NCBI RefSeq assembly: GCF_000242635.2 | Contig: NC_017770.1 | Location: forward strand, 3,174,669-3,238,668 | Direction: 5' to 3' | Length of the DNA: 64,000 bases | Source of the DNA: Solitalea canadensis DSM 3403 | GTDB taxonomy: Bacteria; Bacteroidota; Bacteroidia; Sphingobacteriales; Sphingobacteriaceae | Shown here: positions 1 to 64,000 of the stretch, one piece after another | Position numbering within the stretch: the first letter of the stretch is position 1 | Layout: each line of letters opens with the position of its first letter | Made by a program: the position numbers and the translations under genes | Notes under the pieces: model-generated | What the model was told of the DNA's origin: nothing | Databases searched by the model: none | Seen by the model: only the letters and a program-made list of their open reading frames with translations

Positions 1-117
<117 letters not shown>

Positions 118-307
118 TTATCTAGTTTTTCAATAATTACTTTCGGATAAACAGTTCTATGAGTAGAAATGAATTATAGAATAAGATAGGATTTTTATCT
201 GAAATTTGAGCCGACCCGAAGAACAAAGCGATAGATCTGAAACGGTTTCGATTCTACTTAACAGCGACTTTAATCATGGGTAGTAATGAGTGACGATAAA
301 GATCATT

Positions 308-424
308 ATGAAAACAATAATTGGCACCATCGCCTTATCAATTGTATCATTAATAGTTGGAGCTAACGGCCCTAAATATAAATTTCAAGTGAAAGAAGTT
401 GTGTGGGTGATTAAACTGAATTAA
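308..424 (+). CDS. Short secreted peptide, 38 residues (paralogue of 18352-18468)
   Basis: A 38-codon reading frame begins MKTIIGTIALSIVSLIVGA, which looks like a signal peptide, and ends in a charged tail of about 19 residues (GPKYK, then IKLN). It is a clear paralogue of the 38-codon frame at 18352-18468: 23 of 38 residues are identical with no gaps, and most changes are conservative. Two equally long, similar frames 18 kb apart, each followed by a hairpin terminator, are strong evidence that both are genes. The product should be exported through Sec. Function is unknown; a secreted signal, bacteriocin-like peptide or envelope stress peptide would all be guesses. The TAA stop is 26 bp before its terminator. 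Confidence 0.6.
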   Translation: MKTIIGTIALSIVSLIVGANGPKYKFQVKEVVWVIKLN

Positions 425-450
425 GCGACCTAAAAGATTATAAAATAGGA

Positions 451-476
451 ACGCCTCTTAATTAGGAGGTGTTTTT
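451..476 (+). terminator. Rho-independent terminator of the small-peptide gene
   Basis: ACGCCTC pairs with GAGGTGT (7 bp, one G-T pair) around a 7-nt loop and is followed by TTTTT. It lies 26 bp after the peptide stop codon. Its loop and 3' arm overlap the last codons of the convergent sulfatase gene. Confidence 0.6.
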
Positions 477-1867
477 GATTCCTTATCCATCAACTGTTCC
501 ATCTCCTTAACAATAGCAGGATATTGCGCTGATAAATCAGTTGTTTCTCCAATATCTTTTAAAAGGTCGTACAACTCTGTACGAATCGGCTGTGAAGCTT
601 TATAAAATCGAACAGCTTTCCAGTTTCCACTCCGTACAGCTTGCTTAAATCCCCCTTCATTAAACTCCCAATACAAACTTGAGTGTTGTGGTTGAGGTTT
701 AGAAATTAATGCAGGGATAAAAGAAATACCATCTTTTGGAGAAACATTATCCAAACCACTTATCTCGACAACCGTTGGCAATATATCCCAAAACGCACCG
801 GCATAGGAAGATATGGAACCAGGCTTTATGTGATTGTTCCACCTTACAATAAATGGAACCCGAATGCCTCCTTCATACAGATCTCTTTTAATGCCGCGCA
901 ATGGACCACTACTCTTAAAAAAAGTAGTGGCGTCCGTCATTTTGCGACCACCTTCTATATGCGTTCCATTATCGCTGGTAAAAACAACAATGGTATTCTT
1001 GTCGATCCCATAGGCCTTTAATTGTTGCATTATTTGTCCTACATAATCATCCATGCTGGTGATCATAGCCGCATAAGCTGCTTTGGGGTAAGGTTGTTGC
1101 CCATAATGCAGACCAGCTGGCTGCGCTATTTCAGGTGCAAACTTACTGCTACCATCCTTGTTCAAATAAAGTTGCAAGTACTTTTCCGGAACCTTGAGTT
1201 CGGCATGTGGTAAGGTGTATGACACGTATAAAAAGAAAGGATGCTTTTTGTTTTTTTGAATGAACTGCAAGGCCGACTGTGTGAATAACTCATTCACGTA
1301 CACAGTTGAATCGATCATCTCTTTTTTTGATTCGCCATTTTCTATTTTCCAAAGATGATCTGTCTGTTGAAAATGGCCTTCCACATGGTGCAAATGACCT
1401 ACAAAGAAATCCCAGCCTTTTTTCTCGGGCGCACCGGATGTTCCCTGTAAACCCAAGCCCCATTTACCCACCATTCCATTTACATAACCTGCCTGTTTCA
1501 GGTACTGCGACAGGGTACTATCTTGCTGACGCAATGGAAGTTCATCATTGCCTTTGATAAAAGCATGGCCTGTGTGTTGCCCCGTCATCAAACTGGCTCT
1601 GGACGGTGCGCATACTGTACTTCCGGCGTAAAAATCAGTAAAACGCATACCCTGGTTTGCCAGTTGATCAATATTAGGCGTTTTAATGAGCTGCTGACCA
1701 TAACACCCTAAATCTCCATATCCCATATCGTCAGCTAGTATAAATATGATATTAGGTTTTTCTTTTGAGCGTAAATCTTGAGAGAAAAGACAGAAAGGTG
1801 AAAAGCAAGAAAAGAATATAAAGGTCCGAATGAGGTTTATCTTTAGTTTAAGCGTGATTACTTTCAT
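458..1867 (-). CDS. Arylsulfatase-type, formylglycine-dependent sulfatase
   Basis: This 469-residue exported protein belongs to the S1 (alkaline-phosphatase fold) sulfatases, which hydrolyse sulfate esters, often of glycans. A signal peptide occupies about residues 1-30. Metal ligands appear in ILADDMGYGDLG (D46, D47). The modification motif CAPSR (86-90) marks C86 as the residue converted to formylglycine, so a maturation enzyme encoded elsewhere is needed. GKWGLG (134-139) supplies an active-site Lys but replaces the usual His of GKWHLG with Gly. TSDNG (297-301) gives the distal metal ligands. Length is normal. It is not in an operon and no sus genes adjoin it, so the substrate cannot be assigned. 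The stop lies inside the loop of the opposing terminator. Confidence 0.9.
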   Translation of the reverse strand: MKVITLKLKINLIRTFIFFSCFSPFCLFSQDLRSKEKPNIIFILADDMGYGDLGCYGQQLIKTPNIDQLANQGMRFTDFYAGSTVCAPSRASLMTGQHTGHAFIKGNDELPLRQQDSTLSQYLKQAGYVNGMVGKWGLGLQGTSGAPEKKGWDFFVGHLHHVEGHFQQTDHLWKIENGESKKEMIDSTVYVNELFTQSALQFIQKNKKHPFFLYVSYTLPHAELKVPEKYLQLYLNKDGSSKFAPEIAQPAGLHYGQQPYPKAAYAAMITSMDDYVGQIMQQLKAYGIDKNTIVVFTSDNGTHIEGGRKMTDATTFFKSSGPLRGIKRDLYEGGIRVPFIVRWNNHIKPGSISSYAGAFWDILPTVVEISGLDNVSPKDGISFIPALISKPQPQHSSLYWEFNEGGFKQAVRSGNWKAVRFYKASQPIRTELYDLLKDIGETTDLSAQYPAIVKEMEQLMDKESKTPPN

Positions 1868-1939
1868 GATAATTTTCTTTTACTAAGGTACTATAAGCGC
1901 TCTTTACTAACCTTTAACACCTAATAAGCATTGAAATCG

Positions 1940-2198
1940 TTGTGCGATTTAAAATAACTCAAAAAAAGCCTAATAGTGCAATAAACACAGTTTGGTGAAT
2001 TATTTTCTTCCGCCGCTTTCAGCGCGACTCACTTTTTTTCTTCAGCAAAAAAAGTAAGCAAAAAATGCCGTCGCTGCGTACAGTTCTTTGACAGTTAGTG
2101 CGAGTATTTAAATCATCTCTTCCGAACTGTACGAGGCGATTTTAGCTTATATGATAATTTATGCTTTAAATTCATGTATGTGAAATCAAATCGCACAA
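1940..2198. repeat. Copy A of a non-coding element with terminal inverted repeats
   Basis: This accounts for most of the 519-bp gap between the sulfatase and the next gene. The element is bounded by perfect 11-bp inverted repeats (TTGTGCGATTT at 1940-1950, AAATCGCACAA at 2188-2198), outside which TAAGCATTGAA occurs as a direct repeat (1925-1935 and 2204-2214), resembling a target duplication. Inside are a hairpin of T-run and A-run arms (about 2031-2055) and a 9-bp inverted repeat, GTACAGTTC/GAACTGTAC (2078-2086, 2124-2132). About 190 bp of the interior recurs in opposite orientation near 53472-53715. There is no coding capacity. It is MITE-like or a structured dispersed repeat. The rest of the gap (2215-2318) shows nothing recognisable. 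Confidence 0.7.
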
Positions 2199-2318
2199 TG
2201 GGTTAAGCATTGAATATAATCCATATACTTTGTAAAAAAATCACGCAAAGGATTGTGTAATTTGTAAATTTTCATGAAGAGGTGACCTGTAAAAAACTGA
2301 CGACAATTTCGATACACA

Positions 2319-2343
2319 TAAAAAAACCCGGAGATACTCCGGG
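2319..2343 (-). terminator. Terminator ending the minus-strand envelope operon
   Basis: On the minus strand CCCGGAG pairs with CTCCGGG (7 bp, 3-nt loop) and is followed by seven T residues. It lies about 45 bp beyond the stop of the lipoprotein gene at 2387-2965. Confidence 0.85.
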
Positions 2344-2386
2344 CCTACTTACTGATCACAAAAAAACTAAACAGGGTATATATATT

Positions 2387-2965
2387 TTACTGAGTAAACC
2401 GATAAACGAACAAAGCATCCTCGTGGTTAACATCATCTTCAGAAAACGTGTAAAAAAGATCTTCACCATCAACCCTTCTAATCTCCCAACGGTAAACATC
2501 TGGTAAAAGATCATCGCCTTCGGCCTTCCGTTCGCTTACCCCATTACCCGAAGAACACTTGTCTTTGATCGTTTTGAATGATCCTTTAACCGGATAAAAA
2601 GTAAACTTATCTCCTTCAAATACAACCGAACCCTCCATTCGTGTATAAATTTCAGTTACACAACTAGAATAGGTACGCATACCCAAGTATTGCCAGAATT
2701 TAATTCTGCCTTTACCGTCCTGGTTGTAAAACAAATACTCTCTGCCTGCCTCATAATCATTTCCGAGATTATGGCCATCACGATCCCAATAAGATATCGC
2801 CGAAAGCGTTCCACTAAACCATGAACCGTCAGCTAATTGATCCGAAACTTTGCTGGAAGGAACGTTTTTATACAGATCTTCTTCTTCTTTCTGAATTGGA
2901 TCATCTTTACAAGCAAATAATCCCAATGTCATCACACATAATAAACCAATTAAATGTTTTTTCAT
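2387..2965 (-). CDS. Putative lipoprotein of unknown function
   Basis: The 192-residue product begins with a short signal sequence and a lipobox, LFAC, with the lipidated Cys at residue 19, followed by acidic residues (KDD). The rest is a hydrophilic, beta-rich sequence containing DGSWFSGTLSAISYWDRDGH, then a W- and Y-rich body that resembles the small lipocalin-like calycin lipoproteins of Bacteroidota, although no family was recognised with certainty. It is the last gene of an apparent operon with the coiled protein, M14 peptidase and OmpA genes, 26 bp after its upstream neighbour, and is closed by a strong terminator. It probably sits in the periplasm or outer membrane. Confidence 0.75.
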   Translation of the reverse strand: MKKHLIGLLCVMTLGLFACKDDPIQKEEEDLYKNVPSSKVSDQLADGSWFSGTLSAISYWDRDGHNLGNDYEAGREYLFYNQDGKGRIKFWQYLGMRTYSSCVTEIYTRMEGSVVFEGDKFTFYPVKGSFKTIKDKCSSGNGVSERKAEGDDLLPDVYRWEIRRVDGEDLFYTFSEDDVNHEDALFVYRFTQ

Positions 2966-2991
2966 TTTTAGATAATTAGAATAGATGTTTA

Positions 2992-4053
2992 TTACTGATA
3001 ACTTTTTTCAATTTTTAATTTCTCCTCATAAAACAATGCACTTTCATAAGTGATGTTTTTTGAAACATCCTGTAACTCCACAATTGCTTTCAGCAAACCT
3101 TGCTGATAACCTGCTAACTGAGCCAACTCAGCTGTTTCTTTAGCAGCTGCCAATCCTGCTCCATAATTAATTCTTGCGAAAAAATTATCTACAGGCAGCG
3201 CCGACCGCTTGTAAGCAGCTATCAACTCCAGCACTTTATCGTGATGGTATTTCAATTTGGCCTCGTAGGTAGTATTTCGGATAGCGTACTCTTTAAGGGT
3301 TACCTGCTTCAAGCGTTCACTTTGAGCAGCAGACATATTTGCACCCACCAACCTTTGCAATTTTGATTTTTCAGCAAGTACAGGAGCCAGTAGTTTCTCT
3401 TCCTTCTCGTCCAACACTTGCATTTTATTTTCTTTTTCAACTAAAAATCCGGTAAAAGCCTTGGTTTGGTACTCAGAAGTAAACTCACCCATTAGTGTAC
3501 CAGCCTCAACAGAAGTTTTAAGAGCTTTTTGCGTGTGTGTCCGTTGATTTAAACTAATCGATGATTGCTGATAAGACATTACCAATTGCGCCTTTTGCTC
3601 ATCGCTCATGGCATCAAACTTTTTCTTAAATGCAGGATCTTCCATCTTAGCTGCCAGGTCCATCATTGAGCTGCTAACCCCGGTCGTTTTTTGCATTTCA
3701 GGATTGTCTCTCATATACTGGGCTTTTTCAGCAGTGCTCATTGCGGCAAAATCATCATTATTCGCCTTGTAACCTGTCTTTTTAGCTTTATTAGTTGCAG
3801 CAATTTGCTTATCTGTCCGAACGCTTAATTCGTTAGCGATTTTATTTGCTCTATTATAAAAAACAGCAAACATTTGGTTTTCATCCGGACGACCCTCTTT
3901 CAAAGATTTAGCATAAGCTTCTTTGGGAGTAAGCGTAGGCAGAATTACAGCTTCTGCTATTTTGGTCATTTCATATTTTACAGGTTGCTGAGCAAAGCAA
4001 ATGTTGCTCAGCATTAATCCTGATAGAACTATAATTGATTTTACTACTTTCAT
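2992..4053 (-). CDS. Secreted helical (coiled-coil) protein of unknown function
   Basis: The 353-residue product has a signal peptide ending near LSNICFAQQ (about residue 22). The mature part is almost wholly predicted helix, rich in K, E, A and Q, with segments such as MSTAEKAQYMRDN and MSDEQKAQLVMSYQQ that look like periplasmic coiled-coil or chaperone-like stretches. No enzymatic motif or named family was recognised. It lies 8 bp downstream of the M14 peptidase gene and 26 bp upstream of the lipoprotein gene, so it is almost certainly co-transcribed with both. A periplasmic structural or chaperone role fits the composition but is only inference. Confidence 0.75.
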   Translation of the reverse strand: MKVVKSIIVLSGLMLSNICFAQQPVKYEMTKIAEAVILPTLTPKEAYAKSLKEGRPDENQMFAVFYNRANKIANELSVRTDKQIAATNKAKKTGYKANNDDFAAMSTAEKAQYMRDNPEMQKTTGVSSSMMDLAAKMEDPAFKKKFDAMSDEQKAQLVMSYQQSSISLNQRTHTQKALKTSVEAGTLMGEFTSEYQTKAFTGFLVEKENKMQVLDEKEEKLLAPVLAEKSKLQRLVGANMSAAQSERLKQVTLKEYAIRNTTYEAKLKYHHDKVLELIAAYKRSALPVDNFFARINYGAGLAAAKETAELAQLAGYQQGLLKAIVELQDVSKNITYESALFYEEKLKIEKSYQ

Positions 4054-4061
4054 TTGTTTCG

Positions 4062-5180
4062 TTATTGTTTGTTGACAGACGTGTATTGTATTGAATCCAC
4101 TTTTTCGGGATAATTATCCGCCAAAAAAACCTTTACAATTGCTGATGCATACGTCCGTACTTCTTTAGCACATTGTTGTTGCAATTCAATTGTTTTATAA
4201 TCTACAGGACGCTTAGCTCCTGGAAATTCAACTGTTATTAATCGAATTGCCTTTCGTTTTCTTTCTGCGTAAACTGAATCGTTGACTGCTGTTGTTGCCC
4301 AACTTCCCAGAGACACCCCTTGTCCTCTACGACCGGGCAAAGTTGACCCATTAATATTCCGGGGTTGTTTGACTTCGGCAGCTACTGCTACCGGATCTTT
4401 CGGATAAGTAGCATTGGCCCGAATGGGCAGCCTGTTACCGTTTACATTTCCACATTGTTTATGTACAAACCGCGCCATATCGATGGCCAAGCAACTATCC
4501 GTGTCAAACCCTAATGAAAATCCATGATGATCAGTTCGAGGATCAGCAAAGAATCCCGCATTATTTATATTCCGAATCGCATGAAGATTTACTATTCTGT
4601 CTGGCTTAAACTCATCTATTATCTTTAACAAAAGTTGATTCTCGACTTCAATTGATCTGCCCAAATGATCTTTCCCATTACATCTTTCAAATGAAGTTCC
4701 TAACGTGGGCATCTGCCGATTAGGATCAACAGCTTGTTTGTGAGTATAGCGACCAATGTTCTCACCGCTTCCAATTTTTTCCGGTTTCGCCAATGCTTGT
4801 GCTGCATTATCAGGAAATAAGACAGGTAGCACAATTACATTGTAATATGGTTTTTCACCTTTATTAAGCTGATCAATTACTGATTTCGCCACCTCAATTG
4901 CCGACAATTCTGAGCCATGAACACCACCGATAATAAGTGCATTTTTATTACTCGTACCAGGAAAATAATAAGCTGATATCGTTCTATTCTTTACCGTTTT
5001 CCCAATAACAACTTTGGTAGCTTTAGTTGTATTTATTAATTGCTTAATGGAATCACTTCCTGAATACTTAGTTTCAGGTTGCCAACTACTGTTACCGTTG
5101 CTTAATGATTTTTCTGGTTTTGAGGCGAAAGTGAGGGCAATAAGCCCCACTCCCGCAACAATTTTTATTACCGGTATCAT
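4062..5180 (-). CDS. M14-family zinc carboxypeptidase-like protein
   Basis: This exported 372-residue protein is a metallocarboxypeptidase of the M14 superfamily, probably cleaving C-terminal residues or gamma-D-Glu-diaminopimelate-type bonds in peptidoglycan peptides. The zinc site is visible: GGVHGSE supplies H88 and E91, and NLHAI supplies H200. DPNRQ (152-156) corresponds to the substrate-carboxylate Arg motif, and ITVEFPG contains the catalytic Glu (E318). The N-terminus (residues 1-20) is a hydrophobic signal sequence. It lies between the OmpA gene (19-bp gap) and the coiled protein gene (8 bp). The OmpA neighbour, which binds peptidoglycan, supports a cell-wall substrate, but a peptide or amidated substrate is also possible. 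Confidence 0.8.
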   Translation of the reverse strand: MIPVIKIVAGVGLIALTFASKPEKSLSNGNSSWQPETKYSGSDSIKQLINTTKATKVVIGKTVKNRTISAYYFPGTSNKNALIIGGVHGSELSAIEVAKSVIDQLNKGEKPYYNVIVLPVLFPDNAAQALAKPEKIGSGENIGRYTHKQAVDPNRQMPTLGTSFERCNGKDHLGRSIEVENQLLLKIIDEFKPDRIVNLHAIRNINNAGFFADPRTDHHGFSLGFDTDSCLAIDMARFVHKQCGNVNGNRLPIRANATYPKDPVAVAAEVKQPRNINGSTLPGRRGQGVSLGSWATTAVNDSVYAERKRKAIRLITVEFPGAKRPVDYKTIELQQQCAKEVRTYASAIVKVFLADNYPEKVDSIQYTSVNKQ

Positions 5181-5199
5181 GCTCTCAGTAAGTATCTGA

Positions 5200-6522
5200 T
5201 TATAACTTAATGAATTCTACTCTGCGGTTTTTAGCTTTACCCTCAGCAGTAGTATTTGCATCTATAGGTTGAGTTTCCCCTTTTCCATCGGTTTCAAGGC
5301 GGGAGGCATCGATTCCGAAATCTGTACTTAATGCTTTTTTCACGGCAGCAGCCCTTCTTTTTGAAAGATCCATGTTTTTAGCTTCATCACCATCGCTGTC
5401 GGTATGTCCTATCACTTTTACTTTAACAGTTGGATTCTCTTTTAATACTGTTCCCAGTTCTTTTAAAACCCCGTATGATTCAGGTTTGATCTTATCGGAA
5501 TTTACATCAAACAGAATCCCGTTGGTAACAAACTTTCCTTCATTGATCAGCTTGTTTCTCATATCCGGAGATCCGATAGCGAATTTTATGTTAGAAAGAT
5601 AAAGACCAATCTGGTTGTCTTCCTGAATGCCTGAGGTCACTTCCATGTCCATTCTGTTAAATGGAATGTCTGATGGAACTACTTGCGGAATGTCATATAC
5701 TTTCTCTCCCTCGATCCACATACGCAAACGTTGTTTTTGTACCCAGATAGCCACATGAAATGGTCTGCCGTAATAGCTATCTAATTTTTTAAGACCTTTT
5801 TGATCGTTTACAAATTCATTTCTTCCATCACGGTTGCTTTCAAGTCTGATGGAAGAGCCACCCTCTTCTCCAGGACTGAACACAATAACTACATCTCCCT
5901 TGCTGTCAAAATTCTGAAGGTATTTTTTTCCGTTAGCATCATCCTTCGGAGAATTGAACAGTTTAAATCTCAATTCGGGATAAACCGATCCGTCGTTAGG
6001 AAAGGTTAAAACCATATCAAATTCTACAGTGTAATTTTCAGAGAGGTTTTTCATAGGAGGTGATACAAAATGGCTGGTATGGAACATCCGGAGCCACTTA
6101 CCAGTCTGTCCGTTTAATGTTACCACTTCTCCCCTATTATTTGTGATCCACTTTAAAGGAAACTCTCCGATTACATCTTGTGAGAAATCTTCAGCATATA
6201 CGATCTGTTCTCCCGGAACAAAATCATAGCGCGAAAAACTCTTTGCATCACGTGAGGCATAGCTTTGTGAAGCTGTGTTTTCTGAGGCAGTTGATTTTGA
6301 TTCAGCAGAACCTTTTGACTTTCCGGTTCCTTTTTTAACCTCCCCTTCAGCAGTTTCTTCCGCTTTATCCAAACCTTTGTCCATGGATTCATCCACTTTC
6401 TGGTTGGCACGGTCTTTAACTTTTTGCTTTAACCTGTCGAAGACAGAGTTCTGAGCCAGGCTATATTGTGGTATGGCTAAGCATACCAGCGCACTTGCAA
6501 TTAATAATTTGATCTTTTTCAT
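5200..6522 (-). CDS. OmpA-family outer-membrane protein
   Basis: The 440-residue product carries a C-terminal OmpA/MotB peptidoglycan-binding domain (about the last 110 residues) with the signatures ILFDVNSDKIKPES, IGHTDSDG and NMDLSKRRAAAVKKAL. The N-terminal half has a signal peptide ending near SLAQ, then a charged, helix-forming linker (KQKVKDRANQKVDES, repeated KG/ES runs) and a central beta-rich region resembling a concanavalin-like lectin fold. I place the start at the ATG before KKIKLLIASAL, which gives a normal signal peptide; an in-frame upstream ATG at 6564 would add 14 residues with no export logic. It heads the operon running down to the terminator at 2319-2343 and probably anchors the outer membrane to peptidoglycan. 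Confidence 0.88.
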   Translation of the reverse strand: MKKIKLLIASALVCLAIPQYSLAQNSVFDRLKQKVKDRANQKVDESMDKGLDKAEETAEGEVKKGTGKSKGSAESKSTASENTASQSYASRDAKSFSRYDFVPGEQIVYAEDFSQDVIGEFPLKWITNNRGEVVTLNGQTGKWLRMFHTSHFVSPPMKNLSENYTVEFDMVLTFPNDGSVYPELRFKLFNSPKDDANGKKYLQNFDSKGDVVIVFSPGEEGGSSIRLESNRDGRNEFVNDQKGLKKLDSYYGRPFHVAIWVQKQRLRMWIEGEKVYDIPQVVPSDIPFNRMDMEVTSGIQEDNQIGLYLSNIKFAIGSPDMRNKLINEGKFVTNGILFDVNSDKIKPESYGVLKELGTVLKENPTVKVKVIGHTDSDGDEAKNMDLSKRRAAAVKKALSTDFGIDASRLETDGKGETQPIDANTTAEGKAKNRRVEFIKL

Positions 6523-6635
6523 ACCCTTAACTTTGTGTAGTGTTAATAAGATCAAAGTAACCATGTATAAACAGGTAATACATCAGTAGTAAACAGGGTA
6601 TATGTAATTACGTACTAGTACTTAGCAGGTATAAA

Positions 6636-6684
6636 ACAAAAAAGCCCGATCCGCTCTTTGACCATAAAGATGACGGAATCGGGC
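6636..6684 (-). terminator. Terminator after the TonB-domain gene
   Basis: On the minus strand GCCCGATTCCG pairs with CGGATCGGGC (one bulge, long loop), followed by TTTTTTG. It lies 54 bp past the stop of the TonB-domain gene and so separates it from the OmpA operon. Confidence 0.75.
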
Positions 6685-6737
6685 CACTGTTAAGGGGTGA
6701 TATGAAGACCTGAGTATATTGAACCTGTTGTTGTCCC

Positions 6738-7406
6738 TTACTTTATTATATCAACAGGCAATACTAAAACTGATTTTACCGGATGCCCGTTCATTATGGC
6801 GGGCAGCCATTGATTAGGCATTAGTCTGACCACACGGACCGCCTCCATGTTTAGCGCATGACTTGATCCTTTAATTATTTTGTAATCTTCGGTATTCCCA
6901 TTTTCATCAACAATGAGACTGACGTAAATGCGATCTCCGTTTCTACCGCCGTTGTCGGCAATCATTAAATTTTTCTGAATAATTTGCTGAACCAAATCGT
7001 TGCCACCCAACAACATAGCAGCTCTTTCAACAGTAGTATTTATTTCACCCGAGCTTGTAACAACCTTGCACATAACCGGTGAACTATCTACAGCATTATC
7101 AGGATAGGTAAACTTGTTAAGCGAATGATCGTATTTATGAACCAACTTCCCTTTTAAATCATAATACTCCCAGGTTCCTTTCTTGATACTATTTTCATAA
7201 TGGCCCTTACTCAATAATTGCTTTCCGGATGAATATTCGGTCCAACAACTATCGCGCAAGCCATTCTTAAGATACCCTTCAATTTTTAGTTGCTTTTTTT
7301 CGTTGTATGCTGCATAATAGCCGCTTTTGGCTTTCTCCTGACTACTTTGTGCACTCACTTTTAGAACTACACTGATCAATAAAAGCGTTATCACTATTTT
7401 AGTCAT
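6738..7406 (-). CDS. TonB C-terminal domain protein with MORN-like repeats
   Basis: The 222-residue product has a signal peptide (about 1-19), then two or three short GxYxNGxxxGxWxxY units (GYLKNGLRDSCWTEY, GHYENSIKKGTWEYY), which are MORN/YwqK-type antiparallel repeats. The C-terminal 80 residues form a TonB_C domain (VSLIVDENGNTEDYKIIKGS, then AVRVVRLMPNQWLPAIMNG). Bacteroidota often couple these repeats to TonB-like domains. The family lends proton-motive energy to outer-membrane transporters, but this copy lacks the usual long Pro-rich spacer and has a cleavable-looking signal, so it may instead be a soluble periplasmic adaptor. It appears monocistronic, with a terminator on each side. 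Confidence 0.8.
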   Translation of the reverse strand: MTKIVITLLLISVVLKVSAQSSQEKAKSGYYAAYNEKKQLKIEGYLKNGLRDSCWTEYSSGKQLLSKGHYENSIKKGTWEYYDLKGKLVHKYDHSLNKFTYPDNAVDSSPVMCKVVTSSGEINTTVERAAMLLGGNDLVQQIIQKNLMIADNGGRNGDRIYVSLIVDENGNTEDYKIIKGSSHALNMEAVRVVRLMPNQWLPAIMNGHPVKSVLVLPVDIIK

Positions 7407-7424
7407 TACTCCTATAATTTGGTT

Positions 7425-7464
7425 AAAAAACGCCTGATTTGATTGCCCACCTAGATTACAGGCG
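7425..7464 (-). terminator. Possible terminator after the ZU5-like lipoprotein operon
   Basis: On the minus strand CGCCTG and CAGGCG form a 6-bp stem with a long loop, followed directly by TTTTTT. It lies between the lipoprotein gene at 7539 and the TonB-domain gene at 7406. The long loop makes it weaker than the others. Confidence 0.45.
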
Positions 7465-7538
7465 AACCAAATTCAGGCGCCAATTGGGACGATCACCTTC
7501 TGATTATACCGACCAATCCCAATTATGATTAAACCGTG

Positions 7539-8822
7539 TTACTTTAAACGTTTCACCCTGATTACACCTTCAATACTTGCCACTTTAGGAGTAGCTGTGG
7601 ATGATAACCACCCTGATTTATTCACTGTAAATGTTCCGATGACATAGTCGCCAACATTACCTGATTGTGTAATATCGAGAGAACCTGGACTAGCCACTGC
7701 ATTTTCACCTGATATATAGAAATGGTGATATTCACTATCTTTATTAGGTTTATAACTAAAACCAATGATATCTCCCAATGCCCATGGTTTTTCACCTACC
7801 ACCGGATCTTTCCAGAGAATGCTTACAAACGGGTAAGTAGTATTAGCTTGAGACGACATTATACTATTTGTCCCTTGAACAAACTGGGCTACAGCCGTCG
7901 GCATTGTAATCCATTCACCACCATTGACTCTTAGCGATACTCCTTCTGGTGCCACGTAAACTCGTGCTATTAACAATCCAATAGCTGTGGTTCCATTTTT
8001 TATCCGTACGCTAATAGTTGCAGGATTTTTTGCCGGAATTTTAGCAGGAGCGGTATATTCGGCCTTCACGCTTTGTGGGGTTAATGTACCCTCTCCTACT
8101 AACTTCCATTCATCAATATATTTGCTCTGCAATTCTTTTCCTTCTGTCAGAAATTTTTCTGTTCCGTCTGGCCACAATGGAACTAACATTAATTCTTCAC
8201 TTTCACCCAGATAATGTGTGAGTTTGAGAGTAACCTTTTCTCCTGGATTTATAAAACTTTTATTAGGTAGTAACTCAAATGCTTCGAAGAAACTCCAGTC
8301 ACTAAAGTGTGTAGTTTTGGCCGTAATTGTTTTATTAACAGCATCAACAGCTACACCCCCAACTGCTTTCCATCTACCTATATTATCCTGATAAGAAATA
8401 CCTAGTGCCTCTACACAAGGAACCTGTTCATCTGTATAGTGAAATTTTATGATAGCCGGTTTATTGAACTGTTGTCCGTGCGGAGTAAGGCGGTAAGCCG
8501 TTCCTTCACCACATTGATTGGTATTGGTAATAGGTTGTACGGAGATAGTAGTATTAGTAGCTAATGCGCCAGCTGGAATAGTTACTTCTATACCACCATC
8601 AGCAGACACGATTGTTCCACCTTCGGCACCTATTATTTTAGATGTTGCTACTCCGGCAATTTCTCCAAGTGGCCTTATTACCCCCTGATTAGTAAAAGGA
8701 ATCATGGGACCAGGATCGTCGCCAGGTTTGTCAGTACAACTACTTACTATCACCAGAAGCAATAAAAGGCTTCCATAAAATAGTTTTATTGTTGAGCGCG
8801 CCTTTTCAATTATTGAGACCAT
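7539..8822 (-). CDS. ZU5-like domain lipoprotein
   Basis: The 427-residue product has a signal sequence with a lipobox, VSSC (Cys 29), then a Gly/Pro-rich linker. Residues of about 60-100 read GAEGGTIVSADGGIEVTIP followed by AGALATNTTISVQPI. This is the hallmark of ZU5-type beta-sandwich domains, which in Bacteroidota surface lipoproteins occur as adhesion or interaction modules. The remainder is beta-rich with Ig-like character and no catalytic motif. It starts only 4 bp after the stop of the preceding lipoprotein gene, so the two are translated from one message. Surface exposure is likely; partner and ligand are unknown. Confidence 0.75.
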   Translation of the reverse strand: MVSIIEKARSTIKLFYGSLLLLLVIVSSCTDKPGDDPGPMIPFTNQGVIRPLGEIAGVATSKIIGAEGGTIVSADGGIEVTIPAGALATNTTISVQPITNTNQCGEGTAYRLTPHGQQFNKPAIIKFHYTDEQVPCVEALGISYQDNIGRWKAVGGVAVDAVNKTITAKTTHFSDWSFFEAFELLPNKSFINPGEKVTLKLTHYLGESEELMLVPLWPDGTEKFLTEGKELQSKYIDEWKLVGEGTLTPQSVKAEYTAPAKIPAKNPATISVRIKNGTTAIGLLIARVYVAPEGVSLRVNGGEWITMPTAVAQFVQGTNSIMSSQANTTYPFVSILWKDPVVGEKPWALGDIIGFSYKPNKDSEYHHFYISGENAVASPGSLDITQSGNVGDYVIGTFTVNKSGWLSSTATPKVASIEGVIRVKRLK

Positions 8823-8826
8823 TTCT

Positions 8827-9465
8827 TTAGAAATTCTTAGATTTTAAGGTATAGTGCACAGGAAAATAGATAATTTCACCATCTTCTCCACCTTCCTCAT
8901 ACCCCATTCCTTCAATTTTTACAATTCCTGTTGCAGGATGAATGTAATGATCTATAACGAGCTCCGGATCATAGGTATTGGTTTGACGAACCTTTACACA
9001 ATTAGAAAATGTTCCAGCCGGAGTAGTAACTGTTTCAGAGGTCGATATCACTTTATTGGTTATAGTAACATTAGCTCCTAAATCCGAGGCAATACCTTTT
9101 ACGCTCCAGGAATCACCCACCTTACAGTTCTTTTTATAGATAACCAAACGAAGTTGTCCGAGGGGTCCGTCAGTAGTATTGGCAAAGGCACCATCTTTTT
9201 CGTGCCAGTAGATTTCAAAATCAACTCCAATAAACCAATTGACTGTGTAAAAGCCGTTTTTCTCTTTTGAGAGAATTTTGTATTTCACTTCACCAGATGC
9301 ATCTGCAAGTTCGGATTTATAAACCCACTCATTACCTGCTTTTAAAAATGGTAAAGACTCCTCTGCTTTAGGTTCAGGATTATCTTTCCCTCCATTGCAT
9401 CCGCTAAAAATTGCGGCAGACACTATTACTATTGCTACTATAAGTACAAAAAACTTTCTATTCAT
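8827..9465 (-). CDS. Putative lipoprotein of unknown function
   Basis: The 212-residue product has a hydrophobic leader ending in a lipobox, FSGC (Cys 23), followed by NGGKDNPEPK. The mature part is a beta-rich domain containing LPFLKAGNEWVYKSE and TPAGTFSNCVKVRQT. This pattern recurs in Bacteroidota lipoproteins that resemble a periplasmic beta-barrel or DUF3108-like fold, but I do not assign a family. It lies 40 bp after the lipocalin-like gene and 4 bp before the ZU5-like gene, placing it in the same four-gene transcript. A structural or binding role at the cell envelope is inferred only from the lipidation and context. Confidence 0.72.
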   Translation of the reverse strand: MNRKFFVLIVAIVIVSAAIFSGCNGGKDNPEPKAEESLPFLKAGNEWVYKSELADASGEVKYKILSKEKNGFYTVNWFIGVDFEIYWHEKDGAFANTTDGPLGQLRLVIYKKNCKVGDSWSVKGIASDLGANVTITNKVISTSETVTTPAGTFSNCVKVRQTNTYDPELVIDHYIHPATGIVKIEGMGYEEGGEDGEIIYFPVHYTLKSKNF

Positions 9466-9505
9466 ATCTTTAACTTTTAATTAAGAGAGACGTATTGACG
9501 TTTGA

Positions 9506-10000
9506 TTACCGCGCCTCAAAAGTCAATACATCTGTAAGCGTTATATTTTGATTATATCCGGTTGCCCAAACATATTTAACCTTTAATAGGGTATTGCTTA
9601 ATTCCAATATTTCCCAGGTTTTAACGTTCTTTGCGGCATCCGTTACTGAAACTTTAGCGTTCTTCGCATCGAGCACCCATGTCGCCATTGTTGTTTGAGG
9701 TTCTTCGTAACATTTAATCACACCAGCATTGCCTTCAAACACTTCCTGCTCTTTAAAAACAATAAAATCATCTTTCATACAATCCGCTCTGTGCGCATAA
9801 ACATCCTGATCCGGAGTTCCATCTGCATCTAAATCGACTGCTGGTTCACGAGTCTGCGTTATTAGTACCCATTTTTTATTCATTAATGCAGCACTCATAT
9901 CAATCTGATCAATTACCGGATCTTTTTTCTCACAAGAAGAGATACTAAGCCAGGCAATAGAAATCATCAATAACAGATTTAAAAGATTGTATTTGTTCAT
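9506..10000 (-). CDS. Lipocalin-like lipoprotein
   Basis: The 164-residue product has a signal sequence ending SISSC (lipidated Cys 23). The mature domain starts with LMNKKWVLITQTREPAVDLD, containing the KWxLTxxxxxPAxDxDxDG pattern common in Bacteroidota lipocalin-like lipoproteins, and DADGTPDQD resembles a calcium-binding loop. Near the C-terminus are TWEILELSNTLLKVKY and a short strand, completing a small calycin-like barrel. It is the second gene of the operon behind the outer-membrane barrel gene (18-bp gap). Ligand binding is inferred from the fold. Confidence 0.72.
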   Translation of the reverse strand: MNKYNLLNLLLMISIAWLSISSCEKKDPVIDQIDMSAALMNKKWVLITQTREPAVDLDADGTPDQDVYAHRADCMKDDFIVFKEQEVFEGNAGVIKCYEEPQTTMATWVLDAKNAKVSVTDAAKNVKTWEILELSNTLLKVKYVWATGYNQNITLTDVLTFEAR

Positions 10001-10018
10001 GATTAAAATGTTTGTTTG

Positions 10019-10549
10019 TTAAAACACAAATGCTACTCCTAATTGAAGTGGAGAAATACCGTAACCTAATTCTGCATGGACACCAATTTTATCTGTAAAC
10101 AAATACCTTACACCAGCATGTAATGCAACATCAATATCCCCTCCCGAAGTAGCAGTTCCGTAATCTTCTAAATCACCGGTATACTTAATTTTGTAATGAC
10201 GATACAATAACCCGGCACCACCATACACATCAAATTGCGGATTATTGATTTTTAGAAGTTCGTTGAAATGGTAAGATCCTCTGGCACCAAAAACGAGGTA
10301 AGAGTATTTAATATCGAAATCGTACTTTGTTTGTACATATGCCAGGTTTACACCTGCACTAATATTATCGGCAAATGTTCTTTCTACTGATGCAGTAAAT
10401 GGTAATCCACCGTTTCCGGCAAAGCCAAAAGTTCCAACACCAATACCGGCGTTAACAGCATACTTACTTTTAAAAGTTTGTGCATTTGAATTACTATGCT
10501 GCAATACCAGCAACAATAACAAAGCAAATAGGGTAAAAATTCTTTTCAT
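10019..10549 (-). CDS. Outer-membrane beta-barrel protein
   Basis: The 176-residue product has a signal peptide (about 1-23, ending SNAQ) and a mature part of alternating hydrophobic residues with aromatic girdles (YAVNAGIGVGTFGFAG, VYGGAGLLYRHYKI, LHAGVRYLFTDKIGVHAELG), ending in Phe (QLGVAFVF), as expected for an eight-stranded OmpX/OmpA-N-type porin-like barrel recognised by the BAM machinery. It is the first gene of the minus-strand lipoprotein operon, and a putative Bacteroidota promoter lies just upstream. It faces the divergent histidine-kinase operon across 214 bp, so it may be a target of that system; this is inference. Confidence 0.82.
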   Translation of the reverse strand: MKRIFTLFALLLLLVLQHSNSNAQTFKSKYAVNAGIGVGTFGFAGNGGLPFTASVERTFADNISAGVNLAYVQTKYDFDIKYSYLVFGARGSYHFNELLKINNPQFDVYGGAGLLYRHYKIKYTGDLEDYGTATSGGDIDVALHAGVRYLFTDKIGVHAELGYGISPLQLGVAFVF

Positions 10550-10594
10550 GGAAATGATAAATCTGAATGATTATTTAAATTAATTTCTCGACAG

Positions 10595-10602
10595 CAAAAC
10601 TA
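10595..10602 (-). promoter_or_regulatory. Putative Bacteroidota -7 element for the envelope operon
   Basis: On the minus strand the sequence TAGTTTTG matches the Bacteroidota housekeeping -7 consensus TAnnTTTG. It lies about 46 bp upstream of the beta-barrel start codon. A clear -33 TTG at the right spacing was not seen. Confidence 0.35.
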
Positions 10603-10682
10603 TAGGGAGGGCAAGCCTTATTCTTTAGCAGTAACACTGAGTTTAGGATATCAGTAGAAGTACTTAGTTTTAATTAAGTTAG

Positions 10683-10712
10683 TTGAAATTAAAACTAAAA
10701 AAAGCACATTTG
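10683..10712 (+). promoter_or_regulatory. Putative promoter of the histidine-kinase operon
   Basis: TTG (10683-10685), 19 bp, then CACATTTG (10705-10712) matches the Bacteroidota TTG-N17-23-TAnnTTTG promoter with one mismatch in the -7 element. It lies about 50 bp before the first kinase start. Confidence 0.35.
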
Positions 10713-10763
10713 TAGTTAATTGGAGAAAGCATTGTATAACTATTAATTAAGATTATTAAAGGA

Positions 10764-12716
10764 ATGAAGTCTATGAAGCAATTCCTCTCCGGAGTTATTT
10801 TCCTTACCTTATTATTTCATTATACTGCATCATTTGCCATACCTACACCTGTTATAAAACCAACGCAGGATAGCAACACTGTTAAAAAACTACTGGATTC
10901 GGCTTACGTGTTGGAAAGTACAGATAAAGATGCTGCGTTAACTATCTACAGGAAAGCATATACCATCGGCGTACAAATCAATTATATTTTAGGGCAAGCA
11001 AAGGCGTTGCATTATAGCGGAATTGTCTATTCTGATAAAAGTCAATATCCGAAAGCTATAGATATGTATCGCAAAGCATTAAAACTATATCATAAGATAA
11101 ATTATCCTAGAGGAATAGGAGCCTGCTATACTAACATTGGGAATATTTATCAATATGAAAGTAAACTAGATAGTGCGGTTGCCAACTATCAACAGGGTCT
11201 GAAAGTTTTTGAAGAATTCTCACTAACAAATGCGCTAGCTCAAGCAAGTGGAAACGTTGGTAATATATTTCAACAAGCAGGACAATTCGAAAAAGCGTAC
11301 CATTATCATAATCAATCCATTAAATACGCTGAAATCACCAAAGACTCAAGTATTCTAGCAAATTCCCTGATTAATCTGGGGTCAATTCTTGATGCTTTAG
11401 ACAAACAAGAGCAATCATTTGAAACCCATAAGAGAGCGTTAAAAATTGGAACGCTAACCAATAACTATTATGTCATTCAGCTTGCAAGCATCAATATTGC
11501 CGACTACTATAAGGATAAGCAACAATATACTGAAGCGATCAAATATGGACTTAGAAGCCTTCATTATGCCAATAAACTTTCTTCAACTTTTGACATTGCT
11601 GATATAAAAAATAGATTAGGTGATCTTTATCTTTTAGACAAAAACTACACTACAGCTGAGATCTATTTTAATGAAGCAATGGCATTGTCGGAACCTTTAA
11701 AAACCACCGGACTTACCAGTTCTATTTATAACTCCTTGAATAAATTGTATGCAGCTACTGGTGATTACAAAGAAGCGTACAAATACCTGTCGCTAGCAAA
11801 AAACTTAAATGATAGCATCCTTGGTGAAAAACAAATAAAATCTATCAGTGAGCTTGAAGTTAAATACCAAACCGCGCAAAAGGATCAGCAGCTTGTGCAA
11901 AAGCAACTGCAGATAGCTAAACAAGACCTTAGAATAAAGCAAAAGACACGCATACTGATGATTACCATTGCCGGAATTATCTTACTACTGATCGCATCTG
12001 CCTTCATCTTTATAAATTACCGGAATAAGATGAAATTGCAGACCCAGCACCTGATCCTACTGGAAAAGAAAAAGGAAATAAATATCCTGGAAGCGATGAT
12101 CAAAGGTGAAGAAAAAGAGCGGAGTCGCATTGCCAAGGATTTACACGATGGCGTGGGAGGTTTACTTTCTGCAGCTAAAATGCAGTTTAGCGTTCTTTCA
12201 ACTGAGATTTTCCAACTAACCGGAAAAGATCAATTTTCAAAAGCCTTAAATTTATTAGACGACTCTGCCGGAGAAATACGAAAGATAGCACATAACCTGA
12301 TGCCCGAACTCCTAATCAATTACGGACTTGGCGAAGCGCTTTCGCATTTTGTTAACCGGATGAACAATACGCACCTCAAGATCAGCTTTATCTCTATTGG
12401 TGAACTTCCGGAGGTGAATCAGAACTATGAACTAACTATTTATCGAATTGTACAGGAACTAATCAACAACATTATAAAACATGCCGATGCATCTGAAGCG
12501 CTTGTTCAGTTAAGTTTTCAAGAGGATGTATTGTCGATTACTGTTGAAGATAACGGAAAAGGTTTTGATTTAACAACCGCCACCAACGGAGCAGGATTGA
12601 GTAGTATACAAACACGCGTTGCCGCCTTGGGTGGTTCATTTGAATTAACCGGTAGTATTAATAATGGCACTACGGTATTTATTGAATTTGATCTCGCTGT
12701 AAATAATTACGTGTAA
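10764..12716 (+). CDS. TPR-containing sensor histidine kinase (HisKA_3), first of two
   Basis: The 650-residue protein has a signal or anchor sequence (about 5-25), six or more periplasmic TPR units (residues 45-350; for example YPKAIDMYRKALKLYHKI), a coiled region, one transmembrane helix (about 398-418), then a cytoplasmic HisKA_3 dimerisation domain with EKERSRIAKDLHDGVGGLL (phospho-acceptor H461) and a HATPase_c domain (N box QELINNIIKHA, G1 box VEDNGKGFDL). Such kinases sense envelope or nutritional cues through TPR contacts and phosphorylate NarL-type regulators. A second ATG at 10773 is better spaced from AAAGGA than the first, so the protein may start three codons later. It is paralogous to the next gene. 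Confidence 0.92.
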   Translation: MKSMKQFLSGVIFLTLLFHYTASFAIPTPVIKPTQDSNTVKKLLDSAYVLESTDKDAALTIYRKAYTIGVQINYILGQAKALHYSGIVYSDKSQYPKAIDMYRKALKLYHKINYPRGIGACYTNIGNIYQYESKLDSAVANYQQGLKVFEEFSLTNALAQASGNVGNIFQQAGQFEKAYHYHNQSIKYAEITKDSSILANSLINLGSILDALDKQEQSFETHKRALKIGTLTNNYYVIQLASINIADYYKDKQQYTEAIKYGLRSLHYANKLSSTFDIADIKNRLGDLYLLDKNYTTAEIYFNEAMALSEPLKTTGLTSSIYNSLNKLYAATGDYKEAYKYLSLAKNLNDSILGEKQIKSISELEVKYQTAQKDQQLVQKQLQIAKQDLRIKQKTRILMITIAGIILLLIASAFIFINYRNKMKLQTQHLILLEKKKEINILEAMIKGEEKERSRIAKDLHDGVGGLLSAAKMQFSVLSTEIFQLTGKDQFSKALNLLDDSAGEIRKIAHNLMPELLINYGLGEALSHFVNRMNNTHLKISFISIGELPEVNQNYELTIYRIVQELINNIIKHADASEALVQLSFQEDVLSITVEDNGKGFDLTTATNGAGLSSIQTRVAALGGSFELTGSINNGTTVFIEFDLAVNNYV

Positions 12717-12808
12717 GTAACCATTTGCCGATCTAAGTAGTACTACGTAGAAATAATTAGCCATCTTACTGTAAACTTGTTGATTGATAACGCTCTCTTC
12801 AGAACCTG

Positions 12809-14677
12809 ATGATCATATCCGCTTTAACTAACACGTTTACAAAAAAAACAGGGAATAATCTGCTAAGTAGCTATCATAGTTGTTTACTGGTACTGTTATT
12901 TATTGCGAATAATGTGATTGCTAGTACTAAAATCCCACAAAAAGTTGATGGTTTAATACAAGAAGCAACCTCAAAAGAACAAAAGGGAAATTATAATGAA
13001 GCAATAATCTTTTATAAAAAAGCGCTTACTTCACTGCAAAAAAATCAGTCGGCAGAAACAGGGAAAATCTATTTTCTTTTGGGCAATAACTTTTTTTACC
13101 TGGGACAAAGCGATTCATCTATCAACTATTATTATAAGGCATTAGCGATCGGAGAAAAACTTAACAATGCTGAAATATTAGCCCGCTCGCATCAGGGAAT
13201 AGGGAGTATTTATCATGAACAAAAGAAATATGCTGAAGCTTTATTGGAGCGTACCAAGGCTGTTCAGTGGGCTCGCTTAGTCGCTAATAATCCAAGTGTG
13301 CTTTCCTCTACATTGGTAGCTCAGGCTTTAAGTAATTTTTGGCTTAAAAATTATACTAAAGCCATGGAAATTTACCAGGAAGTTATTCCTATTGCGCTTA
13401 AAATCAATGATTATAAATCATTACGGACAGTTCACATGAATATCGCAGCTATTCATTTAGAATTGAATATCAGGAAACCGATTCTAGGGTATATTAATAA
13501 AAGCCTGTATTATTCGGCATTAATGAAAAATCCTTATTATGATTGTGAAACTAATATGCTGGTCGGGATTTTCTACTGGCGTTTAGGCGAACCAGAAAAA
13601 GCTATTGCGCAGTTAAAACAGTCTGTTAAAATGGGCAAAAAAATTAATGCCCGTTCGCATCTAAAAAGAGTTTATGACTCATTGGCTGTGATTTATACTA
13701 GTAAAAACGACTACAAAGAGGCACTGCATTATTTTAAGCAATCAGCGTCATTAAAAGACAGCATCCAAAGTGAAAAAACGCTAAAACATATAAAAGAGCT
13801 GGAGGTTAAGTATCATTCAGTACAAAAAGATAAAGAACTAGCACAAAAACAGTTAATTATTGCTCAAAAAGATCTGCAGTTAAAGCAAAAATCAAAGTGG
13901 ATTCTTATTCCGGTTATAGGCATTGTTCTTCTGACGATCATATCTGTTTTCATCTTCTTCTATTATAAGAATAAGATGAAGTTTCATCAACAAACATTAA
14001 TGCTTTTAGAAAAGGATAGAGAAATTAGTTTACTTGAAGCGATGATGCAGGGTGAAGAAACTGAACGGGGGCGAATTGCACGCGATTTACACGATGGTAT
14101 TGGGGGCCTGCTTTCAGCAGCGAAGATGCAATTTAGTGTACTTAAGAACACAAATGGTACTACCAATCATAAAGCAGAATTTGAAAACGGCCTGCACTTG
14201 TTAGATGAGTCTGCCAGTGAAATACGTAAGACTGCGCACAATCTACTTCCTGAATTATTAAATAGATTCGGACTAGAAGAGGGTGTTTTTAATTACTGCC
14301 AGCGGGTTAGCACCAATAAGCTCCGGATAGATTTTGTGTGTATGAGTGAAATTCCACGTTTGAAGCAAAGTTTTGAATTAACCATTTACCGGATTATTCA
14401 GGAGTTGGTTAACAACTGTATTAAACATTCGGATGCAAGAGAAGCCTTGGTGCAGTTGAGTTGTTATCAGAATTTTTTGGTAATTACTGTTGAAGACAAC
14501 GGAAAAGGTTTTACCTACCAATTAGGACAAATGGATGGAATTGGGTTGGATCAAATCCATTCAAAAATTAACTCTGTAAATGGTAACATTAAAATAGACT
14601 CAACGGAAAAAGGAACTACCGTTTATATCGAATTTGATATTGAAAAATTACTGATTACTAAAGAAGATATTAGCTAA
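12809..14677 (+). CDS. TPR-containing sensor histidine kinase (HisKA_3), second of two
   Basis: The 622-residue protein repeats the architecture of its upstream neighbour: leader (about 22-40), TPR units (about 45-320; YNEAIIFYKKAL, YKEALHYFKQSASL), transmembrane helix (about 364-385), HisKA_3 with ETERGRIARDLHDGIGGLL (H428), and HATPase_c with QELVNNCIKHSD and VEDNGKGF. The catalytic halves of the two kinases are much more alike than the TPR halves, which suggests tandem duplication followed by divergence of the sensing part. The gene follows 92 bp after the first kinase and ends 2 bp before the response regulator, so it is tightly coupled to it. Both presumably act on that single regulator. 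Confidence 0.92.
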   Translation: MIISALTNTFTKKTGNNLLSSYHSCLLVLLFIANNVIASTKIPQKVDGLIQEATSKEQKGNYNEAIIFYKKALTSLQKNQSAETGKIYFLLGNNFFYLGQSDSSINYYYKALAIGEKLNNAEILARSHQGIGSIYHEQKKYAEALLERTKAVQWARLVANNPSVLSSTLVAQALSNFWLKNYTKAMEIYQEVIPIALKINDYKSLRTVHMNIAAIHLELNIRKPILGYINKSLYYSALMKNPYYDCETNMLVGIFYWRLGEPEKAIAQLKQSVKMGKKINARSHLKRVYDSLAVIYTSKNDYKEALHYFKQSASLKDSIQSEKTLKHIKELEVKYHSVQKDKELAQKQLIIAQKDLQLKQKSKWILIPVIGIVLLTIISVFIFFYYKNKMKFHQQTLMLLEKDREISLLEAMMQGEETERGRIARDLHDGIGGLLSAAKMQFSVLKNTNGTTNHKAEFENGLHLLDESASEIRKTAHNLLPELLNRFGLEEGVFNYCQRVSTNKLRIDFVCMSEIPRLKQSFELTIYRIIQELVNNCIKHSDAREALVQLSCYQNFLVITVEDNGKGFTYQLGQMDGIGLDQIHSKINSVNGNIKIDSTEKGTTVYIEFDIEKLLITKEDIS

Positions 14678-14679
14678 AA

Positions 14680-15312
14680 ATGATAAAGGTTGCGATTGCA
14701 GATGACCATATAATGGTTATTAATGGCTTAAAGATGATGTTGGAAAATAATTCGAACATGGAGGTTATTTCGAGCAGTATCAATGCCCGTGAATTATTAG
14801 AAACGCTGATTTCGGTACAGCCTGATGTACTATTACTTGATATTCAAATGCCCGGTATGAGTGGTTTGGATCTTTGTCCGATTATTACTAAACAATATCC
14901 ATCGATCGGCGTGATTGCGCTTACCAATTTTGAACAATCTCATTATGTAAAGCAAATGATCAGAAATGGGGCAATGGGCTATTTACTCAAAAATACTGAT
15001 CAGGAAACGTTAATTGCAGCTATTGAAGCTGTTCATAATGGTCAACAGTATATTGATCAGCATATTCAGAAACTATTGCTGGAAGAAAGTATTTCAGGAC
15101 GTAAAACTTCTATTTATGAAATCCCTCTTACCAAACGTGAGAAAGAAATATTGAAATTGATCGCCGAAGAAAAAACGAACCAACAAATAGCCGACTCTCT
15201 TTTTATAAGCTTGCGAACGGTTGAGACTCACCGTTTAAATCTTACGCAAAAACTAAATATTAAGAATACGGCCGGGCTTGTAAAAGAAGCGATAAAACGA
15301 GGGTTAATTTAG
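14680..15312 (+). CDS. NarL/LuxR-family response regulator
   Basis: The 210-residue cytoplasmic protein has a receiver domain (about 1-120) with the acidic pair D8-D9, phospho-acceptor D54 in LLLDIQMPG, switch Thr/Ser near LTN, and conserved Lys in GYLLKN. The C-terminal LuxR/GerE helix-turn-helix (about 145-210) reads LTKREKEILKLIAEEKTNQQ with IADSLFISLRTVETHR as recognition region. It is the only regulator next to the two TPR kinases and starts 2 bp after the second. Targets are unknown; the divergent envelope operon beginning at 10549 is the obvious candidate. Confidence 0.93.
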   Translation: MIKVAIADDHIMVINGLKMMLENNSNMEVISSSINARELLETLISVQPDVLLLDIQMPGMSGLDLCPIITKQYPSIGVIALTNFEQSHYVKQMIRNGAMGYLLKNTDQETLIAAIEAVHNGQQYIDQHIQKLLLEESISGRKTSIYEIPLTKREKEILKLIAEEKTNQQIADSLFISLRTVETHRLNLTQKLNIKNTAGLVKEAIKRGLI

Positions 15313-15401
15313 TATCCAGTTTTGCTTTATTTTTAATTATTCAGGATGTCTTTGCTTTACAAGCTTTCATTCTTTTAATTTGCAGCGTTTACGAACGCAT
15401 T

Positions 15402-16283
15402 ATGATCAAGAAATATTTAAGTTATATATTATTATCAGGAACTGTACTTTTTTACACTTCTTGTCAACAAAATAAACCAGCTAAAGAAGTAAAATCAGGC
15501 TCGGATTCAACAAGTACAACTGCTTCTACAGATTCAACCTCCTCGTCTGCACCTACCGATAATACCGGAAAGAAACCTGCAAGTGTTGCAGAAATATTGG
15601 CCCGTAAAGAAGTTCCTATTCTTTGTTACCACCAAATAAGAGATTGGAAAGCTTCGGATTCAAAAGTTGCAAAGGATTATATCATTCCGATAAATGCTTT
15701 TAAAGCGCATGTTAAAATGCTTGCCGACAGTGGCTATCATACGGTTTTACCAGATCAAGTGTATAATTATTTGGTTTATGGAGATCCGCTTCCTTCAAAA
15801 CCGGTGATGCTTACCTTTGATGATACAGACGACGATCAATTTGTTGTAGCAAATGAAGAGTTAAAAAAATACGGCTTTAAAGGTGTTTATTTTATCATGA
15901 CCGTTTCTATCGGTCGCCCGAATTACATGACCAAAGATCAGATTAAGCAACTTTCGGATGAGGGCAATGTAATTGGCAGCCACACTTGGGACCATCATAA
16001 CGTAAAAAAATACCAGGGTGATGATTGGGTAAAGCAAATTGAGAAACCAACCAAAACACTTGAAACCATTACAGGAAAGAAAATCGAGTATTTCGCTTAT
16101 CCGTTTGGCTTATGGAACAAACCTGCTTTTCCTGAGCTAAAGAAACGAGGTTTCAAAGCTGCGTTCAGCCTTGCAGATAAAAAAGACCAGGATGATCCGT
16201 TGTTCACGATACGCCGCATTATTGCCAGTGGATATTGGAGTGCTAATACCCTGAATAAAGCGATGAATAATAGTTTTCATTGA
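15402..16283 (+). CDS. Polysaccharide deacetylase-family lipoprotein
   Basis: The 293-residue product has a lipoprotein signal (LFYTSC, Cys 21) and a Ser/Thr-rich linker (about 32-56), then a NodB-homology carbohydrate esterase 4 domain. VPILCYHQIRD opens the domain; MLTFDD (D140, D141) is motif 1 with catalytic base and metal ligand, although the usual FDDG is here FDDTDDD; GSHTWDHH (H194, H198) is motif 2; and FAYPFG is motif 3. These enzymes remove N- or O-acetyl groups from amino-sugar polymers such as peptidoglycan or poly-GlcNAc, and this one would act at the cell surface or in the periplasm. It appears monocistronic, 90 bp after the response regulator. Confidence 0.85.
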   Translation: MIKKYLSYILLSGTVLFYTSCQQNKPAKEVKSGSDSTSTTASTDSTSSSAPTDNTGKKPASVAEILARKEVPILCYHQIRDWKASDSKVAKDYIIPINAFKAHVKMLADSGYHTVLPDQVYNYLVYGDPLPSKPVMLTFDDTDDDQFVVANEELKKYGFKGVYFIMTVSIGRPNYMTKDQIKQLSDEGNVIGSHTWDHHNVKKYQGDDWVKQIEKPTKTLETITGKKIEYFAYPFGLWNKPAFPELKKRGFKAAFSLADKKDQDDPLFTIRRIIASGYWSANTLNKAMNNSFH

Positions 16284-16560
16284 TTTTTGTAGCTATTGGC
16301 TTTTAGTTTTTAGCCGTTAGCACTTAGAAGTAGATATAAATAGAGGTAGCCTTCGCTGCCTTTGTTCATTTATGCAGGTTTCTTTCAAAAAACAAAGTAA
16401 TCTGTAACGAATAATCAGTTTTGAAAAGATTGGCAAGCAGCATTTAGTAATTAGCCAGCTTATTGGCATTATGCATTTAATATAATTTACAAATCAAAGG
16501 CAGCTTAGACCGTTTTCTTTTTTAAAAGCTAACCGCTAACAGCTATTGGCTAACAGCTAA
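16284..16560. repeat. Intergenic stretch with GCTAACAGCTA-type short repeats
   Basis: The gap between the deacetylase and the convergent amidase contains GCTATTGGCTTTTAG-type sequence at the left and, at the right (about 16528-16561), direct copies of GCTAACAGCTA, spaced about 14 bp, partly complementary to the left copy. Nothing coding was seen. These degenerate repeats may form weak hairpins that end both transcripts. Confidence 0.4.
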
Positions 16561-18183
16561 CTAAACCAAAAAAGATTTCTTATACTGAGGAACAGTTCTG
16601 TTTTTAGAAGCTTGTTCATAAGCATAGCCAATACCAATCAACGTTGATTCGCTATAGGCTGGTCCAAAGAATGACAAGCCGATTGGTAAATCATAAACCA
16701 TTCCACAAGGAACAGTTATATGTGGATAGCCACTTACTGCGGCCGGCATCGTTAAGAATACATTTCCCCAACGATCACCATAGATCATATCAATGCTGCA
16801 GGCCGGTCCCATTGTTAAACCGCAAATTGCATCCAGCTTGTTTTTCTGCATCACTTCGTCAAGTAGTTCTTTTACACCGACGTGTGTTTTTTCCAATGCT
16901 TCTTTGTATTCTTTAGAATCCAGGCCGCCTTTTTCTTCCGATAATTCAAGTGTTTCCTGTTTAAAATAAGGCATCGCCTTATCGGCATTCTGTTTATTAA
17001 AAGCAATCACCTCTTTTAACGATTTCACTTTTGCATTGCTTTTTGACAAGTACTTATTTAAACCAGCTTTAAATTCATACTGCATTACTTTAAACTCTGA
17101 TTCTCCCAATGAATGAATTTTATCTAAGTAATCTATTTCGACAATTGTGGCGCCTTGAACCTTTAGCAAATCAATAGCTTTTTTTAGCAACGCGTGCATA
17201 AACTGGTTATCTCCCTGAGGTTTCTTTTCAATGCCAATTCGCTTTCCTTTAAGAGCATTGGCATCCAAAAATTTAGTATAATCCGTATGAAAATGCCCAT
17301 TACTTTCATTAGTTATAGAATCATCCGGATCAATTCCTGTTAAAGCGCCAAGCAAAATAGCAACGTCAGTAACTGTCCGTGCCATAGGCCCTGCGGTATC
17401 TTGAGTATGCGAGATGGGTATGATTCCCGAACGACTCAACAATCCAACTGTTGGCTTTAACCCAACAACTCCATTGGTAGCAGCCGGACAAGTTATGGAA
17501 CCATCGGTTTCAGTTCCAATAGCCACCACACAAAGATTAGCCGAAACGGCTACACCCGAACCGGAGCTTGAACCACAAGGGTTATGATCGATGATATATG
17601 GATTTTTGGTCTGCCCGCCCCTGCTGCTCCATCCAGAGCAAGAGCTCGTCGACCTGAAATTGGCCCATTCACTTAAATTGGTTTTGCCTAAAATAACAGC
17701 CCCTGCAGCCCGCAACTTTTGAATGATGAATGCATCTTTAGCAGCAATATGACCTTCCATCGCTAAAGAGCCGGCAGTCGTTTGCATTTTATCGGCAGTA
17801 TCAATATTGTCTTTTATCAACACCGGAATCCCGTGCATCGGGCCCCGAACCCTACCTGCTTTTCGTTCACCATCCATTTGCCTTGCAATAGCAACTGCAT
17901 CCGGATTCAACTCAATAACTGCGGTAAGCCTAGGTCCGTTTTTATCGATTTCATCAATACGTTTCAGGTAAAGCTCCGTTAACTGCTCAGCGGTATAAAC
18001 ACCGTCCGCCATCTTCTTCTGCAAACCTTGAATGGTTTCTTCGTTTAAAACAAATGCCAGCAAATCGTCTATAGCCTGTTTTTCTGGTGCTGCAGTTTTA
18101 TTTGAATTACAGGAAGTTGAAAGCAAAGTGCTTAGTCCGGCTGTAGCAAGCGTTCCTTTAGTGATGAAATCTCTTCTTTTCAT
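16561..18183 (-). CDS. Amidase-signature family hydrolase (exported)
   Basis: The 540-residue protein is an amidase-signature enzyme, hydrolysing C-N amide bonds of small molecules or peptides. The Ser-cisSer-Lys triad is present: K124 in VLIKDNIDT, the cis-Ser in CGSSSGSG (205-207), and nucleophile S229 in TETDGSITCPAA. The N-terminus combines a twin-arginine-like motif (KRRDFITKG) with a lipobox-like STSC (Cys 25), so it is probably exported folded and perhaps lipidated. Amidase-signature proteins annotated as Glu-tRNA amidotransferase subunit A are cytoplasmic and lack such a leader; this is not GatA. No neighbour points to a substrate. Confidence 0.87.
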   Translation of the reverse strand: MKRRDFITKGTLATAGLSTLLSTSCNSNKTAAPEKQAIDDLLAFVLNEETIQGLQKKMADGVYTAEQLTELYLKRIDEIDKNGPRLTAVIELNPDAVAIARQMDGERKAGRVRGPMHGIPVLIKDNIDTADKMQTTAGSLAMEGHIAAKDAFIIQKLRAAGAVILGKTNLSEWANFRSTSSCSGWSSRGGQTKNPYIIDHNPCGSSSGSGVAVSANLCVVAIGTETDGSITCPAATNGVVGLKPTVGLLSRSGIIPISHTQDTAGPMARTVTDVAILLGALTGIDPDDSITNESNGHFHTDYTKFLDANALKGKRIGIEKKPQGDNQFMHALLKKAIDLLKVQGATIVEIDYLDKIHSLGESEFKVMQYEFKAGLNKYLSKSNAKVKSLKEVIAFNKQNADKAMPYFKQETLELSEEKGGLDSKEYKEALEKTHVGVKELLDEVMQKNKLDAICGLTMGPACSIDMIYGDRWGNVFLTMPAAVSGYPHITVPCGMVYDLPIGLSFFGPAYSESTLIGIGYAYEQASKNRTVPQYKKSFLV

Positions 18184-18351
18184 TGGGTTAGATCGATGAT
18201 GATTAATCAGGCATAATCTACTACAATTTTAGATTTTTTGAAGAGTGTTAGAGGGAACTGCAAGTATTGTTTCTAAAGAAATTTAAAATAATCTGTAACG
18301 AAAAGATGGTTCTGCATACTTACTCTATGTAAAACTTAAAGAAACAACATT

Positions 18352-18468
18352 ATGAAAACATTAATCGCAACCATCGTTTTATCAATTGCATCAGTAGTAG
18401 TTGGAGCTTACGGCCCTAAAGACAAGGCTCAATTGGAGGAAACAGTGCGCATTATCAGATTGAACTAA
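18352..18468 (+). CDS. Short secreted peptide, 38 residues (paralogue of 308-424)
   Basis: This 38-codon frame starts MKTLIATIVLSIASVVVGA, a signal-peptide-like leader, followed by a charged 19-residue tail (YGPKDKAQLEETVRIIRLN). It is 60% identical to the frame at 308-424, without gaps, and both share the invariant GPK after the leader and the LN C-terminus. A rho-independent terminator starts 26 bp after the stop. Upstream, TGTAACG (about 18294) and CATACT about 16 bp further on resemble an extracytoplasmic-function sigma promoter; this is weak. No known family is recognised. It lies alone between the amidase and dgt, both on the other strand. Confidence 0.65.
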   Translation: MKTLIATIVLSIASVVVGAYGPKDKAQLEETVRIIRLN

Positions 18469-18493
18469 ATACCTCTCGATTCATATAACGATG

Positions 18494-18520
18494 AGCACCT
18501 CCTTGTGGGGTGCTTCTTTT
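18494..18520 (+). terminator. Terminator of the second small-peptide gene
   Basis: AGCACCTC and GGGGTGCT form an 8-bp stem with one G-T pair around a 5-nt loop, followed by TCTTTTT. The distance to the stop codon (26 bp) equals that of the first peptide gene. Confidence 0.7.
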
Positions 18521-18628
18521 TACAAGAATCGTTTGCTAATTGCTGCTGGACACAAACAGATGCTTCGTGCCTCAGCATGACAAAGTATGCTGATACACTG
18601 ATTTGTAATCATTAAAAAGCAGGTAAAA

Positions 18629-19987
18629 CTAATCAATCCGTGGGAACGAAATACCTTTGATTTTACGGTATAGCTCTACCGCATACAAATCGGTCATGCC
18701 AGAAACAAAATCCAACACGCACTGTATTTTATCATACGTATTGGTACTTTTCGTGATGAATTGTTTAGGAATAAGCTCGATCAATTTCTTATGATAATGA
18801 GTTGTATTTTGTAGAAAGGCAGGCACAAATTCTTCCAACAAACCACCCATCACTTTATAACCTGCAATTTCAATTTCTACAACAGATGGGTAATTATAAA
18901 TACGTTGAATGGATATCCGTTCAATTTCTTTTAAAGTAGCTTTTAAAGGATCCTCTAATGCATCTACCAAGCTCTTGTTAAAATTGCCATTCAACAGCAC
19001 CTCTTCATTTTTCAGAAACACCTGCGAACACGCCCAGATCAATGCACTGATTGCTTTAGCCCTTAGCAGACTAATTTTTGCATCTGTATCTTCTATCCCT
19101 TTTAAACGGTCGGGTAATCCCGGATCATTACAAAGCTGTAAAAGCAACTCTTCAACTTCTTTGTACGAAAGTATTTTTAACCGATGTGCATCTTCCAGGT
19201 CGATAATGCTATAACAAATATCATCAGCAGCCTCAACTAGGTAAACTAAAGGGTGTCGTTTATAAACCAGCGGATCATCCTGCACTTTTATCAACAAAAG
19301 CTCATTGGCAATCTTTTTAAAAGCCTCTTGCTCTGATTGGAAAAAACCATATTTCTTGGTATAGATGTTTGTCTTATCGTGTCCGATGATTGAGGCACAA
19401 GGATACTTAGTAATAGAAGCCAGCGTAGTATAAGTTAGGGCAAAGCCTCCATCGCCTTTTCCATTATAAGGATGAATAAGCGTACGAAGTGCATTAGCAT
19501 TTCCTTCAAAGTGCGTCAAGTCGGCCCACTGATCAGCTGTAACCTGATGCTCAAATAATTGCCCCTCACCTGCTGTAAAATAGCTGGAAATAGCCGATTC
19601 TCCGGAATGCCCAAAAGCCGGATTGCCTAGATCATGCGCAAGGCATGCTCCCGAAACAATATTCCCAATCTCACTTAAGAAAGGGAGCTTTTGATCAATA
19701 TCAGTATCTTGCTTTAATTTCTGATCATAAAAAATACGACCTAAAGAACGGCCTACACTAGCAACTTCTAAACTGTGGGTTAATCTATTGTGTACAAAAA
19801 TGCTTCCGGGTAACGGAAAAACCTGTGTTTTATTCTGTAATCTTCTAAATGGAGATGAAAATATAAGACGATCATAATCGCGCTGAAATTCTGATCGTGC
19901 CTCAATCGGACTCTTAGTAGCCCTATCTTCATATCCCCAACGTTTAGCCGACAGCAATTTGTCCCAGGTCATTGTCATACTGCTCAT
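18629..19987 (-). CDS. dgt: Deoxyguanosinetriphosphate triphosphohydrolase (dGTPase)
   Basis: The 452-residue cytoplasmic HD-domain enzyme hydrolyses dGTP (and often other dNTPs) to the deoxynucleoside and triphosphate. The family start FQRDYDRLIFSSPFRRLQNK and TQVFPL are present, followed by RLTHSLEVASVGRSLG (H71) and the HD pair H118-D119 in ACLAHDLGNPAFGHSGE; the second-shell aspartate lies in EAADDICYSIIDLED. Length fits the bacterial family of about 450-500 residues. Three ATG codons cluster at the start (residues 1, 4 and 6), so the true start may be a few codons inside. It is monocistronic. Confidence 0.93.
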   Translation of the reverse strand: MSSMTMTWDKLLSAKRWGYEDRATKSPIEARSEFQRDYDRLIFSSPFRRLQNKTQVFPLPGSIFVHNRLTHSLEVASVGRSLGRIFYDQKLKQDTDIDQKLPFLSEIGNIVSGACLAHDLGNPAFGHSGESAISSYFTAGEGQLFEHQVTADQWADLTHFEGNANALRTLIHPYNGKGDGGFALTYTTLASITKYPCASIIGHDKTNIYTKKYGFFQSEQEAFKKIANELLLIKVQDDPLVYKRHPLVYLVEAADDICYSIIDLEDAHRLKILSYKEVEELLLQLCNDPGLPDRLKGIEDTDAKISLLRAKAISALIWACSQVFLKNEEVLLNGNFNKSLVDALEDPLKATLKEIERISIQRIYNYPSVVEIEIAGYKVMGGLLEEFVPAFLQNTTHYHKKLIELIPKQFITKSTNTYDKIQCVLDFVSGMTDLYAVELYRKIKGISFPRID

Positions 19988-20122
19988 TTTTTAAAATGTA
20001 AAGGTAGTTTTTAAGGCTGAGTTTGAAAAAAGTCATTGCTGCTGTTTTCTTATTTAATTTTATTCAAACCTTAATTTTAATTATTAATATTTATTATATT
20101 TTATTTTAAGGTAATAATATAA

Positions 20123-20581
20123 TTATATGAATCATCAGAAGTAGTTGCTGAAAATGATCTGTACATTCCGGCAGCAGCAGCACATATCGGATTTGCATTA
20201 AATACATCCGACAAGTTTTATCCCACTGTTGAAAATCATAATGCCGATGCATTAATGACCTTACTTGGAGCAGCTAAATCATATGGCAACTACGGACATA
20301 AATACAATGTAAAGTTTCACTTGTATAATAATAACTCAACCAATAAAACAGTGAAATTATACCTAGCGTCAAACTCGGTTGATGCTACCAAAACAAATGC
20401 AACATGGAACGGAGCAATAAAAATGAACGGATCGGTGGTTAATGTGTATACCACGCTAAATGCACCTCGTCAGCAACGCTCAACATGGACTGTTCCACCG
20501 GGTCTGTTCAACGTTACCCTCGACTTTTATGTACCCGGAATGATAACTTCTAATCAACAACTAATTTTCGAAACCAATTAA
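20123..20581 (+). pseudogene. 5'-truncated gene remnant (secreted beta protein, DUF3370-like)
   Basis: The frame is open from after the stop at 20120 to 20581, but its first ATG (20255) lies inside coding-like sequence: the region upstream reads ENDLYIPAAAAHIGFALNTS with good codon usage. The part after it includes GAAKSYGNYGHKYNVKFHLY and QQRSTWTVPPGLFNVTLDF, suggesting the C-terminal domain of an exported beta-sandwich protein resembling DUF3370, not certain. Sequence 5' of 20123 is A+T-rich and shows no leader. Thus the 5' part appears to be deleted; a 108-residue product from 20255 is possible but would start mid-domain. A good terminator follows. Confidence 0.55.
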
Positions 20582-20584
20582 AAT

Positions 20585-20607
20585 GAGCGGGTTAATCCCG
20601 CTCTTCT
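20585..20607 (+). terminator. Terminator after the truncated gene
   Basis: GAGCGGG and CCCGCTC form a perfect 7-bp stem with loop TTAAT, followed by TTCTTATTT. It starts 4 bp after the stop codon. Confidence 0.75.
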
Positions 20608-20679
20608 TATTTATTGCCTATACTTTTATTTTCGTATCTGGAATAAAAACAAAACATTTTAATTTTTTTATTAACTATT

Positions 20680-20694
20680 TTATTTTTATTAAAA
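20680..20694 (+). promoter_or_regulatory. Candidate ROK operator upstream of the symporter operon
   Basis: The 15-mer TTATTTTTATTAAAA occurs here, 56 bp before the symporter start, and again at 39239-39253 beside the ROK regulator gene. It resembles the TTATTT/AAATAA halves of NagC/Mlc sites. The surroundings are extremely A+T-rich, so chance is possible. Confidence 0.35.
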
Positions 20695-20750
20695 AATATT
20701 TTTAATTTCACCGCTGTTATAAAATAAAAAGAATTCAACCATCCATTATA

Positions 20751-22634
20751 ATGAGTTTACATACCATCGACATTGCCATTATCGGCCTTTATCTTTTCCT
20801 GACACTGTTCGTCGGGTTTTACATCTCTCAAAAAGCTTCCAAAGATTTGCAATCCTATTTTCTCGGTGGCAATAATATTAAATGGTATTATTTAGGTTTA
20901 TCAAATGCTTCAGGAATGTTTGACATTTCGGGCATCATGTGGACTGTTTCAATTCTGTTTGTTTACGGATTGAAGAGTGCCTGGATTCCTTGGTTATGGC
21001 CGGTTTGGAATCAGGTTTTTGTATTTGTATTCCTGGCAGCCTGGATGCGTCGGTCAAATACGATGACAGGTGCACAATGGATAACGTTCCGTTTTGGTGA
21101 AGGCCGAGGTTCTACCCTCTCGCATATCATTATTGTAATCTTTGCTGTTATTAGCGTTATCGGCTTTATCGCCTATTTCTTTGAGGGTATTGGCAAATTC
21201 ACCACTACCATACTTCCATGGGATCTATCCACCGATATGTTCGGTTTTCATCTTAGTTCAGAACACGCATACGCCTTAATATTATGTGGTATTACTACTG
21301 TTTATACCATTAAAGGTGGTATGTACAGCGTGGTAGGTACTGAAGTTGTACAATTTGTTATCATGACCATTTCATGTGTGGTTATTGGTTTTATCGCCTA
21401 TAACTCAGTAACTCCAGAACAAATAAACGCGGTTATTCCTGCAGGCTGGAAAGATTTGTTCTTCGGCTGGCATTTGAATCTCGATTGGAGCAATACTCCT
21501 GTACCAAATGTGAACAATAAAATTGGTCAGGATGGATTCGAGATGTTTGGTTTATTATTTATGATGATGCTTTTCAAAGGTATCTTCTCAAGTTTGGCCG
21601 GACCAGTTCCGAGCTATGATATGCAGCGTGTATTATCAACTAAAACAGCTGCCGAAGCTTCTAAAATGAGTGCATCAACAATCCTTGTTCTTTATATGCC
21701 TCGTTATTTAATGGTTGCTGCCTTCGCTGTATTAGGATTGGTTTATATCGGTCCTGAATTAGGAAAAATGGGAGCTACCATTGATTTTGAAAAAATTCTT
21801 CCGGCAGCTATTCAAAAGTTCGTTCCGATCGGCTGGAAAGGACTATTATTAGCAGGTTTATTGGCTTCATTCATGGGTACATTCTCTGCCTTTGTTAATG
21901 CAGCGCCTGCTTATATTGTAAACGACATTTATAAAAAGTATATCAATCCTGATGCAAGCCAAAAGAAATATATACGTCTAAGTTATGTAGCGTCTATTGT
22001 ATTGGTAATTATTGGTGTTAGTGCAGGTTTCTTTACTAAATCATTAAACTCGCTTACTTTATGGCTTACCTCTGCTTTATATGGTGGTTATGCAGCTGCT
22101 AACGTATTAAAATGGATTTGGTGGAGATTTAATGGCTACGGTTATTTCTGGGGAATGTTAGGCGGATTAATTGCGTCAACTACTAAATTATTCCTATTCC
22201 CTGAAATTGTAGATATCTATGTTTTCCCTATTATTCTGCTTTGTTCATTCATCGGTTGTTTCCTTGGAACGTTCTTAACAGCTCCGGAAGACGAAGAAAC
22301 CGTTATGAATTTCTACAAACAAACCCGTCCATGGGGTTTCTGGGGACCAATAAAGAGAAAAGTAATGGAAGCAGATCCTTCATTCTCTCCTAATAAAGAC
22401 TTTAAACGTGATGTATTTAATATTTTAGTGGGTATCGTATGGCAAATGAGCCAGGTGGTTATCCCTATCTATTTCATCCTCAGAGAAAATTATCATTTAG
22501 CAGTTTGGGCTGTCGTATTCTTTGTTACTACCTGGTTATTGAAAAAATACTGGTACGACAAACTCGACGAAACCGAAAACGCTAAAAAAGAAGCAAATGT
22601 TAAATTGGTTGACGAAAGCGTTCCCGTAAATTAA
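20751..22634 (+). CDS. Sodium:solute symporter (SSS family)
   Basis: The 627-residue inner-membrane protein is a sodium/solute symporter (SSF family, LeuT fold) with about 13-14 hydrophobic segments. Typical features are SYFLGGNNIKWYYLGLSNAS at the start, a GMFDISGIMW helix, FVIMTISC in the middle, GLLLAGLLASFMGTFSAFVN near residue 375-390 (Na2-site Ser residues) and a long C-terminal cytoplasmic extension. Related Bacteroidota proteins sit in PULs and import sugars or sialic-acid-like and N-acetylated sugars. It heads the plus arm of PUL 1 and overlaps the next frame by 1 bp if that starts at 22634. The substrate is inferred from the epimerase and ROK regulator of the locus. Confidence 0.88.
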   Translation: MSLHTIDIAIIGLYLFLTLFVGFYISQKASKDLQSYFLGGNNIKWYYLGLSNASGMFDISGIMWTVSILFVYGLKSAWIPWLWPVWNQVFVFVFLAAWMRRSNTMTGAQWITFRFGEGRGSTLSHIIIVIFAVISVIGFIAYFFEGIGKFTTTILPWDLSTDMFGFHLSSEHAYALILCGITTVYTIKGGMYSVVGTEVVQFVIMTISCVVIGFIAYNSVTPEQINAVIPAGWKDLFFGWHLNLDWSNTPVPNVNNKIGQDGFEMFGLLFMMMLFKGIFSSLAGPVPSYDMQRVLSTKTAAEASKMSASTILVLYMPRYLMVAAFAVLGLVYIGPELGKMGATIDFEKILPAAIQKFVPIGWKGLLLAGLLASFMGTFSAFVNAAPAYIVNDIYKKYINPDASQKKYIRLSYVASIVLVIIGVSAGFFTKSLNSLTLWLTSALYGGYAAANVLKWIWWRFNGYGYFWGMLGGLIASTTKLFLFPEIVDIYVFPIILLCSFIGCFLGTFLTAPEDEETVMNFYKQTRPWGFWGPIKRKVMEADPSFSPNKDFKRDVFNILVGIVWQMSQVVIPIYFILRENYHLAVWAVVFFVTTWLLKKYWYDKLDETENAKKEANVKLVDESVPVN

Positions 22635-22648
22635 TGCTTAGGTGTAAA

Positions 22649-23998
22649 ATGAAGAGTACATTGTTAATATCGGCGGGAATTTTGTGTTGTAATTTGGCTG
22701 CCCGGGCTCAACAACCGGTAGCGGCCAAGTTCGACACTACTTTCCATACCACTTATTACGATCAAAAACGTTCATTATTCGAACTGTTGCCAGACACAAA
22801 AAATGAAATCATTTTTTTAGGAAACAGTATTACTGATATAGGTGAATGGGCAGAGTTATTTCAAAATCCGAGTGTTAAAAACCGTGGTATTTCTTCAGAT
22901 ATCACGTTCGGTGTAATTGATAGATTACCAGAGGTCCTATCCTCTAAACCAGCCAAGATCTTTTACATGATCGGCATTAATGATATTGCTAAAAATATTC
23001 CTGATTCGGTTATTTTGGCTAATCATCAGCGCATTGTTTCTATCATTAAGCAACAATCTCCTACTACCAAAATTTACATTCAGAGCCTTTTGCCAACAAA
23101 CAACGAATTTATTGAATTTAAAAGGCATCAAAATAAAACAGAGCATATTATTGCTGTTAATGATGGCTTACGTGAATTGGCAAAAAGAGAACAGGTTACA
23201 TTCATCGACCTGTATCCTAAATTCATAGATGAAAACGGAAAGCTGGATAAAAAATATACCAATGATGGTTTGCATTTAAAAGGCGCAGGCTACATCAAAT
23301 GGGTAAACATTTTAAAGGAGTTGAATTACTGCTGTGATGACACTCCAACCTCGGCAAACGTTTCTGTGTCTGTTTCTTCTGATGTGAATAGAATTGATAC
23401 CAGTTATGCCAACTCACATTACCGTCAGCGACTGGAATTCTTTAAGCACTTACCTAACACTAAAAATGAAATCGTTTTTCTGGGTAACAGTATTACTGAA
23501 ATGGGTGAATGGCAAGAGCTTATTCCTAATAAAAATGTAGTTAATCGCGGTATTAGCGGTGATGTTACCTATGGCATTTATGCTCGTTTGGATGAAGTAC
23601 TCGCATCAAAACCATTAAAACTATTCTTAATGGATGGTGTAAACGACATCAAACGCGGTACGCCTGTTCAGGCTATTGCCGACAATATTCAACGCATTAT
23701 TGAAAAAATTCAAAAGGTATCTCCTAAAACTAAAATTTACCTTCAAAGTACATTACCTGTTAATGAGTCTGTTAAGAGTAGTGCATACGTGAAGGTTTCA
23801 AATGAGAAAATCCAGGAGCTAAATGAGCTGCAAAAAAAACTGGCGAATCAGCTTAACATCACTTACATCGATGTGCAGCACGTTTTATCAGACAGCTTTG
23901 GCCAGTTAAAGCGTGAGTATACCTCAGACGGAATTCATTTAGTGGAGATGGGTTATGTGTATTGGGTTAACTATCTGAAAGAACAAAAATATTTATAG
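22649..23998 (+). CDS. Double-domain SGNH (GDSL) hydrolase
   Basis: The 449-residue exported protein contains two complete SGNH-hydrolase domains in tandem, likely carbohydrate or acyl esterases. Each carries block I as FLGNSIT (first nucleophile Ser about residue 60, second about 280), block III as GINDIAKN or GVNDIKRG, and block V DGLHLKGAGY or DGIHLVEMGY with catalytic Asp-His. The linker (about 235-265) is Ser/Thr-rich. I prefer the ATG at 22649, which gives a clean signal peptide ending AARAQ; the ATG at 22634 overlapping the symporter stop adds five residues. The domain pair resembles the single-domain product of the next gene, indicating tandem duplication and fusion. Confidence 0.85.
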   Translation: MKSTLLISAGILCCNLAARAQQPVAAKFDTTFHTTYYDQKRSLFELLPDTKNEIIFLGNSITDIGEWAELFQNPSVKNRGISSDITFGVIDRLPEVLSSKPAKIFYMIGINDIAKNIPDSVILANHQRIVSIIKQQSPTTKIYIQSLLPTNNEFIEFKRHQNKTEHIIAVNDGLRELAKREQVTFIDLYPKFIDENGKLDKKYTNDGLHLKGAGYIKWVNILKELNYCCDDTPTSANVSVSVSSDVNRIDTSYANSHYRQRLEFFKHLPNTKNEIVFLGNSITEMGEWQELIPNKNVVNRGISGDVTYGIYARLDEVLASKPLKLFLMDGVNDIKRGTPVQAIADNIQRIIEKIQKVSPKTKIYLQSTLPVNESVKSSAYVKVSNEKIQELNELQKKLANQLNITYIDVQHVLSDSFGQLKREYTSDGIHLVEMGYVYWVNYLKEQKYL

Positions 23999-24011
23999 CA
24001 TACGTAACGTA

Positions 24012-24686
24012 ATGAAAAGATCTGTATTAACATGTTTACTTTCCGCTGCTACGATATGGGCTTATGGGCAAGAAAAGCCCATTGACAGCAGCTACGCAAA
24101 TTCACACTATTTGCAACGCTTAGAACTTTTTAAGCAAATGCCTAATCAAAAGAATGAGATTGTTTTTTTAGGAAATAGCATTACAGAGCAAGGTGAATGG
24201 CAGGAGCTTTTTCCGGGAAAACCAATTGTAAACAGAGGTATCGGTGGAGACAATACCTTTGGTTTATTTGCCCGACTGGACGAAGTTTTAGCATCAAAAC
24301 CGGCAAAGATATTCTTGCTAATTGGTGTTAATGATTTAGGAAGAAATCTTCCTCAAGCAGTGACGTTAAACAATTATCGTCGCATTGTGGGAAAAATCAA
24401 GAAAGAGTCGCCTAAAACGCAGTTATATATCCAGAGTATTCTTCCGTTAAATGAAGAAATTCTTAAATATCCTTACATGAAAGGCAAAAACCCGCAGGTT
24501 TTAGCTTTAAATGAAAAATTGGTTGAGCTTGCGAAGGAGTTCAATGTACCGTTCGTCAATGTTTTCAGTGTATTTGCTGATGATAAAAATGAGCTTAAAA
24601 GTGAGGTTACCTTGGATGGAATTCATTTACGACAAGCTGCTTACTTACAGTGGGCCAATTACTTAAAGAGCAATAATTATTTGTAA
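24012..24686 (+). CDS. SGNH (GDSL) hydrolase, single domain
   Basis: The 224-residue exported protein has a signal peptide (about 1-19, ending AYGQ) and one SGNH domain: FLGNSIT (nucleophile S56), GVNDLGRN (block III Asn) and DGIHLRQAAY (catalytic Asp-His). It closely resembles both domains of the preceding protein, sharing YANSHYLQRLELFK at the domain start and DGIHL at the end. Such enzymes remove acetyl or other acyl groups from sugars, which fits a glycan-utilisation operon. The gap to the previous gene is 13 bp and to the next 9 bp. Confidence 0.85.
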   Translation: MKRSVLTCLLSAATIWAYGQEKPIDSSYANSHYLQRLELFKQMPNQKNEIVFLGNSITEQGEWQELFPGKPIVNRGIGGDNTFGLFARLDEVLASKPAKIFLLIGVNDLGRNLPQAVTLNNYRRIVGKIKKESPKTQLYIQSILPLNEEILKYPYMKGKNPQVLALNEKLVELAKEFNVPFVNVFSVFADDKNELKSEVTLDGIHLRQAAYLQWANYLKSNNYL

Positions 24687-24695
24687 AAGATAACG

Positions 24696-25631
24696 ATGAA
24701 GATTACAGGAACTTTTTTGGATGAAATATCGCATGATATTCCACATCAGAACTGGGGCAGAAAAGAATGGGATGCCGATTTTCAACACATGAAAAATGTT
24801 GGTATCGACACCGTTATTTTAATACGGTCGGGATACCGGAAATTTATCACCTACCCTTCTGACTATTTAATAAAACAGTATGGCTGCTATCAACCACCAG
24901 TTGATCTTGTAGAACAGTTTTTGGAGTTGTCAGATAAGCACGGCATGAACTTCTACTTCGGTTTATATGATAGCGGACATTATTGGGACAGCGGTGATAT
25001 GACTACCGAAATTGACAGTAATCGTCATGTGATTGATGAAGTTTGGCAAAAATATGGCAACCATGAAAGTTTCAAAGGTTGGTATCTGAGCATGGAAATC
25101 AGTCGCCGCACAAAAGGTGCCATCGAAGCATTCCAAAAACTTGGACAACAGTGCAAAGATGTAAGCGGAGGGCTTCCTACTTTAATTTCACCATGGATTG
25201 ATGGTAAAAAGGCCGTTATGGCAGCTTCAGGGCAGTTAACCAAAGCGGATGCGGTTTCATTGAAGGAGCATGAATCGGAATGGAGTGAAATTTTTGATGG
25301 AATTAAAGGTGTTGTTGATGCAGTAGCTTTTCAGGATGGTCATATTGATTACCATGAATTGCAAGACTTTTTTGAGGTAAATAAAAAGATGGCGGACAAG
25401 TTCGGTTTGCAATGCTGGACCAATGCTGAATCTTTTGACCGTGATATGCCGATAAAGTTCTTGCCTATCAAATTTGAAAAACTAAGATTAAAACTAGAAG
25501 CAGCCAGAAAAGCAGGTTATGACAAAGCGATAACTTTTGAGTTTTCGCATTTCATGAGTCCTCAATCATCTTACTTGCAAGCAGGACATCTATATAATCG
25601 CTATCAGGAATACTTGAAAGAACTACTATAG
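24696..25631 (+). CDS. DUF4434-type TIM-barrel protein, putative glycosidase-like
   Basis: The 311-residue product resembles the DUF4434 family, a TIM-barrel of glycoside-hydrolase-like character. It begins with the family pattern GTFLDEISHDIPHQNWGRKE and has GMNFYFGLYDSGHYW, FKGWYLSMEISRR (a strand ending in Glu), and VDAVAFQDGH (a strand ending in Asp), in the places where retaining glycosidases carry catalytic carboxylates. No signal peptide is visible, unlike the neighbouring SGNH and GHL10 proteins, so it is probably cytoplasmic and would act on an imported product. It lies 9 bp after the SGNH gene. The activity is not established. Confidence 0.75.
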   Translation: MKITGTFLDEISHDIPHQNWGRKEWDADFQHMKNVGIDTVILIRSGYRKFITYPSDYLIKQYGCYQPPVDLVEQFLELSDKHGMNFYFGLYDSGHYWDSGDMTTEIDSNRHVIDEVWQKYGNHESFKGWYLSMEISRRTKGAIEAFQKLGQQCKDVSGGLPTLISPWIDGKKAVMAASGQLTKADAVSLKEHESEWSEIFDGIKGVVDAVAFQDGHIDYHELQDFFEVNKKMADKFGLQCWTNAESFDRDMPIKFLPIKFEKLRLKLEAARKAGYDKAITFEFSHFMSPQSSYLQAGHLYNRYQEYLKELL

Positions 25632-25737
25632 TATTTGATTAAAAATCAATGCTTTATAAACGCAAACAATAAAGCAGGTTTTACCATAACAACGAGTTAT
25701 GCAGGCCACGCCTTTGACTCAAAAAAACTAAAAAAAT

Positions 25738-26937
25738 ATGCAATACGCAGAACTATATAAAAATGAACTATTAGAAAACGTTATTCCGTTTTGGTTAAAA
25801 CATTCTAAAGATGAAGAGGACGGAGGATTTTACACTTGCCTTGATCGTTTCGGAAATGTTTACGACACCGATAAGTTTGTTTGGCTTCAAGGCCGTGAGG
25901 TATGGATGTTCTCCATGCTTTACAACAATGTTGAAAAGCGTGCAGAATGGTTAGAAATGGCCGAACATGGTGCCAAATTTCTTAAAACTCATGGCAAAGA
26001 TGATGAAGGCAACTTCTATTTTTCATTAACTAAAGAAGGAAAACCGTTAATTGAACCATACAATATCTTCTCTGATTGTTTTGCGGCAATGGCATTCGGA
26101 GCTTTGCATAAAGCCTCTCCAAATCCTGAGTATGAAAAATTAGCCCGCGATACGTTTAATAATATTGTGGCACGCCAATACAACCCTAAAGGAAAATGGA
26201 GTAAAGCTTATCCTGGAACCCGCAATTTGAAAGGTTTCTCATTACCAATGATCTTATGTAATCTTTCATTGGAATTAGAGCATATCCTTGGACCTGATAA
26301 AGTAAATGAATTTCTGCCAACAGTTATTCATGAGGTTATGGAAGTTTTCTATCAGCCTGATAAAGGACTTATTCTGGAGAATGTCTATGAAGATGGTTCG
26401 TTCTGCGACTCATTTGAAGGCCGATTATTAAATCCTGGTCATACCATTGAAGCAATGTGGTTCATCATGGATCTGGCTGTTCGTATCAATGATAAAAAGC
26501 TTATTGATCAGGCTATCAAAATTACCCTACGTACCCTTGAAAAAGGTTGGGACAACGAGCATGGAGGCATCTTCTATTTCCTTGATGTAAACGGACATGC
26601 GCCGCAACAGTTAGAGTGGGATCAGAAACTATGGTGGGTACATATAGAAACTATGATCACTCTTGCAAAAGGTTGGAAATTAACCGGAAATGCAGAATGT
26701 GAACGTTGGTTTAAAATCGTACACGATTATACATGGAAAAACTTCAGAGATGCTGAGTATGGCGAATGGTTTGGTTACCTGAACCGTCAGGGAGAAGTTT
26801 TATTAAATATGAAAGGTGGAAAATGGAAAGGTTGTTTCCACATTCCGAGAGGATTATATCAATTATGGAAAATCTTCGAAGACTTTAACCACGAAGTAGC
26901 TGACGAACAACAGTCCGTTTTAAATTCAGCCTCTTAA
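25738..26937 (+). CDS. AGE-family epimerase (N-acylglucosamine 2-epimerase-like)
   Basis: The 399-residue cytoplasmic protein has the (alpha/alpha)6-barrel of the AGE superfamily, which interconverts GlcNAc/ManNAc or other sugar epimers. Landmarks are DRFGNVYDTDKFVWLQGREV, YNIFSDCFAAMAFGAL, NPGHTIEAMWFIMDLA (catalytic His) and QKLWWVHIETM with the second active-site His. Length fits the 390-420-residue family. Without the sugar specificity one cannot choose between N-acylglucosamine 2-epimerase and cellobiose or mannose epimerase; the locus, with its NagC-like regulator and NagX-like protein, favours an N-acyl amino sugar. It follows 106 bp after the DUF4434 gene. Confidence 0.87.
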   Translation: MQYAELYKNELLENVIPFWLKHSKDEEDGGFYTCLDRFGNVYDTDKFVWLQGREVWMFSMLYNNVEKRAEWLEMAEHGAKFLKTHGKDDEGNFYFSLTKEGKPLIEPYNIFSDCFAAMAFGALHKASPNPEYEKLARDTFNNIVARQYNPKGKWSKAYPGTRNLKGFSLPMILCNLSLELEHILGPDKVNEFLPTVIHEVMEVFYQPDKGLILENVYEDGSFCDSFEGRLLNPGHTIEAMWFIMDLAVRINDKKLIDQAIKITLRTLEKGWDNEHGGIFYFLDVNGHAPQQLEWDQKLWWVHIETMITLAKGWKLTGNAECERWFKIVHDYTWKNFRDAEYGEWFGYLNRQGEVLLNMKGGKWKGCFHIPRGLYQLWKIFEDFNHEVADEQQSVLNSAS

Positions 26938-27005
26938 TTTTGTAGCGAAATGCAGTTTTACACTGTTATTCCGTTAAAATGATTAAAGAATCTAATTAAA
27001 AAAGA

Positions 27006-27881
27006 ATGAAAAAGTACCTATTACTGCTGTTTGTATCGGTAATTGCCTGTAAATCATTTGCACAGGCAAGATTTAATGTTGTTGAATATGCTGTAAAAAA
27101 TACAGATACGCTTTGGATGCACCATTATAAACCAAAAGTTAGCAATGGTATCTCCATTTTATTTGTTCATGGAGGAGGATTTGAGGGTGGAAAACCTATA
27201 AACCAAGCCCCATTCGCTGAAAAAATGCAGGATTTGGGATACAATGTTTTTGTAATAAAATACCGTTTACTACAGGCAGGAAGAGGTTTCGGTTGTGATA
27301 TTCCAACCCCTGAAAAATTAAAAGCCATCAGAGCAGCAATTGAAGATGCGGCTGATGCAACAAAATACATTGTAGCACATGCACAGTCTTTTGCTATTGA
27401 TCCTTCAAAGATTTTCGTATCAGGAAGCAGTGCAGGTGCCGAGGTTGCTTTACAAATCGTTTACAATCCATTCGCAAAGGCTGATAAGGAGCGGTATGCT
27501 TTTTTTGACACATTTAAGTTTAAAGGCTTAATGTCATTTGCAGGAGCTGTAGTAGATATTAACCTGGTAACTAAAGAAAAATCAGTTCCGATGCTGCTTG
27601 CCCATGGTTCAAACGATCAGGTTGTTCCTTACGGAACCGCTCCGCACCGCATGTGTAATGCTACACAGCCAGGTTGGTTAATGTTCTTTGGAGATAAAAC
27701 GGTGTATGAAAGAGCAGTGATTTTAAAAATTCCTGCAGTATTATATACTTATACAGGTGCAGGACATGAAATCGCAAGCTTTATGTTCAATGAATTTGCT
27801 GCTATGGATGATTTCATGAAAAAAGTAACCAAAGGTGAGACATTAAAAACTCACGAGATCATAAAAAAAACTAAGTGGTAG
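27006..27881 (+). CDS. Alpha/beta-hydrolase esterase (exported)
   Basis: The 291-residue product has a signal peptide (about 1-20, ending CKSFAQ) and an alpha/beta-hydrolase fold of the BD-FAE/acetyl esterase kind. HGGG (55-58) forms the oxyanion hole, GSSAG (140-144) carries nucleophile S142, D204 in GSNDQVVPYG and H254 in GAGHE complete the triad. Such esterases remove acetyl or feruloyl groups from glycans. It is in the plus arm of PUL 1, 68 bp after the epimerase gene, and is the fourth acyl-hydrolase domain of the locus, implying a heavily acylated substrate. Confidence 0.85.
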   Translation: MKKYLLLLFVSVIACKSFAQARFNVVEYAVKNTDTLWMHHYKPKVSNGISILFVHGGGFEGGKPINQAPFAEKMQDLGYNVFVIKYRLLQAGRGFGCDIPTPEKLKAIRAAIEDAADATKYIVAHAQSFAIDPSKIFVSGSSAGAEVALQIVYNPFAKADKERYAFFDTFKFKGLMSFAGAVVDINLVTKEKSVPMLLAHGSNDQVVPYGTAPHRMCNATQPGWLMFFGDKTVYERAVILKIPAVLYTYTGAGHEIASFMFNEFAAMDDFMKKVTKGETLKTHEIIKKTKW

Positions 27882-27933
27882 CAAACTTAGAGGAAATAAT
27901 TAGTTAAATACTCTTATTAGTCAATTAGGTCAA

Positions 27934-27983
27934 TCCGAGGCCATCTCGAATACCCTTCTTTTCGGAGAGGGGTTACGGGATGA
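27934..27983. repeat. Degenerate CCCTTCTCC...GGAGAGGGG hairpin repeat
   Basis: A CCCTTCTTTTCGGAGAGGGG hairpin, with flanking GGGATGAG, is one of at least four similar sequences in the window (29168-29202, 29428-29456, about 60238-60270). It lies between the esterase and the glycosidase genes; effect unknown. Confidence 0.4.
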
Positions 27984-27999
27984 GTTAACAAAAAGTTCA

Positions 28000-29103
28000 A
28001 TGAAGAGATTATTTGTATGCTTACTATTGATAGTTCAGGGCCTTGCGACTAATGCTCAAAATGCTCAGCAACAACCTGAACCCATTAAAGGCGTTTGGCT
28101 AACAAACGTAGCAAGTGAAGCTTTAAATTCCCGGGAAAATATCCGCTCTGCTGTTGAGCTATGTGTCCAATCTGGCATCAACAATATTTACGTAGTTACC
28201 TGGAATAGAAGCCGCACCTTATACCCAAGTAAGATCATGAAAAAGGAATTCGGTATTCCAATCATGGAAAAGTTTGCAGGCAGAGATCCACTAAAAGAAG
28301 TCATTGAAGAAGCTCATAAAAAAGGAATTAAAGTGCATGCCTGGTTTGAATTTGGGTTTTCGAGTTCTTACAATGAACAAGGTGGAATGATCCTCAAAAA
28401 GCATCCTGAATGGGCTGCTATTGATCCGGATGGAAAACTTGTAAACAAAAACAAGTTCGACTGGATGAATGCTTTTGATCCAAAGGTTCAAAACTTTATG
28501 CTCTCACTAATCCTTGAGGTTGTTAAGAATTATGATGTGGATGGTATTCAGGGTGACGATCGTTTACCGGCCGTTCCTTCTCTGGCCGGATATGACAAAT
28601 ACACAGTTTCACTTTACAAGAAAGAACATAACGGACAAGAACCTCCTAAAGATTATAAGGATGCCGCATGGATCGACTGGAGAGCTAACCTGCTCAATCA
28701 ATTCATGAAACGCTTGCATGATAAAGTAAAATCTGCTAATCCTAAGGTATTGGTTACGATGGCTCCAAGTATTTTCCCATGGAGTAAAGAAGAATACTTG
28801 CAAGATTGGCCTACATGGGTTAAGAACGGCTGGGTTGATTATATCATTCCGCAGGTTTACCGTTACAATATCAAAGCGTATGCTGAAACGTTGGAAAGCA
28901 ATATCAGTTATATGCCTGAAGATAAGCGTTGGATGTTTTGTCCGGGCATTTTGCTTCAGGTAGATAGTCACACTCCGCAGGGAGATTTCCTGCAACAGAT
29001 GATTGATGAAAATAGGAAGTTGGGATTTAAAGGTGAGGTTTTCTTCTTCTTCGAAGGCTTAAAAAAGCACCCTGATTTCTTCAAGACCTACAAAAATAAG
29101 TAG
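28000..29103 (+). CDS. Family-10-like glycosyl hydrolase (GHL10), exported
   Basis: The 367-residue product has a signal peptide (about 1-19) and a TIM-barrel of the putative glycosyl hydrolase-like family 10 (DUF187, YngK-like). Features: PIKGVWLTNVASEALNSREN opening strand, IYVVTWNRSRTLYPS, IKVHAWFEFGF, YDVDGIQGDDRL with acidic residues at the barrel edge, and VDYIIPQVYRYNIKAYAE. Most family members are uncharacterised; cell-wall glycans or other amino-sugar polymers have been suggested. It ends the plus arm of PUL 1, followed by a terminator 36 bp later, and has a distant relative in the minus arm (30944-32275). Confidence 0.85.
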   Translation: MKRLFVCLLLIVQGLATNAQNAQQQPEPIKGVWLTNVASEALNSRENIRSAVELCVQSGINNIYVVTWNRSRTLYPSKIMKKEFGIPIMEKFAGRDPLKEVIEEAHKKGIKVHAWFEFGFSSSYNEQGGMILKKHPEWAAIDPDGKLVNKNKFDWMNAFDPKVQNFMLSLILEVVKNYDVDGIQGDDRLPAVPSLAGYDKYTVSLYKKEHNGQEPPKDYKDAAWIDWRANLLNQFMKRLHDKVKSANPKVLVTMAPSIFPWSKEEYLQDWPTWVKNGWVDYIIPQVYRYNIKAYAETLESNISYMPEDKRWMFCPGILLQVDSHTPQGDFLQQMIDENRKLGFKGEVFFFFEGLKKHPDFFKTYKNK

Positions 29104-29138
29104 CATACGATTGGAAGTCTTAATTGCACTATTTTATG

Positions 29139-29167
29139 GGCGGACACAAGGTGTTCGCCTTTTTTTT
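29139..29167 (+). terminator. Strong terminator of the PUL 1 plus arm
   Basis: GGCGGACAC and GTGTTCGCC form a 9-bp stem with one G-T pair and a 3-nt loop, followed by eight T residues. It begins 36 bp after the stop of the glycosidase gene. Confidence 0.9.
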
Positions 29168-29204
29168 ACCTCATCCCCGGCCCTTTTCCTCAAGGAGAAG
29201 GGAG

Positions 29205-29400
29205 CGCTCGAAATGGCCGCATGGAATGGCTCAAGTAAAAACTTATCCGAGCGCTCGGAATGGCTTTATTAAAAACTTGCCCTAAGAAACTAAGAGGGTG
29301 AAACGCTCGGAATAGCATCGGTAGAAACTTATCCTAAAGAAATTAAGAGAAGGTATCGCTCAGAATAGCTTAAGTAAAAAACCTAAAGAAATAAAGAGGA
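29205..29400. repeat. Tandem repeat, four degenerate units of about 47-53 bp
   Basis: Four units start with CGCTCGGAATGGC-like sequence at 29205, 29252, 29304 and 29357 and continue as (T/A)AGTAAAAACTTATCC and TAAAGAAATTAAGAG. It fills the 363-bp gap between the two converging arms of PUL 1. The unit is not a multiple of three in all copies and no frame stays open, so it is non-coding. Degenerate CCCTTTTCC/GGAGAAGGG hairpins flank it (29168-29202, 29428-29456). Confidence 0.65.
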
Positions 29401-29466
29401 TATAAAGATGTAATAGCACTATCGTAAAAGTCCCACTCCTTTAGGAGAGGGACTTAGGGTGAGGTC

Positions 29467-30930
29467 TTATGTTCTCCAGAACCAACCCTTCTTAGTGGCA
29501 AATGAAGCAGTTGCTATTACTAAAATGGTAACAGAAAAAGCCCTTATAATTGCTAAATAAGGATTAATTGCTTTCAGGCTTTCAAACAAATCGGAAATAT
29601 GAGTAATGGTAAAAATTGGGACAATAAAGAAACCGGCTGCTACATAGGCAACCATTGGGTTTTGACCACATTGAATCAGCGATTTCCATAGAATATTGTT
29701 CTTTACAAACTGACAAATAATGTCGAGCAGAATGTAGGTAAAAAACGCTAGTCCGCTGCTAAGGAACCAAAAGCTAAATGATGAAGGATCTTTCTTAATA
29801 CCGCCTTCATAAGCTTCAAACGCTAGTCCTAGCAATACCCAAAATGTACCCCAACCAAACAGGATTTTATAAAGCTCCTCTTTTGCATTTGCAGGCGTTT
29901 TAAGCAACAAAGTACCACCAATACACAAAACTACATCGAGACCCAATGTTAGAAGGACCTGACGCGTATAAAGCCCGTACAGGTTAACAACTAAAAATGA
30001 AAAGCAAATCAGACTAAGTAGTACTGAACGAGTTTTATTTGACTCGGTAATTTTAGTTTTAGGTTTGAATGAATAAATAATATCACCCATAATAGAACCT
30101 ACCAGTACAATGTTCAAATACTTCAAAAAGGCGAAATTATAAAACCAGGAAATTGCAGGATGAAAGTTCCATACCGCCTGATTCCAGCTTCCTTCAATAT
30201 CATGAGTTAATCGCATCGCTGCAAAAAAAGCAAGAACCCCTATCCTAGCTAGCCAGTTCTTACGCGTGCAAATCCATATTAATGAGCCGATCAAAGCCAT
30301 ATTCGCTAAAACCAACATAATAATATCTGATTTGCCCTTGCTGAATTTAGTATCAGTAAAAGCGGTGTGCAGGCCAATAATAGTTGCTATGATCAAAAAA
30401 CCGGCGATACGTAAGGCATAAAGCTTCCATTTCTGTTCAAAAGAAAAACGCATAAACACCAGGAAGAAACATCCAAAAACGATTACCCCACTGATCATAT
30501 TTATCCATTGACCTTCGGCAGTTAAAGAAAATGGCTGAGCATTACGTAATACAATAGCGAAAAACACCAGCAATGCAAAACGCTTTAATACATTTAAAAT
30601 AACACCTTTTTGATCCCCTTCCTGTATTTTCTTATTCATTGCTAAAGGAAAAGCGGCTCCCATTGAGAACAGGAAAAAGGGAAAAACAAGATCAACCCAA
30701 GTGATACCCGGAACTTCAGGAGTATATTTAAAGTCGGGCGGACCAACTTGTCCATGAAACATGTACCCCGGCCATAAGGCTTCATGAGGAAAAACTCCTG
30801 AAAAAACCATTCCTATTATGGCCAAGCCACGCAAAGCATCAAGTGCAAATGACCTTGGGGCTTTATCGATTTGTGCTTTTACAAAAGAAGCCTCTGGTTT
30901 AGAGGCTTCAATTTCAGTTATATAAGTCAT
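29467..30930 (-). CDS. DUF5009/NagX-like membrane protein (HGSNAT-like acyltransferase fold)
   Basis: The 487-residue integral membrane protein has about 11-12 hydrophobic segments. The N-terminal part reads RSFALDALRGLAIIGMVFSG, the hallmark of the DUF5009 / heparan-alpha-glucosaminide N-acetyltransferase-like family, followed by PGITWVDLVFPFFLFSMGAA. Proteobacterial NagX relatives are encoded beside GlcNAc catabolic genes and have been proposed as GlcNAc transporters or acetyltransferases. It ends the minus arm of PUL 1, 13 bp after the GHL10-like lipoprotein gene. Together with the ROK regulator and the AGE epimerase it is the strongest hint that the locus handles N-acetylated sugars. Confidence 0.83.
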   Translation of the reverse strand: MTYITEIEASKPEASFVKAQIDKAPRSFALDALRGLAIIGMVFSGVFPHEALWPGYMFHGQVGPPDFKYTPEVPGITWVDLVFPFFLFSMGAAFPLAMNKKIQEGDQKGVILNVLKRFALLVFFAIVLRNAQPFSLTAEGQWINMISGVIVFGCFFLVFMRFSFEQKWKLYALRIAGFLIIATIIGLHTAFTDTKFSKGKSDIIMLVLANMALIGSLIWICTRKNWLARIGVLAFFAAMRLTHDIEGSWNQAVWNFHPAISWFYNFAFLKYLNIVLVGSIMGDIIYSFKPKTKITESNKTRSVLLSLICFSFLVVNLYGLYTRQVLLTLGLDVVLCIGGTLLLKTPANAKEELYKILFGWGTFWVLLGLAFEAYEGGIKKDPSSFSFWFLSSGLAFFTYILLDIICQFVKNNILWKSLIQCGQNPMVAYVAAGFFIVPIFTITHISDLFESLKAINPYLAIIRAFSVTILVIATASFATKKGWFWRT

Positions 30931-30943
30931 TGGTTTGATTCGA

Positions 30944-32275
30944 TTAGTTTTTGAATCCTTCTTTCAACTCATTCCACCAATTGTTATTGATGATATGAAC
31001 AATATCAAAGATCATTACACCATCCGATTTCTTCTGACACATTTTCATCGCTCTTACAAACTGCTCTGGATGTCCGTTATACTGATCTACATATAAACCA
31101 CCATACATAGGCGCTTTACCGTTCATTAACTTAACAGCCAATTCATTAGAACCTTCAACTGTATAGAAATCAGCTGTTCCTTTATGCTGACCAGCTTCTG
31201 TACGTTCTTTATTATTTTTGTCGATATGCTTCGATTCTGATTTATCTACTTCATAGTAGTAACAACCGCTTGTATATAAATCCAAAGCTTCTGCATAACC
31301 GAATTTATTATACTCAGGCGTTGCCTGGTCAAAGTAGTCTTTAGCGTTGATTTCTTTACTTGCCCAGTTTACACCAACTTCATAATAGGTTGGATACCAT
31401 GAACCAGTATAATCACCGTAAGAAATTTTTGGATTGATTGCTTTTAATTCTTTGCGAGCCTCCCAGATAAAATCAGAGATAACTTTAGCACGGAACTCAA
31501 CCCATTTTTTAAACTCTACACCTTCTTTACGAACAGGTTTATCGCCTTCTTTTTCGTATTTATAGATGTCATCAGGGAAGTTAGCCACTTTATGGCCGGC
31601 ATATTTCTCATAAGCCTCACGTGATTCATTTGAGAAATCAGCTTCAATACCATCGTAACGTACACGGTCCAAAATGATACCATCTAATTTAGGGTACATT
31701 CCAATCAATTCTTTCAAGATAGAAAGTTCATATTCCTGCACATCTCTGCGAACCGGGTTCAGCATTGATGAATATTTTTTCTTAATACTGGTGATTGGTT
31801 TCAATCCATCAGGAGTATTGTTTAAACTCGCCCAGCTACGTTTGGTGCTATCACTGTAAACAACTCCGCGATCGAAGAAATTATGACCTGCAACAAAAAC
31901 GTTAGTTGAAGCATGTACAACAAGACCTAATTTGTGGCCTTCTTCAATACACACTGTTAAAAGGTCAAAGTTTTCAGTTTTCTTAAAACCATCCCAATCC
32001 TGCATTACAGGAGCAATTTTACTTGGGTATAATACTTCACCGGTAATTGGTTTAACATCAATAACAACATCAGTAACACCTGCATCTTTAGATTTTTTCA
32101 GGTAATAGATTACTGAATCTTTGTAAGAAAATCTCTTAAAGTTCGCAGTAGCGTCAAACCAAAGAATGTTTTTACGAGGAAACTTCTTATCTGCAGTAGC
32201 CTTACTACCTGAGCCATCACATGACGCAGCAGTTAACATGGCAAATGCACATAATGCAATTACAAGTTTGTTCAT
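30944..32275 (-). CDS. Family-10-like glycosyl hydrolase (GHL10), lipoprotein
   Basis: The 443-residue product has a lipoprotein signal (LTAASC, Cys 19) and a TIM-barrel of the alpha-amylase-like/GHL10 type: FWFDATANFKRFSYKDS-like opening, VTDVVIDVKPITGEVLYPS, LGLVVHASTNVF, LDGIILDRVRYDGIEAD with acidic edge residues, and ISYGDYTGSWYPTYYEVGVN. It would be anchored to the outer membrane next to SusD, to which it is linked in one transcript, with a hairpin in the 103-bp spacer. It probably cleaves the glycan at the surface before uptake by SusC. Activity is unproven. Confidence 0.83.
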   Translation of the reverse strand: MNKLVIALCAFAMLTAASCDGSGSKATADKKFPRKNILWFDATANFKRFSYKDSVIYYLKKSKDAGVTDVVIDVKPITGEVLYPSKIAPVMQDWDGFKKTENFDLLTVCIEEGHKLGLVVHASTNVFVAGHNFFDRGVVYSDSTKRSWASLNNTPDGLKPITSIKKKYSSMLNPVRRDVQEYELSILKELIGMYPKLDGIILDRVRYDGIEADFSNESREAYEKYAGHKVANFPDDIYKYEKEGDKPVRKEGVEFKKWVEFRAKVISDFIWEARKELKAINPKISYGDYTGSWYPTYYEVGVNWASKEINAKDYFDQATPEYNKFGYAEALDLYTSGCYYYEVDKSESKHIDKNNKERTEAGQHKGTADFYTVEGSNELAVKLMNGKAPMYGGLYVDQYNGHPEQFVRAMKMCQKKSDGVMIFDIVHIINNNWWNELKEGFKN

Positions 32276-32303
32276 TGTCTAAATTGAAATAAGGGTTGGA
32301 AAT

Positions 32304-32330
32304 AAGGAGGCTGCCATGAACAGCCCCCTT
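32304..32330 (-). terminator. Attenuator-like hairpin between susD and the GHL10 gene
   Basis: On the minus strand AAGGGGGCTG and CAGCCTCCTT pair (10 bp, one G-T) around a 7-nt loop, with only a weak T-run after it. It may lower the downstream message relative to susC/susD, or protect the upstream 3' end. Confidence 0.5.
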
Positions 32331-32378
32331 TTATTTAATTCTACAGCCATAAACTACAGATTGGTTTGGCAACTTATT

Positions 32379-34199
32379 TTAGTAACCGTTTTGAGTTAGG
32401 TTAGGATTCAGGTTACGCTCAGCTTGTGGAATTGGCCACAAATAGAACTTATTATCCCAGAAACGTGAACGGTCACGAACTCTTAATTTACTTCCGTATG
32501 CCGAGTAATCTGCTATGTCATTTAAATCATGACGAGCTGATTTTTTGAAACTAGGAACCATATCAGCAGTAGCATTATCATAACCACCACCAACTGGATT
32601 ACCGCTTGCATCATACACAATTGCCCCATTATTACGTGTTACATCGGGATAGCCATAAGTAGGTGAATCGTTTTCGATATCACCAGTTTTCCATCTGCGC
32701 ATATCAAATAAGTGCAAACCTTCACGCGCTAATTCCACTTTACGCTCACGACGAACTAATTGACGAGTTTTATCAGCATTACCAATTACTTCAGTTGCTA
32801 CATCAGGCATTTTAACACGTCTTCTTACAGTATTAATCGCATCATACAAAGTACCATCTAATTCACCTAATTCAGTTTTAGCCTCAGCATAGGTTAACAA
32901 TACTTCAGAGTAACGCATTAATACCCAGTTATAAGTAGCCTGGTGAATAACTTCATCATCCCAGTTATTGTATTTTTTCCAAAGGAATCCAACACCACTG
33001 TTAGCCATACTAGTCCATGCAGCGGCACTGTTGATATCAGCATTTGCTTTACTAGCCCAAGTGTTAGTAGTGTAATTATAGAAAGGAGTGTTGGCTCTGT
33101 AAATATCAGCAATGAACTTCACTCTGCTACCACCGTTACCAATTACTGTATCACCATGCGCCCAAACAGTTGCTTTTAATCGAGGATCACGATTTTCAAA
33201 TGGCTTTTTAGGATTGTACAGTGGAGATTCATCAATACGTTTACCGTCTTTACACTCATAAGTATCAACCAATAATTGAGTTGGAAAACGACCTGACTGT
33301 CCATAATTTCTTGAACACTCTCCATAAGAAATATAGTGCATGTTTTTAGACCCTTGATCAGAGAACATTACTTCAAACATGTTTTCACTTCTACTGGCTG
33401 CAGAAGCTTGTCCAGCCCTGGTAAATAAAGCATCAAAGTTTGGATTTAGTGTTCTACCTCCATTATCTATTACACTTTTAGCAGCATCACGGGCAATTTT
33501 CAAATAATCTGATGATTTTTCACCTATATTTAAACTACCAGCCAAAAGTGCATAACGTGCTCTTAACCCTTGAGCAACGGCTCTGTCTACCCTACCCCAT
33601 TCTGTAGATTTCCAGGCAAGATCAGAAGAAGCTGACTCAAGTTCACTTAAAATAAAGTCAATTACTTCCTTTTGAGGAGTACGGGAAACTTTCAGGTCAT
33701 CATTACCTGCAGCTTTTTTAAACAATGGAACATCTCCATAAAGAGATACAAGATTTCCGTACATAAAAGCACGCAGGACTCTCACTTCAGCAACATACTG
33801 CTTAGCTTTTGCCGTTAAAGTTGAGGTATATGGCTCTGATCCATCTAAAACTGAATTGCATCTAGCAATTGCTTTATAACAATTTGACCAAACAGTCAAG
33901 ACAGTACCATTATCAGGGTTTAACCCACCCCCAGCACCTAGTGATGAATTTTCTGTACGTTCAATACCCATAGGTGTGTAATGGTCAAAGAAAACGTACT
34001 GCGGAACTAATGTTCCAGATATTTGACAACCAACTAATTGATACGCTCCTGTTGTTCCCTGCTTAATAGCAGCTTCGCTTTTATAGAAGCCCTCTTCAGC
34101 ACCAGCAGGATAATCTGTTATTGATTCGCGGTCAAGATAATTCTGACAAGAAGACATTAATAGTCCTACAGCAATTAATCCTGTTATATATCGTTTCAT
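32379..34199 (-). CDS. RagB/SusD-family glycan-binding lipoprotein (PUL 1)
   Basis: The 606-residue lipoprotein (LMSSC, Cys 18) is a SusD homologue: the surface lid that binds glycan and delivers it to its SusC transporter. The SusD N-terminal TPR region is evident in NYLDRESITDYPA and YKAIARCNSVLDG, followed by YVAEVRVLRAFMYGNLVSLYGDVPLF, the family's most conserved block, and a C-terminal RRKVELAREGLHLFDMRRW and FYLWPIPQAERNLNPNLTQN motif. It follows SusC by 24 bp. At 606 residues it is on the long side, suggesting insertions around the binding surface. Confidence 0.93.
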   Translation of the reverse strand: MKRYITGLIAVGLLMSSCQNYLDRESITDYPAGAEEGFYKSEAAIKQGTTGAYQLVGCQISGTLVPQYVFFDHYTPMGIERTENSSLGAGGGLNPDNGTVLTVWSNCYKAIARCNSVLDGSEPYTSTLTAKAKQYVAEVRVLRAFMYGNLVSLYGDVPLFKKAAGNDDLKVSRTPQKEVIDFILSELESASSDLAWKSTEWGRVDRAVAQGLRARYALLAGSLNIGEKSSDYLKIARDAAKSVIDNGGRTLNPNFDALFTRAGQASAASRSENMFEVMFSDQGSKNMHYISYGECSRNYGQSGRFPTQLLVDTYECKDGKRIDESPLYNPKKPFENRDPRLKATVWAHGDTVIGNGGSRVKFIADIYRANTPFYNYTTNTWASKANADINSAAAWTSMANSGVGFLWKKYNNWDDEVIHQATYNWVLMRYSEVLLTYAEAKTELGELDGTLYDAINTVRRRVKMPDVATEVIGNADKTRQLVRRERKVELAREGLHLFDMRRWKTGDIENDSPTYGYPDVTRNNGAIVYDASGNPVGGGYDNATADMVPSFKKSARHDLNDIADYSAYGSKLRVRDRSRFWDNKFYLWPIPQAERNLNPNLTQNGY

Positions 34200-34223
34200 G
34201 ATTTTCGATCTTAAAGTTTACAA

Positions 34224-37200
34224 TTAAAATTTAGCATCTAATCCCAAAGTGATGGTTTTCATAATTGGATAGAATTCACCACCATAGTTTCCGCTAACGC
34301 TAATCTCTGGATCATAGCCTTTATAGAAATTACTTAGTGTGAATAAGTTCTGTCCACTCACATAGAATCTTAACTTACTAACTTTAACACGATTAGTTAA
34401 TGCTGCAGGTAATGTATAGCCTACAACAATATTTTTTAAACGCATGTATGAACCGTCTTTGATCCATTTGCTAGAAGCCTGATAATTAGGAGTAGAAGCT
34501 TCATTAATCAATAATAATGGATATTCAGCATTCGGATTTTCAGGCGTCCAGGTATCCAACTGATTGGTATAAATTGTACCACCGGTAAAGAATGGTCTAA
34601 CACCCATACCAGCGATATATGTATCTTTTTTGCCAACGCCTTGAACAAATACGGTTAAATCAAATCCTTTATATTCAGAAGTTAAATTTAATCCATATTC
34701 ATAACGAGGGAACGGATTTCCTAAAATTACACGATCTCTTGAGTCAATAACGCCATCAGGTACACCATTTGGACCACTGATATCTCTATATTTTACAAAA
34801 CCTGGTTTTACTACAGCTCTGTTGCCGTATACAGGGGAAGCATTAATTTCTTCCTGAGTTTGAAAATATCCTTCAGCAATGTATCCGTAGTAAGCACCAT
34901 AGGGTTCGCCTTCCTTATGAATTGTTGATCCGAAATCGTAAACCTGACCATTTAAATTATCAATTTTGTTCTTAACATCAGATAAGCTCAAAGTAACACC
35001 ATATTTAAATTCATTAATACGGTTGTTATGTCCTATCGCAATCTCCCAGCCTTTATTTTCCATTGAACCAAGGTTTTGCCAAGATGGATCTAAACCAACG
35101 TATATCGGAATCTTTAATTTTTGTAATGAGCGTTCTATTTTACGTACATAATAGTCACCTGTAAATGTTAGCTTCCCATTAAAGAAATCTGCATCTAATC
35201 CAATATCCAGCTGAGTCGAACGTTCCCATGAAATAATAGGATTTGATAATTCTGTTGGAGCAAAACCTGAACTTAATTGTTTGTCAAACCAATAACTATA
35301 TTGAGGATCGGCTATTAGCAAAGAAGTGTATGGATAAAAAGATTCTACTCCATTAAATGTAAGATCTTGATTACCTAATTCTCCATAAGAAGCTCTAAGT
35401 TTAATGTTATCAACATATTTTTTAGTAAACTCCATAAAGGGCTCATCACTTACTCTCCATCCAACTGAAGCAGATGGGTAAAAACCCCACCTGTTATCAC
35501 TACCAAATCTTGAGGAACCATCATAACGTGCATTTAACTCTAATAAATATCTTCCTTTATAATCGTAATTTGCACGACCATATAATGAAGCCATAGCCCA
35601 TTCAGATTGACCTCCAGAGTTTGAAGCAGTGCTACCCTCTCCATTATTCAGGTCTTCGAAACCAGGGAAGTAATACTTAGACCTACCGGCAGTTGTATAC
35701 TTAATTGTATTATCCTCAGCTTGTCCACCAGCCATAACTTTAATATTATGTTTATCAATAGCTGTGTTGTATGAAGCTTGAACTCTGTATAAATTTCTTA
35801 CGATTCTGTTGAATGACTCTGAACCTATTGCATCGCCAGGATAGGTTGAACGGAATGTACCGTTTTCATACGTATCATAAGGAGCGATGAATGTTGAAGT
35901 ATTCGCTGTGAAAACTCTTTTTGCAAAATTACCTTGTAATTCTAACCCTTTAACAGGATTTACAAACAAAGTTCCATTAAAGGTAACATCAGGAGAGTTT
36001 TTCTCTTTTGCACCAGATGCAGCAACTATAGCAGCGGGGTTGTCACCATTTTGTCCATACCCCCAGGTACCATCATTATTAACACCTGAAAATACAGGAA
36101 CAAAATTTAATGCTTTATTAAAAATGGTTTTCGGAGAAGATAAACCAGGTTCAACAGAGTTACCTTGTTTAACATTTACGTCAAATGTACTCTTAACCCA
36201 TTTGTTAAATTTAACATCTGTATTTAAGCGTAAGTTAAAACGTTCGTAACTGTTATTATTGATCAAACCTTTTTGCTTCATGTAATTACCACTTGCAAAG
36301 TAAGTGATGTTGTCACTTCCTCCGTTTATAGTAAGCGCGTAGTTCTGTAAAGGAACATTTTTCTGAACCACTAATGAACGCCAGTCAGTATCAAAACGAG
36401 TCATATTATCAGCTCCTTCATTAATGTACTGATCTATTAATGCCTGAGAATACTGAGGGTTTTCCTTGTTATTTACTTTAGCCTGGTTAACCGCTCTCAT
36501 ATAATCAACTGCAGAAACAGGAGTAGGTAACTCTGTAGGATTCTGAACTGAATAATAAGAGCTAAACCCAACATTTAATCCCTGTTTACCACGTTTGGTA
36601 GTGATTAACACCACACCATTTGCTGCACGCGATCCGTAGATTGAAGCCGATGCCGCATCCTTAAGAATAGAGATCGACTCTACTGTATTCATGTCCACAT
36701 CATCCATGTTGCTTTCTACTCCATCCACTAAAATCAAAGGAAATGTTTTAGAGAACATAGAGCTTTGACCACGAATTCGGATATTACCACCGTCAGCACC
36801 TGGCTGGCCAGAACCTTGCTGTACGGTAACACCCGGAGCAATACCTTGTAATGCAGCTGTAGCACTAGTAACAGGTCTTGTTAAAAGCTCTTCACCTTTA
36901 ATGGCTGTTAAAGCACCGGTAAGATTTTCTTTCTTTTGTTTACCATAACCTACAACAACTACTTCACCCAATTCTTTGGAATCAATTTCCATTGCGATGT
37001 TGTAGATATTACCTGAACCAAGTTTAACCTCGCGTGCTTTAAAACCGACAAAGGTAAAAAGCAATGTAGTTCCACTTTCAGGCAACCTGATTGAGTACTT
37101 ACCATTAGCATCGGTAACTGTACTTGCACTTGATCCTTTTACAATTACTGTAACGCCTGGCAATGGCATGCCATCCTCTTTATCGGTAATTGTTCCGCTG

Positions 37201-37304
37201 ATGATGCGTGTTTGTGCAGACACAAACTGAACTTGACAGATGAGCGAAAACAGTAGGAGCATTAATCCTACAAGTTTCCGTTTTCTTGTAAAAATTTGTT
37301 TCAT
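34224..37304 (-). CDS. SusC/RagA-family TonB-dependent transporter (PUL 1)
   Basis: The 1026-residue outer-membrane transporter begins with a signal peptide (ends VSAQ, about 31), a carboxypeptidase-regulatory-like Ig domain (ISGTITDKEDGMPLPGVTVI to about 110), a TonB-box-like region (ELGEVVVVGYG), the plug (LQGIAPGVTVQQGSGQPGAD, IRGQSS, DAASASIYGSRAANGVVLIT) and a 22-strand barrel ending YPIMKTITLGLDAKF. It lacks an N-terminal STN signalling domain, so it is not expected to talk to an anti-sigma factor, in line with the ROK regulator of the locus. It is the second gene of the minus arm, 27 bp after the FAD oxidoreductase. Confidence 0.95.
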   Translation of the reverse strand: MKQIFTRKRKLVGLMLLLFSLICQVQFVSAQTRIISGTITDKEDGMPLPGVTVIVKGSSASTVTDANGKYSIRLPESGTTLLFTFVGFKAREVKLGSGNIYNIAMEIDSKELGEVVVVGYGKQKKENLTGALTAIKGEELLTRPVTSATAALQGIAPGVTVQQGSGQPGADGGNIRIRGQSSMFSKTFPLILVDGVESNMDDVDMNTVESISILKDAASASIYGSRAANGVVLITTKRGKQGLNVGFSSYYSVQNPTELPTPVSAVDYMRAVNQAKVNNKENPQYSQALIDQYINEGADNMTRFDTDWRSLVVQKNVPLQNYALTINGGSDNITYFASGNYMKQKGLINNNSYERFNLRLNTDVKFNKWVKSTFDVNVKQGNSVEPGLSSPKTIFNKALNFVPVFSGVNNDGTWGYGQNGDNPAAIVAASGAKEKNSPDVTFNGTLFVNPVKGLELQGNFAKRVFTANTSTFIAPYDTYENGTFRSTYPGDAIGSESFNRIVRNLYRVQASYNTAIDKHNIKVMAGGQAEDNTIKYTTAGRSKYYFPGFEDLNNGEGSTASNSGGQSEWAMASLYGRANYDYKGRYLLELNARYDGSSRFGSDNRWGFYPSASVGWRVSDEPFMEFTKKYVDNIKLRASYGELGNQDLTFNGVESFYPYTSLLIADPQYSYWFDKQLSSGFAPTELSNPIISWERSTQLDIGLDADFFNGKLTFTGDYYVRKIERSLQKLKIPIYVGLDPSWQNLGSMENKGWEIAIGHNNRINEFKYGVTLSLSDVKNKIDNLNGQVYDFGSTIHKEGEPYGAYYGYIAEGYFQTQEEINASPVYGNRAVVKPGFVKYRDISGPNGVPDGVIDSRDRVILGNPFPRYEYGLNLTSEYKGFDLTVFVQGVGKKDTYIAGMGVRPFFTGGTIYTNQLDTWTPENPNAEYPLLLINEASTPNYQASSKWIKDGSYMRLKNIVVGYTLPAALTNRVKVSKLRFYVSGQNLFTLSNFYKGYDPEISVSGNYGGEFYPIMKTITLGLDAKF

Positions 37305-37331
37305 ATTTAATTTGTTGGAATGGATGATAAC

Positions 37332-39209
37332 TTAATTTTTTATCGTTCCGTTGAAATCAACAGGGATTTCAAATGGATTTAAATAGTGATCGAGTAATAC
37401 TGATATGTTTCTTCTGTTTAAGATTAATGAATTGGAAAATTGTTCTTTTAATGATAATGATGACCAATCGGCCTTGATTTTTTCTAAGGATATAGTTGGA
37501 TTAACTACTTGTAAAATAGCCACTAATGATTCAGGAGTTAATGATTCACCTGATGCCTGCCAGTAGTTTTTATACTGTGAGTAGATTGGTCTTAAGCCCG
37601 AAACTAACTCGTACTGACTAACACTGTTTTCTGGGTAGAACCAAGTTTGGTTTGCCCATTTATAAGGAACGCCTACTCCTTTAATAATACCGGTTGCACC
37701 GATTTTCTGGATGGTAGCAAAATGAGGATCAGTTGGTTTTACATCAAAAAACGGCATCAAGTAAGCATTTGATGCTAAAAGTGCTTCTTGCACTTTTCTA
37801 ATGTCGATATCTTTAGGCTGAACATTAGTTTTTGCAGCGGTAGCTGCTAATGCTCCCGCTGCCTGGCCGATTCCTAAAACAACTGGCTGTAAACGAGAAG
37901 CCCCATTAACAATATTACTTACACTAATGCTTTTTTCTGCAACGATTAATCCATCCACACCTTGTGGCACTAATGAACCTAATGGAATATTATAAGCCGG
38001 AACTTTAATCCGGATAAAGTCGATTGAAGGAGCATCTGGACGCTTTAAGTGGTGGTGATCAATTGGATAATCTCCAACGGCTACACCAGTGCGGTAATAA
38101 GCGTCTTTCTGATTATAAGGATCAGCCACATGATTTACGGTTAAAAATGCCATTCCTTTTACTCTGCGCGATTCACGGTGATAAGGAATCATTGGAAGTT
38201 TGTCGGCAGTTGGATATTCATCATCCGCAATCCCCAAATTTTTATACCCTAATTCGGTTTGCATATAATAAAGGAAACGGAGGGTATGTAATTTAGCTTC
38301 TTTTAAAGCCGCCTCCCGTTCTTCTCTACTTTTCTCGATAATGTTTAAATAAATATCATTACCATCTCTAGGCCAGTTGATCATGTATTTATTATTTGGC
38401 AGATGACCATACTGCAACATTTTAAAGCAGTTATTATTCGGATCCTCAAATGACGAAGGATCTGAAACATCGCAACAAATTGCAAACGCCGCTTTATCAT
38501 AGCCTGCTGGTTTTTTAATGGTTTTATCGGCTCCTTTACCATAATCTTTCAGAGTAACTACATAGGTAATGTCCTGAATAATGTCATTTGCTTTTTCAGG
38601 TGCTAATTCTTCACCGGTATCAAAGCGACTATCCATACCTATGGAGTATTTTGCGCCCGCAGCTGCCATTATATCACCAAGTTCGGTTGCATCAATAACT
38701 ATTTTAGCTTCAATGATCTTAACTTTTTTCCCCTCAGTAACCTTTACAGTCCACTGATTATTCTGATAGATGGTCGATTGAACAATTGTTTTGTACCAAA
38801 CAGAAAGTTTGGATTCTTTAGCTACCATCTCTTTAAAAATCTTGTTAGCTACAGATGGCTCAAAAAGTGTGTTACTTACCCAGCCTGTTTCTACAGCCTT
38901 CGGACCACCATAGTAGTTATACAATTTTTGACGGAACTCTCCCCATAAGCCAGAAGGCATATTATGATTACCATCAATTGCGGTTACACCTGCGGAAGTA
39001 AGCATACCTCCTAACCATTCGGTTTCTTCAACTATTAACGTTGAAGACCCCATACGTGCCGACTGGAGTCCGGCCATTGTACCACTTGCTCCTCCTCCAA
39101 TTATTAAAACATCGGTCTTAACTGACTGTGCATTTGCAAATAATTGAGAAGCGACTAATGTAGTGCTGAGTATTATCCTTACCAGAGATAGCTTAATGTT
39201 CATTTTCAA
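37332..39209 (-). CDS. FAD-dependent oxidoreductase, exported (FAD_oxidored family)
   Basis: The 625-residue product has a signal peptide (about 1-28) and a two-dinucleotide-fold flavoprotein of the FAD_oxidored (PF12831) type: TDVLIIGGGASGTMAGLQSA (GxGxxG 38-43), VEETEWLGGMLTSAGVTAID, VIDATELGDIMAAAGAKY, and a C-terminal IDIRKVQEALLASNAYLMPF block. Members are common in Bacteroidota and Planctomycetota PULs, often misannotated as xanthan lyase. It is the first gene of the minus arm of PUL 1, with susC 27 bp downstream. It may oxidise a sugar or sugar acid in the periplasm. Confidence 0.85.
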   Translation of the reverse strand: MKMNIKLSLVRIILSTTLVASQLFANAQSVKTDVLIIGGGASGTMAGLQSARMGSSTLIVEETEWLGGMLTSAGVTAIDGNHNMPSGLWGEFRQKLYNYYGGPKAVETGWVSNTLFEPSVANKIFKEMVAKESKLSVWYKTIVQSTIYQNNQWTVKVTEGKKVKIIEAKIVIDATELGDIMAAAGAKYSIGMDSRFDTGEELAPEKANDIIQDITYVVTLKDYGKGADKTIKKPAGYDKAAFAICCDVSDPSSFEDPNNNCFKMLQYGHLPNNKYMINWPRDGNDIYLNIIEKSREEREAALKEAKLHTLRFLYYMQTELGYKNLGIADDEYPTADKLPMIPYHRESRRVKGMAFLTVNHVADPYNQKDAYYRTGVAVGDYPIDHHHLKRPDAPSIDFIRIKVPAYNIPLGSLVPQGVDGLIVAEKSISVSNIVNGASRLQPVVLGIGQAAGALAATAAKTNVQPKDIDIRKVQEALLASNAYLMPFFDVKPTDPHFATIQKIGATGIIKGVGVPYKWANQTWFYPENSVSQYELVSGLRPIYSQYKNYWQASGESLTPESLVAILQVVNPTISLEKIKADWSSLSLKEQFSNSLILNRRNISVLLDHYLNPFEIPVDFNGTIKN

Positions 39210-39238
39210 TACATAAATATGACACCACTAATTAAAAA

Positions 39239-39253
39239 TTATTTTTATTAAAA
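39239..39253 (+). promoter_or_regulatory. Candidate ROK operator between FAD oxidoreductase and ROK genes
   Basis: TTATTTTTATTAAAA is identical to the site upstream of the symporter gene (20680-20694) and here continues to TAAA, giving an imperfect TTATTTT/AAAATAA palindrome. It lies 30 bp before the oxidoreductase start. A related AATTTTTATTAAAA occurs at 40720-40733. Confidence 0.4.
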
Positions 39254-39481
39254 TAAAAATCTTTTTAATATTATTTTAAAAGTAAGAAATAGAAAATAAA
39301 ATTATTGACTAACTGTGAAAACAGTTTGCCTGTAAAAGACACTATTGGTAGAATATTTAAGTGATGCTTAAGAAAGTGAGAGGAAAGACTCCGTAAATCT
39401 TTTTAATTTTTTTAAAAAATACAACTATCTTCGTCTTTTAAAACAAAAACTTTACATACTCAGGGTACTATAATAATAACG

Positions 39482-40711
39482 ATGATTGCTGCAAACACCT
39501 TTTTTGAAGAACTTCACAATGAAAACATTTCAGGGGTAGCATATAAAAACCTTGATCTGAAGAAAAAAACCATAGCACATTTTGCGACTATTGGTAATGC
39601 TACCATTGCTGATCTATGCAAAGAACTAAATTCAAGTGCTCCCAAAGTCACTACCTTAATTAATGAACTGATAAAAGATAACCTCGTTCAGGATTATGGT
39701 AAAATTGACTCCACCGGAGGTCGCCGCCCTAATCTTTATGGGTTAGCTCCGGAAGCGGGTTTCTTTTTAGGTGTCGAAGTTCGCAAATATCATATTAATA
39801 TTGGCCTGATTGATATTAAAAAGAACCTTGTAAAGTTATCAGAAAAAATTCCATACAGGCTAAATAATTCGCAAGAATCTTTGGATGAGCTCTGCAACGT
39901 TATTCAGCATTTTATAAATGAACTGCCTATTTCAAAGGATAAGATTCTTGGAATGGGAATTAACCTTTCAGGAAGGATCAATTTTGCGACTGGTTATAGT
40001 TATAGCTATTTCTATTTTAATGAAGAACCTTTAAACAAAGTAATAGAGGCTCGCATTGGCATTAAAACCCTTCTTGAGAACGACTCACGTGCTATGGCTT
40101 ATGGCGAGTTTTGTTCAGGAGCGGTGAATGAAGAAAAGAATGTATTATTCATTAACCTGGATTACGGTATTGGTATGGGCGTTTTGATCAACGGTCAGCT
40201 TTATTATGGTAAATCTGGTTATTCGGGTGAATTTGGTCACATTCCTTTTTTCAACAATGAAATTATTTGCCATTGCGGTAAAAAAGGATGCCTTGAAACT
40301 GAAACTTCAGGAGAAGCGTTGGTTCGCATGTTTCAGAAAAAATTGCAAGAAGGTTCTTCCAGTATTGCCACTGTAACCAAAGCTCCCGAAGAAATTCAGC
40401 TGGAGGATATTCTGCAGGCAGCCATTAATGATGACGTTTTATCTATTGAACTTTTAGCTGAAATAGGTGAAAAAATTGGCCGTGGTATAGCTTTATTGAT
40501 CAATATTTTTAACCCTGAACTGGTAATCATCGGTGGTAGTATTTCTTCAACCGGCAATTATATCCAATTACCAATCAGAAGTGCTTTGAATAAGTATTCG
40601 TTAAGCCTTGTAAATAATGATACGCAGTTAAAACTTTCGAAACTGGGATCAAAAGCCGGTATTATGGGCGCATCTCTCCTTGCAAGAAATAAAATATTGT
40701 CTTTGAATTAA
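39482..40711 (+). CDS. ROK-family transcriptional regulator (NagC/Mlc-like)
   Basis: The 409-residue protein combines an N-terminal winged helix (about 20-90: GNATIADLCKELNSSAPKVT, then GGRRPNLYGL) with a ROK sugar-kinase-like domain. ROK signatures are GMGINLSGRI, LENDSRAMAYGEF, GIGMGVLINGQLYYGKSGYS with GEFGH (E250, H253), and the zinc motif CHCGKKGCLE (C263, C265, C270). Repressors of this kind release DNA on binding a sugar or sugar phosphate such as GlcNAc-6-P or ManNAc. It is divergent from the minus arm of PUL 1 and shares an upstream A+T-rich region with candidate operators. Confidence 0.93.
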   Translation: MIAANTFFEELHNENISGVAYKNLDLKKKTIAHFATIGNATIADLCKELNSSAPKVTTLINELIKDNLVQDYGKIDSTGGRRPNLYGLAPEAGFFLGVEVRKYHINIGLIDIKKNLVKLSEKIPYRLNNSQESLDELCNVIQHFINELPISKDKILGMGINLSGRINFATGYSYSYFYFNEEPLNKVIEARIGIKTLLENDSRAMAYGEFCSGAVNEEKNVLFINLDYGIGMGVLINGQLYYGKSGYSGEFGHIPFFNNEIICHCGKKGCLETETSGEALVRMFQKKLQEGSSSIATVTKAPEEIQLEDILQAAINDDVLSIELLAEIGEKIGRGIALLINIFNPELVIIGGSISSTGNYIQLPIRSALNKYSLSLVNNDTQLKLSKLGSKAGIMGASLLARNKILSLN

Positions 40712-40740
40712 AACTTATTAATTTTTATTAAAAAGATAGT

Positions 40741-41169
40741 TTAAATTCCCTGAGTAACTTCAATTTCTCCACCACGACTATTTTTTAAGGTCATGGTAAT
40801 TGGCTTTTTATCTTTATTGATCTGTCCGGTAAAGGTGGTATTTTTCCTTCTATCATCTGATCCAACAGCATCATCGCTGGTAAAGGTAATAGCTGTATTT
40901 TTATAAGTTCCGTTGTACTGATAAAACTGAGAATTGCCATCAGCGTCGTCCCAATTTTCATTAACCGTAATGTTTCCTTCATTTACACCATCCTTCTCAG
41001 GAAGAAAAAAGAAGGTTCCCCCTTCCCCTTTGGTGGTGTTCCAATTTCTATCAAAATCGGTAATATAGGTCAGATCCGGAATAACATCCGATCCCGACGA
41101 GCAGGCTATCATCAGCAATAAGCCAACAATCCCTGCACTTTTTCTTACAAGATTAGTGTTCCTTTTCAT
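40741..41169 (-). CDS. Small lipoprotein of unknown function
   Basis: The 142-residue product has a lipoprotein signal ending IACSS (Cys 23) and a mature part including LTYITDFDRNWNTTKGEGGT, ITVNENWDDADGNSQFYQYN and IKKPITMTLKN-like segments. This suggests a small calycin- or beta-sandwich-type domain. No family was recognised. It is the last of three co-oriented genes, 11 bp after its upstream neighbour, and converges on the ROK gene with a 29-bp gap and no clear terminator. It is presumably an outer-membrane or periplasmic partner of the two proteins encoded upstream. Confidence 0.65.
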   Translation of the reverse strand: MKRNTNLVRKSAGIVGLLLMIACSSGSDVIPDLTYITDFDRNWNTTKGEGGTFFFLPEKDGVNEGNITVNENWDDADGNSQFYQYNGTYKNTAITFTSDDAVGSDDRRKNTTFTGQINKDKKPITMTLKNSRGGEIEVTQGI

Positions 41170-41180
41170 GGCATCTTGTT

Positions 41181-42215
41181 TTAATTTTTAATTAACAAGC
41201 TCTGACTTTTTAATGAGGTCATGAGCGATTGATACTCTCTTTCCAGATAAGCAATCTTATCTGTCATTTCTTCATAATTATAATCCTCCTTCCAATTCTT
41301 AAGCTTATCAGCTGCATCTTCATGTTCTTTCTTAAGCATTAATCTGTTTAGCTGTGTTTTTATCGCAGTAAATCGTTTCCAATAATTTTCATGCACATCA
41401 TGCAATGCAATTGCGGTAATCCGATCATAATTCTTAGCTAATTCCTCACTTTTCCAATACACTTTAATATCTCCCGATAGCGTATGATGTACTCTGTTAA
41501 GTTCACCATAAGCATTTCCACAAATCGTTAATGCAGTATTAATACTTATCCGGGCTTCGTTTATATTTTGGATAGCTAAAGGAATGTTCTTACTCAACGA
41601 CTCTAAGAGATTATAAAAAGAATTAATGTACACTCCTAAAGTGGTATCGATACTTGGAAATACTTCTTCTCTCCCTTTTAGCATATCTGAGGCACTTTTA
41701 AGTTCTTTATCATTAAGGGAATACATGTTTTGGAGGTTAACCGCTATTGAATCCAGTCGTGCTTGCAAGTATTCGTTTTGATTAGTTGCAGAAGAAGAAG
41801 CCGCATTTAAAACTCTTTTCATCTCCTCCATATTCTTCTTCACACCTATCAAGCCTTCCACAATCTTTTTATCCTGGTTGGGTTCAATTATGATATCAAC
41901 AATGTTTTCAGTATACTTTGGAGTGATCACCGTACCATTTCTTGGATATACTATTTTATAGGTTGAAGCATTTACCAAGGCCACTTTAAAAGTGGGTGCA
42001 TTTTCTTTTATTACTGCATAAAATAATCCGTTTGCATCGGCAGGTGAGTCTGAGGCAATGGCATCGATACTAAACTGAAGCGTTTTAAACTGCTTCGCAA
42101 TTTCTGCAGAAGATGAAATAAACTGGCATTTCACTCGTATTGTTTTTGACTGGCTACTTACCTCCGCAGGCATAAACAATAACAGGCAAAAAACTATTTG
42201 ATACAAGCGTTTCAT
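41181..42215 (-). CDS. Exported coiled-coil protein of unknown function
   Basis: The 344-residue product has a signal peptide (about 1-21, ending AEVSSQ). Residues of about 22-110 are beta-rich (TIRVKCQFISSSAEIAKQ, APTFKVALVNASTYKIVYP) and the remainder is long helix with coiled-coil character (ERISINTALTICGNAYGE-like and ENYWKRFTAIKTQLNRLML), which may bridge envelope layers. Its start overlaps the stop of the upstream membrane-protein gene by 4 bp, showing translational coupling. No catalytic motif or known family was seen. It is the middle gene of the cassette. Confidence 0.68.
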   Translation of the reverse strand: MKRLYQIVFCLLLFMPAEVSSQSKTIRVKCQFISSSAEIAKQFKTLQFSIDAIASDSPADANGLFYAVIKENAPTFKVALVNASTYKIVYPRNGTVITPKYTENIVDIIIEPNQDKKIVEGLIGVKKNMEEMKRVLNAASSSATNQNEYLQARLDSIAVNLQNMYSLNDKELKSASDMLKGREEVFPSIDTTLGVYINSFYNLLESLSKNIPLAIQNINEARISINTALTICGNAYGELNRVHHTLSGDIKVYWKSEELAKNYDRITAIALHDVHENYWKRFTAIKTQLNRLMLKKEHEDAADKLKNWKEDYNYEEMTDKIAYLEREYQSLMTSLKSQSLLIKN

Positions 42216-43018
42216 TTTACATACATATCAATTGAACTCAGTGGCGATAACCGAAAATGCTTCTGATAAATATTACTATCTGCATAGAAAATCTTTACCA
42301 ATACCTCATCACCATCGTCAAAGGGAATAGTATGACTAAATAATCCATTGGATTTGACCGAATACAAGCTGTCGTTACCATCAAAATATACACGTACATT
42401 TTCCATTGACTTCCCTTTAGGTAATTGTACCTGACCATGTACTTTTAGTCCTTTTGGTATCTTTTTAAGCTGAATAGCTATGGGTTTATCACCGGTGACA
42501 TCAACTAAAGAATCACCGGAAAACGTATATCCAACTACTCGTGGCCGAATAATCGCCTTGTTCAGGTCATCTGGTATTTGAGCTATAATCACTTGTCCTT
42601 TTTCAGAAATACCCTCTTTATAAACCTGTTCGCCAATCAATACATCCAACTGGCCACCGGATAGCAGGTTATTATTTTCATCAAACACATTAATTACTAA
42701 TCGCTTCTCATTCCTAGAGAAATGGTTTCCCAGAAACATCATGATGATAAAAACTACAATCGGACCAGCAATTGATAATTTCCCTCCATAAACATTGCCG
42801 GTATATTTTGCATAGGATCGCATAGCACCCGACAAAAATGCGGTTACTATTAATGAGAGAATAACCAGAAGGATAAAATATTCTTTTGAATTAAAAGAAG
42901 TAGATTTATTGTAAAGGATGAATAGTATTAAGAAAACCATAAACACTACAAATCCACCCAATGTAATGTAAACCCATTGTAAAGACTTGTTTTGCTGGGA
43001 TCTACTGGTGTTTTTCAT
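42212..43018 (-). CDS. Membrane protein with beta-sandwich extracytoplasmic domain
   Basis: The 268-residue product has a short Ser/Asn/Gln-rich start, then three transmembrane helices (about 14-34, 43-64, 81-99) and an extracytoplasmic C-terminal domain of two beta-sandwich units: residues about 105-185 (RLVINVFDENNNLLSGGQLDV), then about 185-265 (LKVHGQVQLPKGKSMENVRV), each resembling carboxypeptidase-regulatory-like folds. It is the first gene of the three-gene cassette and is coupled to the coiled-coil gene by a 4-bp overlap. It is divergent from the LacI gene (178-bp gap). Function unknown. Confidence 0.68.
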   Translation of the reverse strand: MKNTSRSQQNKSLQWVYITLGGFVVFMVFLILFILYNKSTSFNSKEYFILLVILSLIVTAFLSGAMRSYAKYTGNVYGGKLSIAGPIVVFIIMMFLGNHFSRNEKRLVINVFDENNNLLSGGQLDVLIGEQVYKEGISEKGQVIIAQIPDDLNKAIIRPRVVGYTFSGDSLVDVTGDKPIAIQLKKIPKGLKVHGQVQLPKGKSMENVRVYFDGNDSLYSVKSNGLFSHTIPFDDGDEVLVKIFYADSNIYQKHFRLSPLSSIDMYVK

Positions 43019-43195
43019 TTCAGTAGTTATAAATTTACTAAAAATCCAAGCTAAAAACCACTTAATAGACTACAAATAAGATATTTACATGAAAGTCGAT
43101 TTATAAAATTAATTCATTGTATATAATCCTTTTAGAAAAGAAATGTTAATTTACCGTTATTATTACCCTTAACTATTCTGATTCTGTCCTGATAG

Positions 43196-44224
43196 ATGCA
43201 ACGCGAAAAACTGCCAACAATAAAAGAGATTGCTAAACGATTAAAAGTTTCCACTTCAACCGTTTCAAGAGCTTTACATAATCATCCGAGTATTGGGTAC
43301 ACGACAACGATGCGGGTACACAAGATTGCACAGGAAATTGGTTATGAACCTAACAAAACTGCTATTTTATTTAAGCAACGTAAGACATTTACGATTGGAG
43401 TGTTGCTTCCAAATCTTTCGGAAGATTTTTTTTCAGCAGCAATAAGCGGAATTGAGGATTTTGCTGCAACAAAAAATTACAATGTGCTTCTTGGACAATC
43501 ATTAGACGATCCTGAGCGCGAAAAACGTATTCTGGAAACGATGAAAACTCACCGGGTTGACGGCATGATAGTTTCTATCTCCAAAAACACCGATAATTAT
43601 GAGCATTTTGAACAGTTGAAGAAATACCATATTCCAATCGTGTTTTTTGATCGTATTCCTGAGAAAGAAGCTATCAATTATGTTGCGTGTAATCTTGAAT
43701 CGGGGATGTTGCAGGCACTTAATTTATTAATAGAGCAAGGTCATACCAGAATTGGTTTGATAACCGGACCTGAACAACTTATTGCCAGTGCTCAACGCCG
43801 CGAAATTTATATAAAAGGCTTGCAAGAGAAGAACATTCAACTGGATGAAAAATTGATTGTTTCATCGGGTTTATCCAAAGAAGAAAATCACAAAGCAACG
43901 AAGAAGCTTCTTTCAGCAAAAAAACGTCCGACCGCTATTATTACTTTTAACGACTACGTAGCATTAGATGCCATTGCCGAAGCAAAGAAACTCGGACTGA
44001 CAATCAATAAAGATGTTTGTTTTGTGAGTTTCGCCAATTTACCGATTTGGGAATACATGGATAGTCGTCCGATCGCTTCCATTGAACAATTCCCTTATAA
44101 ACAGGGCGAAAAAGCAACTGAAATTTTGTTTTCTGTTTTAGAAGGAGATGATTCTATGGATGAAGAGACTGAAACTCCCGAAAATCAGGTAATTTTTGAT
44201 TCAGAGATGCGATTACATTTTTAA
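43196..44224 (+). CDS. LacI-family transcriptional regulator (PUL 2)
   Basis: The 342-residue protein has the LacI DNA-binding domain (LPTIKEIAKRLKVSTSTVSR at about 5-25, hinge near YEPNKTAILFKQRKT) and a periplasmic-binding-protein-like effector domain (TIGVLLPNLSEDFFSAAISG, HRVDGMIVSISKNT, GLITGPEQLIASAQR). The family binds palindromic operators with a central CG and is released, or in some cases recruited, by sugar. Two such palindromes (core CAAACGTTTG) lie 3 kb downstream between GH109 and susC, so this protein is the likely regulator of PUL 2. It is transcribed alone. Confidence 0.92.
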   Translation: MQREKLPTIKEIAKRLKVSTSTVSRALHNHPSIGYTTTMRVHKIAQEIGYEPNKTAILFKQRKTFTIGVLLPNLSEDFFSAAISGIEDFAATKNYNVLLGQSLDDPEREKRILETMKTHRVDGMIVSISKNTDNYEHFEQLKKYHIPIVFFDRIPEKEAINYVACNLESGMLQALNLLIEQGHTRIGLITGPEQLIASAQRREIYIKGLQEKNIQLDEKLIVSSGLSKEENHKATKKLLSAKKRPTAIITFNDYVALDAIAEAKKLGLTINKDVCFVSFANLPIWEYMDSRPIASIEQFPYKQGEKATEILFSVLEGDDSMDEETETPENQVIFDSEMRLHF

Positions 44225-44271
44225 ATAATTCAATCCTATATAGCTATTCAAATCCGTTGACTGAAGTCAAC

Positions 44272-44437
44272 GGCAATGAAGCCCTATCAATTCGATAAAT
44301 ATTCCATAAGAAATGACTTCATTACCATCTGCTTTAGCTGACGGAACAGGGTGCAAGGCAATGAAGCTCTTATCAATTCGAAAATGGAATCTTCCATAAG
44401 GAAATGACATCATTGCCGTCTGCTTTAGCTTACGAGG
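44272..44437. repeat. Two tandem copies of an 80-bp GGCAATGAAG repeat after lacI
   Basis: Copy 1 (44272-44345) and copy 2 (44357-44437) share GGCAATGAAGC, TATCAATTCGA, TTCCATAAG, AAATGACTTCATT and CTGCTTTAGCT. A perfect CCGTTGACT/AGTCAACGG hairpin (44254-44273) precedes copy 1. Each copy folds on itself (CAATGAAG with CTTCATTG). It lies between lacI and the convergent DUF3472 gene. Confidence 0.55.
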
Positions 44438-44449
44438 CAAATAAATGCT

Positions 44450-45790
44450 TTATGGTAGCTTGCTAAAATCTATTTCCGGTTTTACTTTTTGGGGGACACG
44501 GTCAAACGCTTCATTCAATTTTACAAAATCACTAAAGAAGCCGCCATTACGTAAAAAGAAAGCATTTTTTGATGTGGCTAATCCTCCGGCATAGTCTTGT
44601 CTAAACCCTTTTCTTGCTGTAAGATCACCCGTAAACTTTGCATTGGTTAATTCATTCCAATTTCCTTTTGTATCACAAACCCATTGATTACCATAGTGAG
44701 CCATTCGGTCAACATTCCCCATTTCCGGATCAAAATTCTCCAGGAATGAGTGCAACCTTGTTAAATAAGTGTGAGTTTGCGGACGTTTAAAACTGGCGAT
44801 TAATAACCATTTTCCTTTTTTAGGATCAAAGAAATAAGAGGTGTAAACCGTATGAGATGGATCTACAGGAGTAGCATGTGTTAAAAAGCGATAAGTTTGT
44901 CCGGCCTCCCAGTTATACACCAGATAACTTTGTCCACCCGAACCCTCATTACCAAACTCACCCGTTTTAACATTCGCGCCTTTCTTTAACAGTACAATTT
45001 TCATGCTATCAGGAATTGCCGTCGGATCATCGGTATGAAAAGGACTCCATACAGAAAAAAGTATCCTACGTTCCGTTGGTGAATTTACCTGTATGCCAAA
45101 ATAGCCTTCCTTAAAGCCATTTGCCATAAAATAAGAGCCAATAGGGTCTTTACCTTTCGGAATCGTAATTTCATTATAAAACCATTCAATTTGCTGGCTT
45201 ATCTTTTCCGGAACTTCATAATTAAGATGTACTGACGGCCCCCTGCGTCCCCAGTAAAAATAATTATCCTTATTATCCTGTGTATAAACAGCCCCTGATT
45301 CAACAGGCATTCCGCTGATTGCTATGGAAGATACATCAGCAAAGCATTTTCCTGTTTTGGAAATGCCCTGCAAACGAATGGCAAAGTAACCGGCTTTTTT
45401 AAGAACAAATGTGCCTACTTTCCGCATATCGTATGAAGAATTCTTTGCTTCCAGTATCGTTGAGGTGCCGGCAACCTCTACTTTTATTTTACTGCTACCT
45501 TTAAGTACTTTTAAATTTAACGCAACAGTTATTTCCCCAGCCTTTGGTGCAAAAACATAGGTACTTACAATACTTTCCTTCGATTGCCAATTTGAAAGCC
45601 CATTTTCATCTATCTGCGCTTTATTACCTGTTAAATTATTGGTAATCCAACTATTGCCACCGATTGGAACTGTAATGGCAGGAATAGTTTCTTTGGGGTA
45701 AAAGCTTTTTACCGCTCTACCTGGAGCCGCAAAGGTTAAAACCGGCAATAATAGAATTCCGGCAATCAAGGTTATTTTTTGTAAATACAT
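44450..45790 (-). CDS. DUF5077/DUF3472 domain exported protein
   Basis: The 446-residue product has a signal peptide (about 1-21, ending TFAAP). The N-terminal module (about 35-160) is a DUF5077-type carbohydrate-binding-like sandwich (VPIGGNSWITNN, AGEITVALNLKVLKGSSKI) and the C-terminal module (about 175-440) is DUF3472 (YYWGRRGPSVHLNYEVPE, SPTERRILFSVWSPFHTDDP, THATPVDPSHTVYTSYF). The pair is found in Bacteroidota next to glycan-degradation genes; catalytic activity has not been assigned to the family as far as I know. It follows 102 bp after the GH109 gene and belongs to the minus arm of PUL 2. Confidence 0.85.
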   Translation of the reverse strand: MYLQKITLIAGILLLPVLTFAAPGRAVKSFYPKETIPAITVPIGGNSWITNNLTGNKAQIDENGLSNWQSKESIVSTYVFAPKAGEITVALNLKVLKGSSKIKVEVAGTSTILEAKNSSYDMRKVGTFVLKKAGYFAIRLQGISKTGKCFADVSSIAISGMPVESGAVYTQDNKDNYFYWGRRGPSVHLNYEVPEKISQQIEWFYNEITIPKGKDPIGSYFMANGFKEGYFGIQVNSPTERRILFSVWSPFHTDDPTAIPDSMKIVLLKKGANVKTGEFGNEGSGGQSYLVYNWEAGQTYRFLTHATPVDPSHTVYTSYFFDPKKGKWLLIASFKRPQTHTYLTRLHSFLENFDPEMGNVDRMAHYGNQWVCDTKGNWNELTNAKFTGDLTARKGFRQDYAGGLATSKNAFFLRNGGFFSDFVKLNEAFDRVPQKVKPEIDFSKLP

Positions 45791-45891
45791 TTGATTTAAG
45801 ATTGAGAGAAGTGAATGGAAAACCTATATCTCCGGCTCTTTAGAGAGCCGGATCACATAGTCTGTTAACCAATTTATGGGGGGATTACTGA

Positions 45892-47241
45892 TTAGAAACC
45901 GCTATCGTCTAACGCAAATGTATTTTTCTTAGTTTTCCATTTGCCGCGGGTAAAGTCAGGAAACTCTTGCGGAGTATTTCCTTCAAGGATTGATTTTTCA
46001 GACAGCGGTGTAATTACACTCATTGTTACTGAATCATAAACATCAATCGGGGTTTGTTTTTTCTGTTTTACAGCTTGGATAAATGCATTAAACACAAACC
46101 AATCCATACCACCATGTCCGGCACCTTCGGCTTCTGTTGAGTATTTCTTCCAAAGTGGATGATCGTATTTATCGAACCATTGCTGAGCAGGGTCCCAACC
46201 GTGAGCCTTGGACTCATGTTCAATATGAACTGATTTATTTACATCCATCCAAATTCCTTTCGTTCCCTGTACACGGAATCCAATTGAGTATGGACGAGGT
46301 AAGTGTGTATCATGGCTGATTAACACTGTTTCTCCATTTGCACAATTTAACATGGTGGTAACTACATCACCGTTTTTATAATTGATCTTCGAGTTTTTAT
46401 GTCCCGGAGCTTGCTCTTCAACATAAGCAGCCAAACCTTTTGCTTTTGACGAGAAAGAAACAAGGTTAGTAAAACGGTTTCCACGGTTAATATCAATGTA
46501 TTGCATCATCGGGCCTACTCCATGCGTTGGATAAAGATCTCCCTGACGATCCACGTTGTATTGCGTACGCCATTGAGCTTCACTCATTGAATTGGCCTGA
46601 CCAAACTCTACACCGCCGCCATAAGGTTGTTTTCCATTATTGAATAACACCTGGCGAAGATCATGCTGATAACCACCTTCCAAGTGTACGATCTCTCCGA
46701 ATAAACCTTGGCGAACCATGTTCAATGCTGCCAACACATCTCGGCGATAACAAACATTTTCAAGTGTCATATACGGAATGCCTGTTTTTTCTGAGGTATC
46801 AACTATATCCCAGTGATCTTGAACGGTTAAACCGGCAATAACCTCACAACCCACATATTTACCGGCAAGCATTGTATCGATTGCCTGATCGCGGTGAAAC
46901 TCCCATGGAGTTGAAATGATTACTGCATCAATATCTTTTCTGGCGATCAGCTTTTTATAAGCATCTAATCCGCCTGTATATTCAACAGGAAGTTTCTTTC
47001 CTGCTTTTTTAAATAATTCACGACATCCGCTCAAAGCCCACTCCTGTAAATCACAAACTGCCACAATTTCAACATCATTACGAAGCAAACCCTCCTGGAT
47101 ATGATTTTGGCCTCTTAAACCAACACCAATATAACCCAGCCTTACTTTGTCATTATCCTTTCCGAAAAGCATCCCCGACGGAAGGATCGTTAGACCTGCG
47201 GCTGCAAGCGCAGTATTTTTTATAAAGTCTCTACGAAGCAT
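45892..47241 (-). CDS. GH109-type NAD-dependent alpha-N-acetylgalactosaminidase (Gfo/Idh/MocA fold)
   Basis: The 449-residue protein has a Gfo/Idh/MocA dinucleotide fold and the features of glycoside hydrolase family 109, which uses tightly bound NAD to cleave terminal alpha-GalNAc by oxidation-elimination. RLGYIGVGLRGQNH binds NAD, and IISTPWEFHRDQA, NVCYRRDVLAALNMV, YPTHGVGPMMQYIDINRGN and MDWFVFNAF are family signatures. A twin-arginine signal (LRRDFIKNTALAAAG) exports it folded with cofactor. I start it at the ATG giving that RR leader, not at the upstream frame start at 47292. The susC, susD and kinase genes of the locus fit GalNAc release. Confidence 0.88.
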   Translation of the reverse strand: MLRRDFIKNTALAAAGLTILPSGMLFGKDNDKVRLGYIGVGLRGQNHIQEGLLRNDVEIVAVCDLQEWALSGCRELFKKAGKKLPVEYTGGLDAYKKLIARKDIDAVIISTPWEFHRDQAIDTMLAGKYVGCEVIAGLTVQDHWDIVDTSEKTGIPYMTLENVCYRRDVLAALNMVRQGLFGEIVHLEGGYQHDLRQVLFNNGKQPYGGGVEFGQANSMSEAQWRTQYNVDRQGDLYPTHGVGPMMQYIDINRGNRFTNLVSFSSKAKGLAAYVEEQAPGHKNSKINYKNGDVVTTMLNCANGETVLISHDTHLPRPYSIGFRVQGTKGIWMDVNKSVHIEHESKAHGWDPAQQWFDKYDHPLWKKYSTEAEGAGHGGMDWFVFNAFIQAVKQKKQTPIDVYDSVTMSVITPLSEKSILEGNTPQEFPDFTRGKWKTKKNTFALDDSGF

Positions 47242-47322
47242 ATAATAAAAAAGTTTAGAGTGATAAGCCTCATTCCGAGGGCTCACAAACAAACATATAA
47301 AATTGTAAAGCGAAAAAAATTA

Positions 47323-47336
47323 CGCAAACGTTTGTG
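47323..47336 (+). promoter_or_regulatory. LacI-type operator 1
   Basis: CGCAAACGTTTGTG, a palindrome centred on CG, is the classic LacI-family site. It lies 82 bp upstream of the GH109 start and is almost identical to the second site. Confidence 0.7.
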
Positions 47337-47354
47337 TAAAAAAATAAAAAATTA

Positions 47355-47368
47355 CGCAAACGTTTGCC
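47355..47368 (+). promoter_or_regulatory. LacI-type operator 2
   Basis: CGCAAACGTTTGCC contains the perfect 12-bp palindrome GCAAACGTTTGC. Its centre is 32 bp, about three helical turns, from operator 1, a spacing that suits cooperative or tetrameric binding. Confidence 0.72.
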
Positions 47369-47508
47369 TTGCTCCCACCCCCTTGCAGGTTTAATACAAA
47401 TATGCATCTTGCTTAACAATCAGGACATTTTGGTTTTTATAACAGCACGAAATTGAAACCATAAGTCCTTAATAATGAAGAAGAAAAAAACAACCAACTA
47501 TCAATATC

Positions 47509-50508
47509 ATGAACAAATTATTGCTTAAACTAATTTGCCTTTGCCTCCTACTCTGCAGCTATGTTGCAAGCGGGCAAACTGTGCAATTGAAGGGAACTGT
47601 ATCAGATGCAGCAGGTCCTCTTCCAGGAGTAACTGTTTCGGTAAAAAACTCGACAACAGGAGCTCAAACAGATAATAATGGAAAGTTTACGCTTTCTGTT
47701 CCGTCCAACGCAACATTAGTTTTTAAACTAATTGGCTATACAGAACAGGAAGTTGCCTTAAATGGTCGTTCTGAGTTAAAGATAACACTTAAGGAAGACT
47801 CTAAGCAACTCGAAGAAGTTGTAGTAATGGGTTATACAAGTACTCAATCCGGAAAGGTATCAGGATCGGTAGCGGTGGTAAAAGCAGAGGAACTTCGTGA
47901 TGTAACCACTAGTGATGTAGATAAAATGTTGCAAGGTAAAGTGAGTGGTGTATTTGTAGGAAATGGCAGCGGCCAGCCGGGTGAAAAACCTACCATCCGT
48001 ATTCGTGGTAATGGTACCGTAACTGCAGGAGCAGACCCATTATACGTAGTAGATGGTATTATTGGTGGTATTCCTAATCCTAATGATGTAGAATCAGTTA
48101 CCGTACTGAAAGATGCAGCAGCCACAACATTGTACGGAGCCAGAGCTTCAAACGGTGTGGTTGTTATTACTACTAAAAGAGGTAAAGCTGGTAAAACCAA
48201 CTTTGATTTCAGAATTAACGGTGGTTTTGCACAACTGAATAATGGAAAGTTTGAATTGATGAACTCAACGCAACTGTATGACACGTATGCAAAAGCTTTA
48301 GCTGCAGCGTATACAGGCAATCCATCTGGTTTAAATGCTTACATTGAAAATCTATTACCATCGTCGCGCAAAAACGTAAATACCGACTGGCAAGATGTTG
48401 CCTTCAGAAACGGTATTAATACTAACTATGAGCTTGGCATTAATGGAGGTAGTGAAAAAACTCGTTTCTACCTTGGTGGTAATTATTATAAAGAAGAAGG
48501 TATTGTAGTAGGTTCAGGGATTGATCGTTATAGTTTCCGCTTAAACATGGATCATAACATCAATGATAAATTTAAACTATCAGGAAATATTGCGAGCACA
48601 TTTCAAAACAAAGAAAATAGCAGTCCTGATGCCGCACTTTATCAATCTTACACCAATTTACCTTGGGACAGAGCTTTTGACGACAATGGAGTTCCAATAG
48701 ACCCTAATACTGCCCCTGAATGGTTTGGTCGCGATTTTTCAAATTTTGCGTTTGAACGTCAATACAATTACAACAAGAGTAGAGACCTTAATTTTGAAGG
48801 TGTAATTAAAGGTGAGTACTTCTTTACCAACTGGTTATCGTTTTCAACATCGAACCGTGCGGAGTTAGGTAATGGGTTCAATGAAAATTACAATGATATC
48901 CGCTCTACTTCAGGAAGTTACACCAATGGCTACTTATATAATTATAACAGTGATTACCGTACTTATTTAACGTCGAACTTGTTAAAGTTTAACCGTACGT
49001 TCAACAATCACCAGATCGACGCTTTATTGGGACAAGAGTATCAATATAATACCGATCAGTACAGTGATGTAACTATGAATGGTTTACTGCCAACGCTTGA
49101 TGTATTAAGCACAGGAGCGCAAGTGGTAAACTCAACCGGATTAAAAAACACTAGCAAATTCTTATCATTCTTCTTACAAGGAAACTATAACTACAAAGGA
49201 AAATACTTCTTCACCTCGTCATTCAGAAGAGATGGTTCTTCTCGTTTCGGAAGTAACAACCCTTATGCTAACTTCTACGCATTTGGAGGTTCATGGATCG
49301 CATCGGAAGAAGATTTCATGAAAGATATTTCATTTATCAACTTATTAAAAGTTCGTACCAGCTATGGTACTACCGGTAACGCTGAAATCAGACAATATGT
49401 TAACGGGTCTTATTCGTTGAATAATTATGGAGGAATTGGATATTACAAGGTGGATGCATCTTACAATGACATGACTGCAGCCTACCCTTTCCAATTGGAA
49501 AACAAAGATCTTACCTGGGAAAAAACAGCGTCGTTCGACTTTGGTATTGACCTAGGTGTATTAAACAATCGCATCAGCTTTACGGCCGATTATTACAACA
49601 AAAACACCAGCGATTTATTATTTAATGTTTTACAACCATCAAATGTGGGAATTGGTTCAAAAACGTTAAACGTTGGCAGTGTTAGAAACACGGGTATCGA
49701 ATTTGGTTTAGTAACCAGAAACTTTACCCGTGATTTTAAATGGGATACAGAGTTTAACATCTCATTCAATAAAAACAAGATCACCGAATTATATAACGAC
49801 CTTCCTTTTGCGTCAAACCAGGCTATTGGTAACCAACGTTTAATTGTTGGTCAGGATATGCATACCTGGTATATGCGCAAATGGGCTGGTGTAGATCCTG
49901 CAAATGGCGATCCTCTATGGGAAGTTGTAACCACCGACCCTCAGACTGGCAAACAAACCGTTACCACCACTAATACATACAGTAAAGCAACCTTACAAAC
50001 TGTTGGTACTTCAACTCCTGATTTCTTCGGAGGTTTACGCAATACCTTCTCCTACAAAGGCTTGGAACTAAATGCGTTCATCAATTTTGTATACGGTAAT
50101 GATATCTATAATGGAAACCGTGCATTATTTGATAGCGATGGTGCTTACAACACTTATAACATGATGCAACTGCAAGATGGCTGGAATCGTTGGGAAAAAC
50201 CAGGCGATATTGCTACGCATCCAAAATTGGTTAACGGAGGTAATAAAAATGCGCAACGACCTTCTTCTCGTTTCATTGAGGATGGCAGTTATTTACGTTT
50301 ACGTAACGTAACACTCTCTTACGCACTTAAAGAATCAATATCTAAACGTATCGGCGTTCGTTCTGCTAAATTTTCTATTGGTGCTGATAACTTATATACA
50401 TGGACCAAGTTTTCAGGAATTGATCCGGAGGTTGACGACAACGGTTCTGTTGGATTCAAATATCCATATTCAAGAAAATTCATTTTGGGCGTACAACTAG
50501 GTTTTTAA
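47509..50508 (+). CDS. SusC/RagA-family TonB-dependent transporter (PUL 2)
   Basis: The 999-residue outer-membrane transporter has a signal peptide (ends SGQ, about 23), a carboxypeptidase-regulatory-like domain (QLKGTVSDAAGPLPGVTVSV), a TonB-box-like stretch (QLEEVVVMGYTST), plug motifs (MLQGKVSGVFVGNGSGQPGE, IRIRGNGTVTAG, DAAATTLYGARASNGVVVIT) and a barrel ending PYSRKFILGVQLGF. There is no STN domain. It is divergent from GH109 with the two operators between, and heads the plus-strand arm of PUL 2. Confidence 0.95.
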   Translation: MNKLLLKLICLCLLLCSYVASGQTVQLKGTVSDAAGPLPGVTVSVKNSTTGAQTDNNGKFTLSVPSNATLVFKLIGYTEQEVALNGRSELKITLKEDSKQLEEVVVMGYTSTQSGKVSGSVAVVKAEELRDVTTSDVDKMLQGKVSGVFVGNGSGQPGEKPTIRIRGNGTVTAGADPLYVVDGIIGGIPNPNDVESVTVLKDAAATTLYGARASNGVVVITTKRGKAGKTNFDFRINGGFAQLNNGKFELMNSTQLYDTYAKALAAAYTGNPSGLNAYIENLLPSSRKNVNTDWQDVAFRNGINTNYELGINGGSEKTRFYLGGNYYKEEGIVVGSGIDRYSFRLNMDHNINDKFKLSGNIASTFQNKENSSPDAALYQSYTNLPWDRAFDDNGVPIDPNTAPEWFGRDFSNFAFERQYNYNKSRDLNFEGVIKGEYFFTNWLSFSTSNRAELGNGFNENYNDIRSTSGSYTNGYLYNYNSDYRTYLTSNLLKFNRTFNNHQIDALLGQEYQYNTDQYSDVTMNGLLPTLDVLSTGAQVVNSTGLKNTSKFLSFFLQGNYNYKGKYFFTSSFRRDGSSRFGSNNPYANFYAFGGSWIASEEDFMKDISFINLLKVRTSYGTTGNAEIRQYVNGSYSLNNYGGIGYYKVDASYNDMTAAYPFQLENKDLTWEKTASFDFGIDLGVLNNRISFTADYYNKNTSDLLFNVLQPSNVGIGSKTLNVGSVRNTGIEFGLVTRNFTRDFKWDTEFNISFNKNKITELYNDLPFASNQAIGNQRLIVGQDMHTWYMRKWAGVDPANGDPLWEVVTTDPQTGKQTVTTTNTYSKATLQTVGTSTPDFFGGLRNTFSYKGLELNAFINFVYGNDIYNGNRALFDSDGAYNTYNMMQLQDGWNRWEKPGDIATHPKLVNGGNKNAQRPSSRFIEDGSYLRLRNVTLSYALKESISKRIGVRSAKFSIGADNLYTWTKFSGIDPEVDDNGSVGFKYPYSRKFILGVQLGF

Positions 50509-50527
50509 CCATCTAAGAATTAAGACA

Positions 50528-51985
50528 ATGAAAAAAATATATTTACATCTGTTCAGCCTTAGCGTCCTGTTAATGGGAACTACTGCTTGTTCATTAAATG
50601 AGTTACCAACCGATGGCTTGCAAGATAATCAGGTAACTTCAACCGTACAGGGACTCACAGCTGCAACTGCCGGTAATTACTCGTTTGCGTTAAAACAGCA
50701 GTTCATCCGTAATCTTTATTATATGAATGAACTTCCGGGAGATAATGTAAGTTTAAGTGGAACTACTACTGATGCCTTATTTTATTCTTATACATATGGC
50801 CATTTACCTAACCAGCTTAACTCGTATGAGATATGGCAAGAGTGTTACCGCATAATAGCGGGAGCCAATAGACTGATCCCTAAGATTGACGAAAATGCAT
50901 CGGAAGAGTTTAGTCAATTAAAAGGCGAAAACATATTTCTACGGGCATGGGCTCACTTAATTTTAGTTGATCTTTTTGCAAAACCTTACACCTTACAAGG
51001 CGTAAACCCTGGTACTGAATTAGGTATTCCGGTAGTTTTGAGCTATAATCCTGATGAGAAGCCTGCACGTAATACATTGCAGGAAACCTACAATGCAATT
51101 GTTGCTGATCTCCTTAAATCAGCCGATTTAATGGGAAGTGATAAGAGTAGTGTTTACGCATCAAAAGAAGTTGCCTGGGCTTTATTATCGCGTGTGTACT
51201 TATACATGGGGCAAAATGATAAAGCAATCGAATACGCTGACAAAGTCATCAATTCAGATCGTTATGAACTGGACAATGCTGATAACTATAAAAAGTACTT
51301 CACCATTCAACCTGAAAACAACCCTGAGACCATTTTTGCCATTAAGTTTGCTCAGAAAAATGATTTAGGGTACGGAAGTATTGGCTCTATGTATAATGCT
51401 GATGGTGGATATGGAGAGCTGTACGCTTCAGTGCAATACATGAAGCTTTTAAACAAGCATCCGGAGGATTTACGTCACTCTTTCGTAGCTGTTCAATATA
51501 AAGCGGGTACTACAGATACTTTGAAAAGGAATGGCGATCCGAAAATTTTTGTTTTCAAATTTTCTAACCAGGGAGCAACCAGTTCTATGTCTTCGCCAGC
51601 TATTATCCGTTTAGCAGAAGTGTATTTGAACCGTGCAGAAGCTAATGCTAAATTAGGTAAGAATACTGAAGCTTTGGCAGATGTTAACACTATTCGTTCT
51701 CGCGCTGCGATTCCGGCGAGTGCATTATATACCACCGGCGATTTAAAAGGTCAGCCAAGTGTACTAGATGCCGTTTTAGAAGAACGTCAGCTTGAGCTTT
51801 CATTTGAAGGATTCCGCCCACGCGATTTGTTCAGAAACAACCGCACATTGGTTCGTGAATATCCTGGATTCCACCCATTAACAGACGGAACAAAACAAAT
51901 AATTCAACCAACCAATCCACGAATTATTCACCTAATACCAGAACAGGAGATTATTCTAAATCCTAATTTAAAACCTAACTTATAG
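50528..51985 (+). CDS. RagB/SusD-family glycan-binding lipoprotein (PUL 2)
   Basis: The 485-residue lipoprotein (GTTAC, Cys 21) is the SusD partner of the preceding SusC, 19 bp downstream. Family blocks are seen: NYSFALKQQFIRNLYYMNEL, YEIWQECYRIIAGANRLIPK, EFSQLKGENIFLRAWAHLIL followed by VDLFAKPYTL, SPAIIRLAEVYLNRAEANAK, and the C-terminal LEERQLELSFEGFRPRDLFR with the ending HLIPEQEIILNPNLKPN. It binds glycan at the cell surface and closes over the transporter. Confidence 0.93.
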   Translation: MKKIYLHLFSLSVLLMGTTACSLNELPTDGLQDNQVTSTVQGLTAATAGNYSFALKQQFIRNLYYMNELPGDNVSLSGTTTDALFYSYTYGHLPNQLNSYEIWQECYRIIAGANRLIPKIDENASEEFSQLKGENIFLRAWAHLILVDLFAKPYTLQGVNPGTELGIPVVLSYNPDEKPARNTLQETYNAIVADLLKSADLMGSDKSSVYASKEVAWALLSRVYLYMGQNDKAIEYADKVINSDRYELDNADNYKKYFTIQPENNPETIFAIKFAQKNDLGYGSIGSMYNADGGYGELYASVQYMKLLNKHPEDLRHSFVAVQYKAGTTDTLKRNGDPKIFVFKFSNQGATSSMSSPAIIRLAEVYLNRAEANAKLGKNTEALADVNTIRSRAAIPASALYTTGDLKGQPSVLDAVLEERQLELSFEGFRPRDLFRNNRTLVREYPGFHPLTDGTKQIIQPTNPRIIHLIPEQEIILNPNLKPNL

Positions 51986-52001
51986 GGAGATTTAGAGTTT
52001 A

Positions 52002-52047
52002 AGGATTAAGGTTCTTTTGTAAATTTACTGCACAGAACCTTAGTCCT
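52002..52047 (+). terminator. Hairpin after susD of PUL 2
   Basis: AGGATTAAGGTTC and GAACCTTAGTCCT form a 13-bp stem with one G-T pair and a 20-nt loop, 16 bp after the stop. No T-run follows, so this may be an attenuator or mRNA-stabilising hairpin before the kinase gene. Confidence 0.45.
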
Positions 52048-52134
52048 ACTCTTGAAGTGTGTTAAAAAATTAATTACACCAACGTTTTCAGGACATCTTA
52101 TTAACGCTCAATATTTATCAATAAATTCTGATTC

Positions 52135-53280
52135 ATGACTAATAATCAACATACACCTCAACATTTAAGTGCTATTATTGATGCATTTAGTATTGAGGGT
52201 ACTATTGCAACAATTAAACCGTATGGCTCTGGTCATATAAATGACACTTTTTACCTGAAAAACGAAGATCAAACCCATCCTGATTATTTATTACAACGCA
52301 TTAATCACGCTATTTTTAAGGATGTTCCGGCCCTAATGGACAATGTAAAAAAGGTAACCGAACATCTTCGAAAAAAGTTAGCTGCAATACCCGACAGTAA
52401 TCCTAAAAAACAGGTATTAACGATTATTCCATTAAAAAACGGACTGTTATACTTTAAGGACGTTGATGGTAATTACTGGAGAATGTACTTGTACTTAACT
52501 GATACCAACAGCTATGATCTGGTTGAAAAGGAAATCCAAGCATTTGAAGGAGGAAAAGCATTCGGCAGATTTCAGGCGCTATTATCGGATATGGATGCCA
52601 CGTTATTAGCCGAAACAATACCCGATTTTCACAATATAGAAATGCGCTTATCGCGTTTTTATAAAGCATGGAGTACTGATATAGCCAAAAGAAGAGATGA
52701 AGTAAATGAGGAAACCGATTTCATTAATAAGCGGGTAGATGTAATGAAGTCGATACTAAATTTAGGAAAAGAAGGCCACCTGTCACTTCGAATTACTCAT
52801 AACGACACTAAATTCAACAATGTACTGCTAGATGCAAACGATAAGGCTCAATGCGTTATTGACCTTGACACAGTGATGCCTGGTTATGTAGCCTATGATT
52901 TTGGAGATGCAATCAGGACTATCATCAATTCAGCTTCTGAAGATGAAAAGGACCTCAACAAAATAAAACTAAATATTCCTTTGTTTGAAGCCTACACTAA
53001 AGGCTACCTTTCTGAAGCCGATAAGTTTTTGTCGGCAGTTGAAGTGGATTCACTAATGATGGGAGTTTTGTTGATTCCGTATATGCAAGCAGTTCGTTTC
53101 TTGACTGATTATATAGAGGGAGATGTTTATTACAAAACTAATTTCGAAGGTCATAACCTCCAGCGTACACGAGCACAAATTCAGCTACTAAAAGAAATTG
53201 AAGCTGAGCATGATACATTAGTAGGAATAATTGATCGTGTTTATAATGAATTGAAAAATGCAACAACACTCATTTCATAG
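52135..53280 (+). CDS. Aminoglycoside-phosphotransferase-fold kinase, N-acetylhexosamine 1-kinase-like
   Basis: The 381-residue cytoplasmic protein has the APH/choline kinase fold. GSGHINDTFYL is the nucleotide-binding start, LRITHNDTKFNNVLLD (H222, N223, D224, N228) is the catalytic loop, and VIDLDTVMPGYVAYDFGD supplies the metal-binding Asp. This pattern and length match N-acetylhexosamine 1-kinase (NahK) and its Bacteroidota relatives, which make GlcNAc-1-P or GalNAc-1-P. Placed with a GalNAc-releasing GH109 enzyme, a GalNAc 1-kinase is the best reading. It follows SusD by 149 bp and is closed by a strong terminator. Confidence 0.82.
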   Translation: MTNNQHTPQHLSAIIDAFSIEGTIATIKPYGSGHINDTFYLKNEDQTHPDYLLQRINHAIFKDVPALMDNVKKVTEHLRKKLAAIPDSNPKKQVLTIIPLKNGLLYFKDVDGNYWRMYLYLTDTNSYDLVEKEIQAFEGGKAFGRFQALLSDMDATLLAETIPDFHNIEMRLSRFYKAWSTDIAKRRDEVNEETDFINKRVDVMKSILNLGKEGHLSLRITHNDTKFNNVLLDANDKAQCVIDLDTVMPGYVAYDFGDAIRTIINSASEDEKDLNKIKLNIPLFEAYTKGYLSEADKFLSAVEVDSLMMGVLLIPYMQAVRFLTDYIEGDVYYKTNFEGHNLQRTRAQIQLLKEIEAEHDTLVGIIDRVYNELKNATTLIS

Positions 53281-53293
53281 CATGATAAATAAT

Positions 53294-53325
53294 AAAGCCT
53301 TCGAAAAGAATCGAAGGCTTTATTA
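53294..53325 (+). terminator. Strong terminator after the kinase gene
   Basis: AAAGCCTTCGA and TCGAAGGCTTT form a perfect 11-bp stem with a 6-nt loop, followed by ATTATTATT. It starts 14 bp after the stop codon and would also work on the other strand. Confidence 0.88.
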
Positions 53326-53371
53326 TTATTTATAGTCTCTTGCTTTTACTTTAAGAACCTCTCCTATTTTA

Positions 53372-53512
53372 TTAAAAATTATGATTTCCTCGTTCATCTC
53401 TTTTGGCCTGTTCAATCCTTTTATCAATGGCTTTTTGAATACCTTTCATTACTTTTTCAGTAAGTTCACTCGTTGCGATTTGATTATAATTTTGTAAAAC
53501 ATAAATTATCAT
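53372..53512 (-). CDS. Possible small gene or remnant, 46 residues
   Basis: A minus-strand frame of 46 codons starts inside repeat copy B and ends outside it. Its outer part, LTEKVMKGIQKAIDKRIEQA and KRDERGNHNF, looks like a real charged helix, while its first 11 or so codons come from repeat sequence, suggesting a gene fragment joined to the element. A short frame (18 codons, MNEEIIIFNKIGEVL) overlaps its end. No family recognised; a remnant is as likely as a gene. Confidence 0.25.
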   Translation of the reverse strand: MIIYVLQNYNQIATSELTEKVMKGIQKAIDKRIEQAKRDERGNHNF

Positions 53513-53715
53513 ATGCACAAAATCGCCTTGTACAGTTCGGAAGAGATGATCTAAGTACTAGCACCAACTATTAAGAGAACTGTACGCAGCGACGGCATTT
53601 TTTGCTTACTTTTTTTTTGCTGAAGAAAAAAAGTGAGTCCCGCAGAAGGCGACGAAAGAAAAAAAACTCTCAAGATTAGGTTCAATGCATTCTAGCGAAC
53701 GTCTTTCAATCGCAC
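53472..53715. repeat. Copy B of the terminal-inverted-repeat element, inverted relative to copy A
   Basis: The + strand here matches the minus strand of 1940-2198: ATAAATTATCATAT, then GTACAGTTCGGAAGAGATGAT, GAACTGTACGCAGCGACGGC, CATTTTTTGCTTACTTTTTT and GCTGAAGAAAAAAAGTGAGTC occur in the same order, with a few percent to tens of percent divergence in the spacers. Ends are GTTGCGATTT (left, imperfect) and AATCGCACAAC (right). The 9-bp inner inverted repeat is preserved. It occupies most of the 456-bp gap between the convergent kinase and lactonase genes. Confidence 0.68.
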
Positions 53716-53736
53716 AACAGGTTATTAATAATAGCC

Positions 53737-54867
53737 CTATTTCGCTACACGAATCATTTTTAAACAAACAGGTTTATCTAACTCCAGCTTTACCTTAGTA
53801 TCTTCCAATTTTCCTGTCACCTGGTTAATTCTGAAAACAATTATATTATTGCTATCCCGATTTGCCACTAACAAGAATTTTCCGGACGGGTCAATCATAA
53901 AATTACGTGGATGTAATCCTGTTTTAAAGTGACCAATTTCAGTTAATTTCCCATCTGCTCCAACTTTAAATGCCGCAATATCATTGGTAGTACCTCTGTT
54001 GGTTGCATATAAAAATTTGCCATTTGGAGTTAAATGGATATCGGCAGAACCCTTGTCGCCTGTACCAGGAGATTTGTCAGAGAAAAGCGTTTGAAGCTCC
54101 GTTAGATTTCCTTCAAAATAAGAGTAAACCATAATTTTGCCTGAAATCTCATTTAACAGATAGCAATACCTTCTATTAGGGTGAAACTCAAAATGGCGTG
54201 GACCGGCACCAGCTGGTAAACTATAAAAAGACGGGGAAGTCTGAGTTAAAACCTCTTTTGTACTTTCAGGATAAAACTTGTATTTATATAAACGGTCATT
54301 GCCCAAGTCGGCTGCAAAAAGGTAATCGCCATCAGGAGAAAAATTTGCACTGTGCACATGAGAACTTTCCTGACGACCCGCATATACGCTGCTGCCTTCG
54401 TGCTGAAGAGTTTGTACCGCCGGATTTAAATATCCTCCGTCATTCGTTTTAAAAACGACCAGATTACCACTGCTATAATTGGTGGCCACAACATTCTTTC
54501 CGGTTGCATCAAGTGTTACATAACAAGGATGATCTCCATTAGTAGGTTGCGTGTTCATAAAATTGATCGAACCTGTTTTATTATCAAAATAGAAAGAACT
54601 TACCGCACCCTTCCCTTCACCATTTTCATTTACGGCATATACTTTCTTTTTGTCAGGAGAAACGGCTAGGTAAGAAGGGTTTTCAGATTTCACCTTGCTC
54701 ACATAAGTAAACTTAACCGTTGCAGGGTTAAAACGATAAACATAAATACCTTCACTGGTTCCGTTCGTATAAGTTCCTACCAATAAATAATACTCTGTCT
54801 GAGGCAGTTGTTGAGCTTGTGCTAACCCTGCAATCAACAGAAAAAATAATATGAATAGTTTTTTCAT
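53737..54867 (-). CDS. Lactonase family beta-propeller protein (exported)
   Basis: The 376-residue product has a signal peptide (about 1-18, ending AQAQ) and a seven-bladed propeller of the lactonase / 6-phosphogluconolactonase (YbhE) type: YYLLVGTYTNGTSEGIYVYR, NPSYLAVSPDKKKVYAVNEN, GAGPRHFEFHPNRRYCYLLN and HLTPNGKFLYATNRGTTND are typical blades. The exported form is not the cytosolic Pgl; such proteins in Bacteroidota may open sugar lactones formed by periplasmic dehydrogenases. It is monocistronic and converges on PUL 2 across the repeat element. Confidence 0.87.
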   Translation of the reverse strand: MKKLFILFFLLIAGLAQAQQLPQTEYYLLVGTYTNGTSEGIYVYRFNPATVKFTYVSKVKSENPSYLAVSPDKKKVYAVNENGEGKGAVSSFYFDNKTGSINFMNTQPTNGDHPCYVTLDATGKNVVATNYSSGNLVVFKTNDGGYLNPAVQTLQHEGSSVYAGRQESSHVHSANFSPDGDYLFAADLGNDRLYKYKFYPESTKEVLTQTSPSFYSLPAGAGPRHFEFHPNRRYCYLLNEISGKIMVYSYFEGNLTELQTLFSDKSPGTGDKGSADIHLTPNGKFLYATNRGTTNDIAAFKVGADGKLTEIGHFKTGLHPRNFMIDPSGKFLLVANRDSNNIIVFRINQVTGKLEDTKVKLELDKPVCLKMIRVAK

Positions 54868-54933
54868 TATAAGAGATTTATGTGCCTCAAAGATAAATCA
54901 TTTTGTCTGAAAATAGGATGATTAAAAACAGGT

Positions 54934-54973
54934 CAAAAAAAACAGCGGCTCAAACTTGATGCTTGAACCGCTG
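54934..54973 (-). terminator. Terminator of the coiled-coil gene
   Basis: On the minus strand CAGCGGTTCAA and TTGAGCCGCTG pair (11 bp, one G-T) around a 9-nt loop and are followed by eight T residues. It lies 47 bp after the stop of the gene at 55020. Confidence 0.88.
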
Positions 54974-55019
54974 CTTCATAAATGGACGAAAATCACTTTT
55001 CATCATTCTCATGAATTAT

Positions 55020-55658
55020 CTAACGTCTGGAGAGCATTTCTTCTAAAGCATTGCGTTCAGTCTGCAATTCGCGCGCTAAACGTTTTTCTTTTTCATTTGC
55101 TTTTGTTTTGAAGTTCTTAAACTCTTCTGTCAGTTCTTCAAACAAATGAATACGATAATAGGCTTCCTTCTTAAAACCTTTATTTATGAAAATAAAATAA
55201 GCTAATGCTCCGGCTAATCCTATTACCAACCCCCACATAATTGTATTGTAGGATTTTTTAGAAATATTGATACCCATCAAACTCAAATTATCAATAAGAT
55301 TCTGGGTTTCTTGCAAATTCTGATTCTTAGCAGTTAGGTTATTTTGCAGTTCGCTAATTGTTTTCTGTTGAGCTGCAATTTTCACATGTGCTGTTGTTAC
55401 ATTCTTCTTTTCTTTGTTTAGCGAGTCATTCGCGTTGCGCCATAAGGCCCTTAAAGAAGCTTCCTTAATAACTTTGTACTCTTGATAATTATTTGCTTTT
55501 TCTACTATAGCAGTATACTGGCTTTGAAGATTAGGGCCACTTTGAAAACTTTCAGCATTAGCACTACTACATAAACATACACCTGCCACTAAAACACGGA
55601 AGATCATTCCTTTACTCATACTTAACTTGTTTTTGGATGGTTTAACTAATTGTTTCAA
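55020..55658 (-). CDS. Coiled-coil membrane protein, often misannotated as a tRNA methyltransferase
   Basis: The 212-residue product has a leader ending SSANAE (about 36), then SQYTAIVEKANNYQEYKVIK, a hallmark of a conserved Bacteroidota family frequently labelled tRNA (guanine-N1)-methyltransferase. A long coiled coil (about 70-130), a transmembrane helix (about 139-160) and a second basic coiled coil (LFEELTEEFKNFKTKANEKE) to the end follow. There is no SPOUT methyltransferase motif, so the enzyme name is not supported. It is monocistronic. An upstream extension of 13 codons precedes MSKGMIFRVL; that inner ATG at 55619 may be the real start. Confidence 0.78.
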   Translation of the reverse strand: MKQLVKPSKNKLSMSKGMIFRVLVAGVCLCSSANAESFQSGPNLQSQYTAIVEKANNYQEYKVIKEASLRALWRNANDSLNKEKKNVTTAHVKIAAQQKTISELQNNLTAKNQNLQETQNLIDNLSLMGINISKKSYNTIMWGLVIGLAGALAYFIFINKGFKKEAYYRIHLFEELTEEFKNFKTKANEKEKRLARELQTERNALEEMLSRR

Positions 55659-55879
55659 GAGAAACTGAATGAATTACACAAGTAAGTTGCCAAAGTAACC
55701 GAAGAGGTTTACCAAGCGTGTTTTTTAATTATCAAAAAGGGGAATGCAGGACAGTTTGCCCGATATTTATCCAATAAGAAAATAGTTATTTCATTAATAC
55801 TGTGTATAAACTATTATTATAAATTGATAATCAATGAGGTAGATGATACCCAATCTTTGCAAAAAATTTCCTGTTGGTT

Positions 55880-55911
55880 ATAAGAAAGCCCTATCATTTC
55901 TGATAAGGCTT
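55880..55911 (-). terminator. Terminator of the DJ-1/PfpI gene
   Basis: On the minus strand AAGCCTTATCA and TGATAGGGCTT form an 11-bp stem with one G-T pair and loop GAAA, followed by TCTT. It begins 6 bp after the stop. Confidence 0.7.
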
Positions 55912-55916
55912 ATCTT

Positions 55917-56495
55917 TTATAATTCAATCTTGGTACCGAGTATCTTTAAAAACTCAGCTATCCATTTTGGATGCCCTGGCCAGGCTGGTGAAGTAACCAA
56001 ATTTCCATCAACAACAGCATCTGTAGCAGCAACATCTACATAGGTTCCTCCGGCTAAGGTAACTTCCGGACCAACAGCAGGATATGCTGTTAGCTTTTTG
56101 CCTTTTACCACATTTGCAGCAGTTAAAATCTGTATGCCGTGACAGATCGCTGCAATTGGCTTGTTACTTTCCGCAAAATGCTTTACCAGTTCAATCACCT
56201 TTGGATTTAAACGTAAATATTCAGGAGCCCTCCCACCTGCTAAAACAATCGCATCATATGCCTTCGGATCAACATCCGCAAATGAGTAATTCAAAACAAA
56301 GCGATGCCCTGGCTTTTCACTATAGGTCTGGTAACCATCAAAATCATGAATAGCTGTTGTAATGTAATCGCCTTTCTTTTTATCCGGACAAACAGCATGA
56401 ACTTCATGTCCTACCATCAACAGCATTTGAAAAGGCACCATTGTTTCATAATCTTCGGCAAAATCACCGGTGAGAAATAAGATATTCTTTTTCAT
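55917..56495 (-). CDS. DJ-1/PfpI-family protein
   Basis: The 192-residue cytoplasmic protein has a glutamine-amidotransferase-like Rossmann fold. The nucleophile elbow IAAICHG holds C118 and H119, as in the YhbO/PfpI deglycase and stress families, and E14 in DFAEDYE is the conserved Glu that tunes the cysteine. [13 protein letters not shown] is also typical. I take the ATG before [11 protein letters not shown] as the start; a GTG three codons upstream would add MFL without obvious benefit. It is monocistronic. Proposed roles in the family (protein deglycation, general stress) are not settled. Confidence 0.9.
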
Positions 56496-56600
56496 AAGGA
56501 ACACAAATTTGGAGTTAAAATCTATAATTATTATATAACGAAATTTCGTTGTGATATATTCTTATGATAGATATATTGCATGCCAAATTAATTAGTGTCT

Positions 56601-58707
56601 ATGAATAACACTCTATCTACTTCACAAAAGCTGAATGCCTTAAAGTCTGAAAATTTCAATAAAAGCGTTAATAGTGCGGTTACTGCCATTATTCTGTTTA
56701 TCCTAAGTTATGTCATCCTTGTTGGATTAGCAATCGGATTAGCCATTATTTGTGGCTTTGCCGGATTTATGATGATCTCCATGGGAATACATTTTCTTAC
56801 CATTATGGTTGCCTTAGGCATTATTTGTTTGGGGGCCATGGTTTTCTTGTTTACCGTAAAATTCTTATTTGTTTCTAACAAGGATACTAATCCGCATAGA
56901 GTACAGCTTTTTGAAGATGACCACCCTAAATTATTTGCTTTAATAAAAGAAATTGCAAAAGAAACCGGAACATCATTTCCCCAAAAAGTGTTTGTTTCGC
57001 ACCAATTAAATGCCTGCGTATTTTACAATTCAGGATTTTGGTCGCTTTTCTTTCCTATAAAAAAAAACCTGGAAATTGGTTTAGGATTAGTTAGCTGTAT
57101 AAACGAAGCAGAACTTAAGGCGATTATTGCTCATGAATTCGGGCATTTTTCGCAATCAAGCATGCGGGTTGGCAACTATGTTTACCGGGTAAATAATATC
57201 ATTTTCTCTATGGTAAACAGTCATGATAAATGGGACGATCTGTTAATACGTTGGGTCAATACAGGTGGTCTTTTTGCATGGTTTGCCGTTTTCACATCAC
57301 ATATTGCCAACTTCATACGTAAGCTATTAGCGAAAGCTTATCAGCCTATCAATATTCGCTATCTGGCGCTTTCAAAAGAAATGGAATTTCATGCCGACTT
57401 AGTGGCCGCGAATGTTGCCGGCAAAAGCGCTTCTATTTCGGCGCTCCGAAGAATAGAATTTGGAGCTATAGTGTTTGATGACCTTGTGAACAAGCTTGGA
57501 GAACTTGGAAATGAAGAAAAACGAACAGATAACCTATTTATCAACTTTAAGGAGTTTTTGAGATACCGTGCTCAAAAAAATAGCTTCCAATTAGAAAATG
57601 ACCTTCCTATCATGGATGACAATAGTTATAGGACAAATATGGTTCATCGTAGAGTAACTTATAATGATAAATGGTCGTCACACCCTGATTTAAAAGAGCG
57701 TGTAGCTAACATTTTAAAAGCAGATATTGAACACGAAAATCTATACACTGATCCGTGGAATTTATTTGACAATGCTACATCACTGCAGCTTCAAATTACT
57801 ACTCAATTATATACTTTGGGTTTCCCCGACAAAAAACTTTCCTGTAATTCCGCAGGATGAAGTTCAAAGCGCATTACTACAACAACCTAAAAACTATAAC
57901 CTGCACGAGTTCTTTAGACTTTTCTACTTCAATCGTTCGCTAAGTAAGCTCAATCTTGATTCGCTAATTTGTAATCAACAATCGGTTGATAATTTTGAAG
58001 ACATTTATCCCGTGAGATTTGAAGATCAGTTAAACTGCTTTTATCGTGATTCAAATGATCTCAACACTTTAAATTCCATCAAAGAAGGTCATATAATAGC
58101 TAACGAATTTGAATTTGATGACAAGATATATTCGCTTGATCAGGTGGACGACATTATAGCGGAATTACAAAAAGAAATCGATCAACAAACTGAATATTTC
58201 AACAGGAAAGATGAACAGGCTTTTTTATACAATTATAAAACAGCTCTCTTGGAAAGTATTGAAAAAGCTGAAGAGTATAAAAAGCTTTATAACAATTTTC
58301 AAAATGCAGAACAAGAGCTAAATAATTATAGAACACTTACAACTCGATTCTACGCTTATTCTTCTTACCTGTCCTCGTTCAATTATCTTTCGGACGAAGT
58401 ATCCAAAAATGCTTGCGAAGTGCTCAATGAGTTGATTCATACACTTAGAACGAACGTTGAAATGAGTAAACAAACTTCGATTTTCGCCATTCAGGATGTT
58501 GATCTCTCTGATGGATACTCCAACTATCTACTGCACGATAAACCTACCGTTTCGTCAACTTTAAGCGAGTTTAATGTGCATGTTTATAATAAAACATTTG
58601 AAACAACAACCGCAATTTTGGATAAGGTATCAACAGTAAAACAGGAAACTGAACGTATGTTATTACAATTTCAGATGGAATTAGTAAACGAGAAAGCTAC
58701 CTTTTAG
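56601..58707 (+). pseudogene. M48-family metalloprotease with an apparent +1 frameshift
   Basis: The first frame (56601-57860) encodes two transmembrane helices (about 28-55 and 65-92), then an M48 peptidase domain with AHEFGHFSQ (H180, E181, H184) and SKEMEFHADLVA (E264). It ends abruptly at 57860. The second frame, +1 relative to it, stays open from 57727 to 58707 and supplies the missing C-terminus (PQDEVQSALLQQPKNYNLHE, then coiled coil to ETERMLLQFQME). Joining them at the six-A run 57831-57836 (five A would restore the frame) gives a continuous product of about 700 residues. I start at ATG 56601; the GTG at 56595 is an alternative. A sequencing or assembly error is possible. Confidence 0.8.
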
Positions 58708-58711
58708 TTCT

Positions 58712-58751
58712 AAAGAAAACGGCTTTGAGATTACTCAAAGCCGTTTTCTTT
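58712..58751. terminator. Bidirectional terminator between the M48 and tyrS genes
   Basis: A perfect 18-bp stem (arms beginning AAAGAAAACGG and ending CCGTTTTCTTT) encloses a 4-nt loop, ATTA. Placed between convergent genes, with T-rich tails on both strands, it can end both messages. Confidence 0.9.
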
Positions 58752-58767
58752 AGAATTTTATTAATAA

Positions 58768-60051
58768 TTACTCCGCGATAAGCAGGAAATAATTCTTCTT
58801 ACCTTTCTGAGCAACAATAAACTTGTTGTTAATCAAACTTGATTGATCGATCAATTGATCTACTCCACCAACTTTTGTTTTATTCAGGCTAACTCCTCCA
58901 CCCTGGATCATTTTCTTTGCTTCACTTTTTGAAGGAAATACTTTGGCTTTATCACCCAGCAAATCAACAACATTTACCCCTGCCGATAGTTCTTCTTTTG
59001 ATACCTGGAACTGTTCGATTCCGTCAAAAATACCTAACAAGTTATCATCGCTCAATCCGTTCAAAAAGTCAATTGAACCGTTTCCGAATAAAAATTCAGA
59101 TGACTTTACAGCAGTCTCATAATCATCTTCAGAGTGCACTCTGATAGTAATATCTTTTGCCAAAGCTTTTTGTACAACACGTAAGTGAGGTGCAACATCG
59201 TGTTCTGCATCTAAAGCCTCTAATTCTTCCTTAGATTTTAACGTAAAAATGCGAATCCAGTTTTTAGCATCTTCATCACTGGCATTTAACCAAAATTGGT
59301 AAAATTTATATGGAGAGGTACGTGAAGGATCTAACCACACCGCACCGCTTTCTGTTTTACCAAATTTATTGCCATCGGCTTTCTTAATTAGCTGTGTGGT
59401 TAACGCAAAAGCTTCTCCTTGAGCCTTTCTACGGATCAGCTCAGTTCCGGTAACAATATTACCCCATTGATCAGAACCACCCATTTGAAGGAAACAGCCT
59501 TTATGTTTCCATAAGTAGTAAAAATCGTAACCCTGAATTAACTGGTAACTGAACTCTGTAAATGAAAGACCGCTATCACCTTCAAGACGTTTTTTTACCG
59601 AATCCTTAGCCATCATGTAGTTAACGGTAAGGTGTTTTCCTACATCACGGATAAAATCTAAAAAGCTAAATTCTTTGAACCAATCATAGTTATTCACCAT
59701 TTCAGCACTGTTAGCACCACTGTTGAAATCAAGGAATTTCTCCAATTGTTTCTTAATAGCGGCCTGATTATGGTTCAAAATTTCAGCAGAAAGAAGATTA
59801 CGTTCCTGCGATTTTCCTGAAGGATCACCAACCATACCGGTTGCTCCACCTACAAGCGCATAAGGCTTATGTCCTGCTTTTTGAAAGTGAATCAATGTCA
59901 TAATTTGGGTTAAGTGACCAACGTGCAATGAGTCTGCAGTAGGGTCAAAACCAATATAACCGGCAATAACGCCTTCATTCAGTTTCTCTTCAGTACCAGG
60001 CATGATATCATGCAGCATGCCGCGCCAACGCAATTCTTCTACAAAATTCAT
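58768..60051 (-). CDS. tyrS: Tyrosyl-tRNA synthetase
   Basis: The 427-residue class I synthetase charges tRNA-Tyr in the cytoplasm. The HIGH motif appears as HVGH (43-46) in [23 protein letters not shown] and [14 protein letters not shown] line the tyrosine pocket, and the KMSKS loop appears as KFGKT (229-233). The C-terminal S4-type RNA-binding domain (about 355-427) reads [20 protein letters not shown]. Length and order are normal for bacterial TyrS. It is monocistronic and ends in the shared bidirectional terminator. Confidence 0.96.
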
Positions 60052-60059
60052 AATTTCTA

Positions 60060-60357
60060 CGATTACTCTGATTTCTAATTTGATTACACCGATTACCCTG
60101 TATTGATTACACCGATTTTTCGATTTAGATTACACCGATTAATAACCTAATCCTGAAATAAAGTGCGTTTAGATGAATGGTGAGTGCGCCAAAGATAATT
60201 AATTATGATTAATTTGCTTTCTACTTTAAAGGTTTTAACCACATCCCTCTCCTAAACGAGAAGAGTTTACGATCACTCACTCGCCCCGGAAGAGTTCAAG
60301 AATCAGTGTTATCAAATAAAAAATCAGTGTAATCAACAAAAGGTGTAATCCCAATAA
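60060..60357. repeat. GATTACACCGATT repeat cluster in the tyrS-DUF479 gap
   Basis: The 306-bp gap holds four direct copies of GATTAC(A/T)C(C/T)GATT between about 60060 and 60142 and inverted copies (AATCAGTGTAATC and similar) between 60300 and 60345, so both ends can pair. A degenerate CCCTCTCC-type hairpin remnant lies near 60243. No gene was seen; divergent promoters of tyrS and the next gene must lie here. Confidence 0.5.
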
Positions 60358-61029
60358 ATGAACTTTCTCTCTCACTATTATTTCGACCAGCAAGCACATG
60401 ACTCCAACTTTGTATTGGGTTTAGTACTTCCTGATCTTACCAAAAACTTTAATAAAACCTGGAACATCCATCCTCATAAATTTCATGACAAACTTTCGGC
60501 AGACCAGTCTTTATTATCAATTTACAAAGGGTGGCAAAAGCACTTAATGGTCGACAAATACTTTCACTCATCCACTTTTTTTAAGAATGAAACTGATAAA
60601 GTAAAAGAAGTCATCACCCCACTGCTTGTGGGAACACAGGTGCGTCCGTTCATTCTTGCCCATATCGGATTAGAATTGATATTAGACAGTTTGTTGATTG
60701 AAACGCAAAAAATAGATGTTGCCAAGTTTTATACGCATTTAAAACAAGCTGATCGTTCAATCCTGCTTAACTATTTATCGATAAACAACATTCTAGAACC
60801 GGCAACGTTCTTCAGTTTCTATGATAAGTTTGTGGAGAATCAATATTTATTTTCTTATACTGATTATCAAAAGTTGGTTTACGCGCTTAACCGTATATGT
60901 TATGGAGTTTGGGGTACCCATTTTACTGAAGAAACTAAAGAAGAGCTACAACAGGTTCTTACAACCTATAAAGACACACTCATTGATCATTTTATGAAGA
61001 TTTTCGATGAAATAGAATCAAAAATTTAA
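60358..61029 (+). CDS. DUF479 (ACP phosphodiesterase-like) protein
   Basis: The 223-residue cytoplasmic protein starts MNFLSHYYFDQ and has LGLVLPDLTKNFNKTW, which resemble the N-terminal metal-site region of AcpH-type acyl-carrier-protein phosphodiesterases (usual MNFLAHLYLS and GxLPD). An HD-like pattern is seen in HKFHDKL, KYFHSS and LAHIGLELILDSLL. AcpH removes the 4'-phosphopantetheine of holo-ACP in enterobacteria; activity in this distant relative is uncertain. It precedes ligA by 25 bp and is probably co-transcribed with ligA, the DUF6913 gene and dapA. Confidence 0.65.
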   Translation: MNFLSHYYFDQQAHDSNFVLGLVLPDLTKNFNKTWNIHPHKFHDKLSADQSLLSIYKGWQKHLMVDKYFHSSTFFKNETDKVKEVITPLLVGTQVRPFILAHIGLELILDSLLIETQKIDVAKFYTHLKQADRSILLNYLSINNILEPATFFSFYDKFVENQYLFSYTDYQKLVYALNRICYGVWGTHFTEETKEELQQVLTTYKDTLIDHFMKIFDEIESKI

Positions 61030-61033
61030 TTAG

Positions 61034-63067
<2,034 letters not shown>

Positions 63068-63076
63068 ACCAACCAA

Positions 63077-63607
63077 ATGAGAACTTTTTTAGCAAATTAC
63101 TTTTTAAAACGCGAAGCAGCGAAGGTTGCACGCCAGGCAAAACAGTTGGGCCTCGACAAAGCCAACAGCTTCTTGATTTTATACAATGCGTCACAATTAG
63201 AAGAAATTAAAGCACTAAAGGAAATTTCTTTCAATTTAGCCCAGCAACAGAAAAAAACTGTTGCCTTATGCCTTATTAGCGAAAAGGATTTGCCTGAATT
63301 TCGAACAGAAGCAAGAAATTTTAATTTTATTACACCAAAAGAGCTAAATCTACTATCGTTACCTAAAAAAACGACAGTAAATGAACTTCAATCAACAACG
63401 TATGATGTATTAATTAATCTTTCTGCTCAAACTAATACAACTCTTTCGTATTTAGCATTAAAAGCGCATGCAAATTTTAAGATCGCACAATACCTACCCG
63501 AAGAAAGTTTTGTATATGATTTCATGATTGATTGTAAAAAAGACACAAGTATTGTTAATTTTACCGCCCAAGTATTACATTATCTTTCATTAATTAAGAA
63601 TGACTAG
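63077..63607 (+). CDS. DUF6913 family protein
   Basis: The 176-residue cytoplasmic protein matches a conserved Bacteroidota family (DUF6913) usually encoded next to ligA or dapA. It starts 9 bp after ligA; its helical N-terminus (ANYFLKREAAKVARQAKQ) is followed by a Rossmann-like region (TVALCLISEKDLPEFRTEAR, NFNFITPKELNLL, YDVLINLSAQTN). No catalytic residues stand out. Its stop overlaps dapA by 8 bp, implying translational coupling. Function unknown. Confidence 0.82.
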   Translation: MRTFLANYFLKREAAKVARQAKQLGLDKANSFLILYNASQLEEIKALKEISFNLAQQQKKTVALCLISEKDLPEFRTEARNFNFITPKELNLLSLPKKTTVNELQSTTYDVLINLSAQTNTTLSYLALKAHANFKIAQYLPEESFVYDFMIDCKKDTSIVNFTAQVLHYLSLIKND

Positions 63608-64000
63608 AAGACTGAGCGGAACGGGCGTTGCATTGGTTACCCCTTTTAATCCGGATGGAAGTATTGATTTTCCGGGCCTGAGAAACCTGATCGAGCATTT
63701 AATTGCCGGAGGTGTTGAATACCTGGTGCCAATGGGTACAACAGGTGAAACTGCTACCCTTTCAAAGGAAGAAAAGCGAAAGATACTTGATTTTGTAGTT
63801 GAAGTGAATGCGAATCGTGTTCCTTTGGTTGCCGGAATTGGTGGTAATGATACAGCTGCTGTAGTTGAAGAAGTAAAAAACTTTAAAACTAACGGTTTCT
63901 CCGCAATCCTGTCTGTTAGTCCATATTACAACAAACCTACCCAGGAAGGGATTTATCAGCACTATAAACTAGTTGCTGAAAACTCACCTCTTCCTATAAT
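63600..64000 (+). CDS. dapA: 4-hydroxy-tetrahydrodipicolinate synthase, N-terminal part
   Basis: The first 133 codons of dapA run off the right edge. The enzyme condenses pyruvate and aspartate semialdehyde in the diaminopimelate/lysine pathway. GTGVALVTPFNPDGSIDF opens the TIM barrel, MGTTGETATLS is the substrate motif containing the Thr-Thr of the proton relay, GIGGNDTAA follows, and SPYYNKP carries the Tyr of the catalytic triad. The Schiff-base Lys would lie just outside the window. The ATG overlaps the end of the DUF6913 frame by 8 bp, and this is the start that keeps the whole barrel. Confidence 0.95.
   Translation, partial: MTRRLSGTGVALVTPFNPDGSIDFPGLRNLIEHLIAGGVEYLVPMGTTGETATLSKEEKRKILDFVVEVNANRVPLVAGIGGNDTAAVVEEVKNFKTNGFSAILSVSPYYNKPTQEGIYQHYKLVAENSPLPI

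Follow-up and report, generated by a model that had tools for sequence, protein, structure and literature searches.

A SusCD-linked gene set of Solitalea canadensis and its probable role in harvesting an unusual acylated glycan of amino sugars

Gene content of the locus

Reading the open frames of a 64-kb window (the whole stretch of Solitalea canadensis DNA that was analysed), we delineated at positions 20751-40711 a locus of 13 genes, composed of two arms converging at 29104-29466 and a divergent ROK regulator. All 13 genes of an earlier sequence-only reading were recovered as open frames at their positions, and Pfam agreed with its gene list one by one. The forward arm begins with a sodium:solute symporter family transporter (SSS; 20751..22634, + strand; PF00474 (SSF), 94 bits), followed by an exported protein with two SGNH hydrolase domains (22634..23998, +; two stretches of PF13472 (Lipase_GDSL_2)) and an exported SGNH hydrolase bearing the third such domain (24012..24686, +; PF13472, 93 bits), confirming the three domains initially proposed. 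It continues with a DUF4434 protein (24696..25631, +; PF14488, 286 bits), a GH-A-like barrel without export signal and a putative cytosolic glycosidase, an N-acylglucosamine 2-epimerase (AGE; 25738..26937, +; GlcNAc_2-epim, 245 bits), an exported alpha/beta hydrolase of the BD-FAE esterase type (27006..27881, +; PF20434, 67 bits) and an exported GHL10 barrel (28000..29103, +; PF02638, 231 bits). The opposite arm carries a DUF5009 membrane protein, a candidate HGSNAT/NagX-like acyltransferase (29467..30930, - strand; PF16401, 236 bits), a GHL10 barrel joined to DUF4985 behind a lipoprotein-like N-terminus (30944..32275, -; PF02638, 65 bits; PF16373, 154 bits), SusD (32379..34199, -; PF07980 (SusD_RagB), 168 bits), the TonB-dependent transporter SusC (34224..37304, -; PF07715 (Plug) and PF13715 (CarbopepD_reg_2)) and an exported FAD-dependent oxidoreductase whose C-terminal region extends beyond its Pfam match (37332..39209, -; PF12831 (FAD_oxidored), 347 bits). 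The ROK regulator (39482..40711, +; PF00480, 194 bits) diverges from this last gene. The lipoprotein-like N-terminus and the signal-peptide-like N-termini of both SGNH proteins and of the esterase were read by eye.

The adjacent SusC and SusD genes, linked to a regulator (ROK) and to glycan-directed enzymes (GHL10, esterases), define a SusCD-type PUL. As first proposed, none of the 13 products matched a classical glycosidase family in the Pfam search of the locus, GHL10 and GHL6 being 'glycosyl hydrolase-like' models that we did not count as classical.

The DUF4434 protein is an orthologue of Bacteroides thetaiotaomicron BT_0435 (4h41; E 4e-164; structure comparison Z 46.8), whose crystal structure was deposited as a putative alpha-L-fucosidase. 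Its model (pLDDT 89) forms a (beta/alpha)8 barrel, with Z ~20 against GH5, GH164 and GH42 barrels. In the GH-A clan, the catalytic glutamates follow strands 4 and 7; among three glutamates invariant in 17 DUF4434 sequences (E134, E245, E282), E134 lies after strand 4 and E245 after strand 7, by strand position in the predicted model. The open frame has just 314 codons, and thus no hidden signal peptide. Across sister loci, the export signal changes with the transporter type: it is lacking in 30/30 loci with an SSS or AmpG-like transporter, and a Tat-like signal is present in all 31 loci with a sugar-porter MFS, although start codons of sister-locus genes may be misassigned (e.g. L024). DUF4434 matches occurred in 2 of 72,556 plasmid records, and none of the 10 papers retrieved on protein families of the locus named DUF4434 or DUF4985.

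Both GHL10 proteins are related to Cwp19 (5oq2; E 3.6e-17 for 28000..29103 and 1.4e-4 for 30944..32275), a GHL10 protein with measured lytic transglycosylase activity according to the available part of PMC6016235. Equating GHL10 with GH179 was rejected, GH179 being placed among NAD-dependent families in the portion of PMC11701701 at hand. In DUF5009, D31, R34 and H59 are conserved (at least 97%) in 32 sequences, giving a DxxR motif and a conserved His that make this protein a candidate HGSNAT/NagX-like acetyltransferase. For NagX, N-acetylation of periplasmic glucosamine was proposed from fitness data (PMC9007349, available in part). One sister locus fuses a SASA acetylesterase domain to GHL10-DUF4985, which, together with the three SGNH domains and the esterase, supports the removal of acyl groups implied by the first interpretation. 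The flavoprotein (model pLDDT 87.7) returned broad flavoprotein fold matches only, and assigning its function by fold was rejected as these were too broad (best Z 19.9 over 287/625 residues). The ROK protein scored 186 bits with the NagC model, below its cut-off of 650; relatives 48-51% identical lie at 7 nan-type stretches, in a tree read by leaf order and drawn without support values. A shared ROK operator was rejected on two grounds: a perfect 18-bp palindrome at position 39239 of the window shows no conservation across the intergenic regions next to 19 sister ROK genes, and the best common 18-mer of the two promoter regions, with 16 matches, stays within the 14-16 given by 30 shuffles.

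Recurrence of the cassette and its tie to the epimerase

Other Bacteroidota, gut species included, repeatedly surround DUF4434 with gene sets that overlap this one, which is more than a chance assemblage would give. The locus is not a one-off but one form of a recurring cassette, with relatives in the BT_0435 neighbourhood and in 80 named loci, the best 80 of at least 568 confirmed DUF4434 matches and hence biased to close relatives; 17 of these 80 are shorter than 15 kb, and a simple ORF caller recovered the DUF4434 gene in 75. SSS relatives 50-73% identical adjoin DUF4434 in sister loci, and of the 63 loci in this best-80 set that reach 15 kb, only two (L020 and L037) combine SSS, SGNH, DUF4434, AGE and FAD oxidoreductase. 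Additional genes among the same best 80 of at least 568 include GH92 (12 loci), NAGPA (10) and GH20 (7), and NagB appears in some sister loci; Pfam found none of these four, nor alpha-N-acetylglucosaminidase, among the 13 genes of the window's locus. PF05089 (GH89) matched in 22 of 48 cassette-bearing genomes and not in the window genome. GH89 was rejected as a core partner on this frequency and on its nearest distances to DUF4434 of ~19 kb (G238) and ~28 kb (G367), taken from genomes with both coordinates other than the named ones. A literature search covering few subscription papers named no substrate for the gene set. The condition under which the sequence-only reading would have fallen, agreement of the set with a PUL whose substrate is established, did not arise in the sources covered.

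The epimerase passes the equivalog NF052547 (675 bits, cut-off 600) and scores far lower with the cellobiose epimerase (66 bits) and mannose isomerase (44 bits) models. It matches structure 2gz6 (E 1.7e-163), and H235 and H368, which we take to be the two catalytic histidines, fall on His residues in the alignment with 2gz6 and show conservation across 43 sequences. In a sample of 296 genomes from the phylum, AGE occurred in 16/16 DUF4434-positive versus 25/280 DUF4434-negative genomes. Within Bacteroides, over-cut-off AGE was present in 23/29 DUF4434-positive versus 3/51 DUF4434-negative genomes. Kinship among the genomes makes them non-independent, and p-values on such counts come out too small. 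The AGE start lay within 21 kb of the DUF4434 start in 11 of the 16 positive genomes of the phylum sample; elsewhere among them it was 0.8 Mb (G134) or 1.6 Mb (G269) away, or on a different contig (three genomes). Two DUF4434-bearing Bacteroides genomes (G324, G350) had no AGE match, three Bacteroides stretches held ROK, MFS, AGE and SusCD without DUF4434, and AGE was absent within the stretch read in 35/80 named loci (best 80 of at least 568 matches). The AGE score class was rejected as a strict cassette marker: despite being mostly cassette-linked in Bacteroides, it is not taken as proof because an over-cut-off AGE in G134 adjoins NAL and BNR_2 matches.

A NAL-like gene (tblastn to three lyases, E 1e-8, at least 180 aa; best-scoring with the NAL model, below its cut-off) accompanied 16/20 AGE stretches without DUF4434 versus 1/110 DUF4434 stretches. 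The former include 12 lower-scoring Bacteroides AGE loci chosen from ~28 such rows, favouring long contigs, and L134 and L146-L152, selected because their AGE gene lies apart from DUF4434; a gap of ~2.6 to 7 kb separates AGE from the NAL-like gene in L149, L150 and L152, so that the two are not neighbours there. The latter (L019-L098, L100-L108, L110-L129, whose 20 stretches come from 10 genomes, and L132) represent ~100 loci, L051 and L101 being one contig and two genomes being entered twice (G230=G357, G238=G362). A whole-genome search of the window genome found no NanA, its sole NAL/DHDPS-family match being DapA, and no sialidase match with the model searched, BNR_2 (PF13088); NagA and NagB are present.

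Proposed route and competing explanations

Together, these results suggest that the probable target of the gene set is an acylated glycan of amino sugars, of an unusual kind. DUF4434 is best read as standing where NanA would in sialic-acid loci, ahead of AGE, and may be a source of N-acetylmannosamine in which sialic acid has no part. The explanation that we tentatively favour, at somewhat less than even probability, is a Bacteroidota PUL that targets an O-acylated glycan of the ManNAc/GlcNAc type independently of sialic acid. In this model, of which we infer every enzymatic step, the AGE direction, the glycan and the by-eye locations, fragments would be captured and imported by the GHL10-DUF4985 lipoprotein and SusCD, stripped of acyl groups in the periplasm by the SGNH proteins and the esterase, and trimmed or oxidised by the exported GHL10 and the flavoprotein. 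DUF5009 would N-acetylate free amino groups, the SSS symporter would take up a small HexNAc glycoside, and DUF4434 would hydrolyse it in the cytosol to ManNAc, which AGE would convert to GlcNAc for NagA and NagB, with ROK as a putative sensor of a sugar from this route. The presence of GH92 in 12/80 loci (best 80 of at least 568) counts against this explanation, fitting a mannose-containing glycan equally well.

The sequence-only reading, which had proposed a HexNAc- or ManNAc-type glycan, is partly supported. Its amino-sugar theme stands, with an over-cut-off AGE, the DUF5009 residues, the NAGPA, NagB and GH20 genes that certain sister loci carry and an alpha-N-acetylglucosaminidase in Bacteroides relatives; AGE narrows the sugar towards ManNAc, and the ordinary NanA-dependent sialic-acid route is ruled out here.

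Teichoic-acid linkage units and secondary cell-wall polysaccharides are polymers containing beta-ManNAc. DUF4434 could, though this is unlikely, found an N-acetyl-beta-mannosaminidase family acting ahead of AGE, in a cassette that harvests such beta-ManNAc polymers of bacterial walls or capsules. GHL10 would cut them, the SGNH proteins would take off esters, DUF5009 would re-acetylate free glucosamine, and NAGPA and metallophosphoesterases of sister loci would open phosphodiesters. Our literature search, covering few subscription papers, found no paper on mannosaminidases.

Peptidoglycan or MurNAc recovery, quite unlikely in our view, would make the GHL10 proteins Cwp19-like lytic transglycosylases, the transporter an importer of wall sugars and DUF4434 a NagZ-like enzyme. 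Both GHL10 proteins have Cwp19 as their solved relative, 15/80 sister loci (best 80 of at least 568) use a transporter remotely related to AmpG (114 bits, cut-off 350), and NagX is reported to be a distant relative of a putative T. forsythia MurNAc transporter (PMC9007349, same partial source). However, AGE is left unexplained, and the window's transporter is an SSS, not AmpG-like. MurQ has two over-cut-off matches in the window genome but was rejected as a marker, its presence in 37/38 cassette-bearing genomes coming from a search of cassette-positive genomes only and therefore being non-discriminating.

Use of eukaryotic N-glycans or phosphoglycans of host, fungal or protist origin, with DUF4434 acting like a beta-mannosidase on the Man-GlcNAc core, appears similarly improbable. 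It draws on the GH92, NAGPA and GH20 genes of sister loci, on the detection of BT0439 protein when human milk and galacto-oligosaccharides were the growth substrates (PMC5238430, available in part), and on the GH164 and GH5 beta-mannosidases and mannanases that come after Cwp19 among the nearest DUF4434 folds (Z ~20). However, only a few Z units set apart the scores of GH1, GH42 and further families, so that the fold gives no specificity; moreover, this route has no need for AGE, and the window's locus lacks all three accessory families.

We consider decidedly doubtful an epimerase acting on another N-acyl or neutral sugar, the glycan being free of ManNAc, e.g. a GlcNAc polymer stripped of its N-acetyl groups, which DUF5009 would restore. 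The AGE superfamily takes in cellobiose epimerases and mannose isomerases, and the part of PMC12423673 available reports no experimentally confirmed function for any DUF5009 protein, but this AGE passes the N-acylglucosamine epimerase cut-off and scores far lower as either of those two enzymes.

The idea of a sialic-acid (nan) locus, intact or decayed, is highly improbable and was rejected: nan loci, too, contain AGE, SGNH and SusCD, related ROK regulators lie at nan-type stretches and one stretch (L100) combines DUF4434, AGE and a NAL-like gene, but this gene is absent from the other 109 of 110 DUF4434 stretches and NanA-dependent use is refuted for this genome, which lacks NanA and PF13088 matches, unless an unrelated lyase or non-PF13088 sialidase exists.

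If the favoured O-acylated ManNAc/GlcNAc explanation is true, the cassette would represent a sialic-acid-independent entry to ManNAc/GlcNAc catabolism in Bacteroidota, involving an enzyme family for which one crystal structure, that of the B. thetaiotaomicron protein (4h41), is already available.

Comparison with known systems

Like the Bacteroidota nan loci, built on NanA and AGE, the window's locus associates AGE with a related ROK regulator, but DUF4434 takes the place of NanA and the genome has no BNR_2 match. It resembles NagX/HGSNAT acetylation systems through DUF5009, whose members intermix with the HGSNAT clade (PMC12423673, as far as available), and differs from them in that DUF5009 lies within a SusCD locus. 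The GHL10 domain of Cwp19 is found in both window GHL10 proteins, one of which, unlike Cwp19, carries DUF4985, and neither window protein is known to act on peptidoglycan. The closest counterpart described is the BT_0435 neighbourhood of B. thetaiotaomicron (~BT0433-BT0454), a region known from a published listing, to whose operons we assign BT_0435, the DUF4434 orthologue, from locus numbers. The accessible part of this listing (PMC10434189) includes, as in the window, SusCD (BT0439-40), DUF5009 (BT0446) and family-10-like proteins (BT0447 and BT0449), together with a metallophosphoesterase, a further SusD (BT0451) and an MFS transporter. The Bacteroides region is distinguished by an alpha-N-acetylglucosaminidase (BT0438), a DUF4855 protein and the sugar-porter type of its MFS (PMC10434189), and the window's locus by its SSS symporter, three SGNH domains and FAD oxidoreductase.

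Gene content of the locus

The genome of Solitalea canadensis is a single 5.2 Mb contig, and its phylum, Bacteroidota, was sampled for comparison. The thirteen genes named by the sequence-only reading are all open frames within 20751-40711, with names matching Pfam and NCBIfam, and no Pfam family of classical glycosidases is represented among the locus products, as that reading had also claimed. The rightward arm (+ strand) encodes an SSS transporter, a two-domain SGNH protein, a further SGNH protein, DUF4434, an N-acylglucosamine 2-epimerase (AGE), an esterase and a GHL10 protein, and converges at 29104-29466 with a leftward arm (- strand) encoding an FAD oxidoreductase (the flavoprotein, with fold matches to broad flavoprotein folds only), SusC, SusD, GHL10-DUF4985 and DUF5009. 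Judged by eye, N-termini are signal-peptide-like in the SGNH proteins, esterase, GHL10 protein and flavoprotein, lipoprotein-like in SusD and GHL10-DUF4985, and neither in DUF4434 and AGE. The ROK gene forms a divergent pair with the flavoprotein gene; between them lies a perfect, AT-rich 18-bp palindrome (39239-39256) that is not conserved in sister loci.

Directly past the ROK gene, three leftward genes (40741-43018) have no Pfam match. They are followed by a second SusC locus (43196-53280, annotated up to 50528) with a LacI regulator (43196), a DUF3472-DUF5077 protein (44450), a GH109-type Gfo/Idh/MocA protein (45892) and a SusC-type gene (47509). Two tandem TPR-histidine kinase genes and a LuxR-type response regulator occupy 10764-15312.

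Recurrence of the DUF4434 cassette and its link to the epimerase

The gene set is not a one-off, since the DUF4434 cassette recurs in other sampled genomes and named loci. DUF4434 was detected in 16 of 296 phylum genomes, the S. canadensis genome included (E 1e-20 or better), and in 29 of 80 from the genus Bacteroides (E 1e-50). Up to 10 kb was read on either side of 80 named loci, the best 80 of 568 matches. Among these best 80 loci, 65 encoded a transporter of one of three kinds (SSS 17, AmpG-like 15, sugar-porter MFS 33), together with AGE (45), GHL10 (43), SGNH (33), DUF5009 (31), SusC with SusD (28), flavoprotein (27) and ROK (27), and more rarely GH92 (12), NAGPA (10), NagB (9), metallophosphoesterase (8) or GH20 (7). 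The exact S. canadensis set was found in 2 of the 63 of these loci spanning at least 15 kb (L020, L037). These counts, from the best 80 of 568 matches, indicate a variable periphery and a rare exact combination.

One Bacteroides locus, L111 (labelled by similarity), reads DUF4434, MFS, AGE, SusC, SusD, DUF5018, NAGPA, GHL10, metallophosphoesterase, SASA-GHL10-DUF4985 and DUF5009. Its natural fusion, identified by Pfam (14061-16751), is an 897-aa protein that joins a SASA acetylesterase domain to GHL10 and DUF4985, an arrangement suggesting deacetylation and a barrel directed at the same substrate. In an annotated B. finegoldii record the gene order is ROK, DUF4434, MFS, AGE, hypothetical, SusC, SusD, DUF5018, DUF4855, alpha-N-acetylglucosaminidase, GH3 and SGNH. 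Several Bacteroides genomes (G363, G349, G357 and others) hold a second DUF4434 paralogue no more than about 4 kb away from the first, 63-64% identical to that of S. canadensis, and ADP-ribosylglycohydrolase-fold proteins occur in two Bacteroides cassette neighbourhoods (L112:8231-9778, L114:16075-17592). L132 (NZ_OY725913.1), filed as a plasmid, is probably a chromosome fragment, because it carries thrS, infC, rpmI and rplT.

The chemistry of the locus hinges on the epimerase, whose AGE score of 675 bits exceeds the cut-off of 600 and compares with 66 for the cellobiose epimerase and 44 for the mannose isomerase models. An AGE match (E 1e-60) occurs in 16/16 DUF4434-positive versus 25/280 negative phylum genomes, and an over-cut-off AGE in 23/29 versus 3/51 Bacteroides genomes (Fisher p 9e-16 and 1e-11, both too small because the genomes share ancestry). 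Among the six Bacteroides exceptions, the AGE is lower-scoring within the cassette (G357) or elsewhere in the genome (G322, G401), or is a fragment adjoining DUF4434 (G376); an AGE search of G324 and G350 gave no match. The two genes start within 21 kb of each other in 11 of the 16 phylum positives, lie 0.8 Mb (G134) and 1.6 Mb (G269) apart in two, and are on different contigs in three. Three Bacteroides stretches with ROK, MFS, AGE and SusCD, in which DUF4434 was not found, argue against a strict need for it.

A probable amino-sugar route independent of sialic acid

AGE has two genomic homes. An N-acetylneuraminate lyase (NAL)-like gene accompanies it in 16 of 20 AGE stretches without DUF4434 versus 1 of 110 DUF4434 stretches; for the three lyases checked, NAL was the best model at 145, 131 and 131 bits, below its cut-off of 281 (DapA 112, 99 and 85 bits). 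The single case, L100 (G230:C5:18000-37000), joins both homes, with two DUF4434 genes, a flavoprotein, a lower-scoring AGE and the NAL-like gene together. ROK regulators at seven AGE stretches without DUF4434 are 48-51% identical to the S. canadensis ROK and are placed among Bacteroides DUF4434-locus regulators (FastTree leaf order). The only NAL/DHDPS-family match in the S. canadensis genome is DapA, so NanA cannot feed AGE here; a BNR_2 search of this genome gave no match, and NagB and NagA are present.

Instead of NanA, DUF4434 would supply the sugar to AGE. Its predicted barrel (pLDDT 89) best matches 4h41 (Z 46.8, rmsd 1.5, 308 aligned), followed by Cwp19 (Z 21.4), GH5 mannanases and GH164 beta-mannosidases (~20), GH42 and beta-amylase (~19) and GH1 (18.5); the modelled fold is GH-A-like and leaves specificity unfixed. 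E134, E245 and E282 are invariant across 17 sequences 48-80% identical to that of S. canadensis. A twin-arginine signal is found on 0/30 DUF4434 proteins beside SSS or AmpG-like transporters and 31/31 beside sugar-porter MFS (present in 3 and absent from 11 loci without a recognised transporter), a split that partly tracks clades; three Flavobacterium loci and a Chitinophagaceae MAG (L060, L065, L067, L074) show the Tat-MFS pairing too. From these sequences, the switch may be read as one reaction performed on either side of an inner-membrane step, a pattern that fits a candidate glycosidase whose substrate is the sugar being transported.

Fitness data have led to the proposal that NagX, a relative of HGSNAT, N-acetylates glucosamine in the periplasm (PMC9007349), and DUF5009 proteins intermingle with the HGSNAT clade in an account that gives them no confirmed function (PMC12423673). 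D31, R34 and H59 are conserved across 32 DUF5009 sequences, and by analogy the protein would fit an amino sugar bearing a free amine. Cwp19, a GHL10 member with measured activity, is reported as a lytic transglycosylase (PMC6016235); its structure paper describes the strand-7 Glu as replaced by a Gly conserved in GHL10 (PMC5765458), which leaves the chemistry of these barrels open.

Candidate glycans and the closest known relative

The proposed amino-sugar system was thus probably right in kind and is narrowed to ManNAc/GlcNAc catabolism that is probably independent of sialic acid. Three kinds of glycan are candidate sources. One, a bacterial wall or capsule polymer containing ManNAc, would account jointly for AGE, for the esterases and for the phosphodiester glycosidases that sister loci carry. 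The others are eukaryotic N- or phosphoglycans and peptidoglycan. In kind, this is a SusCD locus that includes one or more enzyme families whose activity is unassigned.

Its closest known relative is the BT_0435 region of B. thetaiotaomicron. BT_0435, the orthologue of the S. canadensis DUF4434, is the protein solved as 4h41, whose deposited name is putative alpha-L-fucosidase. In a transcriptome paper (PMC10434189), BT0438 appears as an alpha-N-acetylglucosaminidase, BT0439-40 as SusCD, BT0446 as DUF5009, and both BT0447 and BT0449 as family 10 glycosylhydrolases. BT0439 is reported as detected after growth on human milk oligosaccharides and on galacto-oligosaccharides (PMC5238430).
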